A stretch of DNA of 64,000 nucleotides from Acidobacteriota bacterium (GTDB lineage Bacteria; Acidobacteriota; Terriglobia; Terriglobales; Acidobacteriaceae): assembly GCA_016196065.1 (NCBI GenBank), contig JACPYL010000010.1, positions 62,001 through 126,000 on the forward strand, read 5' to 3'. Positions 1 to 64,000 of the stretch are shown here, piece by piece. The position numbers and the translations under genes were made by a program. Each line of letters opens with the position of its first letter. The first letter of the stretch is position 1. The notes beneath the pieces were generated by a model. That model saw only the letters and a list, made by a program, of their open reading frames with translations. It did no database searches and had not been told where the DNA came from.

Positions 1-46
1 GTCGGCGTAGCAACTGCAGACATGGACGCAAGCTTACGTTCACGGA

Positions 47-1075
47 TCATTGCGCACTACCTGATTCCTCTCCCCGCAATCTCTTGAGGAGGTCGCGCGC
101 TTGCGGTGCAAACGGAGTGTCAGGGAAAGATTTGACATAGGCTTCGAGCTCCGCGATCGCATCAGGCGTTCGTTTTTGTTGCAGGTACAGATTCACCAGT
201 TGCAGCGACGCCTGCGACATCTTTGGATCGTACTGCAGCGCGGTTCGCAGGCTTTTTTCGGCTAGTTCGGGACGGTTGGTGTGCGAGTACAGCGACCCCT
301 GTAGAAACTGGCCGAATGCGGAATTGGGCTCACGCTTCAATCCTTCTTCAATTTCTGTACTGGCCTGATCGTAGCGCTTGGTTAACAACAGCAGATTTGC
401 CAGATTGAAGTGCGCCTGCGAGTCGTTTTGATTTGCTTTCAGTGCCGCTGCAAACTCGCTCTCTGCTTCCCCGAATTTCTGAAGGCTCAAATAGGCGGAC
501 CCGAGGTGATTGTGCGCCGGAGAAAAGTCCGGAGAATAGCGAATCGCCTTCTCATAGTGCAGGATTGCCTCATTGGTCTTCCCCTTCTTCTCAGCTTCCA
601 CACCTTGGTCAAACTCCTTCAGGGTCTTCTTGGGAAAGCGCTGGTAATACTCGGCGGGATCGATCAGATATGGATTGCTTCCCGCTACCCGGCTGGCAGG
701 ATCGTCTTTTTTCTTTGACAGACGCGGCACCAGCATGAGTTGAACAATGTTCAAGGTTGAAATTTCGGGGTTTACGTTCACATTGTCGCCGACTGGAACA
801 TATGCGTCATCGTCCACTGAAACCCGATATTCGTTCGCAACGAGACTGGTAAAGCTGAATCGGCCCTGATCGTCACAGTACATGCTTTGGACGGGCGATC
901 CGCGGAATCCCAGCGTGATCAGAACCGGAACGAAAGGAAAGTCGCCTTTCGATACCCTGACTTGGCCCACGATAGCTCCGAATTTCGCTGATCGTTGAGC
1001 CTGCAGCGGCGCCGTGCAGAAAACTACGCACAACGCGGCGACGGAGAGCAAGAGGACGGACCGGTCAATGATCAT
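47..1075 (-). CDS. Secreted TPR protein with N-terminal carboxypeptidase-regulatory-like domain
   Basis: The 342-residue product starts with a signal peptide (hydrophobic LLLSVAALCVVF, then APLQAQ, residues 6-27). Residues about 32-115 look like a carboxypeptidase-regulatory (Ig-like) domain (GAIVGQVRV, then GRFSFTSLVANEYRVSV), a fold common at the N terminus of acidobacterial envelope proteins. Residues about 150-330 are TPR repeats (EAILHYEKAIRYSPDFSPAH, AHFNLANLLLLTKRYDQAS and following), so a periplasmic protein-protein interaction role is likely. It lies 88 bp downstream of the TonB receptor on the same strand but beyond that gene's terminator, so it may have its own promoter. The exact partner is unknown. 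Confidence 0.85.
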   Translation of the reverse strand: MIIDRSVLLLSVAALCVVFCTAPLQAQRSAKFGAIVGQVRVSKGDFPFVPVLITLGFRGSPVQSMYCDDQGRFSFTSLVANEYRVSVDDDAYVPVGDNVNVNPEISTLNIVQLMLVPRLSKKKDDPASRVAGSNPYLIDPAEYYQRFPKKTLKEFDQGVEAEKKGKTNEAILHYEKAIRYSPDFSPAHNHLGSAYLSLQKFGEAESEFAAALKANQNDSQAHFNLANLLLLTKRYDQASTEIEEGLKREPNSAFGQFLQGSLYSHTNRPELAEKSLRTALQYDPKMSQASLQLVNLYLQQKRTPDAIAELEAYVKSFPDTPFAPQARDLLKRLRGEESGSAQ

Positions 1076-1106
1076 GGGACAAGACCCTGCGAATGAATGT
1101 TACCGC

Positions 1107-1145
1107 AAAGAAAAAGAGGCTTGCTCCCGGAAGGGAACAAGCCTC
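1107..1145 (-). terminator. Rho-independent terminator of the TonB receptor gene
   Basis: Read on the minus strand, a 13-base stem with one mismatch (GAGGCTTGTTCCC / GGGAGCAAGCCTC) with a 4-base loop is followed directly by a T-rich run (complement of 1107-1115). It sits 19 bp after the receptor stop codon, the expected place for an intrinsic terminator. Confidence 0.85.
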
Positions 1146-1163
1146 TGAAACGGGCAGCTGCGG

Positions 1164-4100
1164 TTAGAAGCTGATTTTCACTCCCAGTTGCAATTGCCGT
1201 GGACCGAGCGTGCCCGCCGCCTGACCGAAGTTGGCGAAGCGCGGCTGGTTGTGGGCTCCTCCGCCTGCGGTGGCCAGGACGAAGTTGGTGTGGTTGAAAA
1301 CGTTGAACGCATTGGCGTCGAACTTCAAGTTGACCCGTTCGGTAAACTTGAAGACCTTCGACAGTGTCATGTCAGCTTTCCAGTAGCCTGGTCCAACGAA
1401 GGTATTGCGGCCCAGATTACCGACACAAGCCAAACACGGATTCGAGAATGTAATGTTGACGGGAGTGGCAGCGCCAAACCATCCGTCAGCCCATTGACTG
1501 TGAGTTACTCCGCTCACTCCTGATCGGCTGGAGTTCGGTCGGTCATTTCTGCCGCCATCCAGATTGAAGTCGCCTCGCAGGTTCTGGCAATTGTCTGGAA
1601 CATCAGCCGCCGTACATCCTGCTGTCGGATCGCTGATTTCCCGCAGCCTGGGTGCTTGCGACGTGTATGGTTCCCAGTGCGCCCCGCTTTGGAACGACCA
1701 GATGCCGTTATACGACCAGCCTCCCACTATCCAGCCCAAAACGCCTTTCAGGTTTTGTCCGGGCAATTGGTAGACATAGTTGAGAACCAGCCGATGCCGG
1801 ACGTCGAAGATCGAGTTACCCCGATCCAGGCCCGGTATGGTCTGATCCGTTGTGAAGCCTTCTCCGGCAGCGGCACCGTTTGCTGTGGTTGCGCCACTAT
1901 GCCAGGTCGAGCCTTCGTCGATGGAGTGACTCCAGGTGTAGTTTACGTTGAACAGCAGCCCGTGGCTCATCTGGCGTTTCAATGAAGTCTGCAACGAACT
2001 GTAGTTGGAGTTGACGGCGTTCTGCCAGTTTCGCAGGCGGCCGTAGTTCGTGTTCAGACGGCCGGAATTTCCGTTCCAATCGCGGCCAAGGTTATCGGTG
2101 ACAGTGGAACCCGTCGGCAGGAACGATCCCGGCTGGCGGTTGATGTCTTCAGAGCGGAACAGCTTGTGTCCGGCCGTGCCAACGTAATCCACTTGGAGTA
2201 CGGTTTTCGGCAGAATTTCGCGTTGCACGCTGAAGTAGAAGTTGTAAACGTAGGGATCCTTGATTCCCTTCGGGAAAATGATTCCCGTAAGGGTAGCTAG
2301 GTTGGGGTTGCTCGGATCCCACCCATTGATATTGCCTTGAGCCTGCGACTGGCCCGGGGGGCCCTGATTCTGGGACGGACCTGGATCCCCGGTAAATCTG
2401 GGGGCAGTTGTCCGATCCTGAGCACAAATCCCATTTGGCGGTGCGCCGGTACAGATCGAAGGCCCAAAAACAACGTCCGCGCCCGGAACCCCAACCCCGC
2501 CCGGAATGATTTGGTTAAACGAATAGTACGGCAGGTTCCAGCGAGAGTTTGAGAGCGGGTTGTATAACGTGCCCTCGTAGGCGACGCCGACCCCCCCACG
2601 TACAGAGGTCTTTCCATCGCCAAACACATCCCACGCGAAGCCTAAGCGCGGCCCAAAGTTGTTGTGGTCGCCGGCACCCAGGGCCTTCGCAGGTGCGAAA
2701 CCGCCCGGACCGCAAATCCCCGCCAGCTGCGAGAGCAGCTTTGATGAGTCGGAAGTGCAGTCGTAGGCAACGCCATCGATGGTACCGGTCGAGCCCGCGG
2801 GAATATTGGCCTGGCCGATCTGACTTAGCATATTGTCACCCGGACCTGGGATGAAGGTCGTGGCCGCGTCACCTTCTTCCGTATGCCGTTTGTACAAATC
2901 GTAGCGGATACCCAAATTCAAAGTCAGTCGCTTGGACACCTTCCAGTCGTCCTGGAAGAAGGCGCCCATTTCCAGATTCCGCCAGTGCCGCACGTTGGTG
3001 CTCAACTGTGCCGATGGAATCTGATTGAAAGAACCGGCGGAACAGGGAGCCTTACAGATGCCAGGGTCCACGCCAGCGAATTGTGCGTACGGTGCATCCC
3101 CGGCGAAGAACACCTGGTCGTAGAAATAATAGGAGGGGCGTGCGACGTTGAATTCGCTGTTTTCGATGTTGCGCCGGAAATCCACGCCAACTTTCATATT
3201 GTGGTTTCCGTGGCTGATCGAAACTAGGTCGGAATAGCTGTAAACGTTCTCTTTGAAGGATTGCGGATAGCCATTGTAGGAGCCAAAGCCAGCCGAACCG
3301 TCGTTGGTGAAAGCTATGGCGGGGACACCACCGGTGTTGGTTGTGATCTTGGCGTTGTTCTGCAGGTAGCCGAGTCGAGCTTCGTTAAGAATGGAGGGGC
3401 TGAAGGTGTGTACGTAACTCAACGATCCTTGCGGGAAGTTATTCCGCAGCGGATTGGAGAAACCACGCGTACATGACGCGTTGCAGGGACCAAACTGATC
3501 GGTCTGACGGTTGTAGTTGTACTGGATAAAGAAGCGGTTGTTGGCATTCCAGTTGTAATCCACGCGAAGCGAGGCCTCATTGCCGTTGAACAGGTTGGCA
3601 TTGGCCAAGCCCCCGACCTGCGTCTTGAAGATGGCGACGCTGTTCTGCTGAATAATGTCGGTTCGGTTGAGTGTTCCGGTCACTTCCGGGATCTCGCAAG
3701 CCGCAGATTCCGTTGCGTTGACTCCGAAGATGTTGATCCATTTTTGCGTTTGCAGCGGGGTTCCAACGCCCCCACACAGGAAGGGGGTGTAGTCCGGGTT
3801 CGGCGTACCAAATGGCACTCCGTTGAACGCATTCATATATTCATCTGCGGTCAGCCCGTTGTCGCTGATGCCCGCGACCGAGGGCGCAAAGTTCTTGTAG
3901 AGCAGGGCTGCCGTAGAGTTCGTTACGATATTTGGATCGCCGGTTGCGTTCGCGGCGTCATCTGCAGCGATGACGGCATCACGCCACGCCTTCGTTTCCT
4001 GAAGTTCCGTGATCGGCGTGCCGCTCGATTTGAAACGGTCGCCTTGTAGCGAGAGGAAGAAGAAAAGCTTGTCTCGCACGATCGGACCGCCGATGGTCAT

Positions 4101-4940
4101 ACCAAACTGATTGAAATGAAGAGGCGGTTGCTTGGTTTGAGATTGATTCAGGAAGAAGTCGTTCGCATCCAAAGCGTTGTTGCGGATATATTCCCAGCCG
4201 CTGCCGTGCCACGCATTGGTGCCCGACTTGGTGACCAGGTTCACGGAGCCGCCCGCGCTGCTGCCGTATTGCGCTGACATATTCAGCTGCAATTGCTGGA
4301 ATTCCTCGACCGAGTCCTGAATGGGAACGTTGATCGATCCGCCGCTCAAGCCTTTGTTCGATACACCATTGATAAGGAATCCGTTAAAGTCTTCGCGCAC
4401 GCCGTTGACCACCGTGCCATGCCCGGCTTCGAAATCAACACCCGCCACGTTGACCGCGCCCGTGCTCATCTGCATCAAATCGAAAACGTTGCGCCCGTTC
4501 AAAGGGAGGTTCGCGATTTGTGCGCCACTTACCGTTGTCGCCAGCTTGGAGTCTTCGGTGTTCACCGAGGCCGCGGCACCCGTCACTTCGACGATTTCTC
4601 TTGCCTGGCCCATCGTCATTTTGACGTCAACGTGAGCAATCGTGCCGGCATTGATGACCACGTCGTTGTTAGCGACGGTCTTGAAGCCAGACGCTTCGGT
4701 TGCGACCTTATACGTGCCGACCGGAATTTCTCTTACCGTGTAGTTGCCGCTCGCGTTGCTTGTGGTGGAAGTGCTAAAGGCCTTTGCTGGATTCGTGACC
4801 GTAATCTTAGCGTTCGCAATCGCCGCGCCGCTTGGGTCGGTCACTGTACCGGTTAGCTGGCCGTTCGTGACCTGTGCGAAAGCGCTACATGTCAGAGCCA
4901 GAAGGGCAAACACTGCCAGGCAAAACTGCAGTCTTCTCAT
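1164..4940 (-). CDS. TonB-dependent receptor of the Oar/carboxypeptidase-regulatory type
   Basis: A 1258-residue outer-membrane protein. Residues 1-22 are a signal peptide. Residues about 26-115 form a carboxypeptidase-regulatory domain (GQLTGTVTDPSGAAIANAKI). A plug domain follows at about 130-240 (NLPLNGRNVFDLMQM), and a long beta-barrel extends to the C terminus, ending in aromatic F (QLQLGVKISF), the usual barrel-assembly signal. The length and domain order fit Oar-like receptors that are expanded in Acidobacteriota; substrates are generally unknown (oligosaccharides, peptides or siderophores are candidates). The start is supported by an AGGGGG/AGGTGA ribosome site just upstream. A Fur-box-like site lies about 300 bp upstream and a clear terminator downstream, so it looks monocistronic. 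Confidence 0.95.
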   Translation of the reverse strand: MRRLQFCLAVFALLALTCSAFAQVTNGQLTGTVTDPSGAAIANAKITVTNPAKAFSTSTTSNASGNYTVREIPVGTYKVATEASGFKTVANNDVVINAGTIAHVDVKMTMGQAREIVEVTGAAASVNTEDSKLATTVSGAQIANLPLNGRNVFDLMQMSTGAVNVAGVDFEAGHGTVVNGVREDFNGFLINGVSNKGLSGGSINVPIQDSVEEFQQLQLNMSAQYGSSAGGSVNLVTKSGTNAWHGSGWEYIRNNALDANDFFLNQSQTKQPPLHFNQFGMTIGGPIVRDKLFFFLSLQGDRFKSSGTPITELQETKAWRDAVIAADDAANATGDPNIVTNSTAALLYKNFAPSVAGISDNGLTADEYMNAFNGVPFGTPNPDYTPFLCGGVGTPLQTQKWINIFGVNATESAACEIPEVTGTLNRTDIIQQNSVAIFKTQVGGLANANLFNGNEASLRVDYNWNANNRFFIQYNYNRQTDQFGPCNASCTRGFSNPLRNNFPQGSLSYVHTFSPSILNEARLGYLQNNAKITTNTGGVPAIAFTNDGSAGFGSYNGYPQSFKENVYSYSDLVSISHGNHNMKVGVDFRRNIENSEFNVARPSYYFYDQVFFAGDAPYAQFAGVDPGICKAPCSAGSFNQIPSAQLSTNVRHWRNLEMGAFFQDDWKVSKRLTLNLGIRYDLYKRHTEEGDAATTFIPGPGDNMLSQIGQANIPAGSTGTIDGVAYDCTSDSSKLLSQLAGICGPGGFAPAKALGAGDHNNFGPRLGFAWDVFGDGKTSVRGGVGVAYEGTLYNPLSNSRWNLPYYSFNQIIPGGVGVPGADVVFGPSICTGAPPNGICAQDRTTAPRFTGDPGPSQNQGPPGQSQAQGNINGWDPSNPNLATLTGIIFPKGIKDPYVYNFYFSVQREILPKTVLQVDYVGTAGHKLFRSEDINRQPGSFLPTGSTVTDNLGRDWNGNSGRLNTNYGRLRNWQNAVNSNYSSLQTSLKRQMSHGLLFNVNYTWSHSIDEGSTWHSGATTANGAAAGEGFTTDQTIPGLDRGNSIFDVRHRLVLNYVYQLPGQNLKGVLGWIVGGWSYNGIWSFQSGAHWEPYTSQAPRLREISDPTAGCTAADVPDNCQNLRGDFNLDGGRNDRPNSSRSGVSGVTHSQWADGWFGAATPVNITFSNPCLACVGNLGRNTFVGPGYWKADMTLSKVFKFTERVNLKFDANAFNVFNHTNFVLATAGGGAHNQPRFANFGQAAGTLGPRQLQLGVKISF

Positions 4941-5424
4941 TCACCTACCCCCTTGTAAATCTTGTTGCGTGTGGTTTTGTTTGTGCACGGAACCTTTTGG
5001 AAATCAATGTTGCAAGAATGCCGTTTCGGAATTGGGCTGACACTTGACACTTTTCTTGTTGTTTCTTTATCTGGCCGCCTTGAAGTCGCAAAATTCTGCG
5101 CCTTGGCGTCATCTCTTGTCAAGCTATCTTACTGATTCTTTTGACCGACGCCTGCTGAACTCAAGCTACTTGGCTTGCCCAGGAGACAGCCCCACAGCGA
5201 CAGTCTTGCGTTACTAAAGGCACTTGGGAAGCCAAAGATAAACATAATCATTTTCAATTAGTTAGAGTCATCGAGGACGTTAACAATATGAGGATCGGAA
5301 GGCGAAGTCAATCCGAAAATACTGAATTCAATAGATTCGCTTAACTATACGAAGAATGTTTCGGATGTGATTCCCGGATGTGTACTCAATCCTGTGTTGG
5401 GACGTTCTACGCAACAGGTGCGAC
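4941..5424. other. Intergenic region upstream of the TonB receptor
   Basis: This 484-bp spacer contains no convincing gene. Its segment at about 5200-5400 is clearly more A+T-rich than the neighbouring coding DNA, which fits a regulatory region for the receptor. The only specific site I can support is the Fur-box-like sequence at 5237-5255. I could not define a convincing -35/-10 pair. Confidence 0.6.
5237..5255. promoter_or_regulatory. Fur-box-like site
   Basis: GATAAACATAATCATTTTC matches the classical 19-base Fur consensus GATAATGATAATCATTATC at 16 of 19 positions. It lies 297 bp upstream of a TonB-dependent receptor, a common Fur target. The distance is long and no promoter could be defined next to it, so assignment is tentative. 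Confidence 0.4.
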
Positions 5425-7227
5425 TTATTGAACCGCCGCTCGTTTCTCAACCAGTCCTTCTCCCTCTTTGATTATCAGTTCCTGGTCCGCTGTTGTCGGT
5501 CCGATCTTGTCAACCTGCCCGCTCGGCCAGCGAACCACGATGCTTTGGACCGTCGTTGCCATCCCCAGTCCAAAATGCAACCTCGGATCATTTGAGCTTT
5601 CGAAGCTGCCTGCGGCACGAACTTCGGCGCTGCGCATGAGTCCGTCTGCGGTGATTTCAACTTTCGCTCCGAAGCCGTCGCGGTTCGATTTCGCTCCGAT
5701 GGTCTTGATGCGGAGCCAGTGACCGGGCGTGCTTGATTCGTTGCGCAACAAAACGGGAGAGCCATCCAGATTTGTCATCAGCAAATCCTGGCGGCCGCGA
5801 TTCCAGAAGTCGGCGACCAACGCTCCACGGCCGACATACTTTTGCTGGAGTGCTTTTCCTGCCTGCTGTCCGATTTCCTCGAACTTTCCATTCTGTAAAT
5901 TGCGAAACAGAAATGGACGCTCAGCGTATCCCACTCCGAACGATTGACCTTCCACTTGTGGATCGACGTGTCCGTTGGCGACAAAAAGATCCGGCCATCC
6001 GTCATTATCGAAATCCAGAAACTTCACGCCAAAGCCCAAATAAGGAATACTGATGCTTCCAATTCCGGATGCTCCCGCCTTGTCGGTGAACTCGCCGTTG
6101 TGGTCATTGTGGTAGAGGTTGTTCGAATCGTCAGAGAAGTTCGTCTTGACGATGTCAGGCCAACCGTCGCGATCGTAGTCGGCGACATCGATCCCCATCC
6201 CCGCCTGCTCGCGTCCGTCAGAACTGTAGGACACGCCAGCTTCAGCGCCTGTTTCCGTGAATCCACCCTTGCAGTTGTTGTGATAGAGAAGGCTCGGTGA
6301 TGAATCGTTCGCTACGTACAGGTCAAGGCATCCATCCTTGTCGTAGTCGAGCCACAGCACTCCGAGCCCGTAATACTTGTCAGGATCGATGCCAAGTTTT
6401 TCCGTGACGTCTGTGAACGTGCCGTCGCCATTGTTGTGATAAAGGCGGTCGCGGTCGCCCTTCAATCCGCGCGGACCGCAATTCACCGGAATCCCCCGGT
6501 ACTGGCAGAACGGTCCATCCCCGAACTTAGGCAGGTCATTGATGTCGATGTCGACGTAGTCCGCGACGTACAGATCGAGATTTCCATCATGGTCGTAATC
6601 GCCGAACGCCGCGCTCGTTCCCCAGCGATCCGCGTTCGCGACGCCTGCCTTGGAGGTGACATCGGTGAACGTGCCATCGTGATTGTTGTGGTAGAGCGCC
6701 GATCCGTGAAAGCCGCTGATGTAGACGTCTTCCCAGCCGTCGTTGTCAAAGTCGCCCACCGCAACTCCGTAGCCCCAGCCGCAGAAGTTCAGTCCCGACT
6801 TCGCGGATACGTCCACGAATGTGCCGTCGTGCTGGTTGCGATAGAGTCGCGGCGGATGGCATTTGCCCGCGCGATAGTCTTCGATCGTCGAACCGTCCAC
6901 CAGCAAGATGTCCATCCAGCCATCATTGTCATAGTCAAACGCGGCCGCACCGCCGCACTGTGTTTCCAGGATGTACAACTTTTCTTTGCTGCCACAAATG
7001 AGATGAAACTTGATGCCCGCATCTCGCGTGACATCTACGAACAAGTCTTTCGACTGGATTTTCGATGGTTGGGTCGCTGGTCGCGCGACGGGCACCTTTG
7101 CGTCGGTTTTCGACGATGCAGATGCCGTCTTCTTTTGCGCGGCAGACTGAACCGTTTGGCCGGATACGCTGCTGGATAGTGCAATCGCCAATCCAAAAGC
7201 CATCAGAGGTCGCAGGCGTCTTCTCAT
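5425..7227 (-). CDS. CRTAC1-like FG-GAP/VCBS repeat protein with ASPIC/UnbV domain
   Basis: The 600-residue product has an N-terminal signal segment (MAFGLAIALSSSVSGQ). It then carries several FG-GAP/VCBS beta-propeller repeats with calcium-binding-like DxDxDG motifs (DYDNDGWMDILLVDG, DFDNDGWEDVYISG, DYDHDGNLDLYVAD, DYDKDGCLDLYVAN, DYDRDGWPDIVKTN, DFDNDGWPDLFVAN). The C-terminal about 110 residues form an ASPIC/UnbV domain (NRDGFGAKVEITADG, then VVRWPSGQVDKI). Such proteins are exported and often accompany TPR and TonB receptor genes in Acidobacteriota; no biochemical role is established. Its ATG overlaps the stop of the upstream TPR gene by one base (TAATG), which implies translational coupling. 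Confidence 0.92.
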   Translation of the reverse strand: MRRRLRPLMAFGLAIALSSSVSGQTVQSAAQKKTASASSKTDAKVPVARPATQPSKIQSKDLFVDVTRDAGIKFHLICGSKEKLYILETQCGGAAAFDYDNDGWMDILLVDGSTIEDYRAGKCHPPRLYRNQHDGTFVDVSAKSGLNFCGWGYGVAVGDFDNDGWEDVYISGFHGSALYHNNHDGTFTDVTSKAGVANADRWGTSAAFGDYDHDGNLDLYVADYVDIDINDLPKFGDGPFCQYRGIPVNCGPRGLKGDRDRLYHNNGDGTFTDVTEKLGIDPDKYYGLGVLWLDYDKDGCLDLYVANDSSPSLLYHNNCKGGFTETGAEAGVSYSSDGREQAGMGIDVADYDRDGWPDIVKTNFSDDSNNLYHNDHNGEFTDKAGASGIGSISIPYLGFGVKFLDFDNDGWPDLFVANGHVDPQVEGQSFGVGYAERPFLFRNLQNGKFEEIGQQAGKALQQKYVGRGALVADFWNRGRQDLLMTNLDGSPVLLRNESSTPGHWLRIKTIGAKSNRDGFGAKVEITADGLMRSAEVRAAGSFESSNDPRLHFGLGMATTVQSIVVRWPSGQVDKIGPTTADQELIIKEGEGLVEKRAAVQ

Positions 7228-8213
7228 TATTGATCGCGTCCGGTGGCCATTCCCGAAGTCGGAGTCTGTGCCTTTTTGAGTTCTGTAAATCGTTCCCGTT
7301 CTGCGCGCGCATCCTCGCCGCGACCCATTTTTTCCAAGGCGCGGGCCAGTTGATAGTGAAGGCTCGGATCTTTTGGATTCAACACAATTCCCTTACGTAA
7401 AGATGGTTCGGCCAGTGCGGGTTGTCCATTGAGCAATTGCGCCTTTCCCAAGTTGTACCAGACATCGGGATTCTGAGCGTCCATCTCCGACGCACGTTGC
7501 AGATAGCGAATTGCTTCTTCATGCTTTCCCGACTCGCACAACGAATGCCCAAGCTGGTAGATCAGTTCAGGATGTTCGCCCGATTTCTGCAACTCGATCC
7601 GATACTCCGCGATCGCCTCATCGGTGCGTCCGAGGCTTCCATAAGCAAATCCCAGGTGATAGTGGCCCAGGCGAATTGCCGGATCAATGCGGAGTGCTGA
7701 CTTGAACTCGTCGATGGCCTGTACGCTGCGGTTTGAATTCAAGTACGCGCGGCCGAGCAACACGTGCGCCAGCGCGTTCGAAGGTTCGCTCTTGACGGTT
7801 GTCTCAAGCTCGTTCGCTGCGCCCACATAGTTCAGTCCACTCAGGTACACCAGCGCGAGGTCAAAATGCGTTCGCGAATCTTTATTATTGAGGTCGCGAG
7901 CCCGTTCGAGTTGCAATTGCGCAAGCGCCAGTTGTCCCGTTTTGAAGTACGCCAAACCGAGCCAATGATGAATCTCGCCGTCCTCTGGCCACTTCATAAC
8001 GGCTTGTTCGCCGAGTCTCGCCGCTGCTTGCACGTTTCCGTCCTCGACCAGGTGCAACATGTGCTCGCGAGTCTCTGCCTGCGTCTGCGCCGCGGCCGCC
8101 GGGCACAACACCGCAAGAATAATTGAAACGAGGACCGGGGCTCGGAGCATCAAGAAGATTGGGATGGCAAGCGCAGCGTCTGAGAATATGGCGCGCCGGA
8201 CGCGGAAAGCCAT
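7227..8213 (-). CDS. Exported TPR-repeat protein
   Basis: An internal ATG at 8213 gives 328 residues and begins MAFRVRR, followed by a hydrophobic stretch (VLVSIILAVLCPAAAAQ) that looks like a signal peptide. The rest is a series of TPR repeats (GEIHHWLGLAYFKTGQLALA, DSRTHFDLALVYLSGLNY, NALAHVLLGRAYLNSNRSV, PDVWYNLGKAQLLNGQPALA). An upstream in-frame start (8276) exists but would leave almost no room for the divergent DinB-like gene's control region. The stop codon overlaps the ATG of the CRTAC1-like gene, so the two proteins are probably made together and may act together in the periplasm. Confidence 0.85.
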   Translation of the reverse strand: MAFRVRRAIFSDAALAIPIFLMLRAPVLVSIILAVLCPAAAAQTQAETREHMLHLVEDGNVQAAARLGEQAVMKWPEDGEIHHWLGLAYFKTGQLALAQLQLERARDLNNKDSRTHFDLALVYLSGLNYVGAANELETTVKSEPSNALAHVLLGRAYLNSNRSVQAIDEFKSALRIDPAIRLGHYHLGFAYGSLGRTDEAIAEYRIELQKSGEHPELIYQLGHSLCESGKHEEAIRYLQRASEMDAQNPDVWYNLGKAQLLNGQPALAEPSLRKGIVLNPKDPSLHYQLARALEKMGRGEDARAERERFTELKKAQTPTSGMATGRDQ

Positions 8214-8290
8214 GACCTGCCTCTGCTGGTCATCGTATCGCCTTTCCAAGGCGCACCGCAATTTGCGAATACTCAAACGGAGAGTTGGCA

Positions 8291-8761
8291 GTGAATACCA
8301 ATCAGCACTATCTCAAGATGTTCCACTACGATGACTGGGCTACTCGCGAGTGCTTGTCCGCACTGCGCTCGATAGTTCCCCCGCCAGAAAAAGTATTGCG
8401 CCTGCTTGCCCACACGCTGTCCGCTCAAAAACTCTGGTTCGAACGGATGCAGGGAGTCCATCAGAGTGTTGCCGTCTGGCCTGCCTCGACCATCGACCAG
8501 TGTTTCGCCCTTGCCGATGAAATGCTTGCCTCGTGGACCAAGTTTCTTTCCGGTTTATGTCCCGCCGGATTCGAGCAAGCCATCGAGTACCACAACAGCA
8601 AGGGAGAGCCCTGGTCGAGCCGTGTCGAAGACATCCTCACCCACGTCTTGATGCACTCGGCCTATCACCGCGGACAAGTCGCCCTGGAAATGCGCGCCGC
8701 CGGACTTCAACCCGCCTACACTGATTTCGTTCATGCCGTCCGACAAGGCCACGTAAAGTAA
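8291..8761 (+). CDS. DinB-family four-helix protein
   Basis: A GTG at 8291 with GGAG 8 bases upstream gives 156 residues (MNTNQHYLKMFHYDDWATRE); a TTG two codons earlier is less well placed. The DinB/YfiT metal site is visible as three conserved His: H in KMFHYDDW, H in LLAHTLSAQ, and the last one in the C-terminal SAYHRGQVALEMRAAG segment. Members are metal-dependent enzymes, often thiol S-transferases, or of unknown function. It is transcribed divergently from the TPR/CRTAC1 pair. Substrate cannot be told from the sequence. Confidence 0.85.
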   Translation: MNTNQHYLKMFHYDDWATRECLSALRSIVPPPEKVLRLLAHTLSAQKLWFERMQGVHQSVAVWPASTIDQCFALADEMLASWTKFLSGLCPAGFEQAIEYHNSKGEPWSSRVEDILTHVLMHSAYHRGQVALEMRAAGLQPAYTDFVHAVRQGHVK

Positions 8762-8800
8762 AGGGCCATGGTCAGAGGGCGAAGGGACGCCCGAAAATAA

Positions 8801-8820
8801 CCCGCCAGTTCACTGGCGGG
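8801..8820. repeat. Short perfect palindrome downstream of the DinB-like gene
   Basis: CCCGCCAG-TTCA-CTGGCGGG is an 8-bp perfect stem with a 4-base loop, 39 bp after the DinB-like stop. There is no T run after it, so it is more likely a REP-like repeat than a classic terminator. The rest of this 258-bp spacer shows no gene. Confidence 0.6.
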
Positions 8821-9019
8821 TCAGGAATTCATGACGGCTCTCAAGTGCCGGAGGCACGACTGAAGACCTCGCCATCGGAACCGCCATCGCGGGCATCGCG
8901 CTCCGCGGAGTGGGCACGTTTGCACTGATCCACCGCGGATGACCCACTTCGACTTCCAATCCCGCCACGCGAAGGTGTAAGCTTCGCAATTCACCCTTTC
9001 CGTTTAAGGACGCGACTAC

Positions 9020-10996
9020 ATGCGCTTGTCCCAAATCTCATCCGTGACGCTGTTATCGACATTCTTTTTGTGTTCGGCGTATGCGGCCTCTGCTCCGGCT
9101 GTCGCGCCCAAAACCGCACCCGCCGCTCCGGCGCCGATCGCCACGCTCGCCGACAAGGCGTTGTCCGAGCGCGTCGTGGACTATCAGATCGACGCTCGCT
9201 TTGACGCCGTGAAGCACACCGTCGACGCCACCGAGATCCTGACGTATCGCAATCTCACCGGCCAGCCCCAGGACACTTTTCCATTCCATCTCTATCTGAA
9301 CGCGTTTAACCCAACTTCGACGTTTCTGAAGGAAGAGCGTCGCGACCGCTCGGAATTCAAGTGGAAAGAAAAATACAAAGCCTCCGCTGAAGTGAAATCG
9401 CTGGAGGTTGTCGGGATGGGCGACCTCACCTCGCAAATCAAATTCGTATCGCCGGATGACGGCAACCCGGACGATCGCACTGTGTTCCAGGTCAAACTGC
9501 CACGCCCGGTTGCGCCCAACGATTCCGTCCAATTCAAGATCACTTTTCACGATCAGTTCGGCCAAGTCTTCGCCCGCACTGGCTACGACGGAAACTTTAT
9601 GATGGGCGTGCAGTGGTTCCCGAAAGTTGGCGTCTGGTGGCAGGGCGCGTGGAATTGCCATCAGTTCCACGCGAACACCGAATTTTTCGCCGACTACGGC
9701 ACCTATGACGTAAAGCTCACCGTGCCGCAGAACGAAGTCGTCGGCGCCAGTGGAGTTCTGACCAGCCAAGCCGCTAACAGCGATGGCACCCAGACCCTCG
9801 TCTTCCGTGGTGAAGACATCCACGACTTCGCGTGGACCGCCCAGCCTGATTACAAGGTTTTCGAGAGCGACTTCAATGGCAGCATGGGCAAGGTGAAAAT
9901 TCGCCTGCTCATGCAACCCGGCCATGTGAGCCAGGCCGATCGTCATATGCGCATCATGCAGGACGCCTTGAAGCGCTTCGACGAATGGTATGGCCCCTAT
10001 CCTTATAAGGTGATCACTGTGGTCGATCCCGGCAACCTTCGTGCCGGCGGCATGGAGTACCCGACATTAATCACTGGCGACACCACCTGGTGGATGCCCG
10101 ACGGTCTGCGCTTCGTCGAGCAAGTCGTCGAGCATGAATTCGGACATCAGTACTGGTACGGCATGGTCGGTTCCAACGAGTTTGAAGATGCGTGGCTGGA
10201 TGAAGGAATCAACAGCTATACCGAGTGCAAGATCCTCGACGACATTTTTGGCAAAGACAATTCCGCGATGGATTTGTGGCACATTACGGAAAACGACGTT
10301 TCGCAGCAACGCAATGGCTACCTTTCCGCCGCCGACCTCGATCCGATGTCGCGTTTTGCCTATCAATACGTGAATGGCTCATCGTATGGCAACATCACGT
10401 ACGGCAAGACCGCGACCGTCTTATACACGCTCGAAAAAGTGATTGGTGCGGAAACGCTGAAGCGCGCGATTCACACCTACTTCATGAAGTACCGCTTCAC
10501 GCATCCCACCAAGGAAGATTTTCTCAAGACCGTCGAAGAAGTCAGCGGCCAAAATCTGCGCTGGTATTTCGATCAGGCCGTGTACGGTACTGCCGTCCTG
10601 GACTATGAAATCATGCGCGCTCATTCCGACCGTCTCGACTGGTATGTGGAAAAACAGCCAGACGAAAAGAAAGGCGAGACGATGTATCGCACCATGGTCA
10701 TCGTTCATCGCAAAGGCGATTTTATTTTCCCGGTGGATGTTGTGATCAAGTTCGACAACGGCGAATCAGTCACCGAACACTGGGACGGCAAGGATCGCTG
10801 GGTGCGTTATACCTATGACAAGAAAGCGAAACTAGTCTCGGCAGAAATTGATCCTGAACACGCCGTCCTCCTCGACCGGAACTATTTCAACAACAGTTAT
10901 GTCGAGAAAGAAGACGGCGGCGCGAAATGGAAGATCATCAACTACTGGACCTGGGTAGTGCAGATGCTGTCGCAATGTTTGTCGATGCTGGCATAG
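9020..10996 (+). CDS. M1-family metallopeptidase (aminopeptidase N-like), secreted
   Basis: The product has 658 residues with a signal peptide (about 1-24). The gluzincin signature HEFGH at 372-376 is followed by the third zinc ligand Glu at 395 (HExxH-x18-E), and the exopeptidase-type motif appears as GGMEYP at 343-348 in place of GAMEN. This is the standard M1 arrangement, so zinc-dependent peptide cleavage in the periplasm or outside the cell is likely. Start is supported by AAGGA 9 bases upstream. It is shorter than typical aminopeptidase N (about 870 residues), lacking most of the C-terminal helical domain. The next gene encodes a membrane protein. Confidence 0.93.
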   Translation: MRLSQISSVTLLSTFFLCSAYAASAPAVAPKTAPAAPAPIATLADKALSERVVDYQIDARFDAVKHTVDATEILTYRNLTGQPQDTFPFHLYLNAFNPTSTFLKEERRDRSEFKWKEKYKASAEVKSLEVVGMGDLTSQIKFVSPDDGNPDDRTVFQVKLPRPVAPNDSVQFKITFHDQFGQVFARTGYDGNFMMGVQWFPKVGVWWQGAWNCHQFHANTEFFADYGTYDVKLTVPQNEVVGASGVLTSQAANSDGTQTLVFRGEDIHDFAWTAQPDYKVFESDFNGSMGKVKIRLLMQPGHVSQADRHMRIMQDALKRFDEWYGPYPYKVITVVDPGNLRAGGMEYPTLITGDTTWWMPDGLRFVEQVVEHEFGHQYWYGMVGSNEFEDAWLDEGINSYTECKILDDIFGKDNSAMDLWHITENDVSQQRNGYLSAADLDPMSRFAYQYVNGSSYGNITYGKTATVLYTLEKVIGAETLKRAIHTYFMKYRFTHPTKEDFLKTVEEVSGQNLRWYFDQAVYGTAVLDYEIMRAHSDRLDWYVEKQPDEKKGETMYRTMVIVHRKGDFIFPVDVVIKFDNGESVTEHWDGKDRWVRYTYDKKAKLVSAEIDPEHAVLLDRNYFNNSYVEKEDGGAKWKIINYWTWVVQMLSQCLSMLA

Positions 10997-11090
10997 AGCC
11001 ACGAGCTTCGAGCAACTTAATACGCTGCCGCGGAATGGTTAGCTCGCAGCCCATAGCTCGAAGCGCGGAGCCTACTGAGAACTGAGACCT

Positions 11091-12026
11091 ATGACCGATC
11101 AACCCGGATTATTGCGTGAAGGATTCTCCCGCGTCTGGCAGTACCAGCGCGTGCTTTGGTTCATGTTTGCAATCAGCCTCGTGCTCGGGCATTTTTCCGC
11201 TGGCGCGATCACGCACAAGCTGGAAGGGTTCACCGATCACAGCTTGCAGTCCCTGCGCCTCACCGCCATGTTCGACTATGGCACGTACTCGGCGTTGGAA
11301 TCGAATCCGGAGGTCAAGCTCTTCGAAGTTGCCGGCGTTTCGATGTCGTTCAGCCTGCTCTTTTTCGTGATCGTTCTTTTTTTGACCGGCGGAATTCTCG
11401 AAGCCTATCGTTCCGGCCGCACGCTCACCACTCGCGAGTTTTTTGAAGCATCGGGCAGTTATTTCTGGCGCTGGGCGCGCTTGCTGGTCATGATGGTCAT
11501 CGTGATGATTCCGCCCCTGATGTTGTTGAAAGTGGTGACCGATAAGCCGACCACAATGATGATGAGTGCCGCACAAGAAAAGACCGGATTCTGGCTTCTC
11601 TTCGGTGGACTCGGTCTGATCATACTGGTCCTGATGTGCATCCGCCTGTGGTTCGACATGGCCCAGGTCCGTGCTGTCGTCGAAGAAGAAACACGCATGT
11701 GGCGCAACGCAGGCCGCGCCTTCAAACTCACTTTCAAGAATTTCGGATCCTTGTTCTGGATGTACTTCCGCATCTCTCTGGTCGGATGGCTCGTACTGGC
11801 ATTGGGCCTCTACATCTGGGCAAAGATGCCTCCGGCGCGGTCCCAAATGACATTTTTGATTTTGGAACTGGTCGTCCTCTTCGGATTCGGAACGCGTCTC
11901 TGGCAGCGAGCCTGCGAGATGATCTGGTATCAGCGCCGTTTTCTTGCACCTCTGACGTTGCCGGTTCCAGTGCCAGTCGCGCCAGCTTCGAGCCCATTAT
12001 TGACCATAGCGCCGCCACCGCAGTAG
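11091..12026 (+). CDS. Polytopic membrane protein of unknown function
   Basis: The 311-residue product has about six hydrophobic segments: residues 22-39 (LWFMFAISLVLGHF), about 83-103 (SFSLLFFVIVLFLTGGIL), about 130-146 (LLVMMVIVMIPPLMLL), about 166-184 (FWLLFGGLGLIILVLMCI), about 227-245 (RISLVGWLVLALGLYIW) and about 253-267. No recognised catalytic motif is visible. It follows the M1 peptidase by 94 bp on the same strand. The spacer carries an inverted pair GCTTCGAGC (11005-11013) and GCTCGAAGC (11056-11064), so co-transcription is possible but not certain. Confidence 0.8.
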   Translation: MTDQPGLLREGFSRVWQYQRVLWFMFAISLVLGHFSAGAITHKLEGFTDHSLQSLRLTAMFDYGTYSALESNPEVKLFEVAGVSMSFSLLFFVIVLFLTGGILEAYRSGRTLTTREFFEASGSYFWRWARLLVMMVIVMIPPLMLLKVVTDKPTTMMMSAAQEKTGFWLLFGGLGLIILVLMCIRLWFDMAQVRAVVEEETRMWRNAGRAFKLTFKNFGSLFWMYFRISLVGWLVLALGLYIWAKMPPARSQMTFLILELVVLFGFGTRLWQRACEMIWYQRRFLAPLTLPVPVPVAPASSPLLTIAPPPQ

Positions 12027-12137
12027 TCGTAGCGCCGGCGTCCCTCCGCCTGTCGCGGGGGCATCGTGCGCCCGCTGGTCGAAGGAAGACACCAAGCGCG
12101 GTTCTGCCATGACCTCCGCGCTGCTAGAATCTCCCCA

Positions 12138-13190
12138 ATGAAGAAACTTCGTCCAGCGCTGCTCTGTCTTCTGTTGGCCGTGGCGCTTCAAGCCGCCGAA
12201 GAGACCAAGCTCAGTCCATTGCCCGTCGCCTTATCCAACAATGCTGTGGTCATGACTCACGCTGGTAAAGAGTCCAGAATTCTTTCCTTCATGGGTATCG
12301 GCGCCAAGAAGACGTGGAACGATATTTCCAACAAGGTTTTTTCCCTGGACCTCCCCACCGGCAAGTGGACCGAAGTTCGATCGGTTCCCGGAGTGGCCGG
12401 ACGCCTCGCTGCTTCCGCCGCTTCATTCCGTGACCAGATCGTTCTGATCGGTGGTTATGTCGTCGATGGCCAAGGTGGAGAAGTGACCGTTCCCGACGTC
12501 AACATTTATTACCCCGACGAGAATCGTTGGTATCGCGGCGAGGATACTCCGACTCCCGTGGACGATTCCGTAGTCGGCGTTTATCGAGAGCGCTACGTTT
12601 ACCTGGTAAGTGGATGGTCAAAGACCGAACCGACCCGCAAGGTTCAGATCTACGACACCGAGAAAAATAAATGGATGGAAGGAACACCTATCCCCGGTAC
12701 ACCGGTGTTCGGGCATTCCGGGACAGTCGTTGGCGACACCATTGTTTACGTGGATGGTGCGTACAAGAATCCCAACGGCCCGAACCCCAAGTACATTGCA
12801 TCCAGCGAATGCTGGATCGGCAAGATCGCGAAGGCCGATCCCACCAAGATTGAATGGACCAAATTGCCCGAACATCCCGGTTCAGCCCGATATCGCATTG
12901 CGGCCGGCGCCGCCGACAATAAGATCTACTTCTCAGGGGGCACCGACAATCCTTATAACTATGATGGCATTGGCTATAACGGACAGCCTTCCGAGCCTTC
13001 CCCGGTGACATTTGCCTTTAACTTGAAGAGCGGTAAGTGGGAAACGATCAGCGAAAATACTCCCGATCCGGTAATGGATGCCCGCGGTCTTCTCGTAACC
13101 CGCCGGGGTCTGTTAATCGTGGGCGGCATGGAAAAAGGCCAGCAAGTTACGGCCAAAGTTGCCATTGTAAAAACCTCTCCCGCGAAGTAA
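12138..13190 (+). CDS. Exported kelch-like beta-propeller protein
   Basis: Starting at the ATG at 12138 gives 350 residues with a signal peptide (MKKLRPALLCLLLAVALQA). Repeats of about 50 residues with kelch features are visible: a GG pair after a hydrophobic strand (QIVLIGGYVVDG, KIYFSGGTDNP, GLLIVGGMEKG) and spaced Tyr/Trp (VNIYYPDENRWYRG, VQIYDTEKNKWMEG). These fit a propeller of the galactose-oxidase/kelch type. Similar proteins include sialate mutarotases, but no catalytic residues can be assigned. An upstream in-frame start would add a region with no signal peptide, so it was not chosen. Confidence 0.82.
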   Translation: MKKLRPALLCLLLAVALQAAEETKLSPLPVALSNNAVVMTHAGKESRILSFMGIGAKKTWNDISNKVFSLDLPTGKWTEVRSVPGVAGRLAASAASFRDQIVLIGGYVVDGQGGEVTVPDVNIYYPDENRWYRGEDTPTPVDDSVVGVYRERYVYLVSGWSKTEPTRKVQIYDTEKNKWMEGTPIPGTPVFGHSGTVVGDTIVYVDGAYKNPNGPNPKYIASSECWIGKIAKADPTKIEWTKLPEHPGSARYRIAAGAADNKIYFSGGTDNPYNYDGIGYNGQPSEPSPVTFAFNLKSGKWETISENTPDPVMDARGLLVTRRGLLIVGGMEKGQQVTAKVAIVKTSPAK

Positions 13191-13254
13191 CCTGTCTGCC
13201 GCCCGGACGGGTGGATGGATAGGGGTTTTCGCGTGCCCAAAGCACAGCGCGACT

Positions 13255-13276
13255 GCGTCACGATTGGGCGTGACGC
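13255..13276. promoter_or_regulatory. Inverted repeat upstream of glutamate dehydrogenase
   Basis: GCGTCACG and CGTGACGC form a perfect 8-bp inverted repeat with a 6-base spacer, 118 bp before the gdhA start. It could be an operator, or simply a transcription-end hairpin of the kelch-like gene. No T tract follows. Confidence 0.35.
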
Positions 13277-13393
13277 CTATCACGGCAGAGCTTCTCCCGC
13301 AGGCTTTCAATGTTCGCAGCCGCACTTCTTGCGGTGTCCCTGACGACTGACATTCTGTCATTCTCAAAATAAAAAATTCGGAGGCTACAGCCC

Positions 13394-14791
13394 ATGACTA
13401 CCGTGATGGAACCGCCCAAAATGAATCTCGCGGCGGAATACATTTCTCAAACCATGAGTCTCGTGAAAGCCAAGAATCCAGCCGAGCCTGAATTCCACCA
13501 GGCCGTCCTGGAAGTGTTCGACTCCTTGCGGCTCGTGCTCGACCGTCATCCTGAGTATCAGGAAGCAAGAATTCTGGAACGCATCACCGAACCCGAACGC
13601 GTCCTGATGTTCCGCGTCCCCTGGTTCGACGACCGCGGCAACGTGCAAGTGAACCGTGGTTTCCGCATCGAAATGAACAGCGCCATCGGACCTTATAAAG
13701 GAGGCCTGCGCTTCCACTCGTCAGTGAATCTCGGCATCCTGAAGTTTTTGGCCTTTGAACAGGTTTTCAAAAACTCGCTGACTACGCTGCCCATGGGCGG
13801 CGGCAAGGGTGGATCCGATTTCGATCCCAAGGGAAAGAGCGACAACGAAGTGATGCGTTTCTGCCAGAGTTTCATGACCGAACTGGCGCACCACATTGGG
13901 CCGAACACGGATGTGCCCGCGGGCGACATCGGCGTGGGCGGCCGCGAAATCGGTTTCCTGTTTGGACAATACAAACGCATGCGCAACGAATTTTCGGGCG
14001 TCCTGACCGGCAAGGGCCTGGCTTGGGGCGGTTCGCTGATTCGTCCCGAAGCCACCGGCTACGGTTGCGTTTACTTCGCCCAGGAAATGTTGAAGACCCG
14101 GAACCAGACCCTCGAAGGCAAGACTTGTCTAGTCTCGGGCAGCGGCAACGTCTCGCAGTACACAGTTGAAAAACTTCTTGATCTGGGTGCGAAGCCGGTA
14201 ACTCTCTCTGACTCCGACGGCGTGATTTACGACGCTGACGGTATCAATCGGGAGAAACTCGCCTTCGTGATGGAGTTGAAGAACAATCGTCGCGGACGCA
14301 TCAAGGAGTACACGGAGAAATTCCGAAGCGCCATCTACAGCCCGACCGACCGGAAACTCGATCACAACTGGCTGTGGGCGATCAAAGCGGATTGCGCGTT
14401 CCCGAGCGCCACGCAGAATGAGATCAACGCAAAAGACGCGGTCAATCTCATTAAGAATGGCGTCTATGTGGTCAGCGAGGGAGCGAACATGCCGAGCACC
14501 CTCGAAGCCACACGACTGTTCCTCGAAGCGAAAGTCCTTTATGGTCCTGCCAAGGCAGCCAATGCCGGCGGCGTGGCCACGTCAGGACTGGAAATGGCAC
14601 AGAACAGCATGCGCATCTCCTGGTCGCGTGAAGAAGTGGACGATCGTCTCCACAAGATCATGATCTGCATTCACAAAAACTGCTTTGAAACGGCCGAAAA
14701 ATACGGCACGCCCGGCAACTATGTGAACGGCGCCAATATCGCTGGCTTCCTGAAAGTGGCCAATTCGATGCTGGACCAGGGCCTGGTTTAG
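13394..14791 (+). CDS. gdhA: Glutamate dehydrogenase, hexameric NADP-type
   Basis: The 465-residue length and motifs match hexameric bacterial GdhA: substrate-binding region GPYKGGLRFH (about 96-105), the catalytic-lysine loop LPMGGGKGGSDFDPKG, VPAGDIGVGGREIGFL, and the Rossmann segment SGSGNVSQYTVEKLL. The enzyme interconverts 2-oxoglutarate plus ammonium and glutamate in the cytoplasm. GGAGG 9 bases upstream supports the start. NADP specificity is inferred from similarity to the E. coli-like subfamily and is not proven. It ends in a bidirectional-terminator-like hairpin facing the convergent ankyrin gene. Confidence 0.96.
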   Translation: MTTVMEPPKMNLAAEYISQTMSLVKAKNPAEPEFHQAVLEVFDSLRLVLDRHPEYQEARILERITEPERVLMFRVPWFDDRGNVQVNRGFRIEMNSAIGPYKGGLRFHSSVNLGILKFLAFEQVFKNSLTTLPMGGGKGGSDFDPKGKSDNEVMRFCQSFMTELAHHIGPNTDVPAGDIGVGGREIGFLFGQYKRMRNEFSGVLTGKGLAWGGSLIRPEATGYGCVYFAQEMLKTRNQTLEGKTCLVSGSGNVSQYTVEKLLDLGAKPVTLSDSDGVIYDADGINREKLAFVMELKNNRRGRIKEYTEKFRSAIYSPTDRKLDHNWLWAIKADCAFPSATQNEINAKDAVNLIKNGVYVVSEGANMPSTLEATRLFLEAKVLYGPAKAANAGGVATSGLEMAQNSMRISWSREEVDDRLHKIMICIHKNCFETAEKYGTPGNYVNGANIAGFLKVANSMLDQGLV

Positions 14792-14880
14792 AGAACGGCA
14801 CTAGCACTGGCATTTAGCAAAAACGGGCCGCAGCCACACCATCCCCGGCGAGGCGGCGGCCCGATCGAACTTCATCCGTA

Positions 14881-14902
14881 GAGACGGGGCTTGCCTCGTC
14901 TC
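14881..14902. terminator. Palindrome between convergent gdhA and ankyrin genes
   Basis: The 22-base palindrome GAGACGGGGC-TT-GCCTCGTCTC (one mismatch pair) lies 2 bp beyond the ankyrin gene's stop and downstream of gdhA. It belongs to a family with copies at 23651-23672 and 38675-38692. Two of the three copies are located between convergent genes, fitting a role as a two-way transcription stop. Confidence 0.6.
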
Positions 14903-14903
14903 T

Positions 14904-16412
14904 CTATTCAAGTAGCTTGTGTTCCCGCAGGACGGCGTCTACCTCCGCATTCCCCGTTGGCGTGTTGCAGTCTTTCATGGAGTCCCCCGCCGCAATCAGT
15001 AGCCGAGCGACTTCGGCATGATCCCCGCCCGGTTCGCCGCAGTTTCGCGTTCCGTGATGCAGCCATCCCGACGGAGTCGCGTGAAACGCCTGGTCCTTAA
15101 TATCCAGAGACGCGTGGTGATCGAGCAGCAGTTTCACCAGATCGGCGTATCCCTTCCAGGAAGCCCAGTGCAGGGCGGTGCCGCCGTGTTCTCCTCGAGC
15201 ATCGACCGGCAGGCCGGCTGCCAGCAACCCGCGGACGGCCGACGTGTTGTGAACGGATGCCAGGTGCGGGATCAGATTTTGATATCCAGGCTGGGAACTC
15301 ACACCAGGCAGAGCCGCGAGTGGATCACCGGCATGGCCCGCTTGCTCGACGAATTGATCGAGCGCAGATAGGTCTGTCTTTGCCCCGCGCGATTGCAGGA
15401 ATGCGGCCACCTCTTTTTGACCACTTAGGACGGCAAGCGCATAGGCGGTCCGTCCGTCGTGTCGTCGGACATTCAGGTCGGCGCCGTGATCAAGCAGGGT
15501 CGTGACGATCTTGACGCTTCGCCCACGCCAGACCGCCCAGTGCAGCGCGGTATTGCCCTGTTCGTTGGTCTCGTTCGGGTCGCCGCCCGCATTCAGTAGA
15601 AGTTGCAGTCCTTCGCTATCTTCGCGGTCCAGCATGTGCTTGAGCGCATTGGATCCATCAACCTTTGCACCGTGCCGGAGCAGCAGCTTCATACAGGCTA
15701 GATCGTGATGCTCGGTCGAGTGGTAAAGAGACTCGTTGTCGTTCGGGTTCGCCCCCGCTTCCAGCAACGCCAAAGTCAGCGCAGGATTATTGTTAATGCC
15801 ACTTGCCGCGTATAGGCAGGAAAGTGGATTGTCGGGCAAATCCTCGGGCGTGAAAGAGGCATTCGGATCAGCGCCATGACGCAAGAGGACTTGAGCGGTT
15901 GCTAACAGGCCCGCAGACCGCACGGATTGCCCATTGGCGTAACGGGAAAAACAGACGTAGAGCAGCGGCACACAGTCTTGCGGACCGCTCTTTGCATTGA
16001 CAAGCGCCGGCGTTTCCGTGACTGTGCGCTCGACCAGCACATGATCTCCGAGGACCAGTCCCACATAGAACCCGGCATTGGCAACCTTCGGATTTGCTAC
16101 GCGTAGTGCCTCCGCGCGTTGCAAGTCAGAAACGGCTGCGTCGATGAACGCGGCTACCAGTTCCTGAAAATTCAGGTTTGATTCGACGAGGAACGCCCGG
16201 AAGCGTGGCCAACTCGCGAAGCCTTGCTCTCGGGCGACGGCTAGCTGTGCATCGTGGAGCGCGGGGACTGCGCTAGTTTTCAGTTTCGGCGAGTAAAGGT
16301 GCAAACGTTGCGTTGCTTTGGAATCGCCAGCCTTGCTGGCTCTGAGCAGCGCTTTCGCCTGCTTGCGGTAGAACTCAAGATTGTGGCGGACAACTTCGGA
16401 TTGGGTCGGCAT
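14904..16412 (-). CDS. Ankyrin-repeat protein
   Basis: The ATG at 16412 is preceded by a strong AAAGGAGG ribosome site, giving 502 residues (MPTQSEVVRHNLEFYRKQAK) instead of a longer in-frame extension. From about residue 95 onward there are ankyrin repeats (PNDNESLYHSTEHHDLACMK, NTALHWAVWRGRSVKIVTTL, DGRTAYALAVLSGQKEVAAF, GTALHWASWKGYADLVKLLL). The N-terminal 90 residues are helical and similar to those found in other soil-bacterial ankyrin proteins. There is no signal peptide, so a cytoplasmic protein-binding role is likely. It is the last gene of a seven-gene minus-strand run. Confidence 0.85.
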   Translation of the reverse strand: MPTQSEVVRHNLEFYRKQAKALLRASKAGDSKATQRLHLYSPKLKTSAVPALHDAQLAVAREQGFASWPRFRAFLVESNLNFQELVAAFIDAAVSDLQRAEALRVANPKVANAGFYVGLVLGDHVLVERTVTETPALVNAKSGPQDCVPLLYVCFSRYANGQSVRSAGLLATAQVLLRHGADPNASFTPEDLPDNPLSCLYAASGINNNPALTLALLEAGANPNDNESLYHSTEHHDLACMKLLLRHGAKVDGSNALKHMLDREDSEGLQLLLNAGGDPNETNEQGNTALHWAVWRGRSVKIVTTLLDHGADLNVRRHDGRTAYALAVLSGQKEVAAFLQSRGAKTDLSALDQFVEQAGHAGDPLAALPGVSSQPGYQNLIPHLASVHNTSAVRGLLAAGLPVDARGEHGGTALHWASWKGYADLVKLLLDHHASLDIKDQAFHATPSGWLHHGTRNCGEPGGDHAEVARLLIAAGDSMKDCNTPTGNAEVDAVLREHKLLE

Positions 16413-16703
16413 ACGACCTCCTTTCAAATCGTGCCCATCGTCCGCATAACGGGCTGAAAGAAGGTCCAGCAACTGCAGGATTCGAAGAGGTGGGAAAATC
16501 CCTTTCCGCGGACCGGATGCGCCCTTGTGCGCTAGAGAAGTATAGCGAGTCGTTGCCCGATCGCGCAAAGTCCGCAAGACACACGAACGAGAAGAACGGA
16601 TGGATCCGATTCGATCCATCCGCCTCGCTGGCACGATGATTCCATGTCATGGGACGATCATTGCCAGTTGCGCCCGCTCGAACGCGGGCAGGTCTGTAGA
16701 TTT

Positions 16704-16946
16704 CTATTCTTTCGGACTCCGCCGCCAGATCGGCAACGCCGGATTCCACTGGTGGACTTCCCGTTCGAAATTGCGCACGGGAGCACCCACGCCGGTCAGC
16801 TCTGCTTCTTCCAGAATCTTGGCGATGCGTGCATCGAGCCTCTTGCGGAGTTCCGGTAGCGCTACCTGATCCGACAACTGTGCATGCGTCAGTGTGCCGT
16901 GGCCTTCACACAATGGACATTCAATCTTTGCGCCTTGGTCCGTCAT
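16704..16946 (-). CDS. Small zinc-ribbon-like protein
   Basis: The 80-residue product begins MTDQGAKIECPLCEGHGTLT. The CPLCEGHG segment resembles one half of a DnaJ-type CxxCxGxG zinc knuckle, but only one CxxC pair exists, so zinc would have to be bound by a dimer or with other ligands. The middle (SDQVALPELRKRLDARIAKI) is likely helical. A GTG at 16958 preceded by GGAAGGG is an alternative start. It lies between the phosphatase and ankyrin genes on the same strand. Function unknown. The 291 bp between it and the ankyrin start hold no gene I can support. Confidence 0.6.
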   Translation of the reverse strand: MTDQGAKIECPLCEGHGTLTHAQLSDQVALPELRKRLDARIAKILEEAELTGVGAPVRNFEREVHQWNPALPIWRRSPKE

Positions 16947-17129
16947 GATGGGATTCACCCGCGCCCTTCCAGTGGAGGATTGACTGCTGGATTCAAACCG
17001 ATTAAAGGCCGCGAAAATGGAGTGCACAGTGACAGACAGCACCTCGGCGAGTGAGGCGCCTCACAAGGGGTAAGCCCAGTGGCTAAGGGCTATTTCTGAG
17101 TGCGGAGCGACTGAGTGCTAACGGCTGCC

Positions 17130-19316
17130 CTACCGTGCCCTCGCCAGCACCAGCGTCACATCGTCGGGCTGTTCCTTGTCGCCGATCCAGTCATCGACCG
17201 CGGCAGTGACAATCTCTGTAATCCTTGCGAGCGGCAGGTGCCGATTTTCGCGGACCAGGTCAAGCAGTCTCTGTTCTCCGAATTCCCCATAGTCGTTTTC
17301 GGGTTCCGTGACGCCGTCGCTGTAGGCCACAAAAATATCGCCGCGCCGAAGTTGCACGGTTGCTTCTGGATATTGCACATCCGAAAACAATCCCACCACC
17401 GTTCCGCCGCACGTCAGGTACTGGCAGGAGCCGTCTTCCGATATCAGAATCGGCGGCAGGTGTCCGGCATTGCTGTAGGTCAATCGACGGTCGGCTCCAT
17501 CGTAGATTCCCAAGAACAACGTCGCGTACTTTTCCTGCGGCGTGCTGTGGTAAAGCTGGTGATTCAGTAGCCCCAGCAGATTCGCCGACGATGCTTCCGC
17601 CCCTTTAATTTCCGAAGCGAGCATCAGATCGGCGCCGCCCGCCACTCCTGCCGCGACCGGCTCTCGCAGCAGGGGAACACCTTCCAGGCTGTACGCGCGT
17701 ACCGCCGAATGGATGGTCGCCATCAGCAGCGCCGCGGAAATTCCTTTGCCGCTGACGTCGCCTACGGCCAGGATCAGTTTGTCCGAATGCAGCGACAGGA
17801 AATCGTAGTAGTCGCCGCTCACCGTTCTCGCCGGACGGCAGAACCCGTGCACTTCCAGGCTTTCCAGTTGCTCAATCTTCTGCGGAAACAGTGTTGCTTG
17901 CACTTCCTGCGCAATCGCGAGTTCGTTTTCCAGCCGCTGCTTTTCTTTTTGATCGAGAATCAGTTTCTCGATCGAAGCCGTCATCGAATTGAAAGAATTG
18001 GCCAGCGTCGCCAATTGGTCGTTTGATTTGACCTGGATGCGATGACTGAAATCGGCGCGGTTGATGTGCTTGGTAGCTTCGTAAAGCTGAGCGACGGCCG
18101 AAGTGATGCTGCGCGTCAACCGTGTTCCGATGAACAGAGCCAGGAGTTCGATGATTGCGAAAACGATCGCCACAACCAGCAGGATGTATTCGACGCCTCG
18201 CGCAAGGTCTCCCAAGGCCGCGAACAGCCGGTCGTAAAGAATGGACGGCCGCGTTTGTACGCGCACCAGCGCTCCTGCACGTTGCCGTTCGCCGGTCGTG
18301 CCACCCCAGTCAACCACTGACAGGGGCGTGCCAAAGGTGATTTCACGATCGAACAGGCTCGACGAAGCCGGGACCGTTCCGGCAATGAATGTCTGCCCAA
18401 GTTGGTGCGTCTCGCCCGAAACCGTGACTTTGGGCTGCCCCTGGCTGATATCAAGCCCGGTGCGTTTTGGATCCGCAGTTGCTTGACTGGGTGGGGGAGC
18501 GGTCGATGGCGCAGGCGCTGCCGGCTTTTCAACCGTCCCGTAAAGCGTGATTTCCCCGAGGTTGTTGGCAATTTCCTCCATCAGGGAACGATCCAGGGGC
18601 TCACTGGACACGACGTAAACCGGCTCCGCTTTCGTCTTTGCCTGGCTCGCCGCTCGCAGGTACAGGTGATCGTGGTCGCGTACGATCTCGCGAAAGTCTT
18701 CTTTCAGGAAGACTGGAAATGACATCGCAGTCGTACCTGCAGGCCCCGAGCAACTTGGCGGCAGCTGTTTCCCGTGCCAGGCGCAGACCTGGCGCCGCGA
18801 CCAGTCGGCATCATGGGAGCGCATTCCTGCGATGGTTTCACCCGTCGGCCGCTGGTTGCCATCGAACTGCGTGCTCAATTCATTGGCGATAGCACGGTTC
18901 GCCGCTTCCATGCTGCGCAAGTGGCTGGTCATTTCCGACGTGACCACAAAACTGGCAAACTGTCCCGCGAGCAGGTAAAGAGTGACGGTAGAAATCACTA
19001 CCAACAAGACGACCGGGATCACCCCGATAAAAACGTAGGTCACGATCAGCCGGTTGCGCAGCCGCCATAACATCTGGGACCGAAGCCAGCGAAACCCAAC
19101 GATGGTGAACAGGAGAATCGCCAGCCCACTCAGGAAACTGACCCAGCCGCCCAGGCTGCTCGCGACGGCTGGGCTCAGATGCCCACTCAACAACTGGACG
19201 AGAAATATGACGATATCCAGGGCAAGCACGTACACACCGGCACGCGCTGTGCGGGAATCAGGCCACAGGCCGGCGTCCCGCAGCTTGCTCTCGATTTCGA
19301 GTGGTACCAGTCTCAT
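17130..19316 (-). CDS. Membrane-bound PP2C/SpoIIE-type serine phosphatase with HAMP domain
   Basis: The 728-residue product has an N-terminal membrane block (residues about 26-70, then 90-122, LIVTYVFIGVIPVVLLVVIS). A periplasmic sensor-like region of about 240 residues follows, then a further TM helix (ILLVVAIVFAIIELLALFIG) leading into a HAMP linker (TKHINRADFSHRIQVKSNDQ). The C-terminal about 250 residues are a SpoIIE/RsbU PP2C domain: SGDYYDF, LAVGDVSGKGISAALLMAT, YSNAGHLPPIL, FVAYSDGVTEPEN, with metal-binding Asp residues. Such proteins dephosphorylate anti-sigma-factor antagonists, but no such partner is encoded in this window. It sits in a minus-strand run with HIT and RlpA-like genes. 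Confidence 0.93.
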   Translation of the reverse strand: MRLVPLEIESKLRDAGLWPDSRTARAGVYVLALDIVIFLVQLLSGHLSPAVASSLGGWVSFLSGLAILLFTIVGFRWLRSQMLWRLRNRLIVTYVFIGVIPVVLLVVISTVTLYLLAGQFASFVVTSEMTSHLRSMEAANRAIANELSTQFDGNQRPTGETIAGMRSHDADWSRRQVCAWHGKQLPPSCSGPAGTTAMSFPVFLKEDFREIVRDHDHLYLRAASQAKTKAEPVYVVSSEPLDRSLMEEIANNLGEITLYGTVEKPAAPAPSTAPPPSQATADPKRTGLDISQGQPKVTVSGETHQLGQTFIAGTVPASSSLFDREITFGTPLSVVDWGGTTGERQRAGALVRVQTRPSILYDRLFAALGDLARGVEYILLVVAIVFAIIELLALFIGTRLTRSITSAVAQLYEATKHINRADFSHRIQVKSNDQLATLANSFNSMTASIEKLILDQKEKQRLENELAIAQEVQATLFPQKIEQLESLEVHGFCRPARTVSGDYYDFLSLHSDKLILAVGDVSGKGISAALLMATIHSAVRAYSLEGVPLLREPVAAGVAGGADLMLASEIKGAEASSANLLGLLNHQLYHSTPQEKYATLFLGIYDGADRRLTYSNAGHLPPILISEDGSCQYLTCGGTVVGLFSDVQYPEATVQLRRGDIFVAYSDGVTEPENDYGEFGEQRLLDLVRENRHLPLARITEIVTAAVDDWIGDKEQPDDVTLVLARAR

Positions 19317-19348
19317 ACAGGCGCCGATGTCAGCGCATCACTATGTGT

Positions 19349-19549
19349 TCAGATTTCTGGATAAAAATCGAAAAAGGCTTCCAGGCTGGTCTTTAACTGC
19401 TTCTCGATCTCGGCCTTACTGCCCTCCAGCGTATGCATGGTGACATGGGCCTCGCGCCCATTTTTCAACTTCAAGGTCGCGTCTCCGACTTCGGTCAATT
19501 CGTCCGCCGGCAAAAGGCGCAGACCATACACCAGCGTCAGGTTTGCCAT
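19349..19549 (-). CDS. Small protein of unknown function
   Basis: A 66-residue product starting at ATG 19549 (MANLTLVYGLRLLPADELTE); a TTG at 19567 would add six residues. It ends 32 bp before the phosphatase start on the same strand, which suggests co-expression. The composition is balanced, with a predicted strand-rich first half and an amphipathic C-terminal helix (EGSKAEIEKQLKTSLEAFFD). No family recognised. Context and protein-like composition support it, but it could be a chance ORF. Confidence 0.5.
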   Translation of the reverse strand: MANLTLVYGLRLLPADELTEVGDATLKLKNGREAHVTMHTLEGSKAEIEKQLKTSLEAFFDFYPEI

Positions 19550-19590
19550 CCGTAGATTGTAAGCCAAGAGATTTGCAATCGCAGAGAAAT

Positions 19591-19632
19591 GCCCTTTGGG
19601 TGGCGTACCAGTCCACCGCCGCGATCAAGGGC
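19591..19632. repeat. REP-like palindrome (GGGTGGCG...CCGCGAT family)
   Basis: GCCCTT and AAGGGC flank a core GGGTGGCGTACCAG-TCCACCGCCGCGAT-like sequence that resembles the one at 23741-23769. A following segment (19640-19670) contains the word array ACCAACCACTAACCACTAGC. The spacer lies between two minus-strand genes. Confidence 0.5.
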
Positions 19633-19676
19633 GTTTTTGCTAGTCACCAACCACTAACCACTAGCCACTGTTTTAC

Positions 19677-20018
19677 CTACCCCGGCGGCCAATGCAGCGG
19701 TCTTCCCCCCAGCAGGTGCACGTGCATATGAAAGACCGATTGTCCCGCTCCCGGACCGACGTTGAGCACGGTTCGATATCCATTCTCAATCGAACGTTGC
19801 CGGGCAATCTCTGCCGCTGCGAGGTGACAATAGCCAACCAGTTCTGCATCTTCAGCACTAGCTTCTTTCAGTCCGGCGATGTGCTTCTTCGGAATGACCA
19901 GCACGTGGGTGGGAGCTTGTGGGTTGATATCGTCGAATGCGAGCGTGTGTTTGTCTTCATAGACTTTTTTGGAAGGAACTTCGCCGCGCACGATGCGGCA
20001 AAACAAACAATCAGCCAT
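19677..20018 (-). CDS. HIT-family protein (histidine triad nucleotide-binding)
   Basis: The ATG at 20018 gives 113 residues beginning MADCLFCRIVRGEVPSKKVY, the usual HINT/PKCI start; the longer in-frame extension lacks homology-like content. The catalytic histidine triad is HMHVHLLGG near residue 100 (HxHxHxx). The conserved CLFC N-terminal pair often binds zinc. HINT proteins hydrolyse nucleoside phosphoramidates in the cytoplasm. It is downstream of the RlpA-like gene in the minus-strand run. Confidence 0.93.
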   Translation of the reverse strand: MADCLFCRIVRGEVPSKKVYEDKHTLAFDDINPQAPTHVLVIPKKHIAGLKEASAEDAELVGYCHLAAAEIARQRSIENGYRTVLNVGPGAGQSVFHMHVHLLGGRPLHWPPG

Positions 20019-20102
20019 AGCACGTCCATCCTTGGAAGATGTTGGGGCCCTTTCAACGTGGCCTGGGGGAAGGTACAAACGCGTCCTTTGGTGCCTGTCC
20101 TG

Positions 20103-20903
20103 CTAGTCTAACCGAACCAGAAACACCGCGCCCTCGGAAGTTTCCGTTTCGCGTGCCAGTGTTTGTGCGCGTTCGCGATCATCGTCTAATACGCGCACTC
20201 GCACCCACCATCCACCCGCCGGACTCGCAAAGTGCAGCACTTTCGCTGTCCGATACCGACGCTGTAGATGCTCCATCAAGTCTGTCGCGTTCTTCTCTTC
20301 GCCGATGGAACCGATCTGGACCGCCCAGCGCCCGCCCGTATCCAGCGGAGCCGGAACCTGCAACACTTCCAGTCGGACTCGTGCCACGCCCGGCTGATAG
20401 ACATCGAGCGCCTTCGCCGCAGCCAGCGACAGATCGAGAATGCGTCCTTCGACAAATGGTCCGCGATCCGTAATGCGCACCACCGCTGCGTGTCCCGTCT
20501 TTACGTTGGTCACGCGCACAATCGATCCCAGCGGCAGCGTCAGATGCGCCGCAGTCATCGCATGCATGTTGTAGACTTCGCCGTTTGACCCGCGCCGGTT
20601 GTGGTACGGCGCGCCATACCAGCTCGCCATCCCGGTCTCTTCAAAGACGGGCTTAGTTCCCGCCGGAACCGCGAGGCGCTCGTCCTGATCATCGCTATCT
20701 TGATTTCTATCGTTATCGGCGACGGTCGGCGAATCACTTGGGGGATTTCCGGTTGTCGATGCCGGCGCTGGCAGAGTGGGCGGCGAAGGCACGCGAACTT
20801 GCGTCTTCTTGTGTCCCCCGCAACCGCTGAGCAGAACCGTAACCACCAGCAGAAAAAGGGTAGAAGTCGCGACGCCCCAACGTTGATTGGGAATAAACCT
20901 CAG
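20103..20903 (-). CDS. RlpA-like septal-ring lipoprotein with SPOR domain; start codon uncertain
   Basis: The product has a lipoprotein signal (STLFLLVVTVLLSGC, lipobox LSGC). A Pro/Asp-rich linker follows, then a double-psi beta-barrel typical of RlpA (GMASWYGAPYHNRRGSNGE, VRITDRGPFVEGRILDLS). A C-terminal SPOR domain (GGRWAVQIGSIGEEKNATDL) binds denuded septal peptidoglycan. RlpA proteins are lytic transglycosylases or septal peptidoglycan binders. No ATG, GTG or TTG lies between the end of the upstream small gene and the signal peptide. I place the start at a CTG overlapping that gene's TGA (CTGA); ATT at 20894 is another possibility. The frame stays open upstream to 21212. Confidence 0.85.
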   Translation of the reverse strand: MRFIPNQRWGVATSTLFLLVVTVLLSGCGGHKKTQVRVPSPPTLPAPASTTGNPPSDSPTVADNDRNQDSDDQDERLAVPAGTKPVFEETGMASWYGAPYHNRRGSNGEVYNMHAMTAAHLTLPLGSIVRVTNVKTGHAAVVRITDRGPFVEGRILDLSLAAAKALDVYQPGVARVRLEVLQVPAPLDTGGRWAVQIGSIGEEKNATDLMEHLQRRYRTAKVLHFASPAGGWWVRVRVLDDDRERAQTLARETETSEGAVFLVRLD

Positions 20904-21124
20904 AGGTGCTTCGATTGCGTTTCCAGATAGTCCGCGAACTCGGCCAGTTTCACGGCTGCCGTCCGCAGCGCCTTCGAGGAATGCGTGCGCACTGCCGGCA
21001 CCACTTCGTCGTTGAGATAGACAACCAGATTGGCAGTCTCTTTCTCCAGGGTCTCGGCGATATTCGTTACCGAGCGATTGAAGCGTGCGGAAGCGTCTTC
21101 CACCTTGCGGTCGAATTCGGTCAT
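20900..21124 (-). CDS. Short amphipathic helical protein upstream of the RlpA-like gene
   Basis: A 74-residue protein (MTEFDRKVEDASARFNRSVT) preceded by AGGACACGT-ATG. It is almost wholly helical, charged and without Cys, with heptad-like spacing (ETLEKETANLVVYLNDEVVP, AVKLAEFADYLETQSKHL), so a coiled-coil or membrane-surface helix is likely. It overlaps the proposed RlpA start by four bases, implying translational coupling. Function unknown. Confidence 0.7.
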   Translation of the reverse strand: MTEFDRKVEDASARFNRSVTNIAETLEKETANLVVYLNDEVVPAVRTHSSKALRTAAVKLAEFADYLETQSKHL

Positions 21125-21240
21125 ACGTGTCCTGCCGGAATATGTCAGTCGTCACGCGGTTGTCGCGGTCACCAGGCACTTTCATTATCGTGTCCCACTC
21201 CCGCCGGGTCAATGCCCGCGAATCCCATCCGCCACCATTG

Positions 21241-21347
21241 AGGTCAAAGGTGAGAGGTCAGATTGCAGAGGTTAGAATTCCCGGAGCCATGCGGTCCCGC
21301 CTTGTGAGGCTTTTACCTACGCAATTCGACCTCTCACCTCTAACCTT
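21241..21347. repeat. Word-array inverted repeat
   Basis: The left arm (21241-21266, words AGGTCAAAGG, TGAGAGGTCAG) and the right arm (21321-21347, words GACCTCTCACC, TCTAACC) are complementary at about 22 of 26 positions, separated by about 54 bases. It lies in the divergent spacer between the small helical protein and the NTF2-like lipoprotein. Confidence 0.7.
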
Positions 21348-21363
21348 AAGTTACAATCTCCGC

Positions 21364-21810
21364 ATGCGCCTGAGGCTCGCAGCGGTTCCGCTCCTTCTTT
21401 CTTTGATGCTCGGACTGGCCTGCACTATCGCTAAAGAACGTCCCGCTCGCACATTCTCAGAAGCCACCGGCGGCGAAGCTCTGGAACGTATTTTCTGGAA
21501 GCAGATTCAAGCCCACAATGGAACCGAGATTGAACGCATTCTTGCGTCCAACTACGTAGGAGTCGCCCCGGGAGCATCCCTCGATCGCGCCGCTGCCCTT
21601 GAGCAGTACCGCCAATGGAATCTGACTGACTACTCCATCGGTGACATGAAGACCGAAATGAATGGCCCGACTTTCATCGTGACCTACAGCATCACCCTGA
21701 ACGGAACTGCCGCCGGCCAGCCGATCCCGTCCCCGCAACACATGATGACCGTGTGGCATCAACACAAGTCCGGATGGATGGTCATCGCGCACAGTGCCAG
21801 CCAACCGTAG
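21364..21810 (+). CDS. Lipoprotein with NTF2/SnoaL-like (DUF4440-type) domain
   Basis: The ATG at 21364 gives 148 residues with a lipoprotein signal (LAAVPLLLSLMLGLAC, lipobox LGLAC). The mature part has the cone-shaped NTF2-like pattern: a first helix with IFWKQIQAHNGTEIERIL, then NYVGVAPGASLDRAAALEQY, and strands ending in HMMTVWHQHKSGWMVIAHSA. Such domains bind small hydrophobic ligands or are catalytically inert. The stop (TAG) directly abuts the ATG of mutY, so the two are likely co-translated although functionally unrelated. Confidence 0.8.
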   Translation: MRLRLAAVPLLLSLMLGLACTIAKERPARTFSEATGGEALERIFWKQIQAHNGTEIERILASNYVGVAPGASLDRAAALEQYRQWNLTDYSIGDMKTEMNGPTFIVTYSITLNGTAAGQPIPSPQHMMTVWHQHKSGWMVIAHSASQP

Positions 21811-22992
21811 ATGTCAGCGTCACCAACAACTGCATCCGTAAAGACGCAGCGTGCCGCGCCTCCCGCACTTGGCAAGAACCTCCCCAGCTTCCGTCGCGCT
21901 CTTCTCCGTTGGTATGACGCCAATCATCGCGATCTTCCGTGGCGCAGGACCCGGGATCCCTACCGCATCTGGATCTCCGAGATCATGCTGCAACAGACAC
22001 GCGTGGCCGCGGTCCTCGAACACTACCGTCTTTTTCTGGAGCGCTTTCCCGACATAAGAGCGCTGGCCGCCGCTCCCGAAAGCGCCGTCCTCGCCGCCTG
22101 GAGCGGCCTCGGCTACTACCGTCGCGCTCGCATGATGCGCCAGTGCGCGCAGAAACTCGTGGAAGAAAATGGCGGCTGTTTTCCTGCAACGTCGCTCGCC
22201 CTCCAGTCTCTTCCCGGTATTGGACGCTACACTGCCGCCGCCATTGCCAGCATTGCCTTCGGCGAACCGATAGCGGTGGTGGATGGCAACGTCGAACGCG
22301 TCCTCGAACGCATCGCCGGCCGCCAACGAACGAAAAAAGAATTCTGGCAGCAGGCACAGGCCTTGCTCGAAGAATCACGCCCCGCAGATTTCAACCAGTC
22401 CATGATGGAACTGGGTGCACTGGTATGCACATCCCGTCAACCGAAATGTAATGTCTGTCCGATCCGCAAGTGGTGTGCGACACGAGGCGAAGTCCCACGC
22501 ACCCAACTGCAGTCAGGCCAGTCCAAGAAAGAAATCTGGTACACGCTGGAGGAACGCGGCCAACGCCTTCGTCTGATCCAGCGCCCCGCGAACGTGTCCC
22601 TCATGGCCGGCATGTGGGAGTTACCTGAGGCACTTCCGACGGTCGCTTCCCGATCCAAGTCCGGCGCAGGCACCAAGGTCGATGCAACTAACGGCGACGC
22701 TCTCAACTCCACAACCCGATCCGCCAAGCCAGCCGCGAAGCGGCGCAAGCCTACAGCCCACGGCGCAAGCCGTGGGTCACCGGCGGGTCATGACAAAGCC
22801 CCAAACGGGCGAAAGAGACTCTCCGCCGCCCCCTGGAGAACCTTTCGCCATTCCATCACCACCACCAACTACACCGTCCACGTAGTCCGCGGACGCGCCA
22901 CCCATGGCAAGTGGGTCGCAATCGCAAAAATTTCCGATCTCCCCATCACCGGCCTGACGCGTAAAATCCTAAAAGCAGCCGGGATCATCTAA
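21811..22992 (+). CDS. mutY: A/G-specific adenine glycosylase
   Basis: The 393-residue protein matches MutY. The catalytic Glu is in WISEIMLQQTRV, the HhH motif is LPGIGRYTAAAIAS, and the catalytic Asp is in VVDGNVERVL. A [4Fe-4S] cluster is formed by C-x6-C-x2-C-x5-C (CTSRQPKCNVCPIRKWC). It removes adenine mispaired with 8-oxoguanine. The C-terminal NUDIX-like domain starts near residue 245 (EIWYTLEERGQRLRLIQRP) and is interrupted by a low-complexity insert (about 285-335) containing a perfect palindrome in frame. The start ATG immediately follows the previous stop. Confidence 0.96.
   Translation: MSASPTTASVKTQRAAPPALGKNLPSFRRALLRWYDANHRDLPWRRTRDPYRIWISEIMLQQTRVAAVLEHYRLFLERFPDIRALAAAPESAVLAAWSGLGYYRRARMMRQCAQKLVEENGGCFPATSLALQSLPGIGRYTAAAIASIAFGEPIAVVDGNVERVLERIAGRQRTKKEFWQQAQALLEESRPADFNQSMMELGALVCTSRQPKCNVCPIRKWCATRGEVPRTQLQSGQSKKEIWYTLEERGQRLRLIQRPANVSLMAGMWELPEALPTVASRSKSGAGTKVDATNGDALNSTTRSAKPAAKRRKPTAHGASRGSPAGHDKAPNGRKRLSAAPWRTFRHSITTTNYTVHVVRGRATHGKWVAIAKISDLPITGLTRKILKAAGII
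22757..22776. repeat. Palindromic element inside mutY
   Basis: CCCACGGCGCAAGCCGTGGG is an 8-bp perfect stem with a GCAA tetraloop. It codes in frame for part of the linker within the MutY C-terminal domain (residues about 316-322, AHGASRG). The flanking codons are also unlike the rest of the gene (many Lys, Arg, Ala, Pro). A similar compact GC palindrome elsewhere in the window lies in a spacer. Confidence 0.8.
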
Positions 22993-23091
22993 AGGAACGG
23001 GGATTAACAAGAGTTCCTGATACCTGACACCTAAGACCTGGCACCTGCTCCTATGACTTTTCTCGATCGCATTTTCGGAGGTTCCAAAAGC

Positions 23092-23589
23092 ATGGCCGCA
23101 TTGTCCGCCGGAACGAAAGCGCCGGATATCACCCTGAGCGCTGTTGATGGCGCAACCTTTTCTTTGCAGGACGCACTGAAGAAGGGTCCGGTGGTGGCCG
23201 TGTTCTTCAAGATCTCGTGTCCGGTATGCCAGTACGCGTTTCCATTTTTTGAACGACTCCACCAGGCCCACGGCGATAAGAACATCGCCATCGTCGGCAT
23301 TTCGCAGGACGACAAGCGCAACACCGGCAGTTTCCTGAAGCAGTACGGCATCACCTTCCCGACTCTACTCGACGATCCCAAGGGCTATGCCGTCTCGAAT
23401 GCTTATGGCCTGACCAACGTCCCCACCTGGTTCCTCATCGGACAGGACGGCGAAATTGAAATCTCCAGCGTTGGATGGGTGAAGAAAGACGTCGAAGACC
23501 TGAACCGCAAACTATCAGACCTGCAGAAGACCCCGCCACCAGCGCTCTTCAAGCCCGGAGAAGAAGTCCGCGACTTCCGCGCTGGTTGA
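23092..23589 (+). CDS. Peroxiredoxin/TlpA-like thiol oxidoreductase
   Basis: The ATG at 23092 follows GGAGG by 10 bases and gives 165 residues; an upstream in-frame ATG at 23053 would add 13 residues but has no ribosome site. The thioredoxin fold is shown by GTKAPDITLSAVDGATFSLQ, the active-site CPVC in FFKISCPVCQYAFPFF, cis-Pro region NVPTWFLIGQDGEI. It is closest to the AhpC/TSA-TlpA group. No signal peptide, so it likely acts in the cytoplasm. The neighbouring gene is a thioredoxin-reductase-like flavoprotein, a plausible redox partner, but separated by 358 bp. Confidence 0.85.
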   Translation: MAALSAGTKAPDITLSAVDGATFSLQDALKKGPVVAVFFKISCPVCQYAFPFFERLHQAHGDKNIAIVGISQDDKRNTGSFLKQYGITFPTLLDDPKGYAVSNAYGLTNVPTWFLIGQDGEIEISSVGWVKKDVEDLNRKLSDLQKTPPPALFKPGEEVRDFRAG

Positions 23590-23947
23590 GGCTCTAAAAA
23601 CTAATCCCGCGGTCGCGGGACCACCTAACAAGGAAAAGAAACAATCGGTAGAGACGCGGCTTGCCGCGTTTCCCTTTCGCTCGCGATTCGCGTTCAGGCG
23701 TCAATGCTCGACGAGTCCACAACGAACCTGGGCTTGCTTTTGGGTGGCGCAGCGGTTCACCGCTGCGATCCATGCCATGATCTGGCGATCACACGAGCTA
23801 AGACCTCGCCCGGTTCGCTCGTGCCAGTTGTTGGTGATATGGCGATTTTTCGCCAACTACGAGGCAAGGTTCCTAGTTGTCGAGTTGCCAAGAAATGGTC
23901 CACAATCGTCGGGAATCGGTGACGTTGTTCCCGAAATCTGGGTTGCC
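23590..23947. other. Repeat-rich spacer between redoxin and flavoprotein genes
   Basis: No gene is supported here. It holds a palindrome TCCCGCGGTCGCGGGA (about 23606), a GAGACGCGGC-TT-GCCGCG copy (23651-23672), a perfect GCAGCGG-TTCA-CCGCTGC hairpin (23749-23766) inside a GGGTGGCGCAGCGG-type REP, and a dispersed repeat at 23827-23860 also found at 56608-56641. Confidence 0.7.
23827..23860. repeat. Dispersed 34-base repeat, copy 1
   Basis: Shares about 28 of 34 positions with 56608-56641, including the conserved core ATGGCGATTTTTC. The core can fold as GGCGA-TTTT-TCGCC in this copy. In copy 2 the right-hand pairing partner changes, with TGGTG and CACCA pairing instead. Confidence 0.55.
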
Positions 23948-24859
23948 ATGAGTTATGACGTAATCGTTGTTGGGGGCAGTTTTGCGGGCTTGTCTGCCGC
24001 TCTTCAATTGGCGCGCGCGCGCAGGCGCGTGCTGGTCTTAGATTCCGGAAAGCCGCGCAACCGTTTCGCACGATTCGCTCACGGCTTTTTCGGCCACGAT
24101 GGACAGCCGCCTTCAGCCATGCTCGCGAACGCACGGTCGCAACTGCTCTCCTACGGTACCGTTTCATTCGCCGGAGATCTGGCAACCGATGCAGCCAGCA
24201 TCGGTAAGGAATATACCGTCACAGCGGCCGATGGCACGGTGCACACTGCCTCTCGCTTGATTCTGGCCACCGGCGTGAGTGACGATCTCTCAACTATTCC
24301 AGGGTTGCAGGAGCGCTGGGGCATTAGCATGCTCCACTGTTTCTACTGTCATGGGTACGAAGTGGCGGGACGACGCCTTGGCGTTCTAGCGGCTAATGAT
24401 CGGTCTTTACAGACGGCAATGCTTCTCCCGGACTGGAGCGAGCACGTCACACTCTTTACCAACGGCGTGCTTACATTGAGCCCTGAGCAACTAGCTAGGC
24501 TACGCACACGCAGAGTTTCAGTTGAAGACGTACCAGTGGTTGGCCTGCTCGGAGACGCACCGGCTCTCTCGGGGCTCCGCCTGGACGACGGGCGCATCAC
24601 TCCCGTCGATGCAGTCTTTATCAGCCCTTGCACCCGTATGGCCAGCCCGCTCGCTGAACAGCTTGGTTGCGAATTTGAAGAAGGCCCGTCTGGGCCGTTT
24701 ATCCGCACGGGTGCGGATAAGCAGACCACCGTACGCGGTGTTTACGCTGCGGGCGATGCAGCCCGTCCGGGGCACAACGCCTCGTGGGCCGCTGCTGATG
24801 GAGTTATGGCGGGAATTTCCGCTCACCAATCCCTTACTCTGGCTCAGCCCGCGTGTTAG
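23948..24859 (+). CDS. NAD(P)/FAD-dependent oxidoreductase, thioredoxin-reductase-like
   Basis: The ATG at 23948 gives 303 residues beginning with the FAD dinucleotide-binding motif VIVVGGSFAGLSAAL (GxGxxG variant GGSFAG). An active-site-like CxxC is present as HCFYCHGYE near residue 135, and a C-terminal FAD motif GVYAAGDAARPGHNASWAAA closes the protein. The size and order match the thioredoxin-reductase-fold family. The usual NADPH motif GGGDSA is not obvious (RLGVLAANDRSLQ takes its place), so the electron donor may differ. A role in thiol redox reactions is inferred. Confidence 0.87.
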   Translation: MSYDVIVVGGSFAGLSAALQLARARRRVLVLDSGKPRNRFARFAHGFFGHDGQPPSAMLANARSQLLSYGTVSFAGDLATDAASIGKEYTVTAADGTVHTASRLILATGVSDDLSTIPGLQERWGISMLHCFYCHGYEVAGRRLGVLAANDRSLQTAMLLPDWSEHVTLFTNGVLTLSPEQLARLRTRRVSVEDVPVVGLLGDAPALSGLRLDDGRITPVDAVFISPCTRMASPLAEQLGCEFEEGPSGPFIRTGADKQTTVRGVYAAGDAARPGHNASWAAADGVMAGISAHQSLTLAQPAC

Positions 24860-24987
24860 CAGCCATCGCCAGATCCTGGGGTGCGGTCAATGAGTGTAAT
24901 CGCGATGTTACGTCAACCACCGTCGCAGAAGGCTGTTAGTCTCGGGGTGTAATCAGATTTCAAACCCCATTTTGGAGAAGCCATCCC

Positions 24988-25385
24988 GTGCATACGAAGA
25001 TGCTCATGCGCCTAAGCTCGTTGTTTCTTGGGATTCTGGGGCTTGCAGCTTCTTTTATGCCGCAGGAAATTCTGGCCCATTATGGGGCGCGTTCGAGTGG
25101 ACTAGGTGTCGACTAGGTGTCTTGCTGTTGCAAGTTGTGGGTGCGCTGTATCTGGGGTTCGCCGTTCTGAACTGGATGGCCCGTGACATCCTCATCGGCG
25201 GTATTTATGCGCGTCCGGTAGCACTCGGCAACTTCCTCCACTTCGGTATCGTGGGGCTCACTGTGTGGAAGGCAATCGCCAGTGGGGCGTCCAGGGGCAG
25301 CGACATCGTCGCGGGGGCAATCGTTTATTCGGTCTTTGCGGTGTGGTTTGGTTTGATCGTGTTTACTCATCCAACGAAGCAATGA
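24988..25385 (+). pseudogene. Small four-helix membrane protein broken by an 11-bp duplication
   Basis: A GTG at 24988 with GGAG upstream starts MHTKMLMRLSSLFLGILGLA and reads for 42 codons to a TAG at 25114. A second frame from 25122 to 25385 continues as LLLQVVGALYLGFAVLNWMA with further hydrophobic helices to a TGA at 25383. The two halves are separated by a direct tandem duplication of GACTAGGTGTC (25100-25110 and 25111-25121). Removing one copy joins both halves in one frame with about 125 codons. This is strong evidence for a recent frameshift, whether biological or a sequencing/assembly error. The family is a small DoxX-like polytopic protein; the exact function is unknown. Confidence 0.85.
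25100..25121. repeat. 11-bp tandem duplication
   Basis: Two exact copies of GACTAGGTGTC adjoin with no spacer, inside the coding region of the membrane-protein gene, shifting its frame. Confidence 0.95.
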
Positions 25386-25595
25386 GGAGGCAGCACGGTT
25401 TCACCGCTTTCTCGCCGCTGACGTTAACAGGCGTTAGCACCAACTACCCCCTTTGGCCTCTCGCTCGGCGCCATTTGCGTCTCGGCAGTGCAAGGTCTTG
25501 ATTTCCTCCGCCGTACTACCACCGTAACTCGCTCCCGCACTCCAATCCTTTACAATCGGTCCACATCCGATTTCGATAAATTCAGGGGTTTCTGC

Positions 25596-27275
25596 ATGAT
25601 TGTTCGCCGCATGGTTGTGCTCGCCGCTGCCCTGTCCATGGCTGCCATGAGCACTGCTCAGCCTACGCCGTCTCGTCCTCCGTCGATTCCTCATCGCCTG
25701 GCCAGTCCGGCGGTCGCCGCCATTCAGGCCATCAAGCCGGAGAATATTGAGACGCACGTCCGCTTCCTGTCGCACGATCTTCTCGAAGGCCGCGGCACTG
25801 GACAACGGGGAGGCGACCTCGCCGCCGAATATATCGCCACGCAATTTGCTCTCTACGGATTGAAGCCCGCCGGCGATAAGGGCAGTTACATGCAGAAGGT
25901 GCCAATGGTCGGCATCACGCCCGGCGCTGACACGCGTTTCTCGCTTGTCCCGGCGAGCGGCCAGCCTCGGGAACTCAAGCCCCTCGACGAATACGTCGCC
26001 TACGATCAGACGCAGCAGCCCTCATCCGATATCGACGCCGAAATTGTTTTTGTCGGCTACGGCATCGAGGCGCCCGAATACAACTGGGACGACTACAAAG
26101 GCGTTGACGTTAAAGGCAAAGTCCTGCTCATGCTGGTCAACCAGCCGGACGATGATCCCAAGATTTTTCACGGCAAAGCCCTGACCTACTACGGGCGCTG
26201 GACTTACAAGTACGAACAAGCCGCTCGCAAAGGCGCAATCGGAGCCATCCTCGTCCACAAGACGGAAATGGCAAGCTATCCGTGGGAGGTTGTCCGCAAT
26301 TCGAACTCCGGCGAGAAGTCGTATCTCAAACTCGATGGCACGCCGAAACTGCAGGCGGCGTCGTGGATTCATCTCGACATCGCCCGAAGCCTCGCGAAAT
26401 CCGCGGGACTCGATCTCGACAAGATGATGGCCGACGCCCGTTCGCGCGACTTCAAACCGGTCCCGCTGAATGTTCACTTGAGCGCGCATATGGCGAGCAA
26501 GGTTCGTCCGTTCGAATCGAACAACGTGGTTGCGATCCTTCCCGGATCTGACGCTCAACTCAAAGACGAAGCGGTGATGTTCACGGCACACTACGACCAT
26601 TTTGGCATTCGTCCCGAAATGTCAGGCGACAACATCTTCAACGGCGCGATGGACAACGCCACCGGCTGCGGCATCGTGTTGGAACTCGCCCGCACCTACG
26701 CGCAATTTGGACAGAAGCCGCGCCGCTCAATTCTGTTTTCCGCTGTCACCGCAGAAGAACAAGGACTGCTGGGCTCCGAATATCTCGGCAAGCATCCTCC
26801 GATTCCCGCGAGCAAGATTCAACTCGATCTCAATTTCGATGACGTGAAGCCGCTTGGTTCTCCAGAAGAAGTGCAAGTCGCCGGCGCCGAGCGCACCAGT
26901 TTCTATCCTGTCGTGCAATCGCTGGCCACCGAGTTCCGCTTCACGATCCGCCCGGACGCCCGTCCTGAAGCCGGACACTTCTATCGCTCCGACCATTTCA
27001 GCCTCGCGCGCGTCGGCATCCCCGCCTTCTCGATCAACGAAGGAATGAAATTCAAGCATCACGACGAAGCCTGGGGTCTGGCGCAGAACGACGACTACAC
27101 CGCGCACCGTTATCACCAGCCCAGCGACGAGTACCATCCCGGCATGGACTACACCTCCGACGCCGCCATGGCTCGCTTCGGTTTCGCCTTGGGATGGGAA
27201 GCGGCCAACCAGTCCGCCCAGGTCACCTGGAAAAAGGGCGACGAATTTGAAAAAGCCCGCCTGTCCAGCCAGTAG
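25596..27275 (+). CDS. Secreted M28-family metallopeptidase with PA domain
   Basis: The ATG at 25596 gives 559 residues with a signal peptide (MIVRRMVVLAAALSMAAMST). A PA-type insert spans about 140-270. The M28 di-zinc site is recognisable: FTAHYDHFG (first His), MDNATGCG (bridging Asp), SAVTAEEQGLLGS (catalytic Glu and ligand), RSDHFSLARVGIPAF, and HQPSDEYH. These enzymes remove N-terminal residues or process peptides outside the cytoplasm. The longer upstream frame lacks a signal peptide and was rejected as a start. Confidence 0.93.
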   Translation: MIVRRMVVLAAALSMAAMSTAQPTPSRPPSIPHRLASPAVAAIQAIKPENIETHVRFLSHDLLEGRGTGQRGGDLAAEYIATQFALYGLKPAGDKGSYMQKVPMVGITPGADTRFSLVPASGQPRELKPLDEYVAYDQTQQPSSDIDAEIVFVGYGIEAPEYNWDDYKGVDVKGKVLLMLVNQPDDDPKIFHGKALTYYGRWTYKYEQAARKGAIGAILVHKTEMASYPWEVVRNSNSGEKSYLKLDGTPKLQAASWIHLDIARSLAKSAGLDLDKMMADARSRDFKPVPLNVHLSAHMASKVRPFESNNVVAILPGSDAQLKDEAVMFTAHYDHFGIRPEMSGDNIFNGAMDNATGCGIVLELARTYAQFGQKPRRSILFSAVTAEEQGLLGSEYLGKHPPIPASKIQLDLNFDDVKPLGSPEEVQVAGAERTSFYPVVQSLATEFRFTIRPDARPEAGHFYRSDHFSLARVGIPAFSINEGMKFKHHDEAWGLAQNDDYTAHRYHQPSDEYHPGMDYTSDAAMARFGFALGWEAANQSAQVTWKKGDEFEKARLSSQ

Positions 27276-27520
27276 AACTGGACCGTAGGGGCCGGCACGT
27301 AAGTGTCGGGAACGCCACATCATACGAGCGAGTCCTGCAAGGGACGTCACGCTTCCCAGACGCCCGGAAGTCCGCCAAACTAGGGTAACTTTTGAACGCC
27401 CCTCACCCCATGCTAACCTTGCCCTTAGTGTTGCAGATTCAGTGAGTTGCAAGCTGGCTGCCCGCGTGGGCCTCCACGCATCCAGCTTGCATCGCGCCTC
27501 TGCTTTGCAACCAACGGCCG

Positions 27521-29767
27521 ATGCCCAAGCTCCCTATCTTCCGCTTTGGATCTTCCGCACCGGCGCCTCGCCCCGATCTCCAGTTTCAATCGCTCGTTCT
27601 GATTCTTAACGACCTCCAATTGGGGGTCGACAATCTTCGTTACGACGTCCACCTGAGTCAGCGAGTGACGGAAGAATTGGGTGCGCATCTGGCCCGCTAC
27701 ATCCGGCTATTTGGCGGAGTCGAAGCGCTCTTCGAAATGGAAACGCCCACGGCTTCGCGCGCTTCATTTCAACGCGACCCCGTCGAAGGCCCGTCGAAGG
27801 CCCGCAAGGCGGGCGCCAGTGATCTCAAGGCGTTGCTGGTTTCGATTCACCAGGCCATCCTGAATCGCGCCAAGGTTGCGGGTAATCCTTCGGTGGATGT
27901 CCTTGGACGCCTCGCCGTCCTCAAATTCATCCGTACAGAAATGCAGGCGCAATTCGCACGTATCCTCGAGCAATGCCGGATGAAATCGAAGTCTCTGGAA
28001 GGCCTGCGCCAGGCCAAGATGATGGAGACCCAGGAACTGGTCGCCAGTTTCCAGGTGCGCAAAAAAATCATCCAGCGCAAAGCCGGACAGGAAATCTTTC
28101 GCCTGTTGCGGGAAATTGAAAAAGAAACTCTCGCACGCACCCGCCGTTCGCTCTTCGGAGAAACTGCCAACGATTGCTATCGCCTATTTCTGAATCCACT
28201 GATCCTCACCGAGGATGGCCGCGACGATTATCTTTGCGCCGAGCACTATTACATGTTCGGAAACTTCGACAAGGATCCGGATACGTTCTATACACTTCGT
28301 CAGCTCGCGCTGAATTTTCTTCGCGACCTTGGGTACGAACTACCGTCTGATGACACGCTGCTGGAGCAGGCGCTGAACGTGCCTGAAAATGCCGCCACGC
28401 TGGTGGGTACAGGCGATTCAACCGACGCCGCCAGCAACGACAGCGGCGCGAAAGACCGCCTCGATCTGTGGACGCGCGTACTGCAGAAGGAAAATGTTCT
28501 TCACTACGTCATCGCATCCTACGAAGCGGTCGCCCTGCTGGGCGAATACACGCCGAGAGTGAATCCGCAGCAACTGAAGAACGCGCTGATCTCGCGCGAA
28601 GAATGTGCCCGCGTCGAAAAAATCATTGCCGAAGGAAAACTTCCCTCCGACCGCTTGCACGCCGCGATCGGACGCGTTGCATCGGCACGCGGTCCGGAAC
28701 GCTCACGCATCAGCGCCCGGCTTCTGCGCGACTTGTTCTGCTATCACCGCGACCGGCGCGGACTCGAAGCCATCACCAGCGGCCTCGACAGCATCAACCT
28801 GATCTCGGACGAAAAAGTCCGCGAACTTTCCAGCCTGAACGGCATGCTCTATGAGTTCCTGCCCCCTGAGGACCAGCGCGTCTCGGAAGATCGAGTCCAT
28901 CATCACGTCATCCTGAAGGCCGACGTGCGCGACTCCTCGATCTTGACGCGCTCCCTGATGGAAAAGGGCATGAACGCGGCGTCCTACTTCAGTCTGAATT
29001 TCTACGAGCCGGTCAACAAATTGCTGACCAAGTACAACGCCGGCAAAGTTTTTCTCGAAGGGGACGCCATCATCGTCTCGTTACTGGAACGCGAAGGCGA
29101 AGCTATGTTGGCGGTGAGCCGAGCCTGCGTACTGGCATGGGAAATTCTGAGCCTTGTGCGCGGTTACAACGAATTGCTGGAGCGATCCGGACTGCCGCAG
29201 ATGGAACTTGGCCTCGGCATCGCCTATCAGGATTCCGCGCCTCTCTATCTGATGGACGGCGATCATCGCATCATGATCTCCGACGCGATCAACGAGAGCG
29301 ACCGCCTTTCCTCCTGCAACAAGCGGGTCCGCAAAAAGCTCGCGCCCGATGCGGGCCTGTTCCGTGTTTACCGTTTGCAGATCAGCGCCAACGCAGATTC
29401 TGACGGCGGTTCCAGTTCCGACGACATCACCATGAACTACAACGTGGGAGGAATTTGCCTGAGTGAGCCGGCATTTGAAAAGCTGCGACAGGAAATTTCT
29501 CTCGCACCCTGGAAAGTTAATCTTAAAAGCACCACCTCAGAAAAGAAGTGGCTCGACGATCAGGGAGAACTCCTGGTCGGCACCGTGCCTCTCGCCAACG
29601 GAGCGTTTCGCAAGATTGCGATTCGAAAGAGCCGCGTCGCGCAGGTGGATGTTCGCGATTTTTCTCTTCTGCACTGGACGGACCGTCGCTACTACGAAGT
29701 CTGCGCCGATCCTGCTCTCTATGCAGCACTGCCGGGAGAGAAAACGGCTGCAGAAGGCCAGAAGTAA
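27521..29767 (+). CDS. Large protein with a class III nucleotidyl-cyclase-like domain
   Basis: The 748-residue product has three parts. Residues 1-455 are mostly helical and show no family I recognise. Residues about 460-590 resemble the class III adenylyl/guanylyl cyclase homology domain: ADVRDSS (Asp about 468, in the place of the first metal Asp), EGDAII (Asp about 515, second metal Asp), GLGIAYQDSAPLYL, and INESDRL, in which Asn-x3-Arg matches the transition-state pair. The usual purine-selecting Lys before GD is Phe here. Residues about 600-748 form a C-terminal unit (NYNVGGICLSEPAFEKL). No signal peptide or TM helix. Catalysis is uncertain; this is inference by eye. Confidence 0.75.
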   Translation: MPKLPIFRFGSSAPAPRPDLQFQSLVLILNDLQLGVDNLRYDVHLSQRVTEELGAHLARYIRLFGGVEALFEMETPTASRASFQRDPVEGPSKARKAGASDLKALLVSIHQAILNRAKVAGNPSVDVLGRLAVLKFIRTEMQAQFARILEQCRMKSKSLEGLRQAKMMETQELVASFQVRKKIIQRKAGQEIFRLLREIEKETLARTRRSLFGETANDCYRLFLNPLILTEDGRDDYLCAEHYYMFGNFDKDPDTFYTLRQLALNFLRDLGYELPSDDTLLEQALNVPENAATLVGTGDSTDAASNDSGAKDRLDLWTRVLQKENVLHYVIASYEAVALLGEYTPRVNPQQLKNALISREECARVEKIIAEGKLPSDRLHAAIGRVASARGPERSRISARLLRDLFCYHRDRRGLEAITSGLDSINLISDEKVRELSSLNGMLYEFLPPEDQRVSEDRVHHHVILKADVRDSSILTRSLMEKGMNAASYFSLNFYEPVNKLLTKYNAGKVFLEGDAIIVSLLEREGEAMLAVSRACVLAWEILSLVRGYNELLERSGLPQMELGLGIAYQDSAPLYLMDGDHRIMISDAINESDRLSSCNKRVRKKLAPDAGLFRVYRLQISANADSDGGSSSDDITMNYNVGGICLSEPAFEKLRQEISLAPWKVNLKSTTSEKKWLDDQGELLVGTVPLANGAFRKIAIRKSRVAQVDVRDFSLLHWTDRRYYEVCADPALYAALPGEKTAAEGQK

Positions 29768-29982
29768 CCCGCCCGCGGAAGTGCGGCGTCTCCGCCGCTA
29801 GAACCCTGAAACATCACACTTCATTTGTCAGCAATCTTTAACAATCAGTTGACAATGCCTGCACATCCCAACTGCCCCTGCACTACTCCAATGACGTAGC
29901 TGTACGAAATTGAATCTCAGCTCATTCATCCGAGTTGCACGACAGCGATTTCCTACACAACCTAAATTTAAGGAGTAATGCA

Positions 29983-30537
29983 ATGAAGAGAAACTTGCTT
30001 GCAGCAAGCATCGCCTTGACAGTCACTATCGGTTCGATTGGGCTGGTCCCACTCGCGGCAGCAAACGATAGCACCAGCTTCAACATGGTCAAATCCGCCG
30101 GTGCCGCACCCTGCCTTAGCACCGCAGCTCGTGGACGGGTCACGATCAGCAGTCTGGGATCAGTGCAGAATATGCACGTTGAAGTGTTCGCCCTCCCCGC
30201 AAATACGGATTTCACCTTGTTCGTCATCGACACTCCGAAAGCGCCATTCGTTCCTGCGTGGTACCAAGGCGACCTGACGACCAACGCCAAGGGCAACGGT
30301 GTCGTAGACGTGACTGGAATCTTCAATAGCGAAACGTTCATCCTGAACCCCGGCGCCCCCGCGGTGCCAGTCGCACTGAATCATCTCGGGATCTGGTTTG
30401 CCGATCCGGTACAGGCGGGCGCTGTCGGATGTCCGAACAGTACTACGCCGTTCGATGGAGACCACGTTGCGGGTATCCAGGTTTTGAACACCAGCAACTT
30501 TGCAGACGACAGGGGACCACTGCGCCGGGCCCAATAA
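29983..30537 (+). CDS. Secreted protein of unknown function
   Basis: The ATG at 29983 follows AAGGAG and gives 184 residues with a clear signal peptide (LLAASIALTVTIGSIGLVPLAAA). The mature domain is beta-rich with two Cys (APCLSTAARG and AVGCPNSTTP) that could form a disulfide; the middle reads VEVFALPANTDFTLFVIDTP and GNGVVDVTGIFNSETFIL. It resembles exported CHRD/superoxide-dismutase-like beta proteins only loosely, so I give no function. It precedes a TIGR03118-type gene on the same strand. Confidence 0.75.
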   Translation: MKRNLLAASIALTVTIGSIGLVPLAAANDSTSFNMVKSAGAAPCLSTAARGRVTISSLGSVQNMHVEVFALPANTDFTLFVIDTPKAPFVPAWYQGDLTTNAKGNGVVDVTGIFNSETFILNPGAPAVPVALNHLGIWFADPVQAGAVGCPNSTTPFDGDHVAGIQVLNTSNFADDRGPLRRAQ

Positions 30538-30600
30538 GCCGGTGGCCAGAGTTTTGCGGCTTCGAGGCTTAAGAGGTCGCAAACGCAGTCCTTTCGAAGA

Positions 30601-30627
30601 GCGGAGTTTCCGAACGGGGAACTCCGC
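30601..30627. terminator. Hairpin between two secreted-protein genes
   Basis: GCGGAGTT (30601-30608) and AACTCCGC (30620-30627) form a perfect 8-bp stem with an 11-base loop that itself can pair TCC with GGG. No T tract follows, so it may be a terminator or a REP-like element. Confidence 0.45.
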
Positions 30628-30669
30628 ACAACCTTCAGTTTCTCAACACAGTTCGAGGAGGCGTGACGC

Positions 30670-31764
30670 TTGAGCCCGAAGATTTCGTTTCTCTGCGCTA
30701 TCGTTTGTTTAACGGGAGCATTCCTAGGTTGTGGCGGCGCATACAAGTCCGCGTCCGTGCAGTCCGGCCCTGGCTTTCAGCAGGCCAACCTGGTCTCCGA
30801 CGTTGCCGGCAAAGCGGCCCATACTGACCCGTCGCTGATCAATCCTTGGGGAATTGCTTTCATGCTCGGGCAGTCATTTTTCATCGCTGATAACAAATCC
30901 GGCGCGGCCAGGGTCTACGACGCTTCAGGAACGAAGGAGATCCCGTTGGGTTTCGTCATCCCACCTCCGGCGGGAGGGGCGGTTCCTTCTGCGCCCACCG
31001 GCGTGGTCTTCAATCCGATTGCGGAGGACTTTGTCTTCCGCGATAACCCCGCGCAATTTGTATTTGCCACCGAGGACGGCACGATTTCGACCTGGTCCAC
31101 AAACAATGGCGGTTTTCCGACCAGCGCATCCCTGGCAGTGGACGAATCCGCCAGCGGCGCAGTCTATAAGGGACTCGCCATTTTGACTCCCGACTGCTGC
31201 CGCGAATTTCTGGCGCTCACGGACTTTCACAATGGAATCGTGGCCACTTTTGGCGTTGTCTTCGAGAGGATCGCAACACTGGGAACATTCACGGATCCGG
31301 ATCTCCCTCAGGGTTACGCACCATTCAACATCCAACAAATCGGGACCGAAGTGTTCGTGACCTACGCAGTGCAGGATGACGCCAAGCACGACCCGATCGT
31401 TGGTCCCGGCAATGGCATCGTCGATGTTTTCGACCAGGAGGGCGTTTTTCTGCGCCGGTTTGCGTCGAATGGTCCATTGAACGCGCCCTGGGGTGTGGTC
31501 CAGGCCAGTTCCAGCTTCGGTCCTTTCAGCAATGACATTTTGATCGGCAACTTCGGCGACGGGACGATCAATGCCTTCGACCCAGCCACCGGGAGTTTTC
31601 TCGGCCAGCTGGCAGATGGATCGGGCAAAGTAATTGTCAATCCTGGATTGTGGGCATTGGTGTTCCGCAACGACGGCGGCGGCGATCGCAACACTCTCTA
31701 CTTCACCGCCGGTGCAGCCAACGAGAAACATGCGCTGTTCGGCGCAATCTCTTTCCACAATTAG
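30670..31764 (+). CDS. TIGR03118-like secreted beta-propeller protein
   Basis: A TTG at 30670 with GAGGAGG 8 bases upstream starts a 364-residue product. It has a lipoprotein signal (FLCAIVCLTGAFLGC) followed by GG. The body matches the TIGR03118 pattern: NLVSDVAGKAAHTDPSLINP, WGIAFMLGQSFFIADNKSGA, GTISTWSTNNGGFP, PWGVVQASSSFGPFSNDILI, GNFGDGTINAFDPATGSFLG, LWALVFRNDGGGDRNTLYFT. It is probably a six-bladed propeller anchored to the membrane. Function unknown in the family. Confidence 0.9.
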   Translation: MSPKISFLCAIVCLTGAFLGCGGAYKSASVQSGPGFQQANLVSDVAGKAAHTDPSLINPWGIAFMLGQSFFIADNKSGAARVYDASGTKEIPLGFVIPPPAGGAVPSAPTGVVFNPIAEDFVFRDNPAQFVFATEDGTISTWSTNNGGFPTSASLAVDESASGAVYKGLAILTPDCCREFLALTDFHNGIVATFGVVFERIATLGTFTDPDLPQGYAPFNIQQIGTEVFVTYAVQDDAKHDPIVGPGNGIVDVFDQEGVFLRRFASNGPLNAPWGVVQASSSFGPFSNDILIGNFGDGTINAFDPATGSFLGQLADGSGKVIVNPGLWALVFRNDGGGDRNTLYFTAGAANEKHALFGAISFHN

Positions 31765-31828
31765 CTAGAGCCGCTACCGGAAGGGGATCGCGCAAGGCCT
31801 GAGCACCGAACTCGTCCCCCTCGCGCAC

Positions 31829-31846
31829 GCCGGGCTTATCCCCGGC
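31829..31846. terminator. Hairpin downstream of the TIGR03118-like gene
   Basis: GCCGGG-CTTATC-CCCGGC forms a perfect 6-bp stem about 65 bp after the stop codon. It may end transcription or be one more short palindromic repeat. Confidence 0.4.
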
Positions 31847-31922
31847 TAACACAATTCATCCTTAGGCCTTGGCATGCATCTCATGGAAAGCGGGCTTCTG
31901 AAACGGGCGGCCCGCCGGGCGT

Positions 31923-31928
31923 TATAAT
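31923..31928 (+). promoter_or_regulatory. Possible -10 box for the AAA+/VWA genes
   Basis: A consensus TATAAT lies 38 bp before the proposed ATG of the AAA+ gene. No good -35 hexamer is found at 16-18 bases upstream, so the promoter call is tentative. Confidence 0.35.
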
Positions 31929-31966
31929 CCGCTTAAGGCAGTTTGTGTTTTTTGGGGGTTCCTTCC

Positions 31967-33463
31967 ATGAGCAGTGCCCAGACTCTCGGCGAGTTGCGCG
32001 AAAGTCCTTTCTCCGAACAGCGCCTCGCGTCCCGTAGAGTCAAGGACGAACTGCGCGAGAACCTGATGACGCGGTTACGCGAAGGCGGCCCGATTTTTCC
32101 CGGCATCGTTGGATACGACGATACGGTGGTGCCGCAGATCGTGAATGCTGTCCTGTCGCGGCACAATTTCATCCTGCTCGGTTTGCGCGGACAAGCGAAA
32201 AGCCGCATCCTGCGGGCTCTGGCTACGCTCCTCGATCCCGAGATGCCGTACGTTGCGGGCTGCGAAATTCATGACAATCCCTATGCGCCGATCTGCCGGC
32301 GTTGCCGCGAACTGGTTGCACGCGAAGAAGAAGCGACTCCTATCGCCTGGCTCACGAGCGAGCAGCGCTACGTGGAAAAACTGGCTACGCCCGACGTGAC
32401 GATTGCCGACTTAATCGGCGACATCGATCCCATCAAGGCGGCGCGGGGCGGACACGAATTTTCCAGCGAATTTACCGTGCACTATGGACTGCTGCCGCGC
32501 GCCAATCGCGGCATCTTCGCGATCAACGAATTACCCGACCTGGCAGGCAAGATTCAAGTCGGCCTGTTCAACATCATGCAGGAAGGTGACGTACAGATTA
32601 AGGGCTACCCCATTCGCCTGCCGCTCGACGTTGCCATCGTCTTCAGTGCGAATCCCGAGGACTACACGGCGCGCGGCAAGATCATTACGCCGCTCAAGGA
32701 CCGCATCGGATCTGAGATTCGGACGCATTATCCAGCGACAGTCGAAGAAGGTATCGCGATTACTGCGCAGGAAGCGTGGGTACAGCGGGACGGTGTGAAG
32801 CTGCACATCCCGAAATATGTGCAGGAAGTGATTGAGCGGATCGCGTTCCTCGCTCGCGACGACAAGAAAATCGACAAGCGCTCGGGCGTCAGCCAGCGCC
32901 TGCCGATCTCGGCGATGGAGAATGTAATTTCGAATGCGGAACGGCGCGCGCTGACTCACCAGGAGACAGTGATCGTCCCGAGAATCAGCGACATTTACGC
33001 GGCGCTTCCCGCGATCACTGGCAAGCTGGAACTGGAATACGAAGGCGAAATGAAGGGCGCGGATTTCGTCAGCAGGGAACTGATCCGCGGCGCGATTGCG
33101 AAAGCTTTTGATGGCTATTTCAAGAACAACGAGATGAATCAGATCGTGCAATGGTTCGATCTCGGCGGTGAGATACAACTTACCGACTCGGCCGGCGCCA
33201 GCGAAGCACTGACGTCGTTACGCGGGATCCAGGGGCTGATGGACAAGATCATCAAGGTGAACGTAGGCCCGAAGGACACGGCGGAGAAACAGGTGTCGGC
33301 AGCGGAGTTCATCCTGGAAGGCCTGCACGCCCACAAGCGCATTGGCCGGAACGAAGAGCGAGTCTTCGGCGCGGGAGAAAAGCAGCCGCATCCGAAGAAG
33401 AACGAAAAACCGATTCAGGACGAAGACGATCTGCCGTTTCGTCCGAGAAAACAGTTTAACTAG
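31967..33463 (+). CDS. AAA+ ATPase of the Mg-chelatase I / MoxR-like group
   Basis: The ATG at 31967 gives 498 residues. Walker A is GLRGQAKS (about 72-79; Ala in place of the usual Gly before Lys). The Walker-B-like strand is GIFAINELPD (about 182-191; Asn instead of Asp). The sensor-1 Asn is in VFSANPEDY (about 229). This order matches BchI/ChlI-type ATPases. A Cys cluster C-x10-C-x2-C (CEIHDNPYAPICRRC, about 99-113) is unusual for MoxR and may bind metal. The next gene encodes a VWA protein with a MIDAS motif, as in BchI/BchD or MoxR/VWA pairs. Tetrapyrrole genes are absent nearby, so a non-chlorophyll metal-insertion or remodelling role is inferred. Confidence 0.87.
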   Translation: MSSAQTLGELRESPFSEQRLASRRVKDELRENLMTRLREGGPIFPGIVGYDDTVVPQIVNAVLSRHNFILLGLRGQAKSRILRALATLLDPEMPYVAGCEIHDNPYAPICRRCRELVAREEEATPIAWLTSEQRYVEKLATPDVTIADLIGDIDPIKAARGGHEFSSEFTVHYGLLPRANRGIFAINELPDLAGKIQVGLFNIMQEGDVQIKGYPIRLPLDVAIVFSANPEDYTARGKIITPLKDRIGSEIRTHYPATVEEGIAITAQEAWVQRDGVKLHIPKYVQEVIERIAFLARDDKKIDKRSGVSQRLPISAMENVISNAERRALTHQETVIVPRISDIYAALPAITGKLELEYEGEMKGADFVSRELIRGAIAKAFDGYFKNNEMNQIVQWFDLGGEIQLTDSAGASEALTSLRGIQGLMDKIIKVNVGPKDTAEKQVSAAEFILEGLHAHKRIGRNEERVFGAGEKQPHPKKNEKPIQDEDDLPFRPRKQFN

Positions 33464-33466
33464 AAC

Positions 33467-33533
33467 CGTCGTTCGGCGTTCGTCCTTCGCAAAAAGTGAT
33501 TGGCGAACGACCAACGACAAGCGACCAACGACG
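33467..33533. repeat. Word-array inverted repeat between the AAA+ and VWA genes
   Basis: The left arm (33467-33490: CGTCGTTCGGCGTTCGTCC) and right arm (33502-33533: GCGAACGACCAACGACAAGC and onward) carry repeats of a CGTTCGTC / GACCAACGAC-type word; GTCGTTCG (33468-33475) pairs exactly with CGAACGAC (33504-33511). The array ends 5 bp before the VWA start codon. Confidence 0.7.
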
Positions 33534-33538
33534 TCCCT

Positions 33539-34777
<1,239 letters not shown>

Positions 34778-35108
34778 CCAGAGATTTTTCCTTCGAGTGC
34801 GCTTCTTAGAACTGTCATTCTGAGCCGTCCGGAGGCGGAGCCGAGGACGAGCGAAGGATCCGCTTTCCTCGCGTTCGCCGAGGCAGCAGGTCCTCCACTT
34901 CGCGAAGGATGACAGTTTCAGTACGGGGCAAAGGCATGGCAGGCGCCGATTTAATGCGTAGATATCGAGAGACGCCTGGCAATTCGAACTCTCTTGATTC
35001 ATCACAAATTCACAGTGACCCCGCGCACATCCCTGCAATGGGAAATGCGGTAGGCTGATTCCACTCCCAGGGCCGCTACCGGTCCATTCCTTCCAGAAAT
35101 GATGTGGT
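34778..35108. repeat. Spacer with a degenerate TGTCATTCTGAG-type inverted element
   Basis: No gene is supported. An element at about 34814-34922 starts CTGTCATTCTGAG and ends GCGAAGGATGACAG, so its ends are inverted copies. It is a diverged relative of the perfect 34-bp inverted repeat at 41497-41578. Its centre, rich in AGGACGAGCGAAGGATCC-like text, has no open frame. Confidence 0.6.
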
Positions 35109-35705
35109 ATGTCTGCATTCAGAAGAATTTCTCTGCTGGCATTCGTTTGCCTGGCGAGTTTTTGCGCTGGGCAGGTCTTCGATCCGGCCGATGTGACGCG
35201 CGTGCTCGGTCCACACTGGCGGCACATGTCTCGCGCCTCGGGGACGGTCTTTACCGGGACTGTGATCAGTGTTGCCGCCGAACCAACCGGTAAGCAGAAT
35301 CCGCTGCCCATTGCCGTCATCAGGTTTCGGGTGAATGAGGCGATTGTCGGTGTCCAGCCGGGTCAGACTATCGCGATCAGGGAGTGGGCCGGAGCGTGGT
35401 CGATGCATCGCGCGATGAGTCCGGGAGAGCGGTTGCTCATCTTCCTCTACCCGCCGAGTCGCATGGGATTGACGAGCCCGGTGGGCGGGAGACAGGGACA
35501 GGTAGTGCTCAACGCACGCGGCGACCTGATCATGTCGTCACTCCCAGAATTCGAGGCCAGCGAAAAGGAGAATCCGCCAATCGCCGTACTGAAGCGCTGC
35601 TCCGCAAGGAATCAGGAGCGTGCGGACTGTGCACCCATCAGCCACTTTCACCGAATCACCTTGCAGCAACTGGCACGGGCGATCCGCAACGCTCACGGAA
35701 AATAA
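35109..35705 (+). CDS. Secreted protein of unknown function
   Basis: A 198-residue product with a signal peptide (LLAFVCLASFCAGQ). The mature part has beta-rich segments such as SGTVFTGTVISVAAEPTG, AVIRFRVNEAIVGVQPGQTI and ERLLIFLYPPSRMGLTSPVG, which resembles an OB/NTR-like barrel, but this is only a visual impression. It ends 9 bp before the next gene, whose AAGGAG overlaps the spacer, so the two are likely co-transcribed. No catalytic motif. Confidence 0.7.
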   Translation: MSAFRRISLLAFVCLASFCAGQVFDPADVTRVLGPHWRHMSRASGTVFTGTVISVAAEPTGKQNPLPIAVIRFRVNEAIVGVQPGQTIAIREWAGAWSMHRAMSPGERLLIFLYPPSRMGLTSPVGGRQGQVVLNARGDLIMSSLPEFEASEKENPPIAVLKRCSARNQERADCAPISHFHRITLQQLARAIRNAHGK

Positions 35706-35714
35706 GGAGCACGC

Positions 35715-38657
35715 ATGCTCTTACGAACTTTGTCGATTTGCGTTCTGGTGCTCTGCACCGTTGTTCCGGCCACCGCCGGAGGGCCGGCCTACGTCGCCGG
35801 CGCCGGATTTGATCCCGCAACCAAGGGTCAAACGATCATTTGGGCTGGCGGAAATCTGCAATATTTCACGGACCAGGGCGACTTGAGTCCCATCCTCACC
35901 GGTGAACAAGCCGACGTTCTGGTTGCAGACGTATTCACGCACTGGACCACAATTCCCAGCGCTGCCGTCTCCGCCACTTTCGCCGGACACCTGGCTGAAG
36001 ACGTCAGCAGCGCCAACGTCATCGGTTTTCCTGACGGCACCTACTCGATTCCGGATGACATTCAACCCGCCGCAGTTGCGACGCCGCTCGGAATTGTGTA
36101 TGACGTCGACGGCACAGTTACAGATGCGCTGCTGGGCGCGGGCGCCGGCAGCCAGGACTTTTGCTTCAACAACGCTGTCTACGGAGGACCAGACGATTTC
36201 AGTTTCGACGCGCATCTTGTGCATGCACTGGTGGTGATCAATGGCGTCAGCGTTGCCGATACTTCAAAGCTGCCCGACGTTCGTTACCGGCTGACACGCA
36301 CGCTTGGCCGCGTGCTGGGTCTGGGATGGGCGCAGGCGAATCTGAATGTGATCACGCGCAACCCAATTCCTGCTCCCGACGACTTCCAGGGTTTTCCAGT
36401 CATGCATTTTCTCGATCCCATCGCCTGCGTGCCGATCAATATCTGCTATCCCGACGCCGAAGTGCCGAAGATGGATGACCGCGCTGCCATGGCGAGACTC
36501 TATCCGGCGAATGCGAGTACGGCTAGGATTCACGGCAGCGTGTTCTTCACGGACGCCGCCGGAAACGCCGCGCAGCCGATGCAGGGCCTAGACGTAGTCG
36601 CGCGTCGCATCGAGTCTGGCCAGCCGTCGCGTAGGTTTGTTGCGACGTCAGTTTCTGGATTCACTTTCCGCGGTAACGCCGGCAACACGGTGAACGGTTT
36701 CGTCGACGTCAAGGGCTTGCCTTTTGATTATTTCGGATCCAACGATCTGGCAGTCGAGGGCACCTTCGAACTTGCCGGACTCGAAATTCCAAACGGCAGC
36801 AGCGCCCAGTATCAGCTCAGCGTCGAGTCTCTTGATGCGAATTGGTCAGAGGGGGTGAGGCCGTATGCGCCTGCACAGGTCGCGTCGTCCGGTTCGTTCA
36901 CTCCCGTGGTGATTACGGTTCAGCCGGGGTCCGACATCGCGCAGGATGTGTTGATGCGGGCCAGTGCAATCGCGCAGGTTGATCGCGCGAGCGGCAGTTC
37001 CTACGCAAACCCGGTGAATCTTCCTCAAGGGGGAGGATGGGGTGCATGGCTTTCGGGCTACGGAGTCGCCGATTGGTTGCAGTTCACCGCGCAAGGCAAT
37101 CGGACAGCGTCCGTAACCGTAACTGCTCTCGACGAACTCGGGAATCCCACGCAGAACAAGCTTGCGCCGGTGATTGGCATATGGCCGTTGAGTGATCAGA
37201 GCGGTGGTCCTGCTCCGGCCGCCACTCCGGTAGCTTTCAACACGTTAGTTCCGGCGACAACTCGACTCGACGCGCAGTTCACTTCAGGCGGTACCTTCCG
37301 GCTGGGTGTCGCGGACTTTCGAGGCGACGGGCGTCCGGACTATTTTTATTCCGCCAACGTTCTCTACTCGGACACCATCACTCCGGCGCGGGTCAGCTTG
37401 CGCGGCGGCCCGGTCACGCTCCATGGATTCGGGTTCCATCCCGGATTACAGGTCACCGTCGGATCGGCCAGCGGCACGATGCTTTCTGTCCTCGCGAACG
37501 ATCTGCAGGCTACGTTGCCGGCGGTCAATCAGGATGGAGTGGCATCAGTAAGCGTCAATGATTCTGCGAGTGGCGGCTTCTCGCTGATGACGGACGCCGT
37601 AACTTACGGCGCAGCTTCGACCGACCTCCTCCTTCTGTTGGAGGGAACTGAGCCGTCCACACCGATCGGAGCCGAAGCTGCAAATCCGATCCGCGTACGG
37701 GTCGTGGCAGCGGATGGAAAGACGGCTGTCGATGGCGCGACCGTAACCTGGTCGACAACCAATGGCGCCAGTCTTTCCGCGTGCGGCGGGGCGTCGAGCT
37801 GCTCCGTGCTCAGCGATCAGGCTGGGTTCGCGTCGACCCAGGTGACTCCTGCCGCCACGGGGACGAGCGTCATCACAGCTGCGCTTGCTCCCGCTTCGTA
37901 TACGCCGCCGCAGTCGAAAACGGCGAGCGTGATGGGGACGGCGTCCGCGGTTGACCTGGCGGCAGTGGCGCCGACGAAATGGGTGGCACAAGGTGCAACG
38001 ATCGATGTTCCGATCACTGTGCGCTTGCTCGACATGGGAGCGCCCATCAGCGGCATCGTCATCAATTTCAGAGTTTCCAAGGGAGCGGGCAGCCTGTCGT
38101 CCCCTACCGGCACGACCGGCAACACTGGATTCGCGTCTACGACGCTTCATCTCGCCAACCATGCTTCGGATGTGCAGGTGACGGCCTGCGTCGCTCCGAA
38201 CAACACGCCGTGCCAGACGTTCACAATGTTCGCCACGCCCGCATCGAGTTGGAGAATCGAAAATGTCAGCGGGACAACGCAGGTGATCGTTGCAGGCCAA
38301 CCATTTCAGGCAATGGCACTGCGCATCACGGATAGCGCGTCGCCCGCGAATCCGGTGATGGGCGCGAACCTGGTCTTCGACGTCACCATTGTCCGTATAC
38401 CGAAAGACAGTGGAGGAGGCGGAGGCGGGGATGACGGAGGCGGTGGGCGCGGCGGCCACGGAGGAGGGTCGCCGATCATTCTCGGAACCTATGAAGTGAA
38501 AGTTGCTACCGCAGACGGTGGAATTGCGAGTTGGGTGCCGAATGTCGCCGGTGTTCAGGGATATTGCGACCTGATGATTGCGCTCACCGCTGGAATGGCG
38601 TCGTCGCAGTTTGACTTACAAGTTGTGGAACCCATGGGAGGCTTGGGCGGGAAGTAG
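35715..38657 (+). CDS. Large secreted protein with matrixin-like remnant, IPT/TIG and Ig-like domains
   Basis: The 980-residue product has a signal peptide (about 1-22). Residues about 30-275 resemble a matrixin-type zincin fold, ending with the usual DDRAAMARLYP turn, but where HExxHxxGxxH is expected there is RTLGRVLGLGWAQ, so the zinc ligands appear lost. After that come a carboxypeptidase-regulatory-like unit, an IPT/TIG domain (RVSLRGGPVTLHGFGFHPGL, near 555-580) and bacterial Ig-like repeats (VDGATVTWSTTNGASLSACG; GIVINFRVSKGAGSLSSPTG). A Gly-rich linker (about 898-920) precedes a last Ig-like domain. Likely an extracellular binding or adhesion protein. Start supported by AAGGAG 6 bases upstream. 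Confidence 0.83.
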   Translation: MLLRTLSICVLVLCTVVPATAGGPAYVAGAGFDPATKGQTIIWAGGNLQYFTDQGDLSPILTGEQADVLVADVFTHWTTIPSAAVSATFAGHLAEDVSSANVIGFPDGTYSIPDDIQPAAVATPLGIVYDVDGTVTDALLGAGAGSQDFCFNNAVYGGPDDFSFDAHLVHALVVINGVSVADTSKLPDVRYRLTRTLGRVLGLGWAQANLNVITRNPIPAPDDFQGFPVMHFLDPIACVPINICYPDAEVPKMDDRAAMARLYPANASTARIHGSVFFTDAAGNAAQPMQGLDVVARRIESGQPSRRFVATSVSGFTFRGNAGNTVNGFVDVKGLPFDYFGSNDLAVEGTFELAGLEIPNGSSAQYQLSVESLDANWSEGVRPYAPAQVASSGSFTPVVITVQPGSDIAQDVLMRASAIAQVDRASGSSYANPVNLPQGGGWGAWLSGYGVADWLQFTAQGNRTASVTVTALDELGNPTQNKLAPVIGIWPLSDQSGGPAPAATPVAFNTLVPATTRLDAQFTSGGTFRLGVADFRGDGRPDYFYSANVLYSDTITPARVSLRGGPVTLHGFGFHPGLQVTVGSASGTMLSVLANDLQATLPAVNQDGVASVSVNDSASGGFSLMTDAVTYGAASTDLLLLLEGTEPSTPIGAEAANPIRVRVVAADGKTAVDGATVTWSTTNGASLSACGGASSCSVLSDQAGFASTQVTPAATGTSVITAALAPASYTPPQSKTASVMGTASAVDLAAVAPTKWVAQGATIDVPITVRLLDMGAPISGIVINFRVSKGAGSLSSPTGTTGNTGFASTTLHLANHASDVQVTACVAPNNTPCQTFTMFATPASSWRIENVSGTTQVIVAGQPFQAMALRITDSASPANPVMGANLVFDVTIVRIPKDSGGGGGGDDGGGGRGGHGGGSPIILGTYEVKVATADGGIASWVPNVAGVQGYCDLMIALTAGMASSQFDLQVVEPMGGLGGK

Positions 38658-38674
38658 CTCCGCTCTACCGTAGC

Positions 38675-38692
38675 GACGGGGCTTGCCCCGTC
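38675..38692. terminator. Palindrome between convergent genes
   Basis: GACGGGGC-TT-GCCCCGTC is a perfect 8-bp palindrome 17 bp after the stop of the large secreted protein and 34 bp from the end of the convergent lipoprotein gene. It is a member of the family seen at 14881-14902 and 23651-23672 and is well placed as a two-way terminator. Confidence 0.6.
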
Positions 38693-38726
38693 TCCGCCGA
38701 CCGCCTCTCAATTTTTATTCTTTCCA

Positions 38727-39116
38727 TCAAGGACAATTCATCGTTGTGGTCCCGAGCACAGTCTTCACTGGCGGGAGAGGGATTTTTACGGGGATATTCG
38801 GGTCGGCAGGCGCGTAAGCGAGAATCGTGAATGTTCCCGAGACTCCCGCTCGGCACTGCGCAAGACCAGTCTGATCGATGGTCGGACCAGACTCTCCATG
38901 AGGAAGATAGACGACCCACATCACAGGCAAAGGAGAAACGGAGGTTGGCGCCTGGTTGAAATGACCCGTCGAAACAAACTGAACGGAGTCAATTAAGGAA
39001 GAAGCGGAAATGTCGATGGACAGCAGTTGTCGCGGATTGCTGCTTCCGCACCCAACGGCGACTAAGAGCAAGCTTAATACTAGAGCGAATCCAAATCGCG
39101 TCACGGAGTCCCCCAT
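38727..39116 (-). CDS. Small lipoprotein with possible Ig-like domain
   Basis: A 129-residue product with a lipoprotein signal (FALVLSLLLVAVGC, then GSS). The mature part (LLSIDISASSLIDSVQFVST, GVSGTFTILAYAPADPN) reads like one bacterial Ig-like domain. Function unknown. It converges with the large secreted-protein gene. Confidence 0.75.
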   Translation of the reverse strand: MGDSVTRFGFALVLSLLLVAVGCGSSNPRQLLSIDISASSLIDSVQFVSTGHFNQAPTSVSPLPVMWVVYLPHGESGPTIDQTGLAQCRAGVSGTFTILAYAPADPNIPVKIPLPPVKTVLGTTTMNCP

Positions 39117-39210
39117 GCGGCAATTGTGTTCAGGGCCCGAGCGTGCAGGTTACAACGGATGCGATGCGCATCGGTGCGGGTAAGTTGTCTACCCGGCCGA
39201 CGCGCGGCAA

Positions 39211-41406
39211 TCATTTCTTCGTCCACTGATCGATCCAGTCGTTGACCGTCTTATACCAGAGCTGCGAATTCTGCGGCTTCAGGACCCAGTGGCCTTCGTC
39301 GGGGAAGTAGAGCATCTTCGACGGCACGCCCATGGTTTGCAGCGTGGTGAAAAGTTGGAAGCCTTCGCTGACGTCGAGCCGGTAGTCGAGCTGTCCGTGG
39401 ACGACCAGCGTCGGCGTCTTGAAATTCTTGGCGTACTGGTGGGGAGACCATTTCTGATAACTGGCGCGGTTGTCGAAGGGCGTGCCCTTGAACTCCCAGT
39501 TGTTGAACCAGAGTTCTTCCGTCGTACCCCAGGCCGACTCGGCGTTGAACATGCCATCGTGCGATACCAGGCACTTGAAGCGATCGGTGTTGCCCATGAT
39601 CCAGTTGATGGCGTATCCGCCGTAGCTTGCGCCCAGCGCGCACTCGCGGTCTTTGTTGATGAACGGGTACGTCTTCTCCGCGTAGTCGAGGCCCTTCATC
39701 AGGTCTTCAAACGGAGCGCCGCCCCAGTCACCGTTGATGGCGTCGATGAACTTCTGTCCGTAGCCCGTCGAGCCGTGGAAGTTGATCATGATGACCACGT
39801 ATCCGCTGGCGGCAAAAAGTTCGGGATTCCAGCGATAGCTCCAGTCATCTCCCCAGGCGCCCTGCGGGCCACCGTGGATGAGGAACTTCACGGGATACTT
39901 CTTGCTGGCGTCGAAGTTCGGCGGCTTGACGAGGAAGCCTTGGACCTTGTCGCCGTTCGCGCCGGGGAACCAGAAGGTCTCGAGCGGGGACATGGCGACT
40001 TGGGAGAGGACGGCGTCGTTGAGGTGGGTGAGCCTGAAGTTAGGATCTTGGCTGCTGCAAATATCGCCACTGTTTTCGCCGCAGTGAGGCGTGCGAACGA
40101 CAATCATCGGGCTCTTATACAACTCCGACGGAGCGGTTATCGACATTTGCGTATAAAGAAGAAACTTGTCGTCTTTCGTGATAACGAGGTCGTCGTCATA
40201 GCCGTGTAAGGAGGTCTTCACGACACCCGGCTTCACGAAGTCTAGTTCCGTGTAATAAACACGGGCACTTCCATTCTCCTCGGCGGCGAAGAAAAGCCAC
40301 CTCGACCCCCACCACGTATATGTTCCGACCCATTGATCGAAGCCCTCCGTCAGATTCTTCTTCTCCCCCGTCTTGCGGTCGTACAGCATCAGCCGAAAGC
40401 GGTCGCTCTCGTACCCCGGTCTCGACTGGGCGCGGTAGGCGATGTACTTGCCATCGGGCGAATAGAGCGGCGTCGAGTCGCTGGCGGGATTGTCAGCGGT
40501 GATGTTCTTGGCCTGCCCGCCCGTCACCGGGACGGTCCAGAGGTCGTTGTTTGTGGACGTAGCTTCGACTTTGTCGTGATTCGAAGTGTAGGCAATCTCC
40601 TGCCCGTCGGGCGAGAATGCGTAGTTGTCCTGTCCGCCGAGTGAGAACACAGGCGAATCGTAGTCGCCGGGAGTGAGGTCGCGGGCGCGCGCTGCCTCCA
40701 TACCGATGGATTGCGTTATTGGTGTTTCAGTCGGAGCCGCAGCCGCGAAGATGTGAGTGCGCTTGCCCTCCTTGTATGCATTCCAATGACGATAGAGCAG
40801 GCGGTCGAAGATCAGCGCCTTGACCTTCGACCTGCTGGCTTCATCCAGCTTTTTCTCGTTGCAAGCCCCTGCTTCGGCAGGTGTCCCCGTGCACTCCGGA
40901 TAGACGTCAGAGATGAAGATGATGTTCTTGCCATCCGGGGACCAGAGTTCGCCGGAGGCCTCAGTGGTCAGCCAAGTCAGCATCCATGTGCCAGTAACCG
41001 TCCCTTTTGCAGTATCAAAGTCGGCGATCCACACTTGCGAACCATGCTGTTTGTTCGAGAGAAACGCAAACCGTTTCCCGTCCGGGGCCCAGCGCGGACG
41101 GTCGCCATCCTGGTCGGGGATGAGGATGCGCTCTGCTGGTGTGGAGGCGGGGCTTTGCCCCGCCGGGACGGGTCGAAGACCTGTCCCCACACTGCCCGCC
41201 AGCGGGACGATCCAGATGTGTGGTGTCTTCTTATTGGTGGCGAGATCGACATCGACCACGCTGAAGAGCACCCACTTTCCATCCGGCGACGGCACCGGCT
41301 CGCCGACGCGCTTCAACTTCATCATGTCTTCGAAGGTGAAGGGGTGCTTGGCTTGAGAAAAACAGGGAAGAGTAAAGAGGAGGATTGCAAAAATCAGACG
41401 GCGCAT
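39211..41406 (-). CDS. S9-family serine peptidase (dipeptidyl-peptidase/acylaminoacyl-peptidase-like), secreted
   Basis: The 731-residue product has a signal peptide (LIFAILLFTLPCFSQA), a beta-propeller with WD40-like/TolB-type repeats (SPDGKWVLFSVVDVD, APDGKRFAFLSNK, SPDGKNIIFISD, SPDGKYIAYRAQS), and a C-terminal alpha/beta hydrolase. The catalytic Ser is in GASYGGYA, the Asp in HGQLDYRLD, the His in DEGHW. The start is backed by GGAG 8-11 bases upstream. An unusual low-complexity insert (residues about 72-91) is encoded by two palindromes and interrupts the first propeller blades without breaking the frame. It probably digests peptides in the periplasm. Confidence 0.94.
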   Translation of the reverse strand: MRRLIFAILLFTLPCFSQAKHPFTFEDMMKLKRVGEPVPSPDGKWVLFSVVDVDLATNKKTPHIWIVPLAGSVGTGLRPVPAGQSPASTPAERILIPDQDGDRPRWAPDGKRFAFLSNKQHGSQVWIADFDTAKGTVTGTWMLTWLTTEASGELWSPDGKNIIFISDVYPECTGTPAEAGACNEKKLDEASRSKVKALIFDRLLYRHWNAYKEGKRTHIFAAAAPTETPITQSIGMEAARARDLTPGDYDSPVFSLGGQDNYAFSPDGQEIAYTSNHDKVEATSTNNDLWTVPVTGGQAKNITADNPASDSTPLYSPDGKYIAYRAQSRPGYESDRFRLMLYDRKTGEKKNLTEGFDQWVGTYTWWGSRWLFFAAEENGSARVYYTELDFVKPGVVKTSLHGYDDDLVITKDDKFLLYTQMSITAPSELYKSPMIVVRTPHCGENSGDICSSQDPNFRLTHLNDAVLSQVAMSPLETFWFPGANGDKVQGFLVKPPNFDASKKYPVKFLIHGGPQGAWGDDWSYRWNPELFAASGYVVIMINFHGSTGYGQKFIDAINGDWGGAPFEDLMKGLDYAEKTYPFINKDRECALGASYGGYAINWIMGNTDRFKCLVSHDGMFNAESAWGTTEELWFNNWEFKGTPFDNRASYQKWSPHQYAKNFKTPTLVVHGQLDYRLDVSEGFQLFTTLQTMGVPSKMLYFPDEGHWVLKPQNSQLWYKTVNDWIDQWTKK
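41146..41187. repeat. Two adjacent palindromes inside the S9 peptidase gene
   Basis: GGCGGGGC-TTT-GCCCCGCC (41146-41164) is followed at once by GGGACGGGTC-GAA-GACCTGTCCC (41165-41187, one G-T pair). The second matches the dispersed GGGACAGGTC...GACCTGTCCC palindrome of the spacer at 61903-62015. They are translated in frame as residues about 73-87 of the peptidase. Confidence 0.85.
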
Positions 41407-41441
41407 ACGTGATCTCCGCGGAACACGAGAGTTTACACCTA

Positions 41442-41640
41442 AGGTCGAAGTGAGGTCAGAGGTTTGAGGCGAGAGGTCAGAGGTGAAAGCCTAAAGAAAC
41501 TGTCATCCCGAGCGAAGCGAGGGATCTGCATCTGGCCGGCGAACTGCAGATCCCTCGCTTCGCTCGGGATGACAGTTTTTTAAGGGGGTTAACCTCTGCA
41601 ATCCGACCTCAGACTTCTGACCTTACAGAAGACCTCTGAC
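41442..41640. repeat. Nested inverted repeats: word array flanking a perfect 34-bp inverted repeat
   Basis: The outer arms (41442-41483 and 41605-41640) are arrays of an AGGTCAGAGG / CCTCTGACC word in opposite orientation. Nested between them is a perfect inverted repeat with 34-bp arms at 41497-41530 and 41545-41578, starting AAACTGTCATCCCGAGCGAA, with a 14-base loop and trailing Ts. The outer right arm ends at the stop codon of the TPR gene. Confidence 0.9.
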
Positions 41641-41946
41641 TTACAGACCATCCAGCATCGCCGTCATCTCCGACTGCGCGTGGGCATTGCCGGTGCGGCG
41701 TGCGGAAGTGATGCCGTCTACCAGCATTCTTTTTGCTTCGTCGATGCGGCCGACTTTTTCGAGGGTCTGGGCGGCCATGAAGTATCCGGGGACGTAGTCG
41801 GGATTTTTCTCGATCAGGGTCTTGAATTCCTGCAAAGCTTCTTCGATCTTCCCGCAGTTGGAGTATTCCATCGCGAGGCCGTAGCGTGCAAAGGCGTCGG
41901 CGGGATCGGTGGCGAGAATTTCAGTGAGTAGGGCGATGCGGTCCAT
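41641..41946 (-). CDS. Small TPR protein
   Basis: The 101-residue cytoplasmic protein has two to three TPR motifs (AFARYGLAMEYSNCGKIEEA, YVPGYFMAAQTLEKVGRIDE) and a C-terminal helix. Such short TPR proteins act as interaction modules; the partner is unknown. The stop lies immediately at the edge of the nested repeat. Upstream (41950-41995) is a further one-armed word array (GGTCTCAGGTCTTAGGTGTC). Confidence 0.8.
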   Translation of the reverse strand: MDRIALLTEILATDPADAFARYGLAMEYSNCGKIEEALQEFKTLIEKNPDYVPGYFMAAQTLEKVGRIDEAKRMLVDGITSARRTGNAHAQSEMTAMLDGL

Positions 41947-42065
41947 AGTGAAAAGAAGGTCTCAGGTCTTAGGTGTCAGGTCTCAGGCATTAGATTAACA
42001 GCCAATTGCTCAATGCCAGGTGCCAATCCCCGCGCTACAATATCGTTTCTCTTGGAGATCGCGAC

Positions 42066-42491
42066 TTGGCTTGTCCCTATTTTGTGCCGCTTGAGATTTT
42101 GAATGACGGCTCATGGCTCCATCCTGCGCGATTGCCGCTGGGAGCGGGATGGAACGGGCAATGTTGTGCCTCGCACGATGCGATGACCCCGTCGGATCAT
42201 GCTTTGCACCAATTCTGCAATCTGGGAAATGCGGCCGCCTGCCCGAGTCTTCCACGCGAGCGCGAGTGGGATGCGGTTCGCTTCTCGGTGGCACGTGCAG
42301 GTGCTGAACAGATCACGCTCTGGTATGTGTGCGAGTTAGGGCACGCACCGGTCGAACATGGAAAGCTGGTTTTCGATACGATCCAAGGGCATTGGTCTGA
42401 TCCTCACGCCGACGCGCGTGTGCAGCGGCTTGCGGACTGCTATCTTGCAACCTATCGTATGCGCAAAGACACCGGACAGAACGTTGCGTAG
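42066..42491 (+). CDS. Conserved Cys-rich protein of unknown function
   Basis: A TTG at 42066 with GGAG 8 bases upstream gives 141 residues that begin with ACPYFVPLEILNDG. Cysteines occur as ACPYF, GQCCASHD, QFCNLGNAAACPS, YVCELGH and ADCYLATY, a spacing that suggests metal or Fe-S binding. No signal peptide. Small acidobacterial homologues with this CPYF start exist to my knowledge, but no function is known. An ATG further upstream (42006) lies within the repeat-derived spacer and was rejected. It lies 12 bp before the thioesterase gene, so the two are probably one operon. Confidence 0.72.
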   Translation: MACPYFVPLEILNDGSWLHPARLPLGAGWNGQCCASHDAMTPSDHALHQFCNLGNAAACPSLPREREWDAVRFSVARAGAEQITLWYVCELGHAPVEHGKLVFDTIQGHWSDPHADARVQRLADCYLATYRMRKDTGQNVA

Positions 42492-42503
42492 GCGGAGCAT
42501 CTC

Positions 42504-43025
42504 GTGGCCGAAAAATTTATGACCATTCACGATCCAACCCGTCCTCGTCCTGTCGGCGACTCGAAGTCTGAGATGACCGAGATCGTGCTTCCCAACGATG
42601 CCAATCCCCTCAACGCTCTCGTTGGCGGACGTCTCATGCATTGGATCGATCTTGCGGCCGCGATGGCAGCGCATCGGCACTCGCGACAGTTCGTCGTGAC
42701 GGCTTCGGTCGATCATCTGGACTTTCTGGTTCCGGTGCGCGTGGGAGACATCGTGATCCTGCGCTCGTCGGTTAATCGCGTGTTCAATACGTCCATGGAA
42801 GTGGGCGTGAAGGTATGGGTCGAGAACTATCACACGGAAACGAACCAGCACGTGAGTTCCGCGTATCTGACGTTCGTCGCGGTTGATGGCACCGGTGGCA
42901 AGAGACTTCCTGTGGCTGCCGTCATTCCCGAGACTGCCGAGGAGAAGCGGCGCTATGAAGACGCGCTGCGGCGCCGCGAATTGCGCCGCTCCGAGCATGC
43001 ACGGAGGACGAAGTCGCAGTGCTGA
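42504..43025 (+). CDS. Acyl-CoA thioesterase, hotdog fold (YciA-like)
   Basis: A GTG at 42504 with GGAG just upstream gives 173 residues. The hotdog signature is visible: MTEIVLPNDANPLNALVGGR, HWIDLAAAMAAHRHSRQFVV, FLVPVRVGDIVILRSSVNRV and NTSMEVGVKVWVENY, as in acyl-CoA thioesterases of the YciA/ACOT group. It would hydrolyse acyl-CoA in the cytoplasm; chain length is unknown. The C-terminal about 25 residues are charged and helical (EEKRRYEDALRRRELRRSEH). Confidence 0.9.
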   Translation: MAEKFMTIHDPTRPRPVGDSKSEMTEIVLPNDANPLNALVGGRLMHWIDLAAAMAAHRHSRQFVVTASVDHLDFLVPVRVGDIVILRSSVNRVFNTSMEVGVKVWVENYHTETNQHVSSAYLTFVAVDGTGGKRLPVAAVIPETAEEKRRYEDALRRRELRRSEHARRTKSQC

Positions 43026-43030
43026 AATAA

Positions 43031-43073
43031 TGTGATGGGCGTCACAGTCGGCAATTGCTCGTTACTTGATAAT
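43031..43073 (+). promoter_or_regulatory. CRP/FNR-family site and -10 box upstream of cydAB
   Basis: TGTGA-N6-TCACA at 43031-43046 (TGTGATGGGCGTCACA) is a perfect CRP/FNR-type palindrome. A GATAAT -10-like box lies at 43068-43073, predicting a start near 43080. The palindrome centre is then about 41.5 bases upstream, the class II activator position. It is 95 bp from the cydA ATG. Which regulator binds cannot be told from the site. Confidence 0.65.
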
Positions 43074-43140
43074 CGACCATTCGGCGACCCCCGGGGCTGT
43101 AGCTCAAGATCCTAGTGAAATCTGATTCCCGAGTTCTTCT

Positions 43141-44499
43141 ATGGACAGTGCACTCCTTATCCACCGCATCCATTTTGCATTCACCATTACCTTCCACTAT
43201 CTCTTTCCGCAGCTGACGATGGGTTTGGCGCTGCTGATCGTTGTCCTGAAAACGATCGCGCTCCGGCGCAAAGATCCGGCGTACAGCGAGGCTGCTCGTT
43301 TCTGGGCGAAGATTTTCGGTATCAACTTCGTCCTGGGAGTGGTGACGGGTATTCCGATGGAATTTCAGTTCGGAACAAACTGGTCGCACTTCTCCCGCTT
43401 CGCTGGCGGCGTGATCGGGCAGACCCTGGGCATGGAAGGCATGTTCGCCTTTTTCCTCGAGTCTGCATTTCTCGGCCTGTTCCTTTACGGTGAAAAGAAG
43501 TTGAGTCCCGTCGCGCACTGGTGGTCGGCGGTCGCGGTGTTTATTGGTTCGTGGCTGTCGGGATACTTCATCGTAGCGACCGACGCGTTCATGCAATATC
43601 CCGTGGGCTATTTCGTTGCCGCGGACGGCTCCGTACAGCTCTCCAGCTTCTGGGCACTCGTGTTGAATCCCTGGGCGGCCTGGCAGTATTCCCACACCAT
43701 GATGGGAGCGGCGATCACCGGAGCGTTCGTGATGGCGTCGGTGGGCGCATTTTATTTGCTGGGCAATAAATTCACCGAGCATGCCCGCATCTTCGTCAAA
43801 GTCGGAGTCGTTGCGGGCTGCGTGTTCAGCATCCTGCAGGCATTCCCCACCGGAGACGGCCAGGGCAGGATGGTCGCTACTTACCAGCCCGCAACGTTAG
43901 CCGCGATGGAAGGACTATTTCAAAGCCAGCGTAGCGCACCGATCGTGCTCATGGGCCAGCCCAATGACCAGCAAGGGAAGATCGACAATCCCGTGGAAGT
44001 TCCGGGCATGCTGAGTATGTTGACCTACAAGCGCTGGAACGCGCACGTGCGGGGACTCGACGATTTTCCCAAACAGGATTGGCCGGATAACATCCCGCTT
44101 CTCTACTACAGCTATCACATCATGGTGGGACTGGGGACGGCTTTCATTGCGATCATGGCAGTGTCCGCCTTCCTGCTGTATGGCGATCGTCTTTACAAAA
44201 CCAGGTGGATGCTCTGGATTCTCCTGCTGTCGCTGCCTTTCCCCTACATTGCAAATACGGCCGGCTGGATGACCGCTGAACTCGGGCGTCAACCGTGGCT
44301 GGTGTATGGATTGATGCGCACCGCGGACGGCTACTCTAAAACGGTGTCGGCAGGGAACGGAATGTTTACCCTGCTTGGATTTATGGGCCTCTATACCGTG
44401 CTCGGTATTCTTTTCCTGTTTCTGATGCGACGGGAACTGGAGACTGGGCCGGGCGGCGAGATCAAGCCGGCAATCCTGCACGGCAAGGAGGCAAAGTAG
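43141..44499 (+). CDS. cydA: Cytochrome bd ubiquinol oxidase subunit I
   Basis: The 452-residue integral membrane protein has about nine TM helices. His19 (TFHYLFPQLTMG) is the predicted high-spin heme b ligand; QYSHTMMGA holds the b558 His. GRQPW in ELGRQPWLVYGLMRT is the family signature. The length (E. coli CydA has 522 residues) indicates a short Q-loop subtype. It oxidises quinol and reduces O2 to water with high affinity. It is followed 2 bp later by cydB. No good Shine-Dalgarno sequence was seen; a CRP/FNR-type site lies upstream. Confidence 0.97.
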   Translation: MDSALLIHRIHFAFTITFHYLFPQLTMGLALLIVVLKTIALRRKDPAYSEAARFWAKIFGINFVLGVVTGIPMEFQFGTNWSHFSRFAGGVIGQTLGMEGMFAFFLESAFLGLFLYGEKKLSPVAHWWSAVAVFIGSWLSGYFIVATDAFMQYPVGYFVAADGSVQLSSFWALVLNPWAAWQYSHTMMGAAITGAFVMASVGAFYLLGNKFTEHARIFVKVGVVAGCVFSILQAFPTGDGQGRMVATYQPATLAAMEGLFQSQRSAPIVLMGQPNDQQGKIDNPVEVPGMLSMLTYKRWNAHVRGLDDFPKQDWPDNIPLLYYSYHIMVGLGTAFIAIMAVSAFLLYGDRLYKTRWMLWILLLSLPFPYIANTAGWMTAELGRQPWLVYGLMRTADGYSKTVSAGNGMFTLLGFMGLYTVLGILFLFLMRRELETGPGGEIKPAILHGKEAK

Positions 44500-44501
44500 A
44501 T

Positions 44502-45542
44502 ATGCCAACCCTCTGGTATTGGATTGTCGCAGTGATGGTCACCGCCTACGTCGTCCTGGACGGCTTCGATCTGGGCGCGGGCGCAATTTACCTTGCCGTC
44601 GCCAAGACCGATGAAGAGCGCCGCCGAGTGCTGGCCTCGATTGGGCCGGTGTGGGACGGCAACGAAGTCTGGCTGCTGGCAGCGGGCGGCACACTGTATT
44701 TCGCGTTCCCGCAACTCTACGCATCCAGCTTCAGCGGCTTCTATCTGCCTCTGCACATGGTTCTCTGGCTGCTGATCCTGCGCGGTATCGGCATTGAATT
44801 CCGCGCCCATGTCCGCAACCCTGTCTGGCAGAATTTCTTTGACGTTGTGTTCAGCGGTGCCAGTATCCTGCTGACCATCTTCTTCGGAGCTGCGCTGGGA
44901 AACGTTGTGCGCGGTGTGCCGCTCGATGCCACCGGATATTTCTTTGAACCACTGTGGACGAACTTCTTTAACCTCGGTCCACAAACCGGCATTCTGGATT
45001 GGTACACGGTGCTGATCGGAGTGCTGGCGCTGGTGACACTGGTTGCTCATGGATCGCTCTATGTTGCGGTCAAGACCGATGACGATCTCGGCCGACGCGC
45101 GAAAGGCGTGGCGCTATTGTGCTGGCCCCTGCAATTTTTCCTGACAATCGTCAGCCTGGTGGCGACCTACTTTATTCGTCCCGAGGTGATGAACAACTAC
45201 GACAAACACAAGATTGGCCTGTTGGTTCCGGTATTGGTGTTCGGATGTCTCGCGGTGCTGTTGTGGGCAAATCCCAAAGGCAAGGAAAAGCTCGCGTTCA
45301 TCGCATCCAGCCTTTACATCACGGGGATGCTGGTAGGCGCGGCGTTTGCGCTTTATCCCGTAGTGTTGCCGGCACGCGACCGGCAATTCAGTCTTACGAT
45401 TCACAACACTGCCGCGGGAAATCACGGCCTCAGCGTCGGCCTGGCCTGGTGGACGATCGGCTTCGTGCTGGCGACTGCGTATTTCGTATTTCTCTACCGT
45501 ATGTTTCGTGGAAAAGTTCAGGCGGGAGAAGGACACTACTAG
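44502..45542 (+). CDS. cydB: Cytochrome bd ubiquinol oxidase subunit II
   Basis: The 346-residue membrane protein starts MPTLWYWIVAVMVTAYVVLD with the typical DGFDLGAGA motif, then SIGPVWDGNEVWLLAAGGTL, both highly conserved in CydB. It pairs with CydA to form the oxidase core and is co-transcribed (2-bp gap). No CydX-like small ORF follows in the 80-bp spacer, and the assembly genes cydC/cydD are not in the window. Confidence 0.97.
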   Translation: MPTLWYWIVAVMVTAYVVLDGFDLGAGAIYLAVAKTDEERRRVLASIGPVWDGNEVWLLAAGGTLYFAFPQLYASSFSGFYLPLHMVLWLLILRGIGIEFRAHVRNPVWQNFFDVVFSGASILLTIFFGAALGNVVRGVPLDATGYFFEPLWTNFFNLGPQTGILDWYTVLIGVLALVTLVAHGSLYVAVKTDDDLGRRAKGVALLCWPLQFFLTIVSLVATYFIRPEVMNNYDKHKIGLLVPVLVFGCLAVLLWANPKGKEKLAFIASSLYITGMLVGAAFALYPVVLPARDRQFSLTIHNTAAGNHGLSVGLAWWTIGFVLATAYFVFLYRMFRGKVQAGEGHY

Positions 45543-45614
45543 CAATCAGCATTCAGCACTCGGATTCCTTTATGCTATGCCGGACGGAACCGCTGACGGC
45601 TGATTGCTGAGTGC
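45541..45614. repeat. Word-array inverted repeat after cydB
   Basis: AGCAATCAGC (45541-45550) pairs exactly with GCTGATTGCT (45599-45608). Both arms carry ATCAGCATTCAGCACT-type words and flank about 48 bp. The left arm overlaps the cydB stop codon, the right arm ends about 10 bp before the next ATG. No ribosome site is visible between. Confidence 0.7.
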
Positions 45615-45623
45615 TTTTCACCC

Positions 45624-46382
45624 ATGACCAACTCTCTCCAGAACAAAACCATTCTTCTAACTGGGGCCGGTACCGGGATCGGCCGTGCTTGTGCATTGGC
45701 GTTCGCTCGCGAAGGTGCGAGCTTGGCCCTGGTTGGACGCCGTCGAGAAAAACTTGAAGAGGTTGCGAAAGCGTGTGGTGGATCTCCGCTGGTAGTTCCG
45801 GCGGACCTCTCGCGGAAGTCTGAGATTGAACGCGCGGTAGCGGAAACGGCTGCGCGTTTCGGGCGCATCGACGTCCTCGTCAACAACGCCGGCATTCTGT
45901 TCCCCGGTACGGCCGAGCAGATCACAGAAGAACAGTGGGATCAGACGTTTCAAGTGAATGTAAAAAGTGTCTGGCAGCTTTCCTGCGCAGTGTTGCCGCA
46001 CTTTCGCAAGGCTGGTGGAGGCAACATCATCAACGTCGCTTCCGTGTTAGGGATCAACGGCGCACGCAACCGAGCTTCCTATTCGCCGTCGAAGGGTGCG
46101 GTAATTCTTCTCACCAAGTGCATGGCCATCGACCATGGGCACGAAAACATCCGGGTCAATGCGATCTGTCCTTCGTTTGTCGAGACTGATCTCACGGCGG
46201 CGTTTGTGAATGTCGCGCCCGACCCCGAAGGGCTGCGCCGTGAACGCATCGCCGTACATCCCATCGGGCGTCTCGGCAAGCCAGAAGATATCGCCGGACT
46301 GGCAGTCTATTTGGCAAGCGACGCCTCCAGTTGGGTGACGGGCGCCATCTATCCCGTGGATGGCGGGTACCTCGCGGTCTGA
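45624..46382 (+). CDS. Short-chain dehydrogenase/reductase
   Basis: The 252-residue protein shows the classical SDR features: TGAGTGIGRA (cofactor loop), NNAG (about 88-91), catalytic Tyr/Lys in YSPSKG and the preceding Ser region (INVASVLGING). The Arg-rich turn VGRRREK suggests NADP(H) preference, an inference. Ends with VDGGYLAV as in FabG-like SDRs. Substrate unknown; it could act on a 3-oxoacyl or sugar substrate. The start lacks a clear ribosome site and sits after a word array. Confidence 0.9.
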   Translation: MTNSLQNKTILLTGAGTGIGRACALAFAREGASLALVGRRREKLEEVAKACGGSPLVVPADLSRKSEIERAVAETAARFGRIDVLVNNAGILFPGTAEQITEEQWDQTFQVNVKSVWQLSCAVLPHFRKAGGGNIINVASVLGINGARNRASYSPSKGAVILLTKCMAIDHGHENIRVNAICPSFVETDLTAAFVNVAPDPEGLRRERIAVHPIGRLGKPEDIAGLAVYLASDASSWVTGAIYPVDGGYLAV

Positions 46383-46434
46383 GCGTGCCTTCGCTCCCGT
46401 ATAATCAAGAGAGTTTTTTCAAGAGAGGTCTTCA

Positions 46435-47280
46435 TTGAGCGCTCATTCGCACGCCGGACAGCAGCAACCGACCCCACAACCGATACCGGGCGTTAACGCC
46501 ATTGTTGCCGTGGGTTCCGGCAAGGGCGGAGTTGGCAAGACCACGCTCGCAGTCAGCCTCGCGCTGGTGCTGAGCAAGATGGGGCATCGTGTCGGCCTTC
46601 TCGACGCGGACGTGTACGGCCCGAACGTGCCGTTGATGCTTGGTACAGCGGAACAGCCAAAAGTTTTGGGCGACAATCGCATCGAGCCAGTGAGCGTGCA
46701 TGGCCTCAAGGTGATTTCAGTCGGCTTCCTGAATCCCGGGGACAAACCGTTGATCTGGCGCGGACCGATGCTGCATTCGATCATCCGGCAATTTCTTGGG
46801 TCGGTGGAATGGGGCCTACTCGACTATCTGATCATCGACCTTCCTCCGGGAACCGGCGATGTTGCACTCTCGCTGATTCAAACGGTCCCGTTGACGGGTT
46901 CGATCGTAGTCTCGACGCCATCCGATGTGGCTTTGCAGGATGCGCGCAAAGCGATCGAGATGTTTCGCCAGATGAAGGTGGACATCGTCGGCATGGTGGA
47001 GAACATGAGTTACTTCGTGTGCCCGCATTGCCAGCACGAAGTTGATATTTTTTCCCGTGGCGGAGCCGAGAAGACTGCCGCTCAGTTCGATGTAGCTTTC
47101 CTCGGTAGCGTGGAACTCGATCCTGAAATTCGCAGGGCGGGAGACAGTGGTTCTCCGGCAGTACTCAAAGGCGAGGATTCGGCCCACGCGAAATCGCTCT
47201 ACGCATTTGCCCGCAAGGTGGTGGAGCGGGTGGAAGAAGTTAAGGCCAGTAGTACCGCCAGCGTGGTCCAGATCCAATAA
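46435..47280 (+). CDS. Mrp/NBP35-family P-loop ATPase (Fe-S cluster carrier)
   Basis: A TTG at 46435 gives 281 residues. The deviant Walker A is GSGKGGVGKTT (about 27-37), followed by LLDADVYGPNVPLMLG and the Mrp signature LIIDLPPGTGDVALSL. A CxxC (YFVCPHCQHEVDIF) near residue 200 binds an Fe-S cluster between subunits. Mrp/ApbC proteins deliver Fe-S clusters in the cytoplasm. GAGAGG upstream supports the TTG. The N-terminal DUF59 domain common in Mrp is absent. Confidence 0.95.
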   Translation: MSAHSHAGQQQPTPQPIPGVNAIVAVGSGKGGVGKTTLAVSLALVLSKMGHRVGLLDADVYGPNVPLMLGTAEQPKVLGDNRIEPVSVHGLKVISVGFLNPGDKPLIWRGPMLHSIIRQFLGSVEWGLLDYLIIDLPPGTGDVALSLIQTVPLTGSIVVSTPSDVALQDARKAIEMFRQMKVDIVGMVENMSYFVCPHCQHEVDIFSRGGAEKTAAQFDVAFLGSVELDPEIRRAGDSGSPAVLKGEDSAHAKSLYAFARKVVERVEEVKASSTASVVQIQ

Positions 47281-47345
47281 CATTTTCTCTGTAACCTCCG
47301 CGACCTCTGTGGTTCACGCTTTCTCAACCACGGAGGTCAAAGGGG
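47281..47345. repeat. Word-array inverted repeat supplying the next gene's ribosome site
   Basis: ACCTCTGTGGTT (47303-47314) pairs with AACCACGGAGGT (47326-47337; one mismatch). The array runs on as GGGGCACGGAGAAAACC, whose GGAG is the Shine-Dalgarno sequence of the aldo/keto reductase gene. Confidence 0.75.
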
Positions 47346-47360
47346 CACGGAGAAAACCGC

Positions 47361-48188
47361 ATGACGACTCCAACCATCCCCGACTTTCTCTACGGCACCG
47401 CCTGGAAGGAAGACCGCACGGCGGCATTGACGGAGCTTGCGATCCGTACCGGCTTTCGTGCCATTGATACTGCAAACCAGCGGCGTCATTACTTCGAAGA
47501 GGGAGTTGGTCAAGGGTTGGCGGCTGCGTATCGCGGCGGCGTCGTGACACGCTCCGACTTGTTCTTGCAGACGAAATTCACCTACCAGCGCGGACAAGAT
47601 CACCGGCTCCCCTACGATCCTGCGGCCAGTCTCGCGGTCCAGGTTGCGCAGTCGATGGCAAGTTCGCTCGAACATCTTGGAACCGACTACGTGGATAGCT
47701 ACGTATTGCACGGCCCGTCGTCAGGTTATGGCTGGACGGAAGAGGACGCGGAAGTCTGGGAAGCGATGCGAAAAGAACGCGTTGCAGGACGCACGCGCCT
47801 TCTTGGAGTCAGCAACGTGTCTCTGCAACACCTCGAGCAGATGGCAGTCGCGCACTCTGAAGTCCCCACATTCGTGCAGAACCGATGTTTCGCCAGAACC
47901 GGCTGGGACCGCGACGTACGATCGTTCTGTCGTGAACGCAACATCATCTATCAGGGCTTCTCACTGCTCACGGCGAATACTGATGTACTGCGCCATCATC
48001 TGGTTGCAGATGCCGCCGTGCGCGCGAATGCCACGCTTGCCGAAGTTGTCTTCAGCTTCGCGCGTTCCGTAGGGATGTTGCCGATGACCGGGACCTCCAA
48101 TGTCGACCACATGCAACAGGACTTGGCGAGCCGCGAACTTACCCTCCCGGTGGAGACGGTGCAGGCGATCGAGTCGCTGGCCGGATAA
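47361..48188 (+). CDS. Aldo/keto reductase
   Basis: The 275-residue protein matches the AKR barrel: AIRTGFRAIDTANQRRHYFE (Asp/Tyr region, in which the usual DTA-x2-Y pattern becomes DTANQRRHY), FLQTKFTYQ (the Lys), DSYVLHGPSS (His of the tetrad), ARTRLLGVSNVSLQHLEQM. The NADPH-dependent reduction of carbonyls is the family activity. The expected catalytic Tyr cannot be fixed by eye. GGAG 9 bases upstream lies inside a dispersed repeat. Confidence 0.87.
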   Translation: MTTPTIPDFLYGTAWKEDRTAALTELAIRTGFRAIDTANQRRHYFEEGVGQGLAAAYRGGVVTRSDLFLQTKFTYQRGQDHRLPYDPAASLAVQVAQSMASSLEHLGTDYVDSYVLHGPSSGYGWTEEDAEVWEAMRKERVAGRTRLLGVSNVSLQHLEQMAVAHSEVPTFVQNRCFARTGWDRDVRSFCRERNIIYQGFSLLTANTDVLRHHLVADAAVRANATLAEVVFSFARSVGMLPMTGTSNVDHMQQDLASRELTLPVETVQAIESLAG

Positions 48189-48196
48189 TGGCGCTG

Positions 48197-49354
48197 CTAG
48201 GAAGCTCCTGTCCCCACAGCACGCATGGTCGTCGGCACCGAGACCATTACGTCTTCCGCGATCGTGCGGCGGCTGTGATAGTTCTTGAGCTTGGATTGAA
48301 GCGGCGCTGTAACCTGCTGACCTGTCGAAACCAATAGGGTTCCCTGGAATGTGCGCACATCCTGTTGGATGATCATGCCCGGAGACAGTTCCTGAATACG
48401 GCATTTCCGCTGCCCACTCTCTTCGGAATTGGGATCAAGTTCGACCAGGGCCTGAAAGAACGCCGGGCTGAAGTCCCGGTTTTGCAGGGCGAGAGTGTGG
48501 GCTGCTTCTGTTCTCGGCGTTTCCGAGTGAATGAGTTTTTCATAAGCCAGAGTCAGCCGCAGGATTTTCGCCCCCAATCGCATATCAGGCATAGCAGCGC
48601 CCGCAATGTCGGGGACAGGGCGGTCCTGGTGATCGATCATCCATGCGATTGGTTCGAGGCGCGGAATCTTCGAAAGCAGCTCCGCGGCGACGGTGGGGTG
48701 CGCGTCGTATTGTGCCTGCTCGTCTCCCGCGAGTGTTTCTCCGCGGTACACGGCGTCAATTGTCTCCGGAGACAGGGTCACGCATCCGAGCTGGGACAAC
48801 ATCGCGGCGACCTCATACTGCCAGGGGTTTGCCAGCTTCATCGCTCTCACGATGTGGTGGATGTAGCGGCGGGTGCGCTCGGCGCGGCTGAAGGCGGCGG
48901 GATTGATCAGACTGAGTACATCGGTGAGTACTTGAATGCTCCCGCTCAGGGTCTGCTCCAGCAGTTGTTTCTCCGCCGTAACCAACCGGTACTGCACGAC
49001 CGCTGCCGTCAAGGTTTTTGCCATCACGTCGTGGGTACAAGGCTTGGTAAGGAAACGGAAAATGCTGCCTTCATTGATGGCATCCACCGCCGTGCCCATG
49101 TCGGAATTGCCGGTGAGCATGATCCGGATCGTATCCGGCCATTGCGCTCTGATCTTGCTCAAGAGCTGAATGCCATCCATGATCGGCATGCGCATGTCGG
49201 AAACTACGACCGCATAGGGCCCCTTCTCACCCGCCATCTTGAGGGCTTCCTGTCCGCTGTTCGCAATGTCCAAGGGGAACTCGCGGCCTAAGATGCGGCG
49301 GAATCCAGCGAGCAGGTTTGCGTCATCGTCGACCAGAAGTATCGTTTCAGCCAT
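48197..49354 (-). CDS. Response regulator with HD-like output domain
   Basis: The ATG at 49354 follows GAGGAGC, giving 385 residues; a longer frame to 49555 has no receiver homology. Residues 1-120 are a receiver: ILLVDDDANLLAGF (acidic pair), VVVSDMRMPIMDG (phosphoacceptor Asp), IMLTGNSDMGTAVDA (Thr) and FLTKPC (Lys). After a short helical linker, residues about 145-280 look like an HD-GYP relative (YIHHIVRAMKLANPWQYEVA, HPTVAAELLSKIPRLEPIAW), but the HD pair seems replaced (AAMLSQLG). A C-terminal beta region follows. It may bind rather than cleave cyclic di-GMP. Confidence 0.85.
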   Translation of the reverse strand: MAETILLVDDDANLLAGFRRILGREFPLDIANSGQEALKMAGEKGPYAVVVSDMRMPIMDGIQLLSKIRAQWPDTIRIMLTGNSDMGTAVDAINEGSIFRFLTKPCTHDVMAKTLTAAVVQYRLVTAEKQLLEQTLSGSIQVLTDVLSLINPAAFSRAERTRRYIHHIVRAMKLANPWQYEVAAMLSQLGCVTLSPETIDAVYRGETLAGDEQAQYDAHPTVAAELLSKIPRLEPIAWMIDHQDRPVPDIAGAAMPDMRLGAKILRLTLAYEKLIHSETPRTEAAHTLALQNRDFSPAFFQALVELDPNSEESGQRKCRIQELSPGMIIQQDVRTFQGTLLVSTGQQVTAPLQSKLKNYHSRRTIAEDVMVSVPTTMRAVGTGAS

Positions 49355-49416
49355 GTTGCTCCTCGGTGCGTTTGCTCTGGGGGGTGATCGCGCACTTTCC
49401 TTTAAGTCTCCATTTA

Positions 49417-49434
49417 CAACAATCGGCATTGTTG
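49417..49434. promoter_or_regulatory. Operator-like palindrome between divergent signalling genes
   Basis: CAACAAT-CGGC-ATTGTTG is a perfect 7-bp inverted repeat with a 4-base spacer. It lies in the 194-bp divergent spacer between the minus-strand response regulator and the plus-strand kinase, a place suited to control of both. No binding protein can be assigned. Confidence 0.4.
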
Positions 49435-49548
49435 GCTTAACCATTGAATTTGTGTGCAATTCCCGGATCAGGAACAGGGGAGTGGACGTGCAGTAATCGG
49501 AGTGGCGCACTTTGCCGATGATCCCTGCACCTCGCTTATGTCGCTGGC

Positions 49549-51126
49549 GTGGCATGGGACTTGAAATCGGGTGAAGGGGCGCTACCAGTGGTCAATGAAT
49601 GCCTGTCGGGCGGAGATCAGCGGGGCTCGGATAACGGAAAACGGAGAGGGCGACACAGTGGTGACCTCCCCAATGTGCGCGCCTCTGGCTTCGTTCAGGC
49701 CGTGCTTCCTTTAGGCCTAGCCTTCGGACTGATCGTTGCCTTAGTGGTCTGGGTCGTCGATCAGGGCTCGCGCGGCGTGGGGCTAGCATCCGTTTGCGTA
49801 GTGCTCGGAGGTCTATTGGGCGCAGGCGTCGCGGCGGTGATCACAAAGCGCAGAATGCGAGTGGTCACGACGCGTCTGAGCGGTGAGCGGGAAACACTGA
49901 GGATGGCGTGCCAGGAGGCGGAGGTTTTTATCAATGCAGTTCCGTCCATTCTGATTGGCCTTGATCGTCAATCCGCGATCACTCGCTGGAATTCATCGGC
50001 GGCCCGTGTGTTCGGCTTGTCCGACACAGCAACGGTGGGGAAATCTTTGACCGACTGTGGCATCCATTGGCTACGGCCCGACATGCCCGACGAAATTCGG
50101 GCGTGGCTTTCTGGAAGCGAGGCCCGGCGTTGCGACCAGGCCCCATTTGAATTGAATGGTGAGTCCCGATTGTTGGGGCTCACCATCACACCCGTTCACG
50201 TCACTGACCAGAACATGACCAAGCTCCTCGTGATCGGTTCGGACACGACCGACCGCACCAACCTCGAAGCACAACTTCGTCAGGCGCAGAAACTTGAATC
50301 GGTCGGCCAACTTGCAGCGGGCATCGCACACGAAATCAATACTCCCACCCAGTACATCGGAGACAACATACGCTTCCTGAAGGATGCGTTCCATGATCTG
50401 GGCGGGCTAGTCGCGACCTATCAAAAACTGCTCTCGGCAGCCCCCAACAGCAACCAATCTCGCGAGCAGATCGAGCAGATGTCAGCAGCCGTGAAAGGCA
50501 CCGACACGCAGTACCTGCTGGAGGAAATCCCGAAAGCCATCGATCAGAGCCTCGAGGGAGTGGGCCGAGTAGCGGCTCTGGTCAGCGCGATGAAAGAGTT
50601 CTCTCATCCGGGGACCAAGGACAAGATTCACCTCGATCTGAACCATGCGATTCAAAGCACGATTACGGTCGCCCGCAATGAATGGAAGTACGTGGCGGAC
50701 ATCGAGACTGATTTCGATCCTACGTTGCCCATGGTTTCGTGCCTGCCCGGCGACTTCAATCAGGTGATCCTCAACTTGATCGTGAATGCCGCGCATGCCA
50801 TTGCCGAGGCGATCAAGACGGGCGCGTCTGAAAAGGGGAATATCAAAGTGCAAACCCGAAATTCCGGAGAGTGGGTCGAAATCCGCATTCAGGACAATGG
50901 TGCGGGAATTCCCGACAAGGTCCGGCCGCGCATCTTCGATCCGTTCTTCACGACCAAGGAAATCGGCAAGGGGACCGGGCAGGGGCTCGCCATTGCTCGT
51001 TCGGTGATCGTCGACAAGCATCAGGGAACTATCCAATTCGAGACGGAAGTCGGGAAAGGGACGACTTTCATCATTCGCCTTCCCCGCACTGACAAGACCT
51101 TGTCCGCAGAAGCGGGTTCGGCATGA
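49549..51126 (+). CDS. Membrane sensor histidine kinase with PAS domain
   Basis: The 525-residue protein has two TM helices (about 46-67 [20 protein letters not shown] and 75-97 [20 protein letters not shown]). A PAS domain follows at about 120-240 ([20 protein letters not shown]), then the H box [15 protein letters not shown] (about 265-280), N box [11 protein letters not shown]1 DNGAGIP, F box FDPFFTTKE and G2 [11 protein letters not shown]. It autophosphorylates on His and signals to a receiver; its stop overlaps the ATG of the HDOD response regulator by four bases (ATGA), so that is the obvious partner. The start codon is uncertain as no strong ribosome site is visible. Confidence 0.93.
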
Positions 51127-52331
51127 AGCGGATTTTATTTGTAGATGATGAAAGCAAGGTTCTCGACGGGCTCCGCCGCATGATGTACGCGGAACGGAAC
51201 CGCTGGCAAACCGAGTTTGCCCTGGGCGGTGAAGCTGCGCTGCTCGCCTGCGAGGCGCAACCCTTCGACGTCGTCGTTTCCGATATGCGGATGCCAGGAA
51301 TGGACGGAGCGACGCTCCTTGGCCATTTCCAGGCCCGTTATCCGTCCACCGCCAGAATTATCCTTTCCGGATACTCAGAAGCGTCACTCGCGGTGCGCGC
51401 AGGACACGTCGCGCACAGGTTCCTTGCCAAGCCCTGTACTGCCGCCGACCTCTGCTCCATGATTGAACGTGTATGCACACTCCAGGACGTCCTGTGCACG
51501 CCCGAAATCCGCAACGTAATTGGAACCATCGGAGAACTACCGTCGCTTTCCATTACCTACCAATCCCTGACACGGGCGGTGAACGATCCGAATTCGTCGA
51601 TCAATGCGGTGGCGCAGATTCTCGCACAGGACATCGCGATGGCTGCGAAGGTGTTGCAATTAGTCAATTCGGCATTTTTCGGTTTGGCACAGCGGGTCAC
51701 GACTTTACAGAGCGCCGCCGTTCATCTGGGAATGCAAACCATCAAGAACCTGGCGCTCGCTTCGGAGACCTTTCGCGTCTTTGTCCCGGACAAACGCATC
51801 CCGCCATCGGTAGTCGAGTCCATCCAGCAACATGCCCAATTGACGGCGGCCATCGCGGCCACTCTGCCGGTCGCGCGCGAGATCCGGGACGTTACCATCC
51901 TGTCTGCACTCCTGCATGACATTGGCAGGCTTGTGCTCGCCAGTAAGATGCCGGCAGAATTTGTCGCCTCGGAGGCGAAAGACATTCGAGATGGACACGG
52001 CATTGTGGAGGCGGAAGAGAAACTACTGGGAACCTCGCACGCGGAAGTTGGCGCATACCTGCTAGGGTTGTGGGGAATTCCGGATCTTGCCGTGGAGGCC
52101 ATCGCCCACCATCACCGTCCGACCCGCATTCCTCACTCCGGGCTCGATGCCTCGGCAGCGCTCTATGTTGCGGACTTGTTGGCGCATGAATTGACCGCTC
52201 ACCCCAACGATGCGACAGGAGCCGAGTTATCGGAATTCTCCCGAAATTGTCTTCAGACCTTGGGCGTGTTTCCCCAGTATGAAGAGCTACGCAGCCTTGC
52301 GCTTCAATGTCGTCCTAACGCAGCAGGTTGA
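51123..52331 (+). CDS. Response regulator with HDOD output domain
   Basis: The 402-residue protein has a receiver at 1-120 (ILFVDDESKVLDG, VVVSDMRMPGMDG with phosphoacceptor Asp, RIILSGYSEASL, FLAKPC) and an HDOD domain at about 140-340 (LPSLSITYQSLTRAVNDPNS, VLQLVNSAFFGLAQRV, LHDIGRLVLAS). HDOD domains are HD-fold signalling modules that usually lack phosphodiesterase catalysis. The 4-base ATGA overlap with the kinase gene implies translational coupling and a two-component pair. Confidence 0.93.
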   Translation: MKRILFVDDESKVLDGLRRMMYAERNRWQTEFALGGEAALLACEAQPFDVVVSDMRMPGMDGATLLGHFQARYPSTARIILSGYSEASLAVRAGHVAHRFLAKPCTAADLCSMIERVCTLQDVLCTPEIRNVIGTIGELPSLSITYQSLTRAVNDPNSSINAVAQILAQDIAMAAKVLQLVNSAFFGLAQRVTTLQSAAVHLGMQTIKNLALASETFRVFVPDKRIPPSVVESIQQHAQLTAAIAATLPVAREIRDVTILSALLHDIGRLVLASKMPAEFVASEAKDIRDGHGIVEAEEKLLGTSHAEVGAYLLGLWGIPDLAVEAIAHHHRPTRIPHSGLDASAALYVADLLAHELTAHPNDATGAELSEFSRNCLQTLGVFPQYEELRSLALQCRPNAAG

Positions 52332-52364
52332 GGTCGAGGCCCATTTGCGGTTTGCAGCACAGCC

Positions 52365-53675
52365 CTAACGGGTGGCGAACCTGCTGAGTCGGTACTCTGG
52401 CTCTGCCACTTCATCCTTTAACACCAGCCTGGCGACTTTCTCTCCTAACGCCGGGCCATGCTTGAATCCATGTCCCGATCCCCCGCCAACCATCCACACA
52501 TCGGATTTAGCCGGATGGCGGTCGAGAATGAAGTCATGGTCCGTCGTATTCTCGTACTGGCAAACGCGAGTCTCGACCAGCGGCGCGTCCTTCATTCCTG
52601 GAAAGCGATACGTAATGTAGTTGCGCGCGCTCGCGAGTCGGTCTGCATCGACGACGCGTTGACCCGAAGTAGGATCAAATGCCGCTCCACGCGTATCGTC
52701 GGCCAGTTTGAATCCGCGGTTCTGATTGCCGGGAATTCCATACATGAAGTGATCGCTGTGATCGGCCCACACGGGGAGAGTGCCTTCGTCGTAGCGATAG
52801 TCGCCGGCAGGCGTCCCAAAGAAAAATACGTCTTGTTTGCTCGACAGGAAATGAGGGCCTACGGTTTGCGGAAATAGTTTCCCAAGCCAGGGTCCGCAGG
52901 CAAAGATATAGCGATCCGCCCGCAAACTCGAGCTGTCCGAGAGAGTTAGTTCCTTCCAGTCACCACTCTCCAGCCCTTGTTCGAAGACAGATGCCTGCCG
53001 ATATTCGCCGCCCTCGGCGACGAAGTGCTCGACCACCGCCTGCGTCGAGGCGCGTGCCAGCAGGTATCCACTCTGTGGCTCCCAGATTCCCCACTCGACC
53101 TTTTCGAAATTGATTTGCTTCCAGCGTTTCGCCAGTTCGCCGGACGACAGCTGTTCGAACGGAACGCCCGCGTCTTTCAATACGGGGAGCGATCCGCGCT
53201 CGAACTGGCCATCGCCTTCCACCATCCAAAGCACGCCGATGCGATGAAAGAACTTCTGCTTCCAGCGCTCTTCGTTGTCATGCCAAAGCTCCATGGCCCG
53301 CGCCGCCATCTGGGTATAAGGCTGATTCGGTCCGTACGCTCCGCGCATCACGCGCGTCTCGCCGCCCGAGGACGACCGCGAGTTTCCGGGACCCCAGGCA
53401 TCGAGGAGAGTAATCCGCGCTCCGCCACGAAGAAGATAGAGAGCGGTCCATCCGCCAAATGCACCCGCGCCGATCACTGCAATGTGAGGTTTGTTATTCA
53501 TGGATTGAGGAGTCCTGTTGGGATTTCGATTGTCAGATCGGGCGGACAGCCCGTGGAGTCGGTCCCCGCTTAACGCTGTCGCCGCCGCTGCCAACCCGAG
53601 TTTGCAGGCTCGCCGGCGGGAGATTCGTGCAGCCGCCTCGCTCTTCTTTCGCAACGGAGTTTCGGTCCCGTCCAT
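52365..53675 (-). CDS. Tat-exported FAD-dependent oxidoreductase (DAO/sarcosine-oxidase-like)
   Basis: The ATG at 53675 follows GGAGGC, giving 436 residues. The N terminus holds a twin-arginine signal (SRRRACKLGLAAAATAL, about 19-35), suggesting folded export. The FAD motif is VIGAGAFGGWTALYLLRG (about 66-83), followed by SSSGGETRVMRGAYGPNQPY as in monomeric sarcosine oxidase/N-methyltryptophan oxidase, and a C-terminal MVGGGSGHGFKHGPALG. The enzyme would oxidise an amine with FAD; the substrate is unknown. A cytosolic start at internal MNNKPHIAV would remove the Tat signal but lacks equal support. Confidence 0.9.
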   Translation of the reverse strand: MDGTETPLRKKSEAAARISRRRACKLGLAAAATALSGDRLHGLSARSDNRNPNRTPQSMNNKPHIAVIGAGAFGGWTALYLLRGGARITLLDAWGPGNSRSSSGGETRVMRGAYGPNQPYTQMAARAMELWHDNEERWKQKFFHRIGVLWMVEGDGQFERGSLPVLKDAGVPFEQLSSGELAKRWKQINFEKVEWGIWEPQSGYLLARASTQAVVEHFVAEGGEYRQASVFEQGLESGDWKELTLSDSSSLRADRYIFACGPWLGKLFPQTVGPHFLSSKQDVFFFGTPAGDYRYDEGTLPVWADHSDHFMYGIPGNQNRGFKLADDTRGAAFDPTSGQRVVDADRLASARNYITYRFPGMKDAPLVETRVCQYENTTDHDFILDRHPAKSDVWMVGGGSGHGFKHGPALGEKVARLVLKDEVAEPEYRLSRFATR

Positions 53676-53864
53676 AGGGAGCCTCCACGATACATAAGAA
53701 GAGGGGATGTCTCCTAGCAGGAATGATTGAAAGCAGACAGCGAGAGCGTATTCATGCTCCATTCATTTGACTTCCCGCGTAACAGGAAGCACAATCTCCC
53801 GCAGCCATATCCCCCGTATTGGCTTGAACCGCATTCCAGGTTCCCATCTGTAGGAGGCCCTGCC

Positions 53865-56549
53865 TTGAAAGCCACGTTTGCGCTCTTCATCTATCTAAGT
53901 GCGGCCTTGACCCTTGCCGCTCAGGTAAATCAAGCGGATTCAGCCAGGATGCTCAAGAGCTACGGTAAGCTTCCCCTGACCTTTGAAGCGAACCACGGGC
54001 AGACCGATCCACGGGCCAAATTCTTCTCTCGCGGGGAAGGCTACAGCCTGTTCCTGACGCCCAGCGAAGCGGTGCTGTCTTTGCGCGGGCGGGCAACAGA
54101 AGGGAACTCCAACCCCAAGAATGATGTGGTCGTGATTCGCACCCAACTCTTAGGCGCCAATGCACAAACCGAATTGGTTGGTGAAAGCCCACTACCCGGC
54201 AAGAGCAATTATTTTGTAGGGAGTGACCCAACCAAGTGGCGGACGAACGTGCCCCAGTTCGGCAAAGTGCGTTACGAAAATGTATATCCGCGCGTGGATC
54301 TGGTTTACTACGGCCATCAGCGCGAACTGGAATACGACTTTGTGCTGCAACCGGGAGCGAACCCGAACTCGATACGACTGGGGGTTGAAGGCGCGGCCAA
54401 ACTCCACCTCGACCACGGCGATCTTGTCATGAGCAGCACTGGCGGAGACCTTTATCTCCGTGCTCCGCATATCTACCAGGAAGCGAATGGAGTCCGCCAC
54501 ATCGTGCGCGGCCAGTATGTTATCAAGGGAAACAACGAAGTAGGATTTCGTCTCGGTTCGTACGATCGACGCAGAGCGCTAGTCATTGATCCGGTGCTGG
54601 CGTATTCGACCTACCTGGGTGGAAGTGGGACCGGCGGGGACATTGGTGTCGCGATTGCCGTGGATTCTGCCGGCAACGCCTATGTCACCGGGCAAACCAA
54701 CTCAACCGATTTCCCCACTGCGAATGCCATCCAGCCCACCAACGCCGGGAATGGCGATGCGTTTGTGACGAAGTTCAACGCCGATGGCAGCGCACTCGTC
54801 TACTCAACATTTCTGGGCGGGAGCACGGGCGGCGAAGAGGGACAAGCCATCGCAACCGACTCGGCTGGCAATGTGTACGTCACCGGCGCAACTCTTTCAA
54901 GCGACTTTCCGACCGTCAATCCGATCCAGCGCAGGTATGGTGGCGGGGACACGGATGCGTTCGTGACCAAGATCAATGCTGACGGCAATGCGCTTGTCTA
55001 TTCCACTTATCTGGGCGCCGCCGGCGAAGATGACGGTCAAGGCATCGCCGTGGACTCGGCAGGAAATGCATACGTGGCTGGGACCACGGGATCAAAGCGC
55101 TTTCCTGTGAAGAATTCCATCCAGCCTGCCTTTGGCGGAGGGGCGCGGGACGCGTTCGTAACGAAGATCAATGCGGCCGGTAGCGCGTTCGTCTATTCCA
55201 CCTTTCTGGGTGGCAGTGATGACGAATACGGCGCAGGCATTGCAGTCGACTCGGCAGGGGATGCCTACATTGCGGGGAGTACTCTCTCCGCTGACTTTCC
55301 GGTCAACAATGCAATCCAGCCCACGTTCGGCGGTGTGATTGATGCGTTTGTGACCGAAATCAATTCGGCCGGCGCTGCGCTTGTTTACTCTACCTACCTG
55401 GGTGGAAGCAACTGGGACCAGGGTTTTGGAATTGCCGCCGATTCGGCCGGCAATGCATATGTCACTGGAGTCACGCAGTCAACCAATTTCCCTACGTTCC
55501 ATCCCATTCAACCCAGCCTGGGCAGCAGCAACAGAAATGCGTTTGTCAGCAGGATCAATGTGGGCGGCACCGGATTCGTTTTCTCTACTTACCTTGGGGA
55601 GAACGACGATGAGCTAGGTTTTGGCATTACCAGGGATTCCTTGGGGGATGCCTACGTTACCGGCGCCAACGGAGCTCCCAGCGGCGACACCGCATTTGTT
55701 ACCAAAATGAAAGCAGACGGCAGCGCAGTCGTTTACACAACCAACCTGGGGGGAAACTGCAACAGCAACGTAGGTTCTGGCGTAGCCGTTAACTCGACGG
55801 ATAGCGTCTACATGGTCGGGTGGACATGCTCGAACAACTTCCCTACGACTCCATTCGCATTTCAGAAGGAGTTCAAAGGTGGAGGGTACGCGAATGCGTT
55901 TGTCGCCAAGGTCGCTGAAACCTTTGCCAACGTCTCGCCCGCGACCTTGTCTTTTCCCTTACAACTCATTGGTCAAACCAGCGTTTCTCAAAAGACCACC
56001 TTGACCAATACCGGGACGCACACTATCACCATCAATCAAATCTATTTCGGCGGTTCGAACCCGGGTGACTTCACCCAGACCAACACTTGCGGCTCTTCAC
56101 TCGCCGCGGGCGCGAGTTGTACGATTTCGGTCGCGTTCATTCCTTCAACAAGAGGGAGCCGAACGGCACTTCTCGGAATCAGTGATTCGGACGCGGGCAG
56201 TCCACAAACGGTGTCATTGAGCGGAACCGGTGTGGCCGTCTCGCTTTCAGCGAAGAAATTGAATTTCGGGAACCAGCCCGTAGGGACCAAGAGTGCGTCG
56301 CAAACGTTCACACTCACGAACCTGGACGGCACGCCGCTGCATTTTTCGAAGATTGTGATCAAAGCAAAAAACGCGGCAGACTTCTCACAAACCAATACTT
56401 GTGGAACGGGAATTGGAGCCCATGCCAGTTGCACAATCACGGTGAACTTCACACCGTCCGCCCAAGGCGCGCGGAGGGGATCGCTTCAAATCTCCGACGA
56501 CGGTGGCGCCAGTCCGCAGAAAGTTACATTGTTGGGAACGGGGACCTAG
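53865..56549 (+). CDS. Secreted SBBP-repeat protein with ASH/choice-of-anchor-D domains
   Basis: A TTG at 53865 follows AGGAGG by 7 bases and opens directly onto a signal peptide (KATFALFIYLSAALTLAAQ), giving 894 residues; the longer frame from 53727 lacks these features. Residues about 30-245 are the DUF7948-like domain preceding SBBP repeats. Residues about 245-685 carry eight or so SBBP repeats, each about 58 residues (AYSTYLGGSGTGGDIGVAIA, VDSAGNAYVTGQTNSTDFPT). The C-terminal 200 residues form two ASH/choice-of-anchor-D units (DFTQTNTCGSSLAAGASCTI, DFSQTNTCGTGIGAHASCTI). This is a typical surface or secreted propeller of Acidobacteriota; function unknown. Confidence 0.9.
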   Translation: MKATFALFIYLSAALTLAAQVNQADSARMLKSYGKLPLTFEANHGQTDPRAKFFSRGEGYSLFLTPSEAVLSLRGRATEGNSNPKNDVVVIRTQLLGANAQTELVGESPLPGKSNYFVGSDPTKWRTNVPQFGKVRYENVYPRVDLVYYGHQRELEYDFVLQPGANPNSIRLGVEGAAKLHLDHGDLVMSSTGGDLYLRAPHIYQEANGVRHIVRGQYVIKGNNEVGFRLGSYDRRRALVIDPVLAYSTYLGGSGTGGDIGVAIAVDSAGNAYVTGQTNSTDFPTANAIQPTNAGNGDAFVTKFNADGSALVYSTFLGGSTGGEEGQAIATDSAGNVYVTGATLSSDFPTVNPIQRRYGGGDTDAFVTKINADGNALVYSTYLGAAGEDDGQGIAVDSAGNAYVAGTTGSKRFPVKNSIQPAFGGGARDAFVTKINAAGSAFVYSTFLGGSDDEYGAGIAVDSAGDAYIAGSTLSADFPVNNAIQPTFGGVIDAFVTEINSAGAALVYSTYLGGSNWDQGFGIAADSAGNAYVTGVTQSTNFPTFHPIQPSLGSSNRNAFVSRINVGGTGFVFSTYLGENDDELGFGITRDSLGDAYVTGANGAPSGDTAFVTKMKADGSAVVYTTNLGGNCNSNVGSGVAVNSTDSVYMVGWTCSNNFPTTPFAFQKEFKGGGYANAFVAKVAETFANVSPATLSFPLQLIGQTSVSQKTTLTNTGTHTITINQIYFGGSNPGDFTQTNTCGSSLAAGASCTISVAFIPSTRGSRTALLGISDSDAGSPQTVSLSGTGVAVSLSAKKLNFGNQPVGTKSASQTFTLTNLDGTPLHFSKIVIKAKNAADFSQTNTCGTGIGAHASCTITVNFTPSAQGARRGSLQISDDGGASPQKVTLLGTGT

Positions 56550-56607
56550 TCGCGCTGGCGCAACTGGCCGGAATAGTGCGAGCTCCATCAAGTCGTTCCT
56601 AGGTTCT

Positions 56608-56641
56608 GTTGTTGGTGTAATGGCGATTTTTCACCAGTTAT
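56608..56641. repeat. Dispersed 34-base repeat, copy 2
   Basis: Matches about 28 of 34 positions of 23827-23860 and shares the core ATGGCGATTTTTC. It sits between the convergent SBBP and lipoprotein genes and reaches the stop codon of the latter. Confidence 0.55.
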
Positions 56642-57579
56642 CACGGAATGTGCGGCTTGGGATCACCCACCACGCCCTGTGCCGGTGCTGCCGGGACACG
56701 TTTGTAGCTCCACTGTACGAACTGGCCCTCTTGCCATTGATACGTCACCACGTCGAAATTCTTCGCACAACAGTTCGGGCTGCCATCGTCACTGCGTCCG
56801 GTGATGGTCAAAGTGAGGGATTTCTCGTCGAACGTTGCGCCTGTACCTGTCGCGTGTGAATCATAGACAAACTGCTGCGTTATCACTGGATGGGCCGCCC
56901 GAATTACGAACAACTGCACGACTCCTGTCCTCATGCAACTGCCGCCGCAGTCGGTCCAGTCTGTCATCACTAAGGTATGGTGCCCACCACCGTTCGTGTA
57001 GTCAAAACAGAAAACATGGTCGAGTCTGGCCGACTCATAGCCTGAGTCGGACTTCCGCTCATATTTCCCATTTTTTAGGTCTGCGCTCCAGTCCGCGTTT
57101 TCGCCAAACATGCGAATGTTTCGGAAGTCTACGCTACACACATCGCTTGCGCTCTGTTCTAGAACACGGTTCGGCGCGGAAACATCGACTGCGGGAGCCC
57201 TGCGAACATCCTGCCCCACCACCTTGCGGGTGAGTCCGACAAATCTCGCCTTCCCACCTTCCATCGTTCGGTGCAGCGCAAAGTCGTAAGTCTTGCCATT
57301 CGGAGACTCCCCTGCAAAAAGCCGCGACGGGCTGTGGATGGCCAACACAACGACAGCACCCGCAGAAAAATTCGCGACGGCGGGAACGGCTGATTCGATA
57401 TGCACGGTCAACGCAAATCTCGGGTCAACATCAACGAGCGTGACCTGCCCTGAAAAATCCGTGAGCGGGACGACGGCCTGCACACTCGCTCTGAGGTGAA
57501 TCTCATCGTTGGTGCTTTTTGCTTGGCCTGCGGCGCACGCCGAGAGACTCATGGCGAGAATGGCAAGGAAACGAAGCAT
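56641..57579 (-). CDS. Lipoprotein of unknown function
   Basis: The ATG at 57579 gives 312 residues with a lipoprotein-type signal (LRFLAILAMSLSAC, lipobox LSAC). No Shine-Dalgarno sequence is obvious. The mature protein is beta-rich (HLRASVQAVVPLTDFSGQVT, RFALTVHIESAVPAVANFSA) with several Cys (SDVCSVDFRN, DHVFCFDYTNGGGHHTLVM, DWTDCGGSCMRTG, SPNCCAKNFD) that may form disulfides. No family recognised. A longer frame up to 57702 was rejected since it lacks a signal peptide. Confidence 0.72.
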   Translation of the reverse strand: MLRFLAILAMSLSACAAGQAKSTNDEIHLRASVQAVVPLTDFSGQVTLVDVDPRFALTVHIESAVPAVANFSAGAVVVLAIHSPSRLFAGESPNGKTYDFALHRTMEGGKARFVGLTRKVVGQDVRRAPAVDVSAPNRVLEQSASDVCSVDFRNIRMFGENADWSADLKNGKYERKSDSGYESARLDHVFCFDYTNGGGHHTLVMTDWTDCGGSCMRTGVVQLFVIRAAHPVITQQFVYDSHATGTGATFDEKSLTLTITGRSDDGSPNCCAKNFDVVTYQWQEGQFVQWSYKRVPAAPAQGVVGDPKPHIP

Positions 57580-57619
57580 GGCGCGTTGGGGACTAAGCCG
57601 ACTCTCAATGATAACTGTT

Positions 57620-57637
57620 GTTAACAGGCGATTACAC
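57620..57637. repeat. Direct repeat GTTAACAGGCGATTACAC, copy 1
   Basis: An 18-base exact repeat shared with 57922-57939, about 300 bp apart, flanking the small membrane-protein gene. Flanks such as ATGATAACT and ATGATTGAC also look related, so each copy may be part of a longer decayed duplication. Confidence 0.7.
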
Positions 57638-57715
57638 TTACTGACCCATTCATTTGCGCCCTGCCGCTCGCGGAGTCCTGCTAGCACGTACCGAGAAGCC
57701 AAACTCCGACTGCAA

Positions 57716-57874
57716 TCAACACGATGTCACGGTCAACATTCCAGTCGCTTCGCTTGCATTTGCAGGTTGAAGCGTGCGGGTCTGAGGAAATAGCAGGAAC
57801 TTAACGTTCATATATACGAGCAGTACGCCTAGCAGCAATCGCCACCAGGAAAGCTCTCGTTTCATGTGGTTCAT
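57716..57874 (-). CDS. Small single-pass membrane protein
   Basis: A 52-residue frame on the minus strand (MNHMKRELSWWRLLLGVLLV) reads on as YMNVKFLLFPQTRTLQPAN and ends at a TGA at 57716. It has a positively charged N terminus, one TM helix (RLLLGVLLVYMNVKFLLF) and a short polar tail, i.e. a small membrane protein. An inner ATG (57865) is an alternative start. It lies on the same strand as the lipoprotein gene. Codon composition is normal. It is too short for certainty. Confidence 0.55.
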   Translation of the reverse strand: MNHMKRELSWWRLLLGVLLVYMNVKFLLFPQTRTLQPANASEATGMLTVTSC

Positions 57875-58098
57875 TTCACAGCAGGAAGATGGTTTTGTCT
57901 ACGTCGGTCAGGATGATTGACGTTAACAGGCGATTACACCAACTACTCTGCGAATCCCTCGCTCGCCGGCCTGTGCGATCGCTCTCACCCCATCTCGCCC
58001 CACTCGCTAGAGCGCGCGTCCCGGCACAAGTCTCAAAACCCAACCCGGGTGGGGTTGTATCACCTTTTCCCTATGTATTGCTAACCCCCTGCCGCGCC

Positions 58099-58128
58099 TT
58101 GACAGTTCTTCCCGGCGCTCCCTAGAAT
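58099..58128 (+). promoter_or_regulatory. Promoter of the hrcA-grpE-dnaJ cluster
   Basis: TTGACA (58099-58104), an 18-base spacer and TAGAAT (58123-58128) form a near-consensus sigma-70-type promoter. The predicted start near 58135 leaves a leader of about 77 bases before the hrcA ATG. Confidence 0.7.
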
Positions 58129-58134
58129 CGAAAA

Positions 58135-58196
58135 GAGGCTCTGAATCCACATTCTAAGCCTCTGCATCTAAAGTATTTAGATAGAGCCTCCGGCTC
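58135..58196 (+). promoter_or_regulatory. Structured 5' leader of hrcA with alternative hairpins
   Basis: GAGGCTCT (58135-58142) is complementary to AGAGCCTC (58183-58190), closing over a perfect hairpin ATCTAAAGTATTTAGAT (58166-58182). The same AGAGCCTC can instead join GAGCC-TCC-GGCTC (58184-58196). The two foldings exclude each other. The stem begins at the predicted transcription start. Confidence 0.5.
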
Positions 58197-58211
58197 CAGA
58201 TTCGAAACAAC

Positions 58212-59249
58212 ATGCCACCGGGACCAGCCGGCGGTCGGGAACGCGAAATCCTGACTGCCATCGTCGAGACTTTTATCGCCACCGGAGAACCGGTAGGCTC
58301 GCGCACACTTGCGCGTACCAGTCGTGAAGGTTTGAGCGCGGCCACCATCCGTAACGTGATGGCAGATCTGGCGGATGCAGGTTTTCTGGAACAGCCGCAC
58401 ACGTCAGCCGGGCGCGTTCCGAGTCCGGAAGCGTATCGCTACTACGTCAAGCAACTGAGTGGCGAGACGCGGCTGTCGCACGAAAACGAAAGCATCATCC
58501 AGGAGAGTCTCACCGGCGTCACCGATGTGCAGGAGTTCATGGAGCGGACGTCGCATGTGCTCTCGCTGATCTCGCGAAGTGTGGGAGTCACGGTGGCTAC
58601 GAGTGGTCCGCGTAACGCTCTGGAGCACGTTTATTTTTCGCGGCTGGGGGATCAGAAAGTTCTGGCCGTCGTGGTGACGAGGTCGGGAGTGGTTCGGGAT
58701 CGCGTCCTGCGCCTCGATCTGCCGCAATCGGAACTTGATCTGGCCGCTCACTACGTCAATGAAAACTTTCGCGGCTGGATCATGGAAGATATGCGCGCCG
58801 AGATTGCCCGGCGTCTGGACAAAGAACGCAGCGAATATGACCGCTTGATGGGATCGATTGCGCAGCTCTATCAGCAAGGTGCTTTGACCACCAGCGACGC
58901 GCCGGAAGCGGTATTTGTGGAAGGGGCCGCCAACCTCGTGACCGGAGAGGAAGACCGGCAACGCCTGCAGGACATGCTGCGAACGCTGGAAGAAAAAGAA
59001 AAAGTCGTCAAGCTGCTGGGCGCGTATCTCGACACGCGCCAGGAAGCAGTGCGCGTCGTCATCGGGCTCGATGCCACGATGCCGTCCATGCAGAATTTTG
59101 TGCTGATCGGCGCTCCGGCGCGAGTCGGAGGGGAAGTGATGGGATCGCTCGCTGTGATTGGGCCGACCCGCCTTGACTATCAGCACACCATGTCGGCCGT
59201 TTCGTATATCGCGAGGCTGTTCGACAAATTGTTAAATGAATCGGAGTAA
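58212..59249 (+). CDS. hrcA: Heat-inducible transcription repressor HrcA
   Basis: The 345-residue protein starts with the HrcA winged-helix segment (REREILTAIVETFIATGEPV, GSRTLARTSREGLSAATIRN, VMADLADAGFLEQPHTSAGR), followed by GAF-like and dimerisation parts (LGAYLDTRQEAVRVVIGLDA, GSLAVIGPTRLDYQHTMSAV). HrcA represses class I heat-shock genes by binding CIRCE. It is first in hrcA-grpE-dnaJ; no CIRCE is visible upstream in this window, so autoregulation may use another site or the leader. No Shine-Dalgarno sequence precedes the ATG. Confidence 0.97.
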   Translation: MPPGPAGGREREILTAIVETFIATGEPVGSRTLARTSREGLSAATIRNVMADLADAGFLEQPHTSAGRVPSPEAYRYYVKQLSGETRLSHENESIIQESLTGVTDVQEFMERTSHVLSLISRSVGVTVATSGPRNALEHVYFSRLGDQKVLAVVVTRSGVVRDRVLRLDLPQSELDLAAHYVNENFRGWIMEDMRAEIARRLDKERSEYDRLMGSIAQLYQQGALTTSDAPEAVFVEGAANLVTGEEDRQRLQDMLRTLEEKEKVVKLLGAYLDTRQEAVRVVIGLDATMPSMQNFVLIGAPARVGGEVMGSLAVIGPTRLDYQHTMSAVSYIARLFDKLLNESE

Positions 59250-59258
59250 TTGGGAAGT

Positions 59259-59831
59259 ATGGGTAAAGGAAACGGAAAGACCGATACCAGGAATCTCGAT
59301 GTGGAACACGAGTTGCCGCCCGCAGAGGGCGGAGAAGAGCGGCCTGACCCAACCCCGTTAGATAGCTCGGCGTCATCCGAAATCGATAAAGTACGAGCGG
59401 AACGCGACGCGTTGCTCGATCGGCTGGCGCGACTGCAGGCGGAATTTGACAATGCCCGCAAGCGCGCCGTGCGCGAGCAGCAGGACTTCCGCGAATTCGC
59501 CGCTGCTGACGTCATCAAGAGCATCCTGCCGGTGCTGGATAGCTTCGAGCGCGCGCTGAAAACGCCTTCCAGCGGCTCGAATGCAGATGATCTGCGGGGC
59601 GGCTTGGAACTGATTTACCGTCAATTTCAGGACGCGCTGCAAAAACTCGGAGTGCAGTCCATCGAGGCGGTCGGAAAGCCGTTCGATCCTCGTGTGCATG
59701 AAGCGGTCGAAATGGTAGAGACAAAAGACGTGGAAGACCACCAGGTTTTGGACGAATTTCAGCGTGGCTACAATTACAAAGGACGCATGCTGCGTCCAGC
59801 GATGGTGCGAGTGGCTAAGAACAGTGATTAG
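59259..59831 (+). CDS. grpE: Nucleotide exchange factor GrpE
   Basis: The 190-residue protein has an acidic/disordered N terminus, a long coiled-coil (EIDKVRAERDALLDRLARLQ, AEFDNARKRAVREQQDFREF) and the GrpE beta domain (GVQSIEAVGKPFDPRVHEAV, YNYKGRMLRPAMVRVAKNS). It releases ADP from DnaK. The ATG at 59259 lies 10 bp after the hrcA stop; a TTG at 59250 would overlap less well with the ribosome site. Its final codons and stop fall inside the left arm of a word array. Confidence 0.96.
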   Translation: MGKGNGKTDTRNLDVEHELPPAEGGEERPDPTPLDSSASSEIDKVRAERDALLDRLARLQAEFDNARKRAVREQQDFREFAAADVIKSILPVLDSFERALKTPSSGSNADDLRGGLELIYRQFQDALQKLGVQSIEAVGKPFDPRVHEAVEMVETKDVEDHQVLDEFQRGYNYKGRMLRPAMVRVAKNSD

Positions 59832-59913
59832 TGAATAGTGGTTGGTGACTAGTAAACTTCCGCACGCTGAGGTCGTTTTTCTAGCCACTCATCACTACCC
59901 ACTAACCACTGTT
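59819..59913. repeat. Word-array inverted repeat between grpE and dnaJ
   Basis: Arms 59819-59851 and 59881-59913 (33 bases each, complementary at 26 positions) flank a 29-base unique centre. The left arm is a run of AGTGATTAGTGAATAGTGG-type words, the right its inverse (CACTACCCACTAACCACTG). The array supplies the last codons of grpE. Confidence 0.85.
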
Positions 59914-59929
59914 TCGACGAAGGAGCAAT

Positions 59930-61063
59930 CTGGCTAACAAGAGCAAACGCGACTACTACGAGGTCCTTGGCGTCACTCGTACGTCTACCGACGTTGAGAT
60001 CAAGAGCGCTTACCGCAAGCTGGCGATGACGTATCATCCGGACCGCAATCCAAACAATCCCGAAGCGGAAGACAAATTCAAGGAGTTGACCGAAGCCTAC
60101 GCGATTCTGGCGGACGCCGAAAAACGTTCGTTGTACGACCGCTTCGGACACGCCGGACTGGGTGGCGCGTCGGGCGGCGCAGCCGGTTTCGATCCTGCGA
60201 TCTTCCAGGACTTCGGCGACATCTTCGGAGAATTCTTTGGCTTTGGCGACTTGTTCGGTGGCGGCGGAGGGCGTGGACGCTCTCGCGCTCAACGTGGCGC
60301 CGATCTGCGCGAGGATCTGAATCTCGAATTTGAAGAAGCTTTCTTCGGCGTTGAAAAGCACGTCAAGGTACGGCGGCATGAACCCTGCGATACATGTCGC
60401 GGATCGGGCGCTGCACCCGGCAAAGCGCCGGTCCAGTGCCGCTCCTGCAATGGTCGTGGGCAGGTACGCTATCAACAGGGATTCTTCAGCATCTCGCGCA
60501 CGTGTCCAACCTGCCAGGGTGCCGGCAGCGTGATCACTGATCCCTGCCCGAAGTGCAAGGGCGAAGGGCGACAAGTGCGTGAGCGCACGGTGGAAGCAAA
60601 AGTCCCCGCCGGAGTCGAAGACGGCACACGCATTCGCTTTTCCGGATATGGTGAGGCCGGGGCATTCGGCGGACCAGCCGGCGATCTCTACGTTGTCCTC
60701 CACGTCAAAGAGCATGCTTTTTTTGAGCGCGAGGGTAACGATCTTCATTGCGTTGTGCCGATTTCGTTTCCGCAAGCCGCGCTCGGCACCGAGATCGTCG
60801 TCGCGACCATGGAAGGCGAATACACACTCAAGGTTCCCGAAGGAACCCAGTCTGGAACATCATTTCGCATCCGGAATCGCGGCGTACCCGTTCTGAACGG
60901 TCATGGCAAGGGCGACCTTTACGTCGAAGTCCGCGTGCAAACGCCCGGCAAGCTCACAAAACGCCAACGCGAACTGCTAGGCGAGTTGGGACAACTCTCT
61001 CCCGTCGAAAACAAGCCGCAGAACCGGTCATTGCTGGGGAGAATGAAAGATATGTTCGCGTGA
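59930..61063 (+). CDS. dnaJ: Chaperone DnaJ, apparently starting at CTG
   Basis: The 377-residue protein shows the J domain (KRDYYEVLGVTRTSTDVEIK, then YHPDRN with HPD), Gly/Phe region, the four CxxCxGxG zinc motifs (CDTCRGSG, CRSCNGRG, CPTCQGAG, CPKCKGEG) and C-terminal substrate domains. The full J domain reads in frame from a CTG at 59930 with AAGGAG 4 bases upstream; no in-frame ATG, GTG or TTG precedes an ATG at 60026 that would lose half the J domain. So CTG is the likely start, or a base was misread. DnaK is not in the window. Confidence 0.95.
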   Translation: MANKSKRDYYEVLGVTRTSTDVEIKSAYRKLAMTYHPDRNPNNPEAEDKFKELTEAYAILADAEKRSLYDRFGHAGLGGASGGAAGFDPAIFQDFGDIFGEFFGFGDLFGGGGGRGRSRAQRGADLREDLNLEFEEAFFGVEKHVKVRRHEPCDTCRGSGAAPGKAPVQCRSCNGRGQVRYQQGFFSISRTCPTCQGAGSVITDPCPKCKGEGRQVRERTVEAKVPAGVEDGTRIRFSGYGEAGAFGGPAGDLYVVLHVKEHAFFEREGNDLHCVVPISFPQAALGTEIVVATMEGEYTLKVPEGTQSGTSFRIRNRGVPVLNGHGKGDLYVEVRVQTPGKLTKRQRELLGELGQLSPVENKPQNRSLLGRMKDMFA

Positions 61064-61066
61064 GGC

Positions 61067-61156
61067 AGTTCTCAGTTCCCGGTTCCCAGTTCTCAGTATC
61101 GGAACCGACCGGCCGGAGAGCTTTTGCTGAGAACTGACCGCTGAGAACTGAGAACT
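61067..61156. repeat. Word-array inverted repeat between dnaJ and rsmE
   Basis: Arms 61067-61096 and 61127-61156 (30 bases each, complementary at about 24 positions) carry words such as AGTTCTCAG and CTGAGAACT. They flank 30 bp of unique DNA. The right arm ends 7 bp before the rsmE ATG, which has no ribosome site. Confidence 0.85.
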
Positions 61157-61163
61157 GTTCCCA

Positions 61164-61898
61164 ATGACCCGCCGCCGCTGGATCGCCGATGAAGTCCACG
61201 GAAATACTGCTGCTCTGGTCGGCGAACACGCACTTCACCTTGTGCGTGTGTTGCGCGCCTCTGTCGGACAGGAATTCGACATTGCCACCGGTATTTCAGT
61301 CCGGCGCGGAACCATAACTTCTATCTCCGACACTCGCGTCGACTTTTTGCTCGGCGAAGAACACTCCATCCCGCCAGCGCCTGATTTAACGCTGGCCCTG
61401 GCCATCTTCAAATTCGATCGTATGGAGTGGGCAATCGAGAAATGTACCGAGCTTGGCGTCACGCGGATCATCCCTATCATTGCGCAGCGTACCGATTCAC
61501 ACCTGGCAACAGCGGCTGCGAAACGTAGAGAGCGTTGGCAGCGCCTTGCTCTGCAGGCCTCGGAACAGTCACGTCGCACCGCTCCGCCGGAAATTGCTGC
61601 TCCAATCAAGCTGAGAGATTTCTGTAGCGTCGGCGACCCGCCGGCCGAAGCCCGCAAGATAGTCCTCGCCGAGTCAGAAAACGACACGCGTCTGCGCGAT
61701 ACCTTAGATTCCCGCCCGTCCCCAGTAGTCCTCGCCGTCGGCCCCGAAGGCGGCTGGGCACCTGACGAACTGCGATGGTTCCACGACAACCACTGGATCG
61801 CCGCCTCGCTCGGCGACACTATCCTCCGTGCCGAAACTGCCGCGATCGTCGCGACTGCCCTCGCGCTTGATGCTTTCCGAAGTAGTGGTCCAGTCTGA
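61164..61898 (+). CDS. rsmE: 16S rRNA (uracil-1498-N3)-methyltransferase
   Basis: The 244-residue protein matches RsmE: a PUA-like N terminus (HLVRVLRASVGQEFDIATGI) and SPOUT-class methyltransferase (LALAIFKFDRMEWAIEKCTE, GVTRIIPIIAQRTDSHL, LALQASEQSRRTAPPEI, VVLAVGPEGGWAPDELRWF, SLGDTILRAETAAIVATALA). It methylates N3 of U1498 in 16S rRNA. It follows dnaJ in the usual prmA/dnaJ-rsmE neighbourhood. A REPIN-like element starts 5 bp after its stop. Confidence 0.96.
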   Translation: MTRRRWIADEVHGNTAALVGEHALHLVRVLRASVGQEFDIATGISVRRGTITSISDTRVDFLLGEEHSIPPAPDLTLALAIFKFDRMEWAIEKCTELGVTRIIPIIAQRTDSHLATAAAKRRERWQRLALQASEQSRRTAPPEIAAPIKLRDFCSVGDPPAEARKIVLAESENDTRLRDTLDSRPSPVVLAVGPEGGWAPDELRWFHDNHWIAASLGDTILRAETAAIVATALALDAFRSSGPV

Positions 61899-61902
61899 AA
61901 AT

Positions 61903-62015
61903 GTGGGGACAGGTCTTTGACCTGTCCAGTATGAGTTGAGGCCCGGCCAGTTGTTCTTCAGTGCAATAAGATCCACGGCCCTGCGGGCCGGGACAGGTCA
62001 AAGACCTGTCCCCAC
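61903..62015. mobile_element. REPIN-like inverted palindrome doublet
   Basis: Two palindromic copies, GTGGGGACAGGTC-TTT-GACCTGTCC (61903-61927) and its inverted partner (61991-62015), flank a 63-bp centre with its own CGGCC-type pairing. The total is 113 bp, non-coding, between rsmE and the helicase gene. A related palindrome lies inside the S9 peptidase gene (41165-41187). No encoded transposase; a RAYT-type enzyme elsewhere in the genome would be needed for mobility. Confidence 0.75.
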
Positions 62016-62050
62016 ATCTGAGCGGCATCCTTTCCACAAGAAGCTCTGAT

Positions 62051-64000
62051 ATGCTCCGGCAAGTGAGTCTGTCAGTTGTAGCAGCGAGGAAAGTTCTTCC
62101 CGACGAACGCCAGCGGGAAGCCATTGAGCATGTCCACGGCCCGATGCTGGTGCTAGCCGGTGCCGGCACTGGAAAGACGACTGTCCTCACGCAACGAATT
62201 GCCCACCTGATCCGCGAAGGTCACGCCCGGCCGGACGAGATTCTTGCACTCACCTATACCGACAACGCCGCCGACGAAATGAAGAAGCGCGTGCAGTCGG
62301 AACTTGAAGGCAGGGATACCACTGGCCTGCAGGTCCTCACTTTTCACGCGTGGTGCAATGACCTCCTGCATCGCCGCGGCGCGCAATTTGGGGTGCTCGA
62401 CGATAAGGACTTGTGGATCTATCTACGCCGGCACATCCGCGATTTTCGGCTGAAGCATTTCGTTCGCGCAGCCAACGTGACGCAGTTTTTGGATGCTCTG
62501 CTCGATTTCATGCGCCGGTGCCAGGACGAACTAGTCGGCCCCGACCAATACGCTGCCTTCGTCGATCGTGTCGAGCGCGGTGAAGTTGCCGTGCAGCGTG
62601 TCGCCAAGTCCAAGAAGCAGGATGAGCTTGATCCCGCAGAAGTGCTCGAGCGCTGCCGCGAGATTGGGCGGGTCTTCTCCACCGTCGAACGCCTGCTCGC
62701 GGAAAACAACCTGGGCACGTTCGGCCACATGATCACGCGGGCTTATCAGCTTCTGAAGGACGATCCGGCCTTGCTGGAAGCCGAACGCGTTCGCACACGA
62801 TTTCTGCTGGTCGACGAATTTCAGGATGCCAACTTCGCGCAGGTCGAAATCCTTGCGTTGCTTGCCGGCTCCACAGCGAACGTATTCGCCGTCGGCGATC
62901 CCGACCAGGCGATCTACCGCTTTCGTGGAGCGTCCAGCGCGGCATTTACATTGTTTGCCGGACACTTTCCAGGTACGAAGTTCGTCGTTCTGGAGAAGAA
63001 CCGGCGCTCGCTCTCGCCGATCCTGCGGTGCGCGTTCGGCATTGTGAATGACAACCCACCGGTCTTCTCGAAGAAGGGAAGCGGGATTTCCTATCAGCGG
63101 TCGCCGCTCGCATCGGAACGCGAGGTGCAGGCCGTCGCCCAAGGTACACCGATCATCGCGCTGCCAGTTGAAATCGTCACCTGGGGAGACAAAGAAGTTG
63201 AGGCAGCCGATCTGGCGCGCCAGATACAGAAGAAGCGCAAAGAGAAGACTGGTGACTCGCGCTGCACATGGAGCGACTTCGCCGTCCTCTACCGCCAGCA
63301 CAGCCATCGCGAAGAATTGGTCAAGGAGTTCGCCGAGCGGGGCATCCCGTTTTCCATCGAGGCATTGGATGTCTTGCATACTCCGGAAGTCCGTGACGTC
63401 ATTGCGTGCCTGACGGCTGCCGTGAGCCCAGCCGATGCGACGAGTTTGTTTCGTGTGGCTGCTCTGCCGCAGTTTGCCATCGACCCCCATCAATTGCGTG
63501 CTGCGATGAAGGCAGTAAGGCGTGAAGAACTCGACTTCCGCAAGGTGCTCGCCAATCTCGTCCGCGGGCCAGCTGTTCTCGAGGTAGTCGATAAAGCACA
63601 TCAACAGGTAAAGAAAGATGGAGTGCAGGCCATCGATGCGGCGAGGATCGTCGTGCGCCAGTTCGCATTGGCGGACTCAGCGCCCGCGTCTGCGTTTCTC
63701 AAGTTTGTGGAGACTTGGCAGAGAAAGCCGATTGTCGAAACGGGTAGCCCCGCGGAATTTCTTGACTATCTGGATTACTTCACGCAAGCCAAGGGCACCA
63801 TCGCGCTTCCGCCGACGACTGCTGACGCTGTCCGGCTCCTGACCGTGCACACCGCCAAGGGTCTCGAGTTTAGACATGTTGCGATCATCCGAGCCTACTC
63901 GCCCTCCTTCCCTTGCGGCTGGAAAGAGCCTCTCGTTGACCTGCCGCCCGAGCTGCGGACTTCCGGGAACGAGGATGATGACAAAGCCTTGAATGAAGAG
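62051..64000 (+). CDS. UvrD/Rep-family ATP-dependent DNA helicase (3'-truncated)
   Basis: An uninterrupted frame from ATG 62051 to the window end (650 codons, no stop) encodes an SF1A helicase. It has the Q motif region RKVLPDERQREAIEHVHGPM, Walker A AGAGTGKT (about 36-43), motif Ia LTYTDNAADEMKKR, motif II VDEFQDANF, motif III GDPDQAIYRFRGA, motif IV/V regions NRRSLSPILRCAFGI and LTVHTAKGLEF (about 597-607). Such helicases unwind 3'-tailed DNA in repair. The C-terminal domain lies beyond the window, and a PD-(D/E)XK nuclease domain typical of AddA-like relatives may follow; this cannot be seen. The start has no clear ribosome site. Confidence 0.92.
   Translation, partial: MLRQVSLSVVAARKVLPDERQREAIEHVHGPMLVLAGAGTGKTTVLTQRIAHLIREGHARPDEILALTYTDNAADEMKKRVQSELEGRDTTGLQVLTFHAWCNDLLHRRGAQFGVLDDKDLWIYLRRHIRDFRLKHFVRAANVTQFLDALLDFMRRCQDELVGPDQYAAFVDRVERGEVAVQRVAKSKKQDELDPAEVLERCREIGRVFSTVERLLAENNLGTFGHMITRAYQLLKDDPALLEAERVRTRFLLVDEFQDANFAQVEILALLAGSTANVFAVGDPDQAIYRFRGASSAAFTLFAGHFPGTKFVVLEKNRRSLSPILRCAFGIVNDNPPVFSKKGSGISYQRSPLASEREVQAVAQGTPIIALPVEIVTWGDKEVEAADLARQIQKKRKEKTGDSRCTWSDFAVLYRQHSHREELVKEFAERGIPFSIEALDVLHTPEVRDVIACLTAAVSPADATSLFRVAALPQFAIDPHQLRAAMKAVRREELDFRKVLANLVRGPAVLEVVDKAHQQVKKDGVQAIDAARIVVRQFALADSAPASAFLKFVETWQRKPIVETGSPAEFLDYLDYFTQAKGTIALPPTTADAVRLLTVHTAKGLEFRHVAIIRAYSPSFPCGWKEPLVDLPPELRTSGNEDDDKALNEE

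What the first reader, a model, noticed from the sequence alone, without database searches (positions are those of the whole stretch)
10997..61156. A class of intergenic 'word-array' inverted repeats with different words at each locus
At least eight spacers carry short degenerate words (7-12 bases) repeated two to five times and arranged as imperfect inverted repeats around a unique centre: 11005-11064, 21241-21347, 33467-33533, 41442-41640, 45541-45614, 47281-47345, 59819-59913, 61067-61156. One-armed arrays are seen at 17070-17130, 19640-19670, 23008-23050 and 41953-41995. The word differs between loci (AGTTCTCAG, CCACTAACCA, AGGTCAGAGG, GTTCGTCC and others), so these are not simply copies of one repeat; the architecture is what is conserved. 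They often overlap stop codons of the upstream gene. This suggests a local generating process (slippage, template switching or palindrome-guided repair) or selection for a hairpin, rather than ordinary REP spread.
Basis: seen in the sequence. Interest (0 to 1): 0.72.

Follow-up and report, generated by a model that had tools for sequence, protein, structure and literature searches.

The report
Seven-base repeat hairpins between genes
Gaps between genes in this bacterium, including gaps in basic operons, often hold two facing runs of a seven-base word, and related species can keep such a pair in the same gap with a different word, which suggests short dispersed repeats that replace or overwrite one another.

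Summary
The "words" are degenerate heptads.

Words are not arbitrary: they share one consensus. The 30-base arm at 61067 recurs at 45 places in this genome (at most 3 mismatches; reversed control 0), and its modal form in 23 of 24 genus genomes. These are dispersed REPIN-like families: convergent arms, most often four units, around a variable centre, starting right after stop codons (34 of 57 within 8 nt; null maximum 29).

The surprise lies in orthologous spacers (dnaJ–rsmE, atpA–atpG, atpG–atpD). Many related genomes keep a convergent heptad pair in the same gap, with words that differ between genomes but agree between the two arms. No mover was found (0 of 6 Y1-transposase genes flanked), and a sense-RNA wobble test shows nothing. 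Replacement by other copies plus arm homogenisation fits best. Heptads in Xanthomonas, Nostoc and Beggiatoa are close known cases.

The parts
11005..11103 (.). Short AGCTTCG-type inverted stem around a unique centre, then a CTGAGAA array that runs to the downstream ATG
   Evidence: lag-7 cluster 11072-11103; G001 and G011 have full AGCTACG arms here, G023 and G019 lack the pair but keep the AACTGAG array
17070..17130 (.). Degenerate heptad remnant, below threshold
   Evidence: lag 7 = 0.41; counterpart in G023 is a clear heptad run
19639..19673 (-). One arm, word AGTGGTT in arm orientation
   Evidence: no array in G001 and G011, a two-armed AGGAGTC/AGGAGGC element in G023
21241..21347 (.). Two-armed AGGTCAG element with the AGATTGC heptad
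23012..23047 (-). One arm, word AGGTGTC in arm orientation, filling the gap before an ATG
   Evidence: absent in G001, G011 and G023
33467..33534 (.). Two-armed CGTTGGT/CGTCGTT element
41442..41640 (.). Two-armed AGGTCAG element; its centre holds a separate palindrome at about 41500-41575
41954..41993 (+). One arm, AGGTCTC/AGGTGTC
   Evidence: G001 has AGGTC-type, G011 AGTTCTC-type units in the same spacer
45536..45617 (.). Two-armed AGCATTC element
   Evidence: G019 has AGCCATC-type units in the same spacer
47281..47345 (.). Hairpin of another kind, not a heptad array
   Evidence: lag 7 = 0.26, lag 9 = 0.36; fold z -4.1
59819..59913 (.). Two-armed AGTGGTT element that overlaps the stop codon of the upstream gene (GrpE family)
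61065..61157 (.). Two-armed AGTTCTC element between the DnaJ-family gene (stop at 61063) and an RNA methyltransferase gene (ATG at 61164); type locus of the dispersed 30-base arm

Best explanation
The loci are members of a superfamily of short dispersed intergenic elements. Each full element is a convergent pair of arms, most often four heptads long, around a variable centre. The arms belong to word families (AGTTCTC, AGGTGTC, AGCTACG, CGTTGGT, AGGTCAG and others) that share one heptad consensus and occur at many loci. Shown: period 7, dispersed copies, inward polarity, placement right after stop codons, and same-site occupancy in related species with different words. Inferred: copies spread or overwrite one another through single-stranded or hairpin intermediates. 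Words at a site turn over by replacement with another family member and by template switching that makes one arm match the other. The 7-base period is kept by in-phase slippage. The enzyme that moves them is unknown.
For: Lag 7 stands out. 130 array words fit one consensus, log-likelihood -1083 against -1225 to -1239 in 10 letter-shuffled sets. The 61067 arm has 45 places (some overlap), reversed control 0; the modal unit order has 9 exact copies against 2, 0 and 0 for the three other orders that the search could show. Its modal form is in 23 of 24 genus genomes but in 2 of 297 across the phylum sample, own included: a lineage family. AGGTCAG loci share AGATTGC across species. Left arms carry the RG[CGT]Y motif inward in 34 of 45 pairs, 4 the other way, 7 ties. 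34 of 57 arrays in co-directional spacers start within 8 nt of the stop; uniform null mean 17.9, maximum 29 of 10,000 draws. dnaJ-rsmE: 15 of 19 spacers two-armed (14 by the shuffle test); same-genome left-right similarity 0.726 against 0.588 left-left and 0.638 right-right between genomes; 0 of 20,000 partner permutations. atpA-atpG and atpG-atpD repeat this. G009 and G015 share an identical right arm but differ in the left arm. G000, G001 and G019 share word and centre at atpA-atpG, while G011, closer to G001, has another word and no detectable centre similarity.
Against: No mobilising gene found: 0 of 6 Y1-transposase loci and 0 of 1 reverse-transcriptase locus has an array within about 1-1.5 kb. 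No target-site duplication was recognised. Centre homology across different words is weak: 4 of 62 orthologous pairs at p <= 0.01 against 0 of 71 non-orthologous (Fisher 0.051), and the distributions do not differ (Mann-Whitney 0.62). Within-genome arm agreement is partly circular, because spacers were chosen for inverted repeats. The cause of the period 7 is not shown.
Confidence: 0.5

Rival explanations
1. Selection keeps a hairpin between genes of an operon (mRNA stability, processing or insulation); the sequence that makes the hairpin is free, so words drift.
For: Orthologous spacers in the grpE-dnaJ-rsmE and atp operons keep convergent pairs with different words. Some genomes have unrelated palindromes in the same spacers, for example G004 at dnaJ and G008 at atpA-atpG. 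Arrays lie in co-directional spacers in 77 of 108 cases against 340 of 600 own spacers.
Against: Sense-strand G-U mismatches are not enriched over A-C (69 against 56, p = 0.28; a weak test). G007 and four genomes of genus g13 have 2-3 nt at atpA-atpG and no element. Free drift does not explain identical 30-base arms at many loci.
Confidence: 0.2
2. One reading: slippage and palindrome-guided template switching create arrays independently at each locus.
For: Arms of one locus match each other: own partner is the best of 32 right arms in 16 of 32 cases, in-register match beats unit permutation in 30 of 30 (the register was chosen by alignment). Template switching homogenises arms and inverts spacers in yeast (PMC8604942, abstract). 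The centre at 11005 in the own genome matches that of G001 inverted, p = 0.016, one of 6 comparisons.
Against: Identical unit order at many loci and in many species, the shared consensus, and the AGATTGC heptad shared across loci.
Confidence: 0.17
3. The heptads are binding sites for a protein (DNA or mRNA), as proposed for TAACTGA repeats in Beggiatoaceae, and are kept for regulation.
For: Shared consensus; four-unit mode, 73 of 158 arrays; TAACTGA scores better under the consensus than 96.7% of its letter shuffles.
Against: Words change at orthologous sites. Arrays abut stop codons, while closeness to start codons is not significant (22 of 57; 807 of 10,000 null draws reach it).
Confidence: 0.08

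Closest known systems
GGGAATC and GGGGA(C/T)T heptad repeats of Xanthomonas and Nostoc (PMC4692102; passages, sections 10 and 16 read)
   Same: Heptads, intergenic, mostly about four units, near the upstream ORF; 70 and 75 convergent pairs in two Xanthomonas genomes; no known function
   Different: There one G-rich word per genome, discussed as G-quadruplex. Here many words per genome, GGG or CCC in only 12 of 158 unit consensuses, and word turnover at orthologous spacers
TAACTGA repeats of Beggiatoaceae, Cyanobacteria and Bacteroidetes (PMC4679880; abstract and section 8 read)
   Same: Intergenic heptads; the word lies one base from a rotation of AACTGAG, the commonest word class here
   Different: Mostly direct repeats just upstream of start codons, one indirect repeat, related heptamers rarely repeated
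REP / REPIN elements (PMC3733652, abstract; PMC3116915, search listing only)
   Same: High-copy, intergenic, downstream of genes, paired in opposite orientation, several families per genome
   Different: A single arm here is a heptad array and not itself a palindrome; no constant GTAG/CGTC tag; no flanking RAYT-like gene
Heptamer over-representation among prokaryotic SSRs (Mrazek 2007, known here only as cited in PMC4692102)
   Same: Excess of period 7, attributed there to polymerase slippage
   Different: Families here are dispersed copies with fixed unit order

Membership tests
REP/REPIN | Dispersed high-copy intergenic repeat | tested here: met
   45 places of one arm, reversed control 0
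REP/REPIN | Two repeats in inverted orientation around a spacer | tested here: met
   45 heptad-based inverted pairs among 136 arrays, loops 1-74 nt
REP/REPIN | GTAG or CGTC tag at one end | tested here: not met
   Looked for inside the array: GTAG in 23, CGTC in 30 of 158 arrays; 1 and 3 of the 37 AGTTCTC/AGGTSTC-type arrays
REP/REPIN | Transposase gene (RAYT) flanked by the repeats | tested here: not met
   0 of 6 Y1_Tnp loci have arrays in the flanks fetched; more distant flanks not tested
Xanthomonas/Nostoc-type heptad repeats | Period 7, intergenic | tested here: met
Xanthomonas/Nostoc-type heptad repeats | G-tracts able to form G-quadruplexes | tested here: not met
   GGG in 4 and CCC in 8 of 158 unit consensuses
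Xanthomonas/Nostoc-type heptad repeats | One word per genome | tested here: not met
   35 word classes in 64 own arrays
Intrinsic terminators | G+C-rich stem followed by a T run | not tested
   The terminator scan was not run; by eye the 61067 element is followed by GTTCCCAATG, without a T run

The most novel reading that the evidence does not exclude
Some operon junctions (atpA-atpG, atpG-atpD, dnaJ-rsmE) act as slots that are held by a hairpin-forming repeat over genus-level time while the occupant is exchanged, word by word or whole, so that a hairpin at the junction, and not its sequence, is what the cell or the element family maintains. The copying machinery would act in 7-base steps.
Probability: 0.2. 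Interest if true: 0.85.

Novelty: new variant of a known kind. Interest (0 to 1): 0.62.

Why it matters
An excess of heptad repeats in bacteria has been noted and not explained (PMC4692102). This genus offers many word families in one genome, 24 held genomes with orthologous spacers, and word exchange inside basic operons. That lets spread, arm homogenisation and selection be told apart by comparison and simple deletion tests. It also shows that four-unit heptad arms occur without G-tracts, so a G-quadruplex cannot be the general reason for the four-unit preference.

Tried and rejected
Chance: rejected. RNA-level pairing by wobble bias: not significant; the set holds some inverted repeats that are not heptad arms and one run of N. 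RAYT or reverse-transcriptase link: no arrays in the fetched flanks. Centre = native spacer: G023 centre against the G001 and G011 spacers gave p 0.13 and 0.60. Centre homology across words: 5 of 120 dnaJ pairs at p <= 0.01 (centres cut by eye), 4 of 62 against 0 of 71 with an automatic cut: suggestive only. G008-G016 centres (different words): 1 of 5000 shuffles whole, 116 of 5000 after trimming 8 nt at each end. G-quadruplex: GGG or CCC in 12 of 158 unit consensuses. Common inner-edge motif: AAA within 7 nt after the last unit in 25 of 158, 11 and 14 in two comparison stretches: weak. Order test in the 1.91 Mb of locally held own and genus sequence found 1 exact copy of the modal order and 0 of the other 11: too few to tell. 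Known heptads GGGAATC, GGGGATT, GGGGACT, GTGATTA, CCCCAGT and CCCCAAT do not fit the consensus better than their shuffles; the 35 words from other phyla fit weakly (49 of 2000 shuffles reach them), the 19 from other Acidobacteriota clearly (0 of 2000).
Full report
What is there. All are present at the coordinates. The unifying feature is the period: self-match peaks at lags 7 and 14 in most loci. Scanning the window for runs with at least 15 of 21 matches at a lag gives 10 clusters at lag 7 and 8 at lag 14, but 0 at lags 8 and 10, 1 at lag 13 and 2 at lags 9 and 11. Sixty second-order Markov shuffles give a mean of 0.53 and a maximum of 2 at lag 7. The two loci without one are 17070, which is degenerate here but a clear heptad run in G023, and 47281, which is a hairpin of another kind.

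Setting. The window is G000:C10:62001-126000 of a 5.53 Mb assembly. The glutamate dehydrogenase of the window is 89% identical to that of the MAG "Acidobacteriaceae bacterium isolate bog_205", so this is an acidobacterium. I fetched 1.2 Mb more of the same contig and parts of relatives. With a stricter cut (16 of 21) lag 7 gives 54 runs in 1.26 Mb against 0 and 3 in two shuffles, 0 at lag 8 and 1 at lag 13. Relatives in the genus, other Acidobacteriota and even some other phyla show an excess too, though not every sample: G040 gave 0 in 0.04 Mb, and the order-level sample gave 9 against 3 and 2 in shuffles.

Words are one superfamily. A profile with free rotation and strand, fitted to 130 array consensuses, gives A-V-C-T-R-M-G in right-arm orientation, with log-likelihood -1083 against -1225 to -1239 for ten letter-shuffled sets. 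Words from other Acidobacteriota fit it (0 of 2000 shuffles), words from other phyla only weakly (49 of 2000).

They are dispersed copies. The left arm of the 61067 element has 45 places in the genome with at most 3 mismatches and none for the reversed control; some places overlap within one array. Nine of them are the same 30-mer with the unit order AGTTCTC-AGTTCCC-GGTTCTC-AGTTCTC-AG; of the three other orders of these units that this search could show, one occurs twice and two not at all. The modal 30-mer (at most 2 mismatches) is in 23 of 24 genomes of the genus, reversed control 0 in all 24, but (at most 1 mismatch) in only 2 of 297 genomes drawn across the phylum, one of them the own genome, the other G124 of another genus in the family with 14 places. 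AGGTCAG elements share the heptad AGATTGC at five own places and one each in G002 and G016.

Anatomy. Of 136 arrays in the own and genus samples 56 have a strong inverted repeat nearby (one of them a run of N), 45 of them heptad-based with centres of 1-74 nt. Left arms carry the RG[CGT]Y motif inward in 34 of 45, outward in 4, with 7 ties. Arms most often have four units (73 of 158) or five (41). Flanking genes are co-directional in 77 of 108 arrays outside called ORFs against 340 of 600 own spacers. In 57 co-directional spacers up to 400 nt the array starts within 8 nt of the upstream stop codon in 34; uniform placement gives 17.9 on average and at most 29 in 10,000 draws. Overlap with the stop was counted as distance 0. 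Closeness to the start codon is not significant (22; 807 of 10,000 draws reach it; start positions are rough).

Orthologous spacers. The gene before the 61067 element is of the DnaJ family and the one after it an RNA methyltransferase (rsmE is my name for it); upstream lies a GrpE-family gene. In 19 genomes of the genus with the whole dnaJ-rsmE spacer, 15 hold a convergent heptad pair, 14 of them above the shuffle maximum for the inverted repeat (G016 not). The rest are one-armed or degenerate (G012, G022), interrupted by a gene (G006) or hold another palindrome (G004). Words include AGTTCTC, AGGTCTC, AGCTCTC, AGGCTCT and AGCCATC. Taking simply the first and last 34 nt of these 15 spacers, the two arms of one genome are more alike (0.726) than left arms (0.588) or right arms (0.638) of different genomes, and no partner permutation of 20,000 reaches this. 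G009 and G015 share an identical right arm but have different left arms, and G021 and G017 have unlike arms: snapshots of one-arm change.

The atp operon repeats the picture. Between atpA and atpG 9 of 17 genus genomes, and 2 genomes of other genera, are two-armed by test; G023 has two arms with different words; G002 and G016 have short runs; G008 and G017 hold other palindromes; G007 and four genomes of genus g13 have only 2-3 nt. Between atpG and atpD 7 of 19 genus genomes and 5 others are two-armed. Same-genome arm similarity is 0.739 and 0.718 against 0.545 and 0.495 (left-left), 0 of 20,000 permutations each; this is partly circular, because spacers were picked for inverted repeats. At atpA-atpG the genomes G000, G001 and G019 share word and centre (0, 5 and 31 of 2000 shuffles for the three pairs), while G011, closer to G001 in sequence (83.5% against 75.0% for G019), has another word and no detectable centre similarity: a whole-element replacement. 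Elsewhere in the window 23008 is absent in G001, G011 and G023, and 19640 in G001 and G011.

Mechanism. Spread of copies is well supported; how they move is not. None of the six Y1-transposase genes, nor the one reverse-transcriptase gene, has arrays in the fetched flanks. Arm agreement at a locus fits template switching in hairpins, known to homogenise arms and invert spacers (PMC8604942, abstract); one centre at 11005 matches its counterpart in G001 inverted at p = 0.016, one of six comparisons. Whether words also change with the centre kept is unsettled: 4 of 62 orthologous centre pairs against 0 of 71 others at p <= 0.01, with no shift of the whole distribution. Selection for an RNA hairpin gets no support from G-U against A-C mismatches (69 to 56), but that test is weak.

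What is known. Xanthomonas has GGGAATC heptads, often four units, with 70 and 75 convergent pairs in two genomes, close to the upstream ORF, function unknown; Nostoc has GGGGA(C/T)T (PMC4692102, passages and sections 10 and 16). Beggiatoaceae have TAACTGA, mostly direct repeats (PMC4679880, abstract and section 8). REPs are paired, downstream of genes and multi-family (PMC3733652, abstract). My paper searches (listings capped) showed no description of heptad elements in Acidobacteriota or of word exchange at orthologous spacers. I rate the finding a new variant of a known kind.

Noticed in passing
window 22731-22776 (-): Acido-Lenti-1 RNA, the only Rfam match at gathering score in the window; it lies inside the ORF 21811-22992, on the other strand.
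   Followed up: no
window 41500-41575; own sample near 583731, 898421, 907836: A separate palindromic repeat (GTCATCCCGAGCGAAGCGAGGGATCTGC type) sits in the centre of the 41442 element; relatives of it recur at other own loci and in the atpG-atpD spacer of G012.
   Followed up: partly
window 47281-47345; L178 5046-5122: Hairpin with CTCTGTGG-type words and a possible period of 9; a similar inverted repeat is in genome G003 (L178).
   Followed up: no
dnaJ-rsmE, atpA-atpG and atpG-atpD spacers of G004, G008, G015, G017, G020: Unrelated palindromes such as GGACAGCCGCCCTCGGCTGTCC or AGGGGCTNNAGCCCC types occupy the same spacers where relatives hold heptad pairs.
   Followed up: partly
L032-L108 (other phyla): Heptad arrays with other words occur in MAG contigs labelled Anaerolineae, Omnitrophota, Desulfobacterales, Kiritimatiellae and Bacteroidales, some in inverted pairs.
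   Followed up: partly
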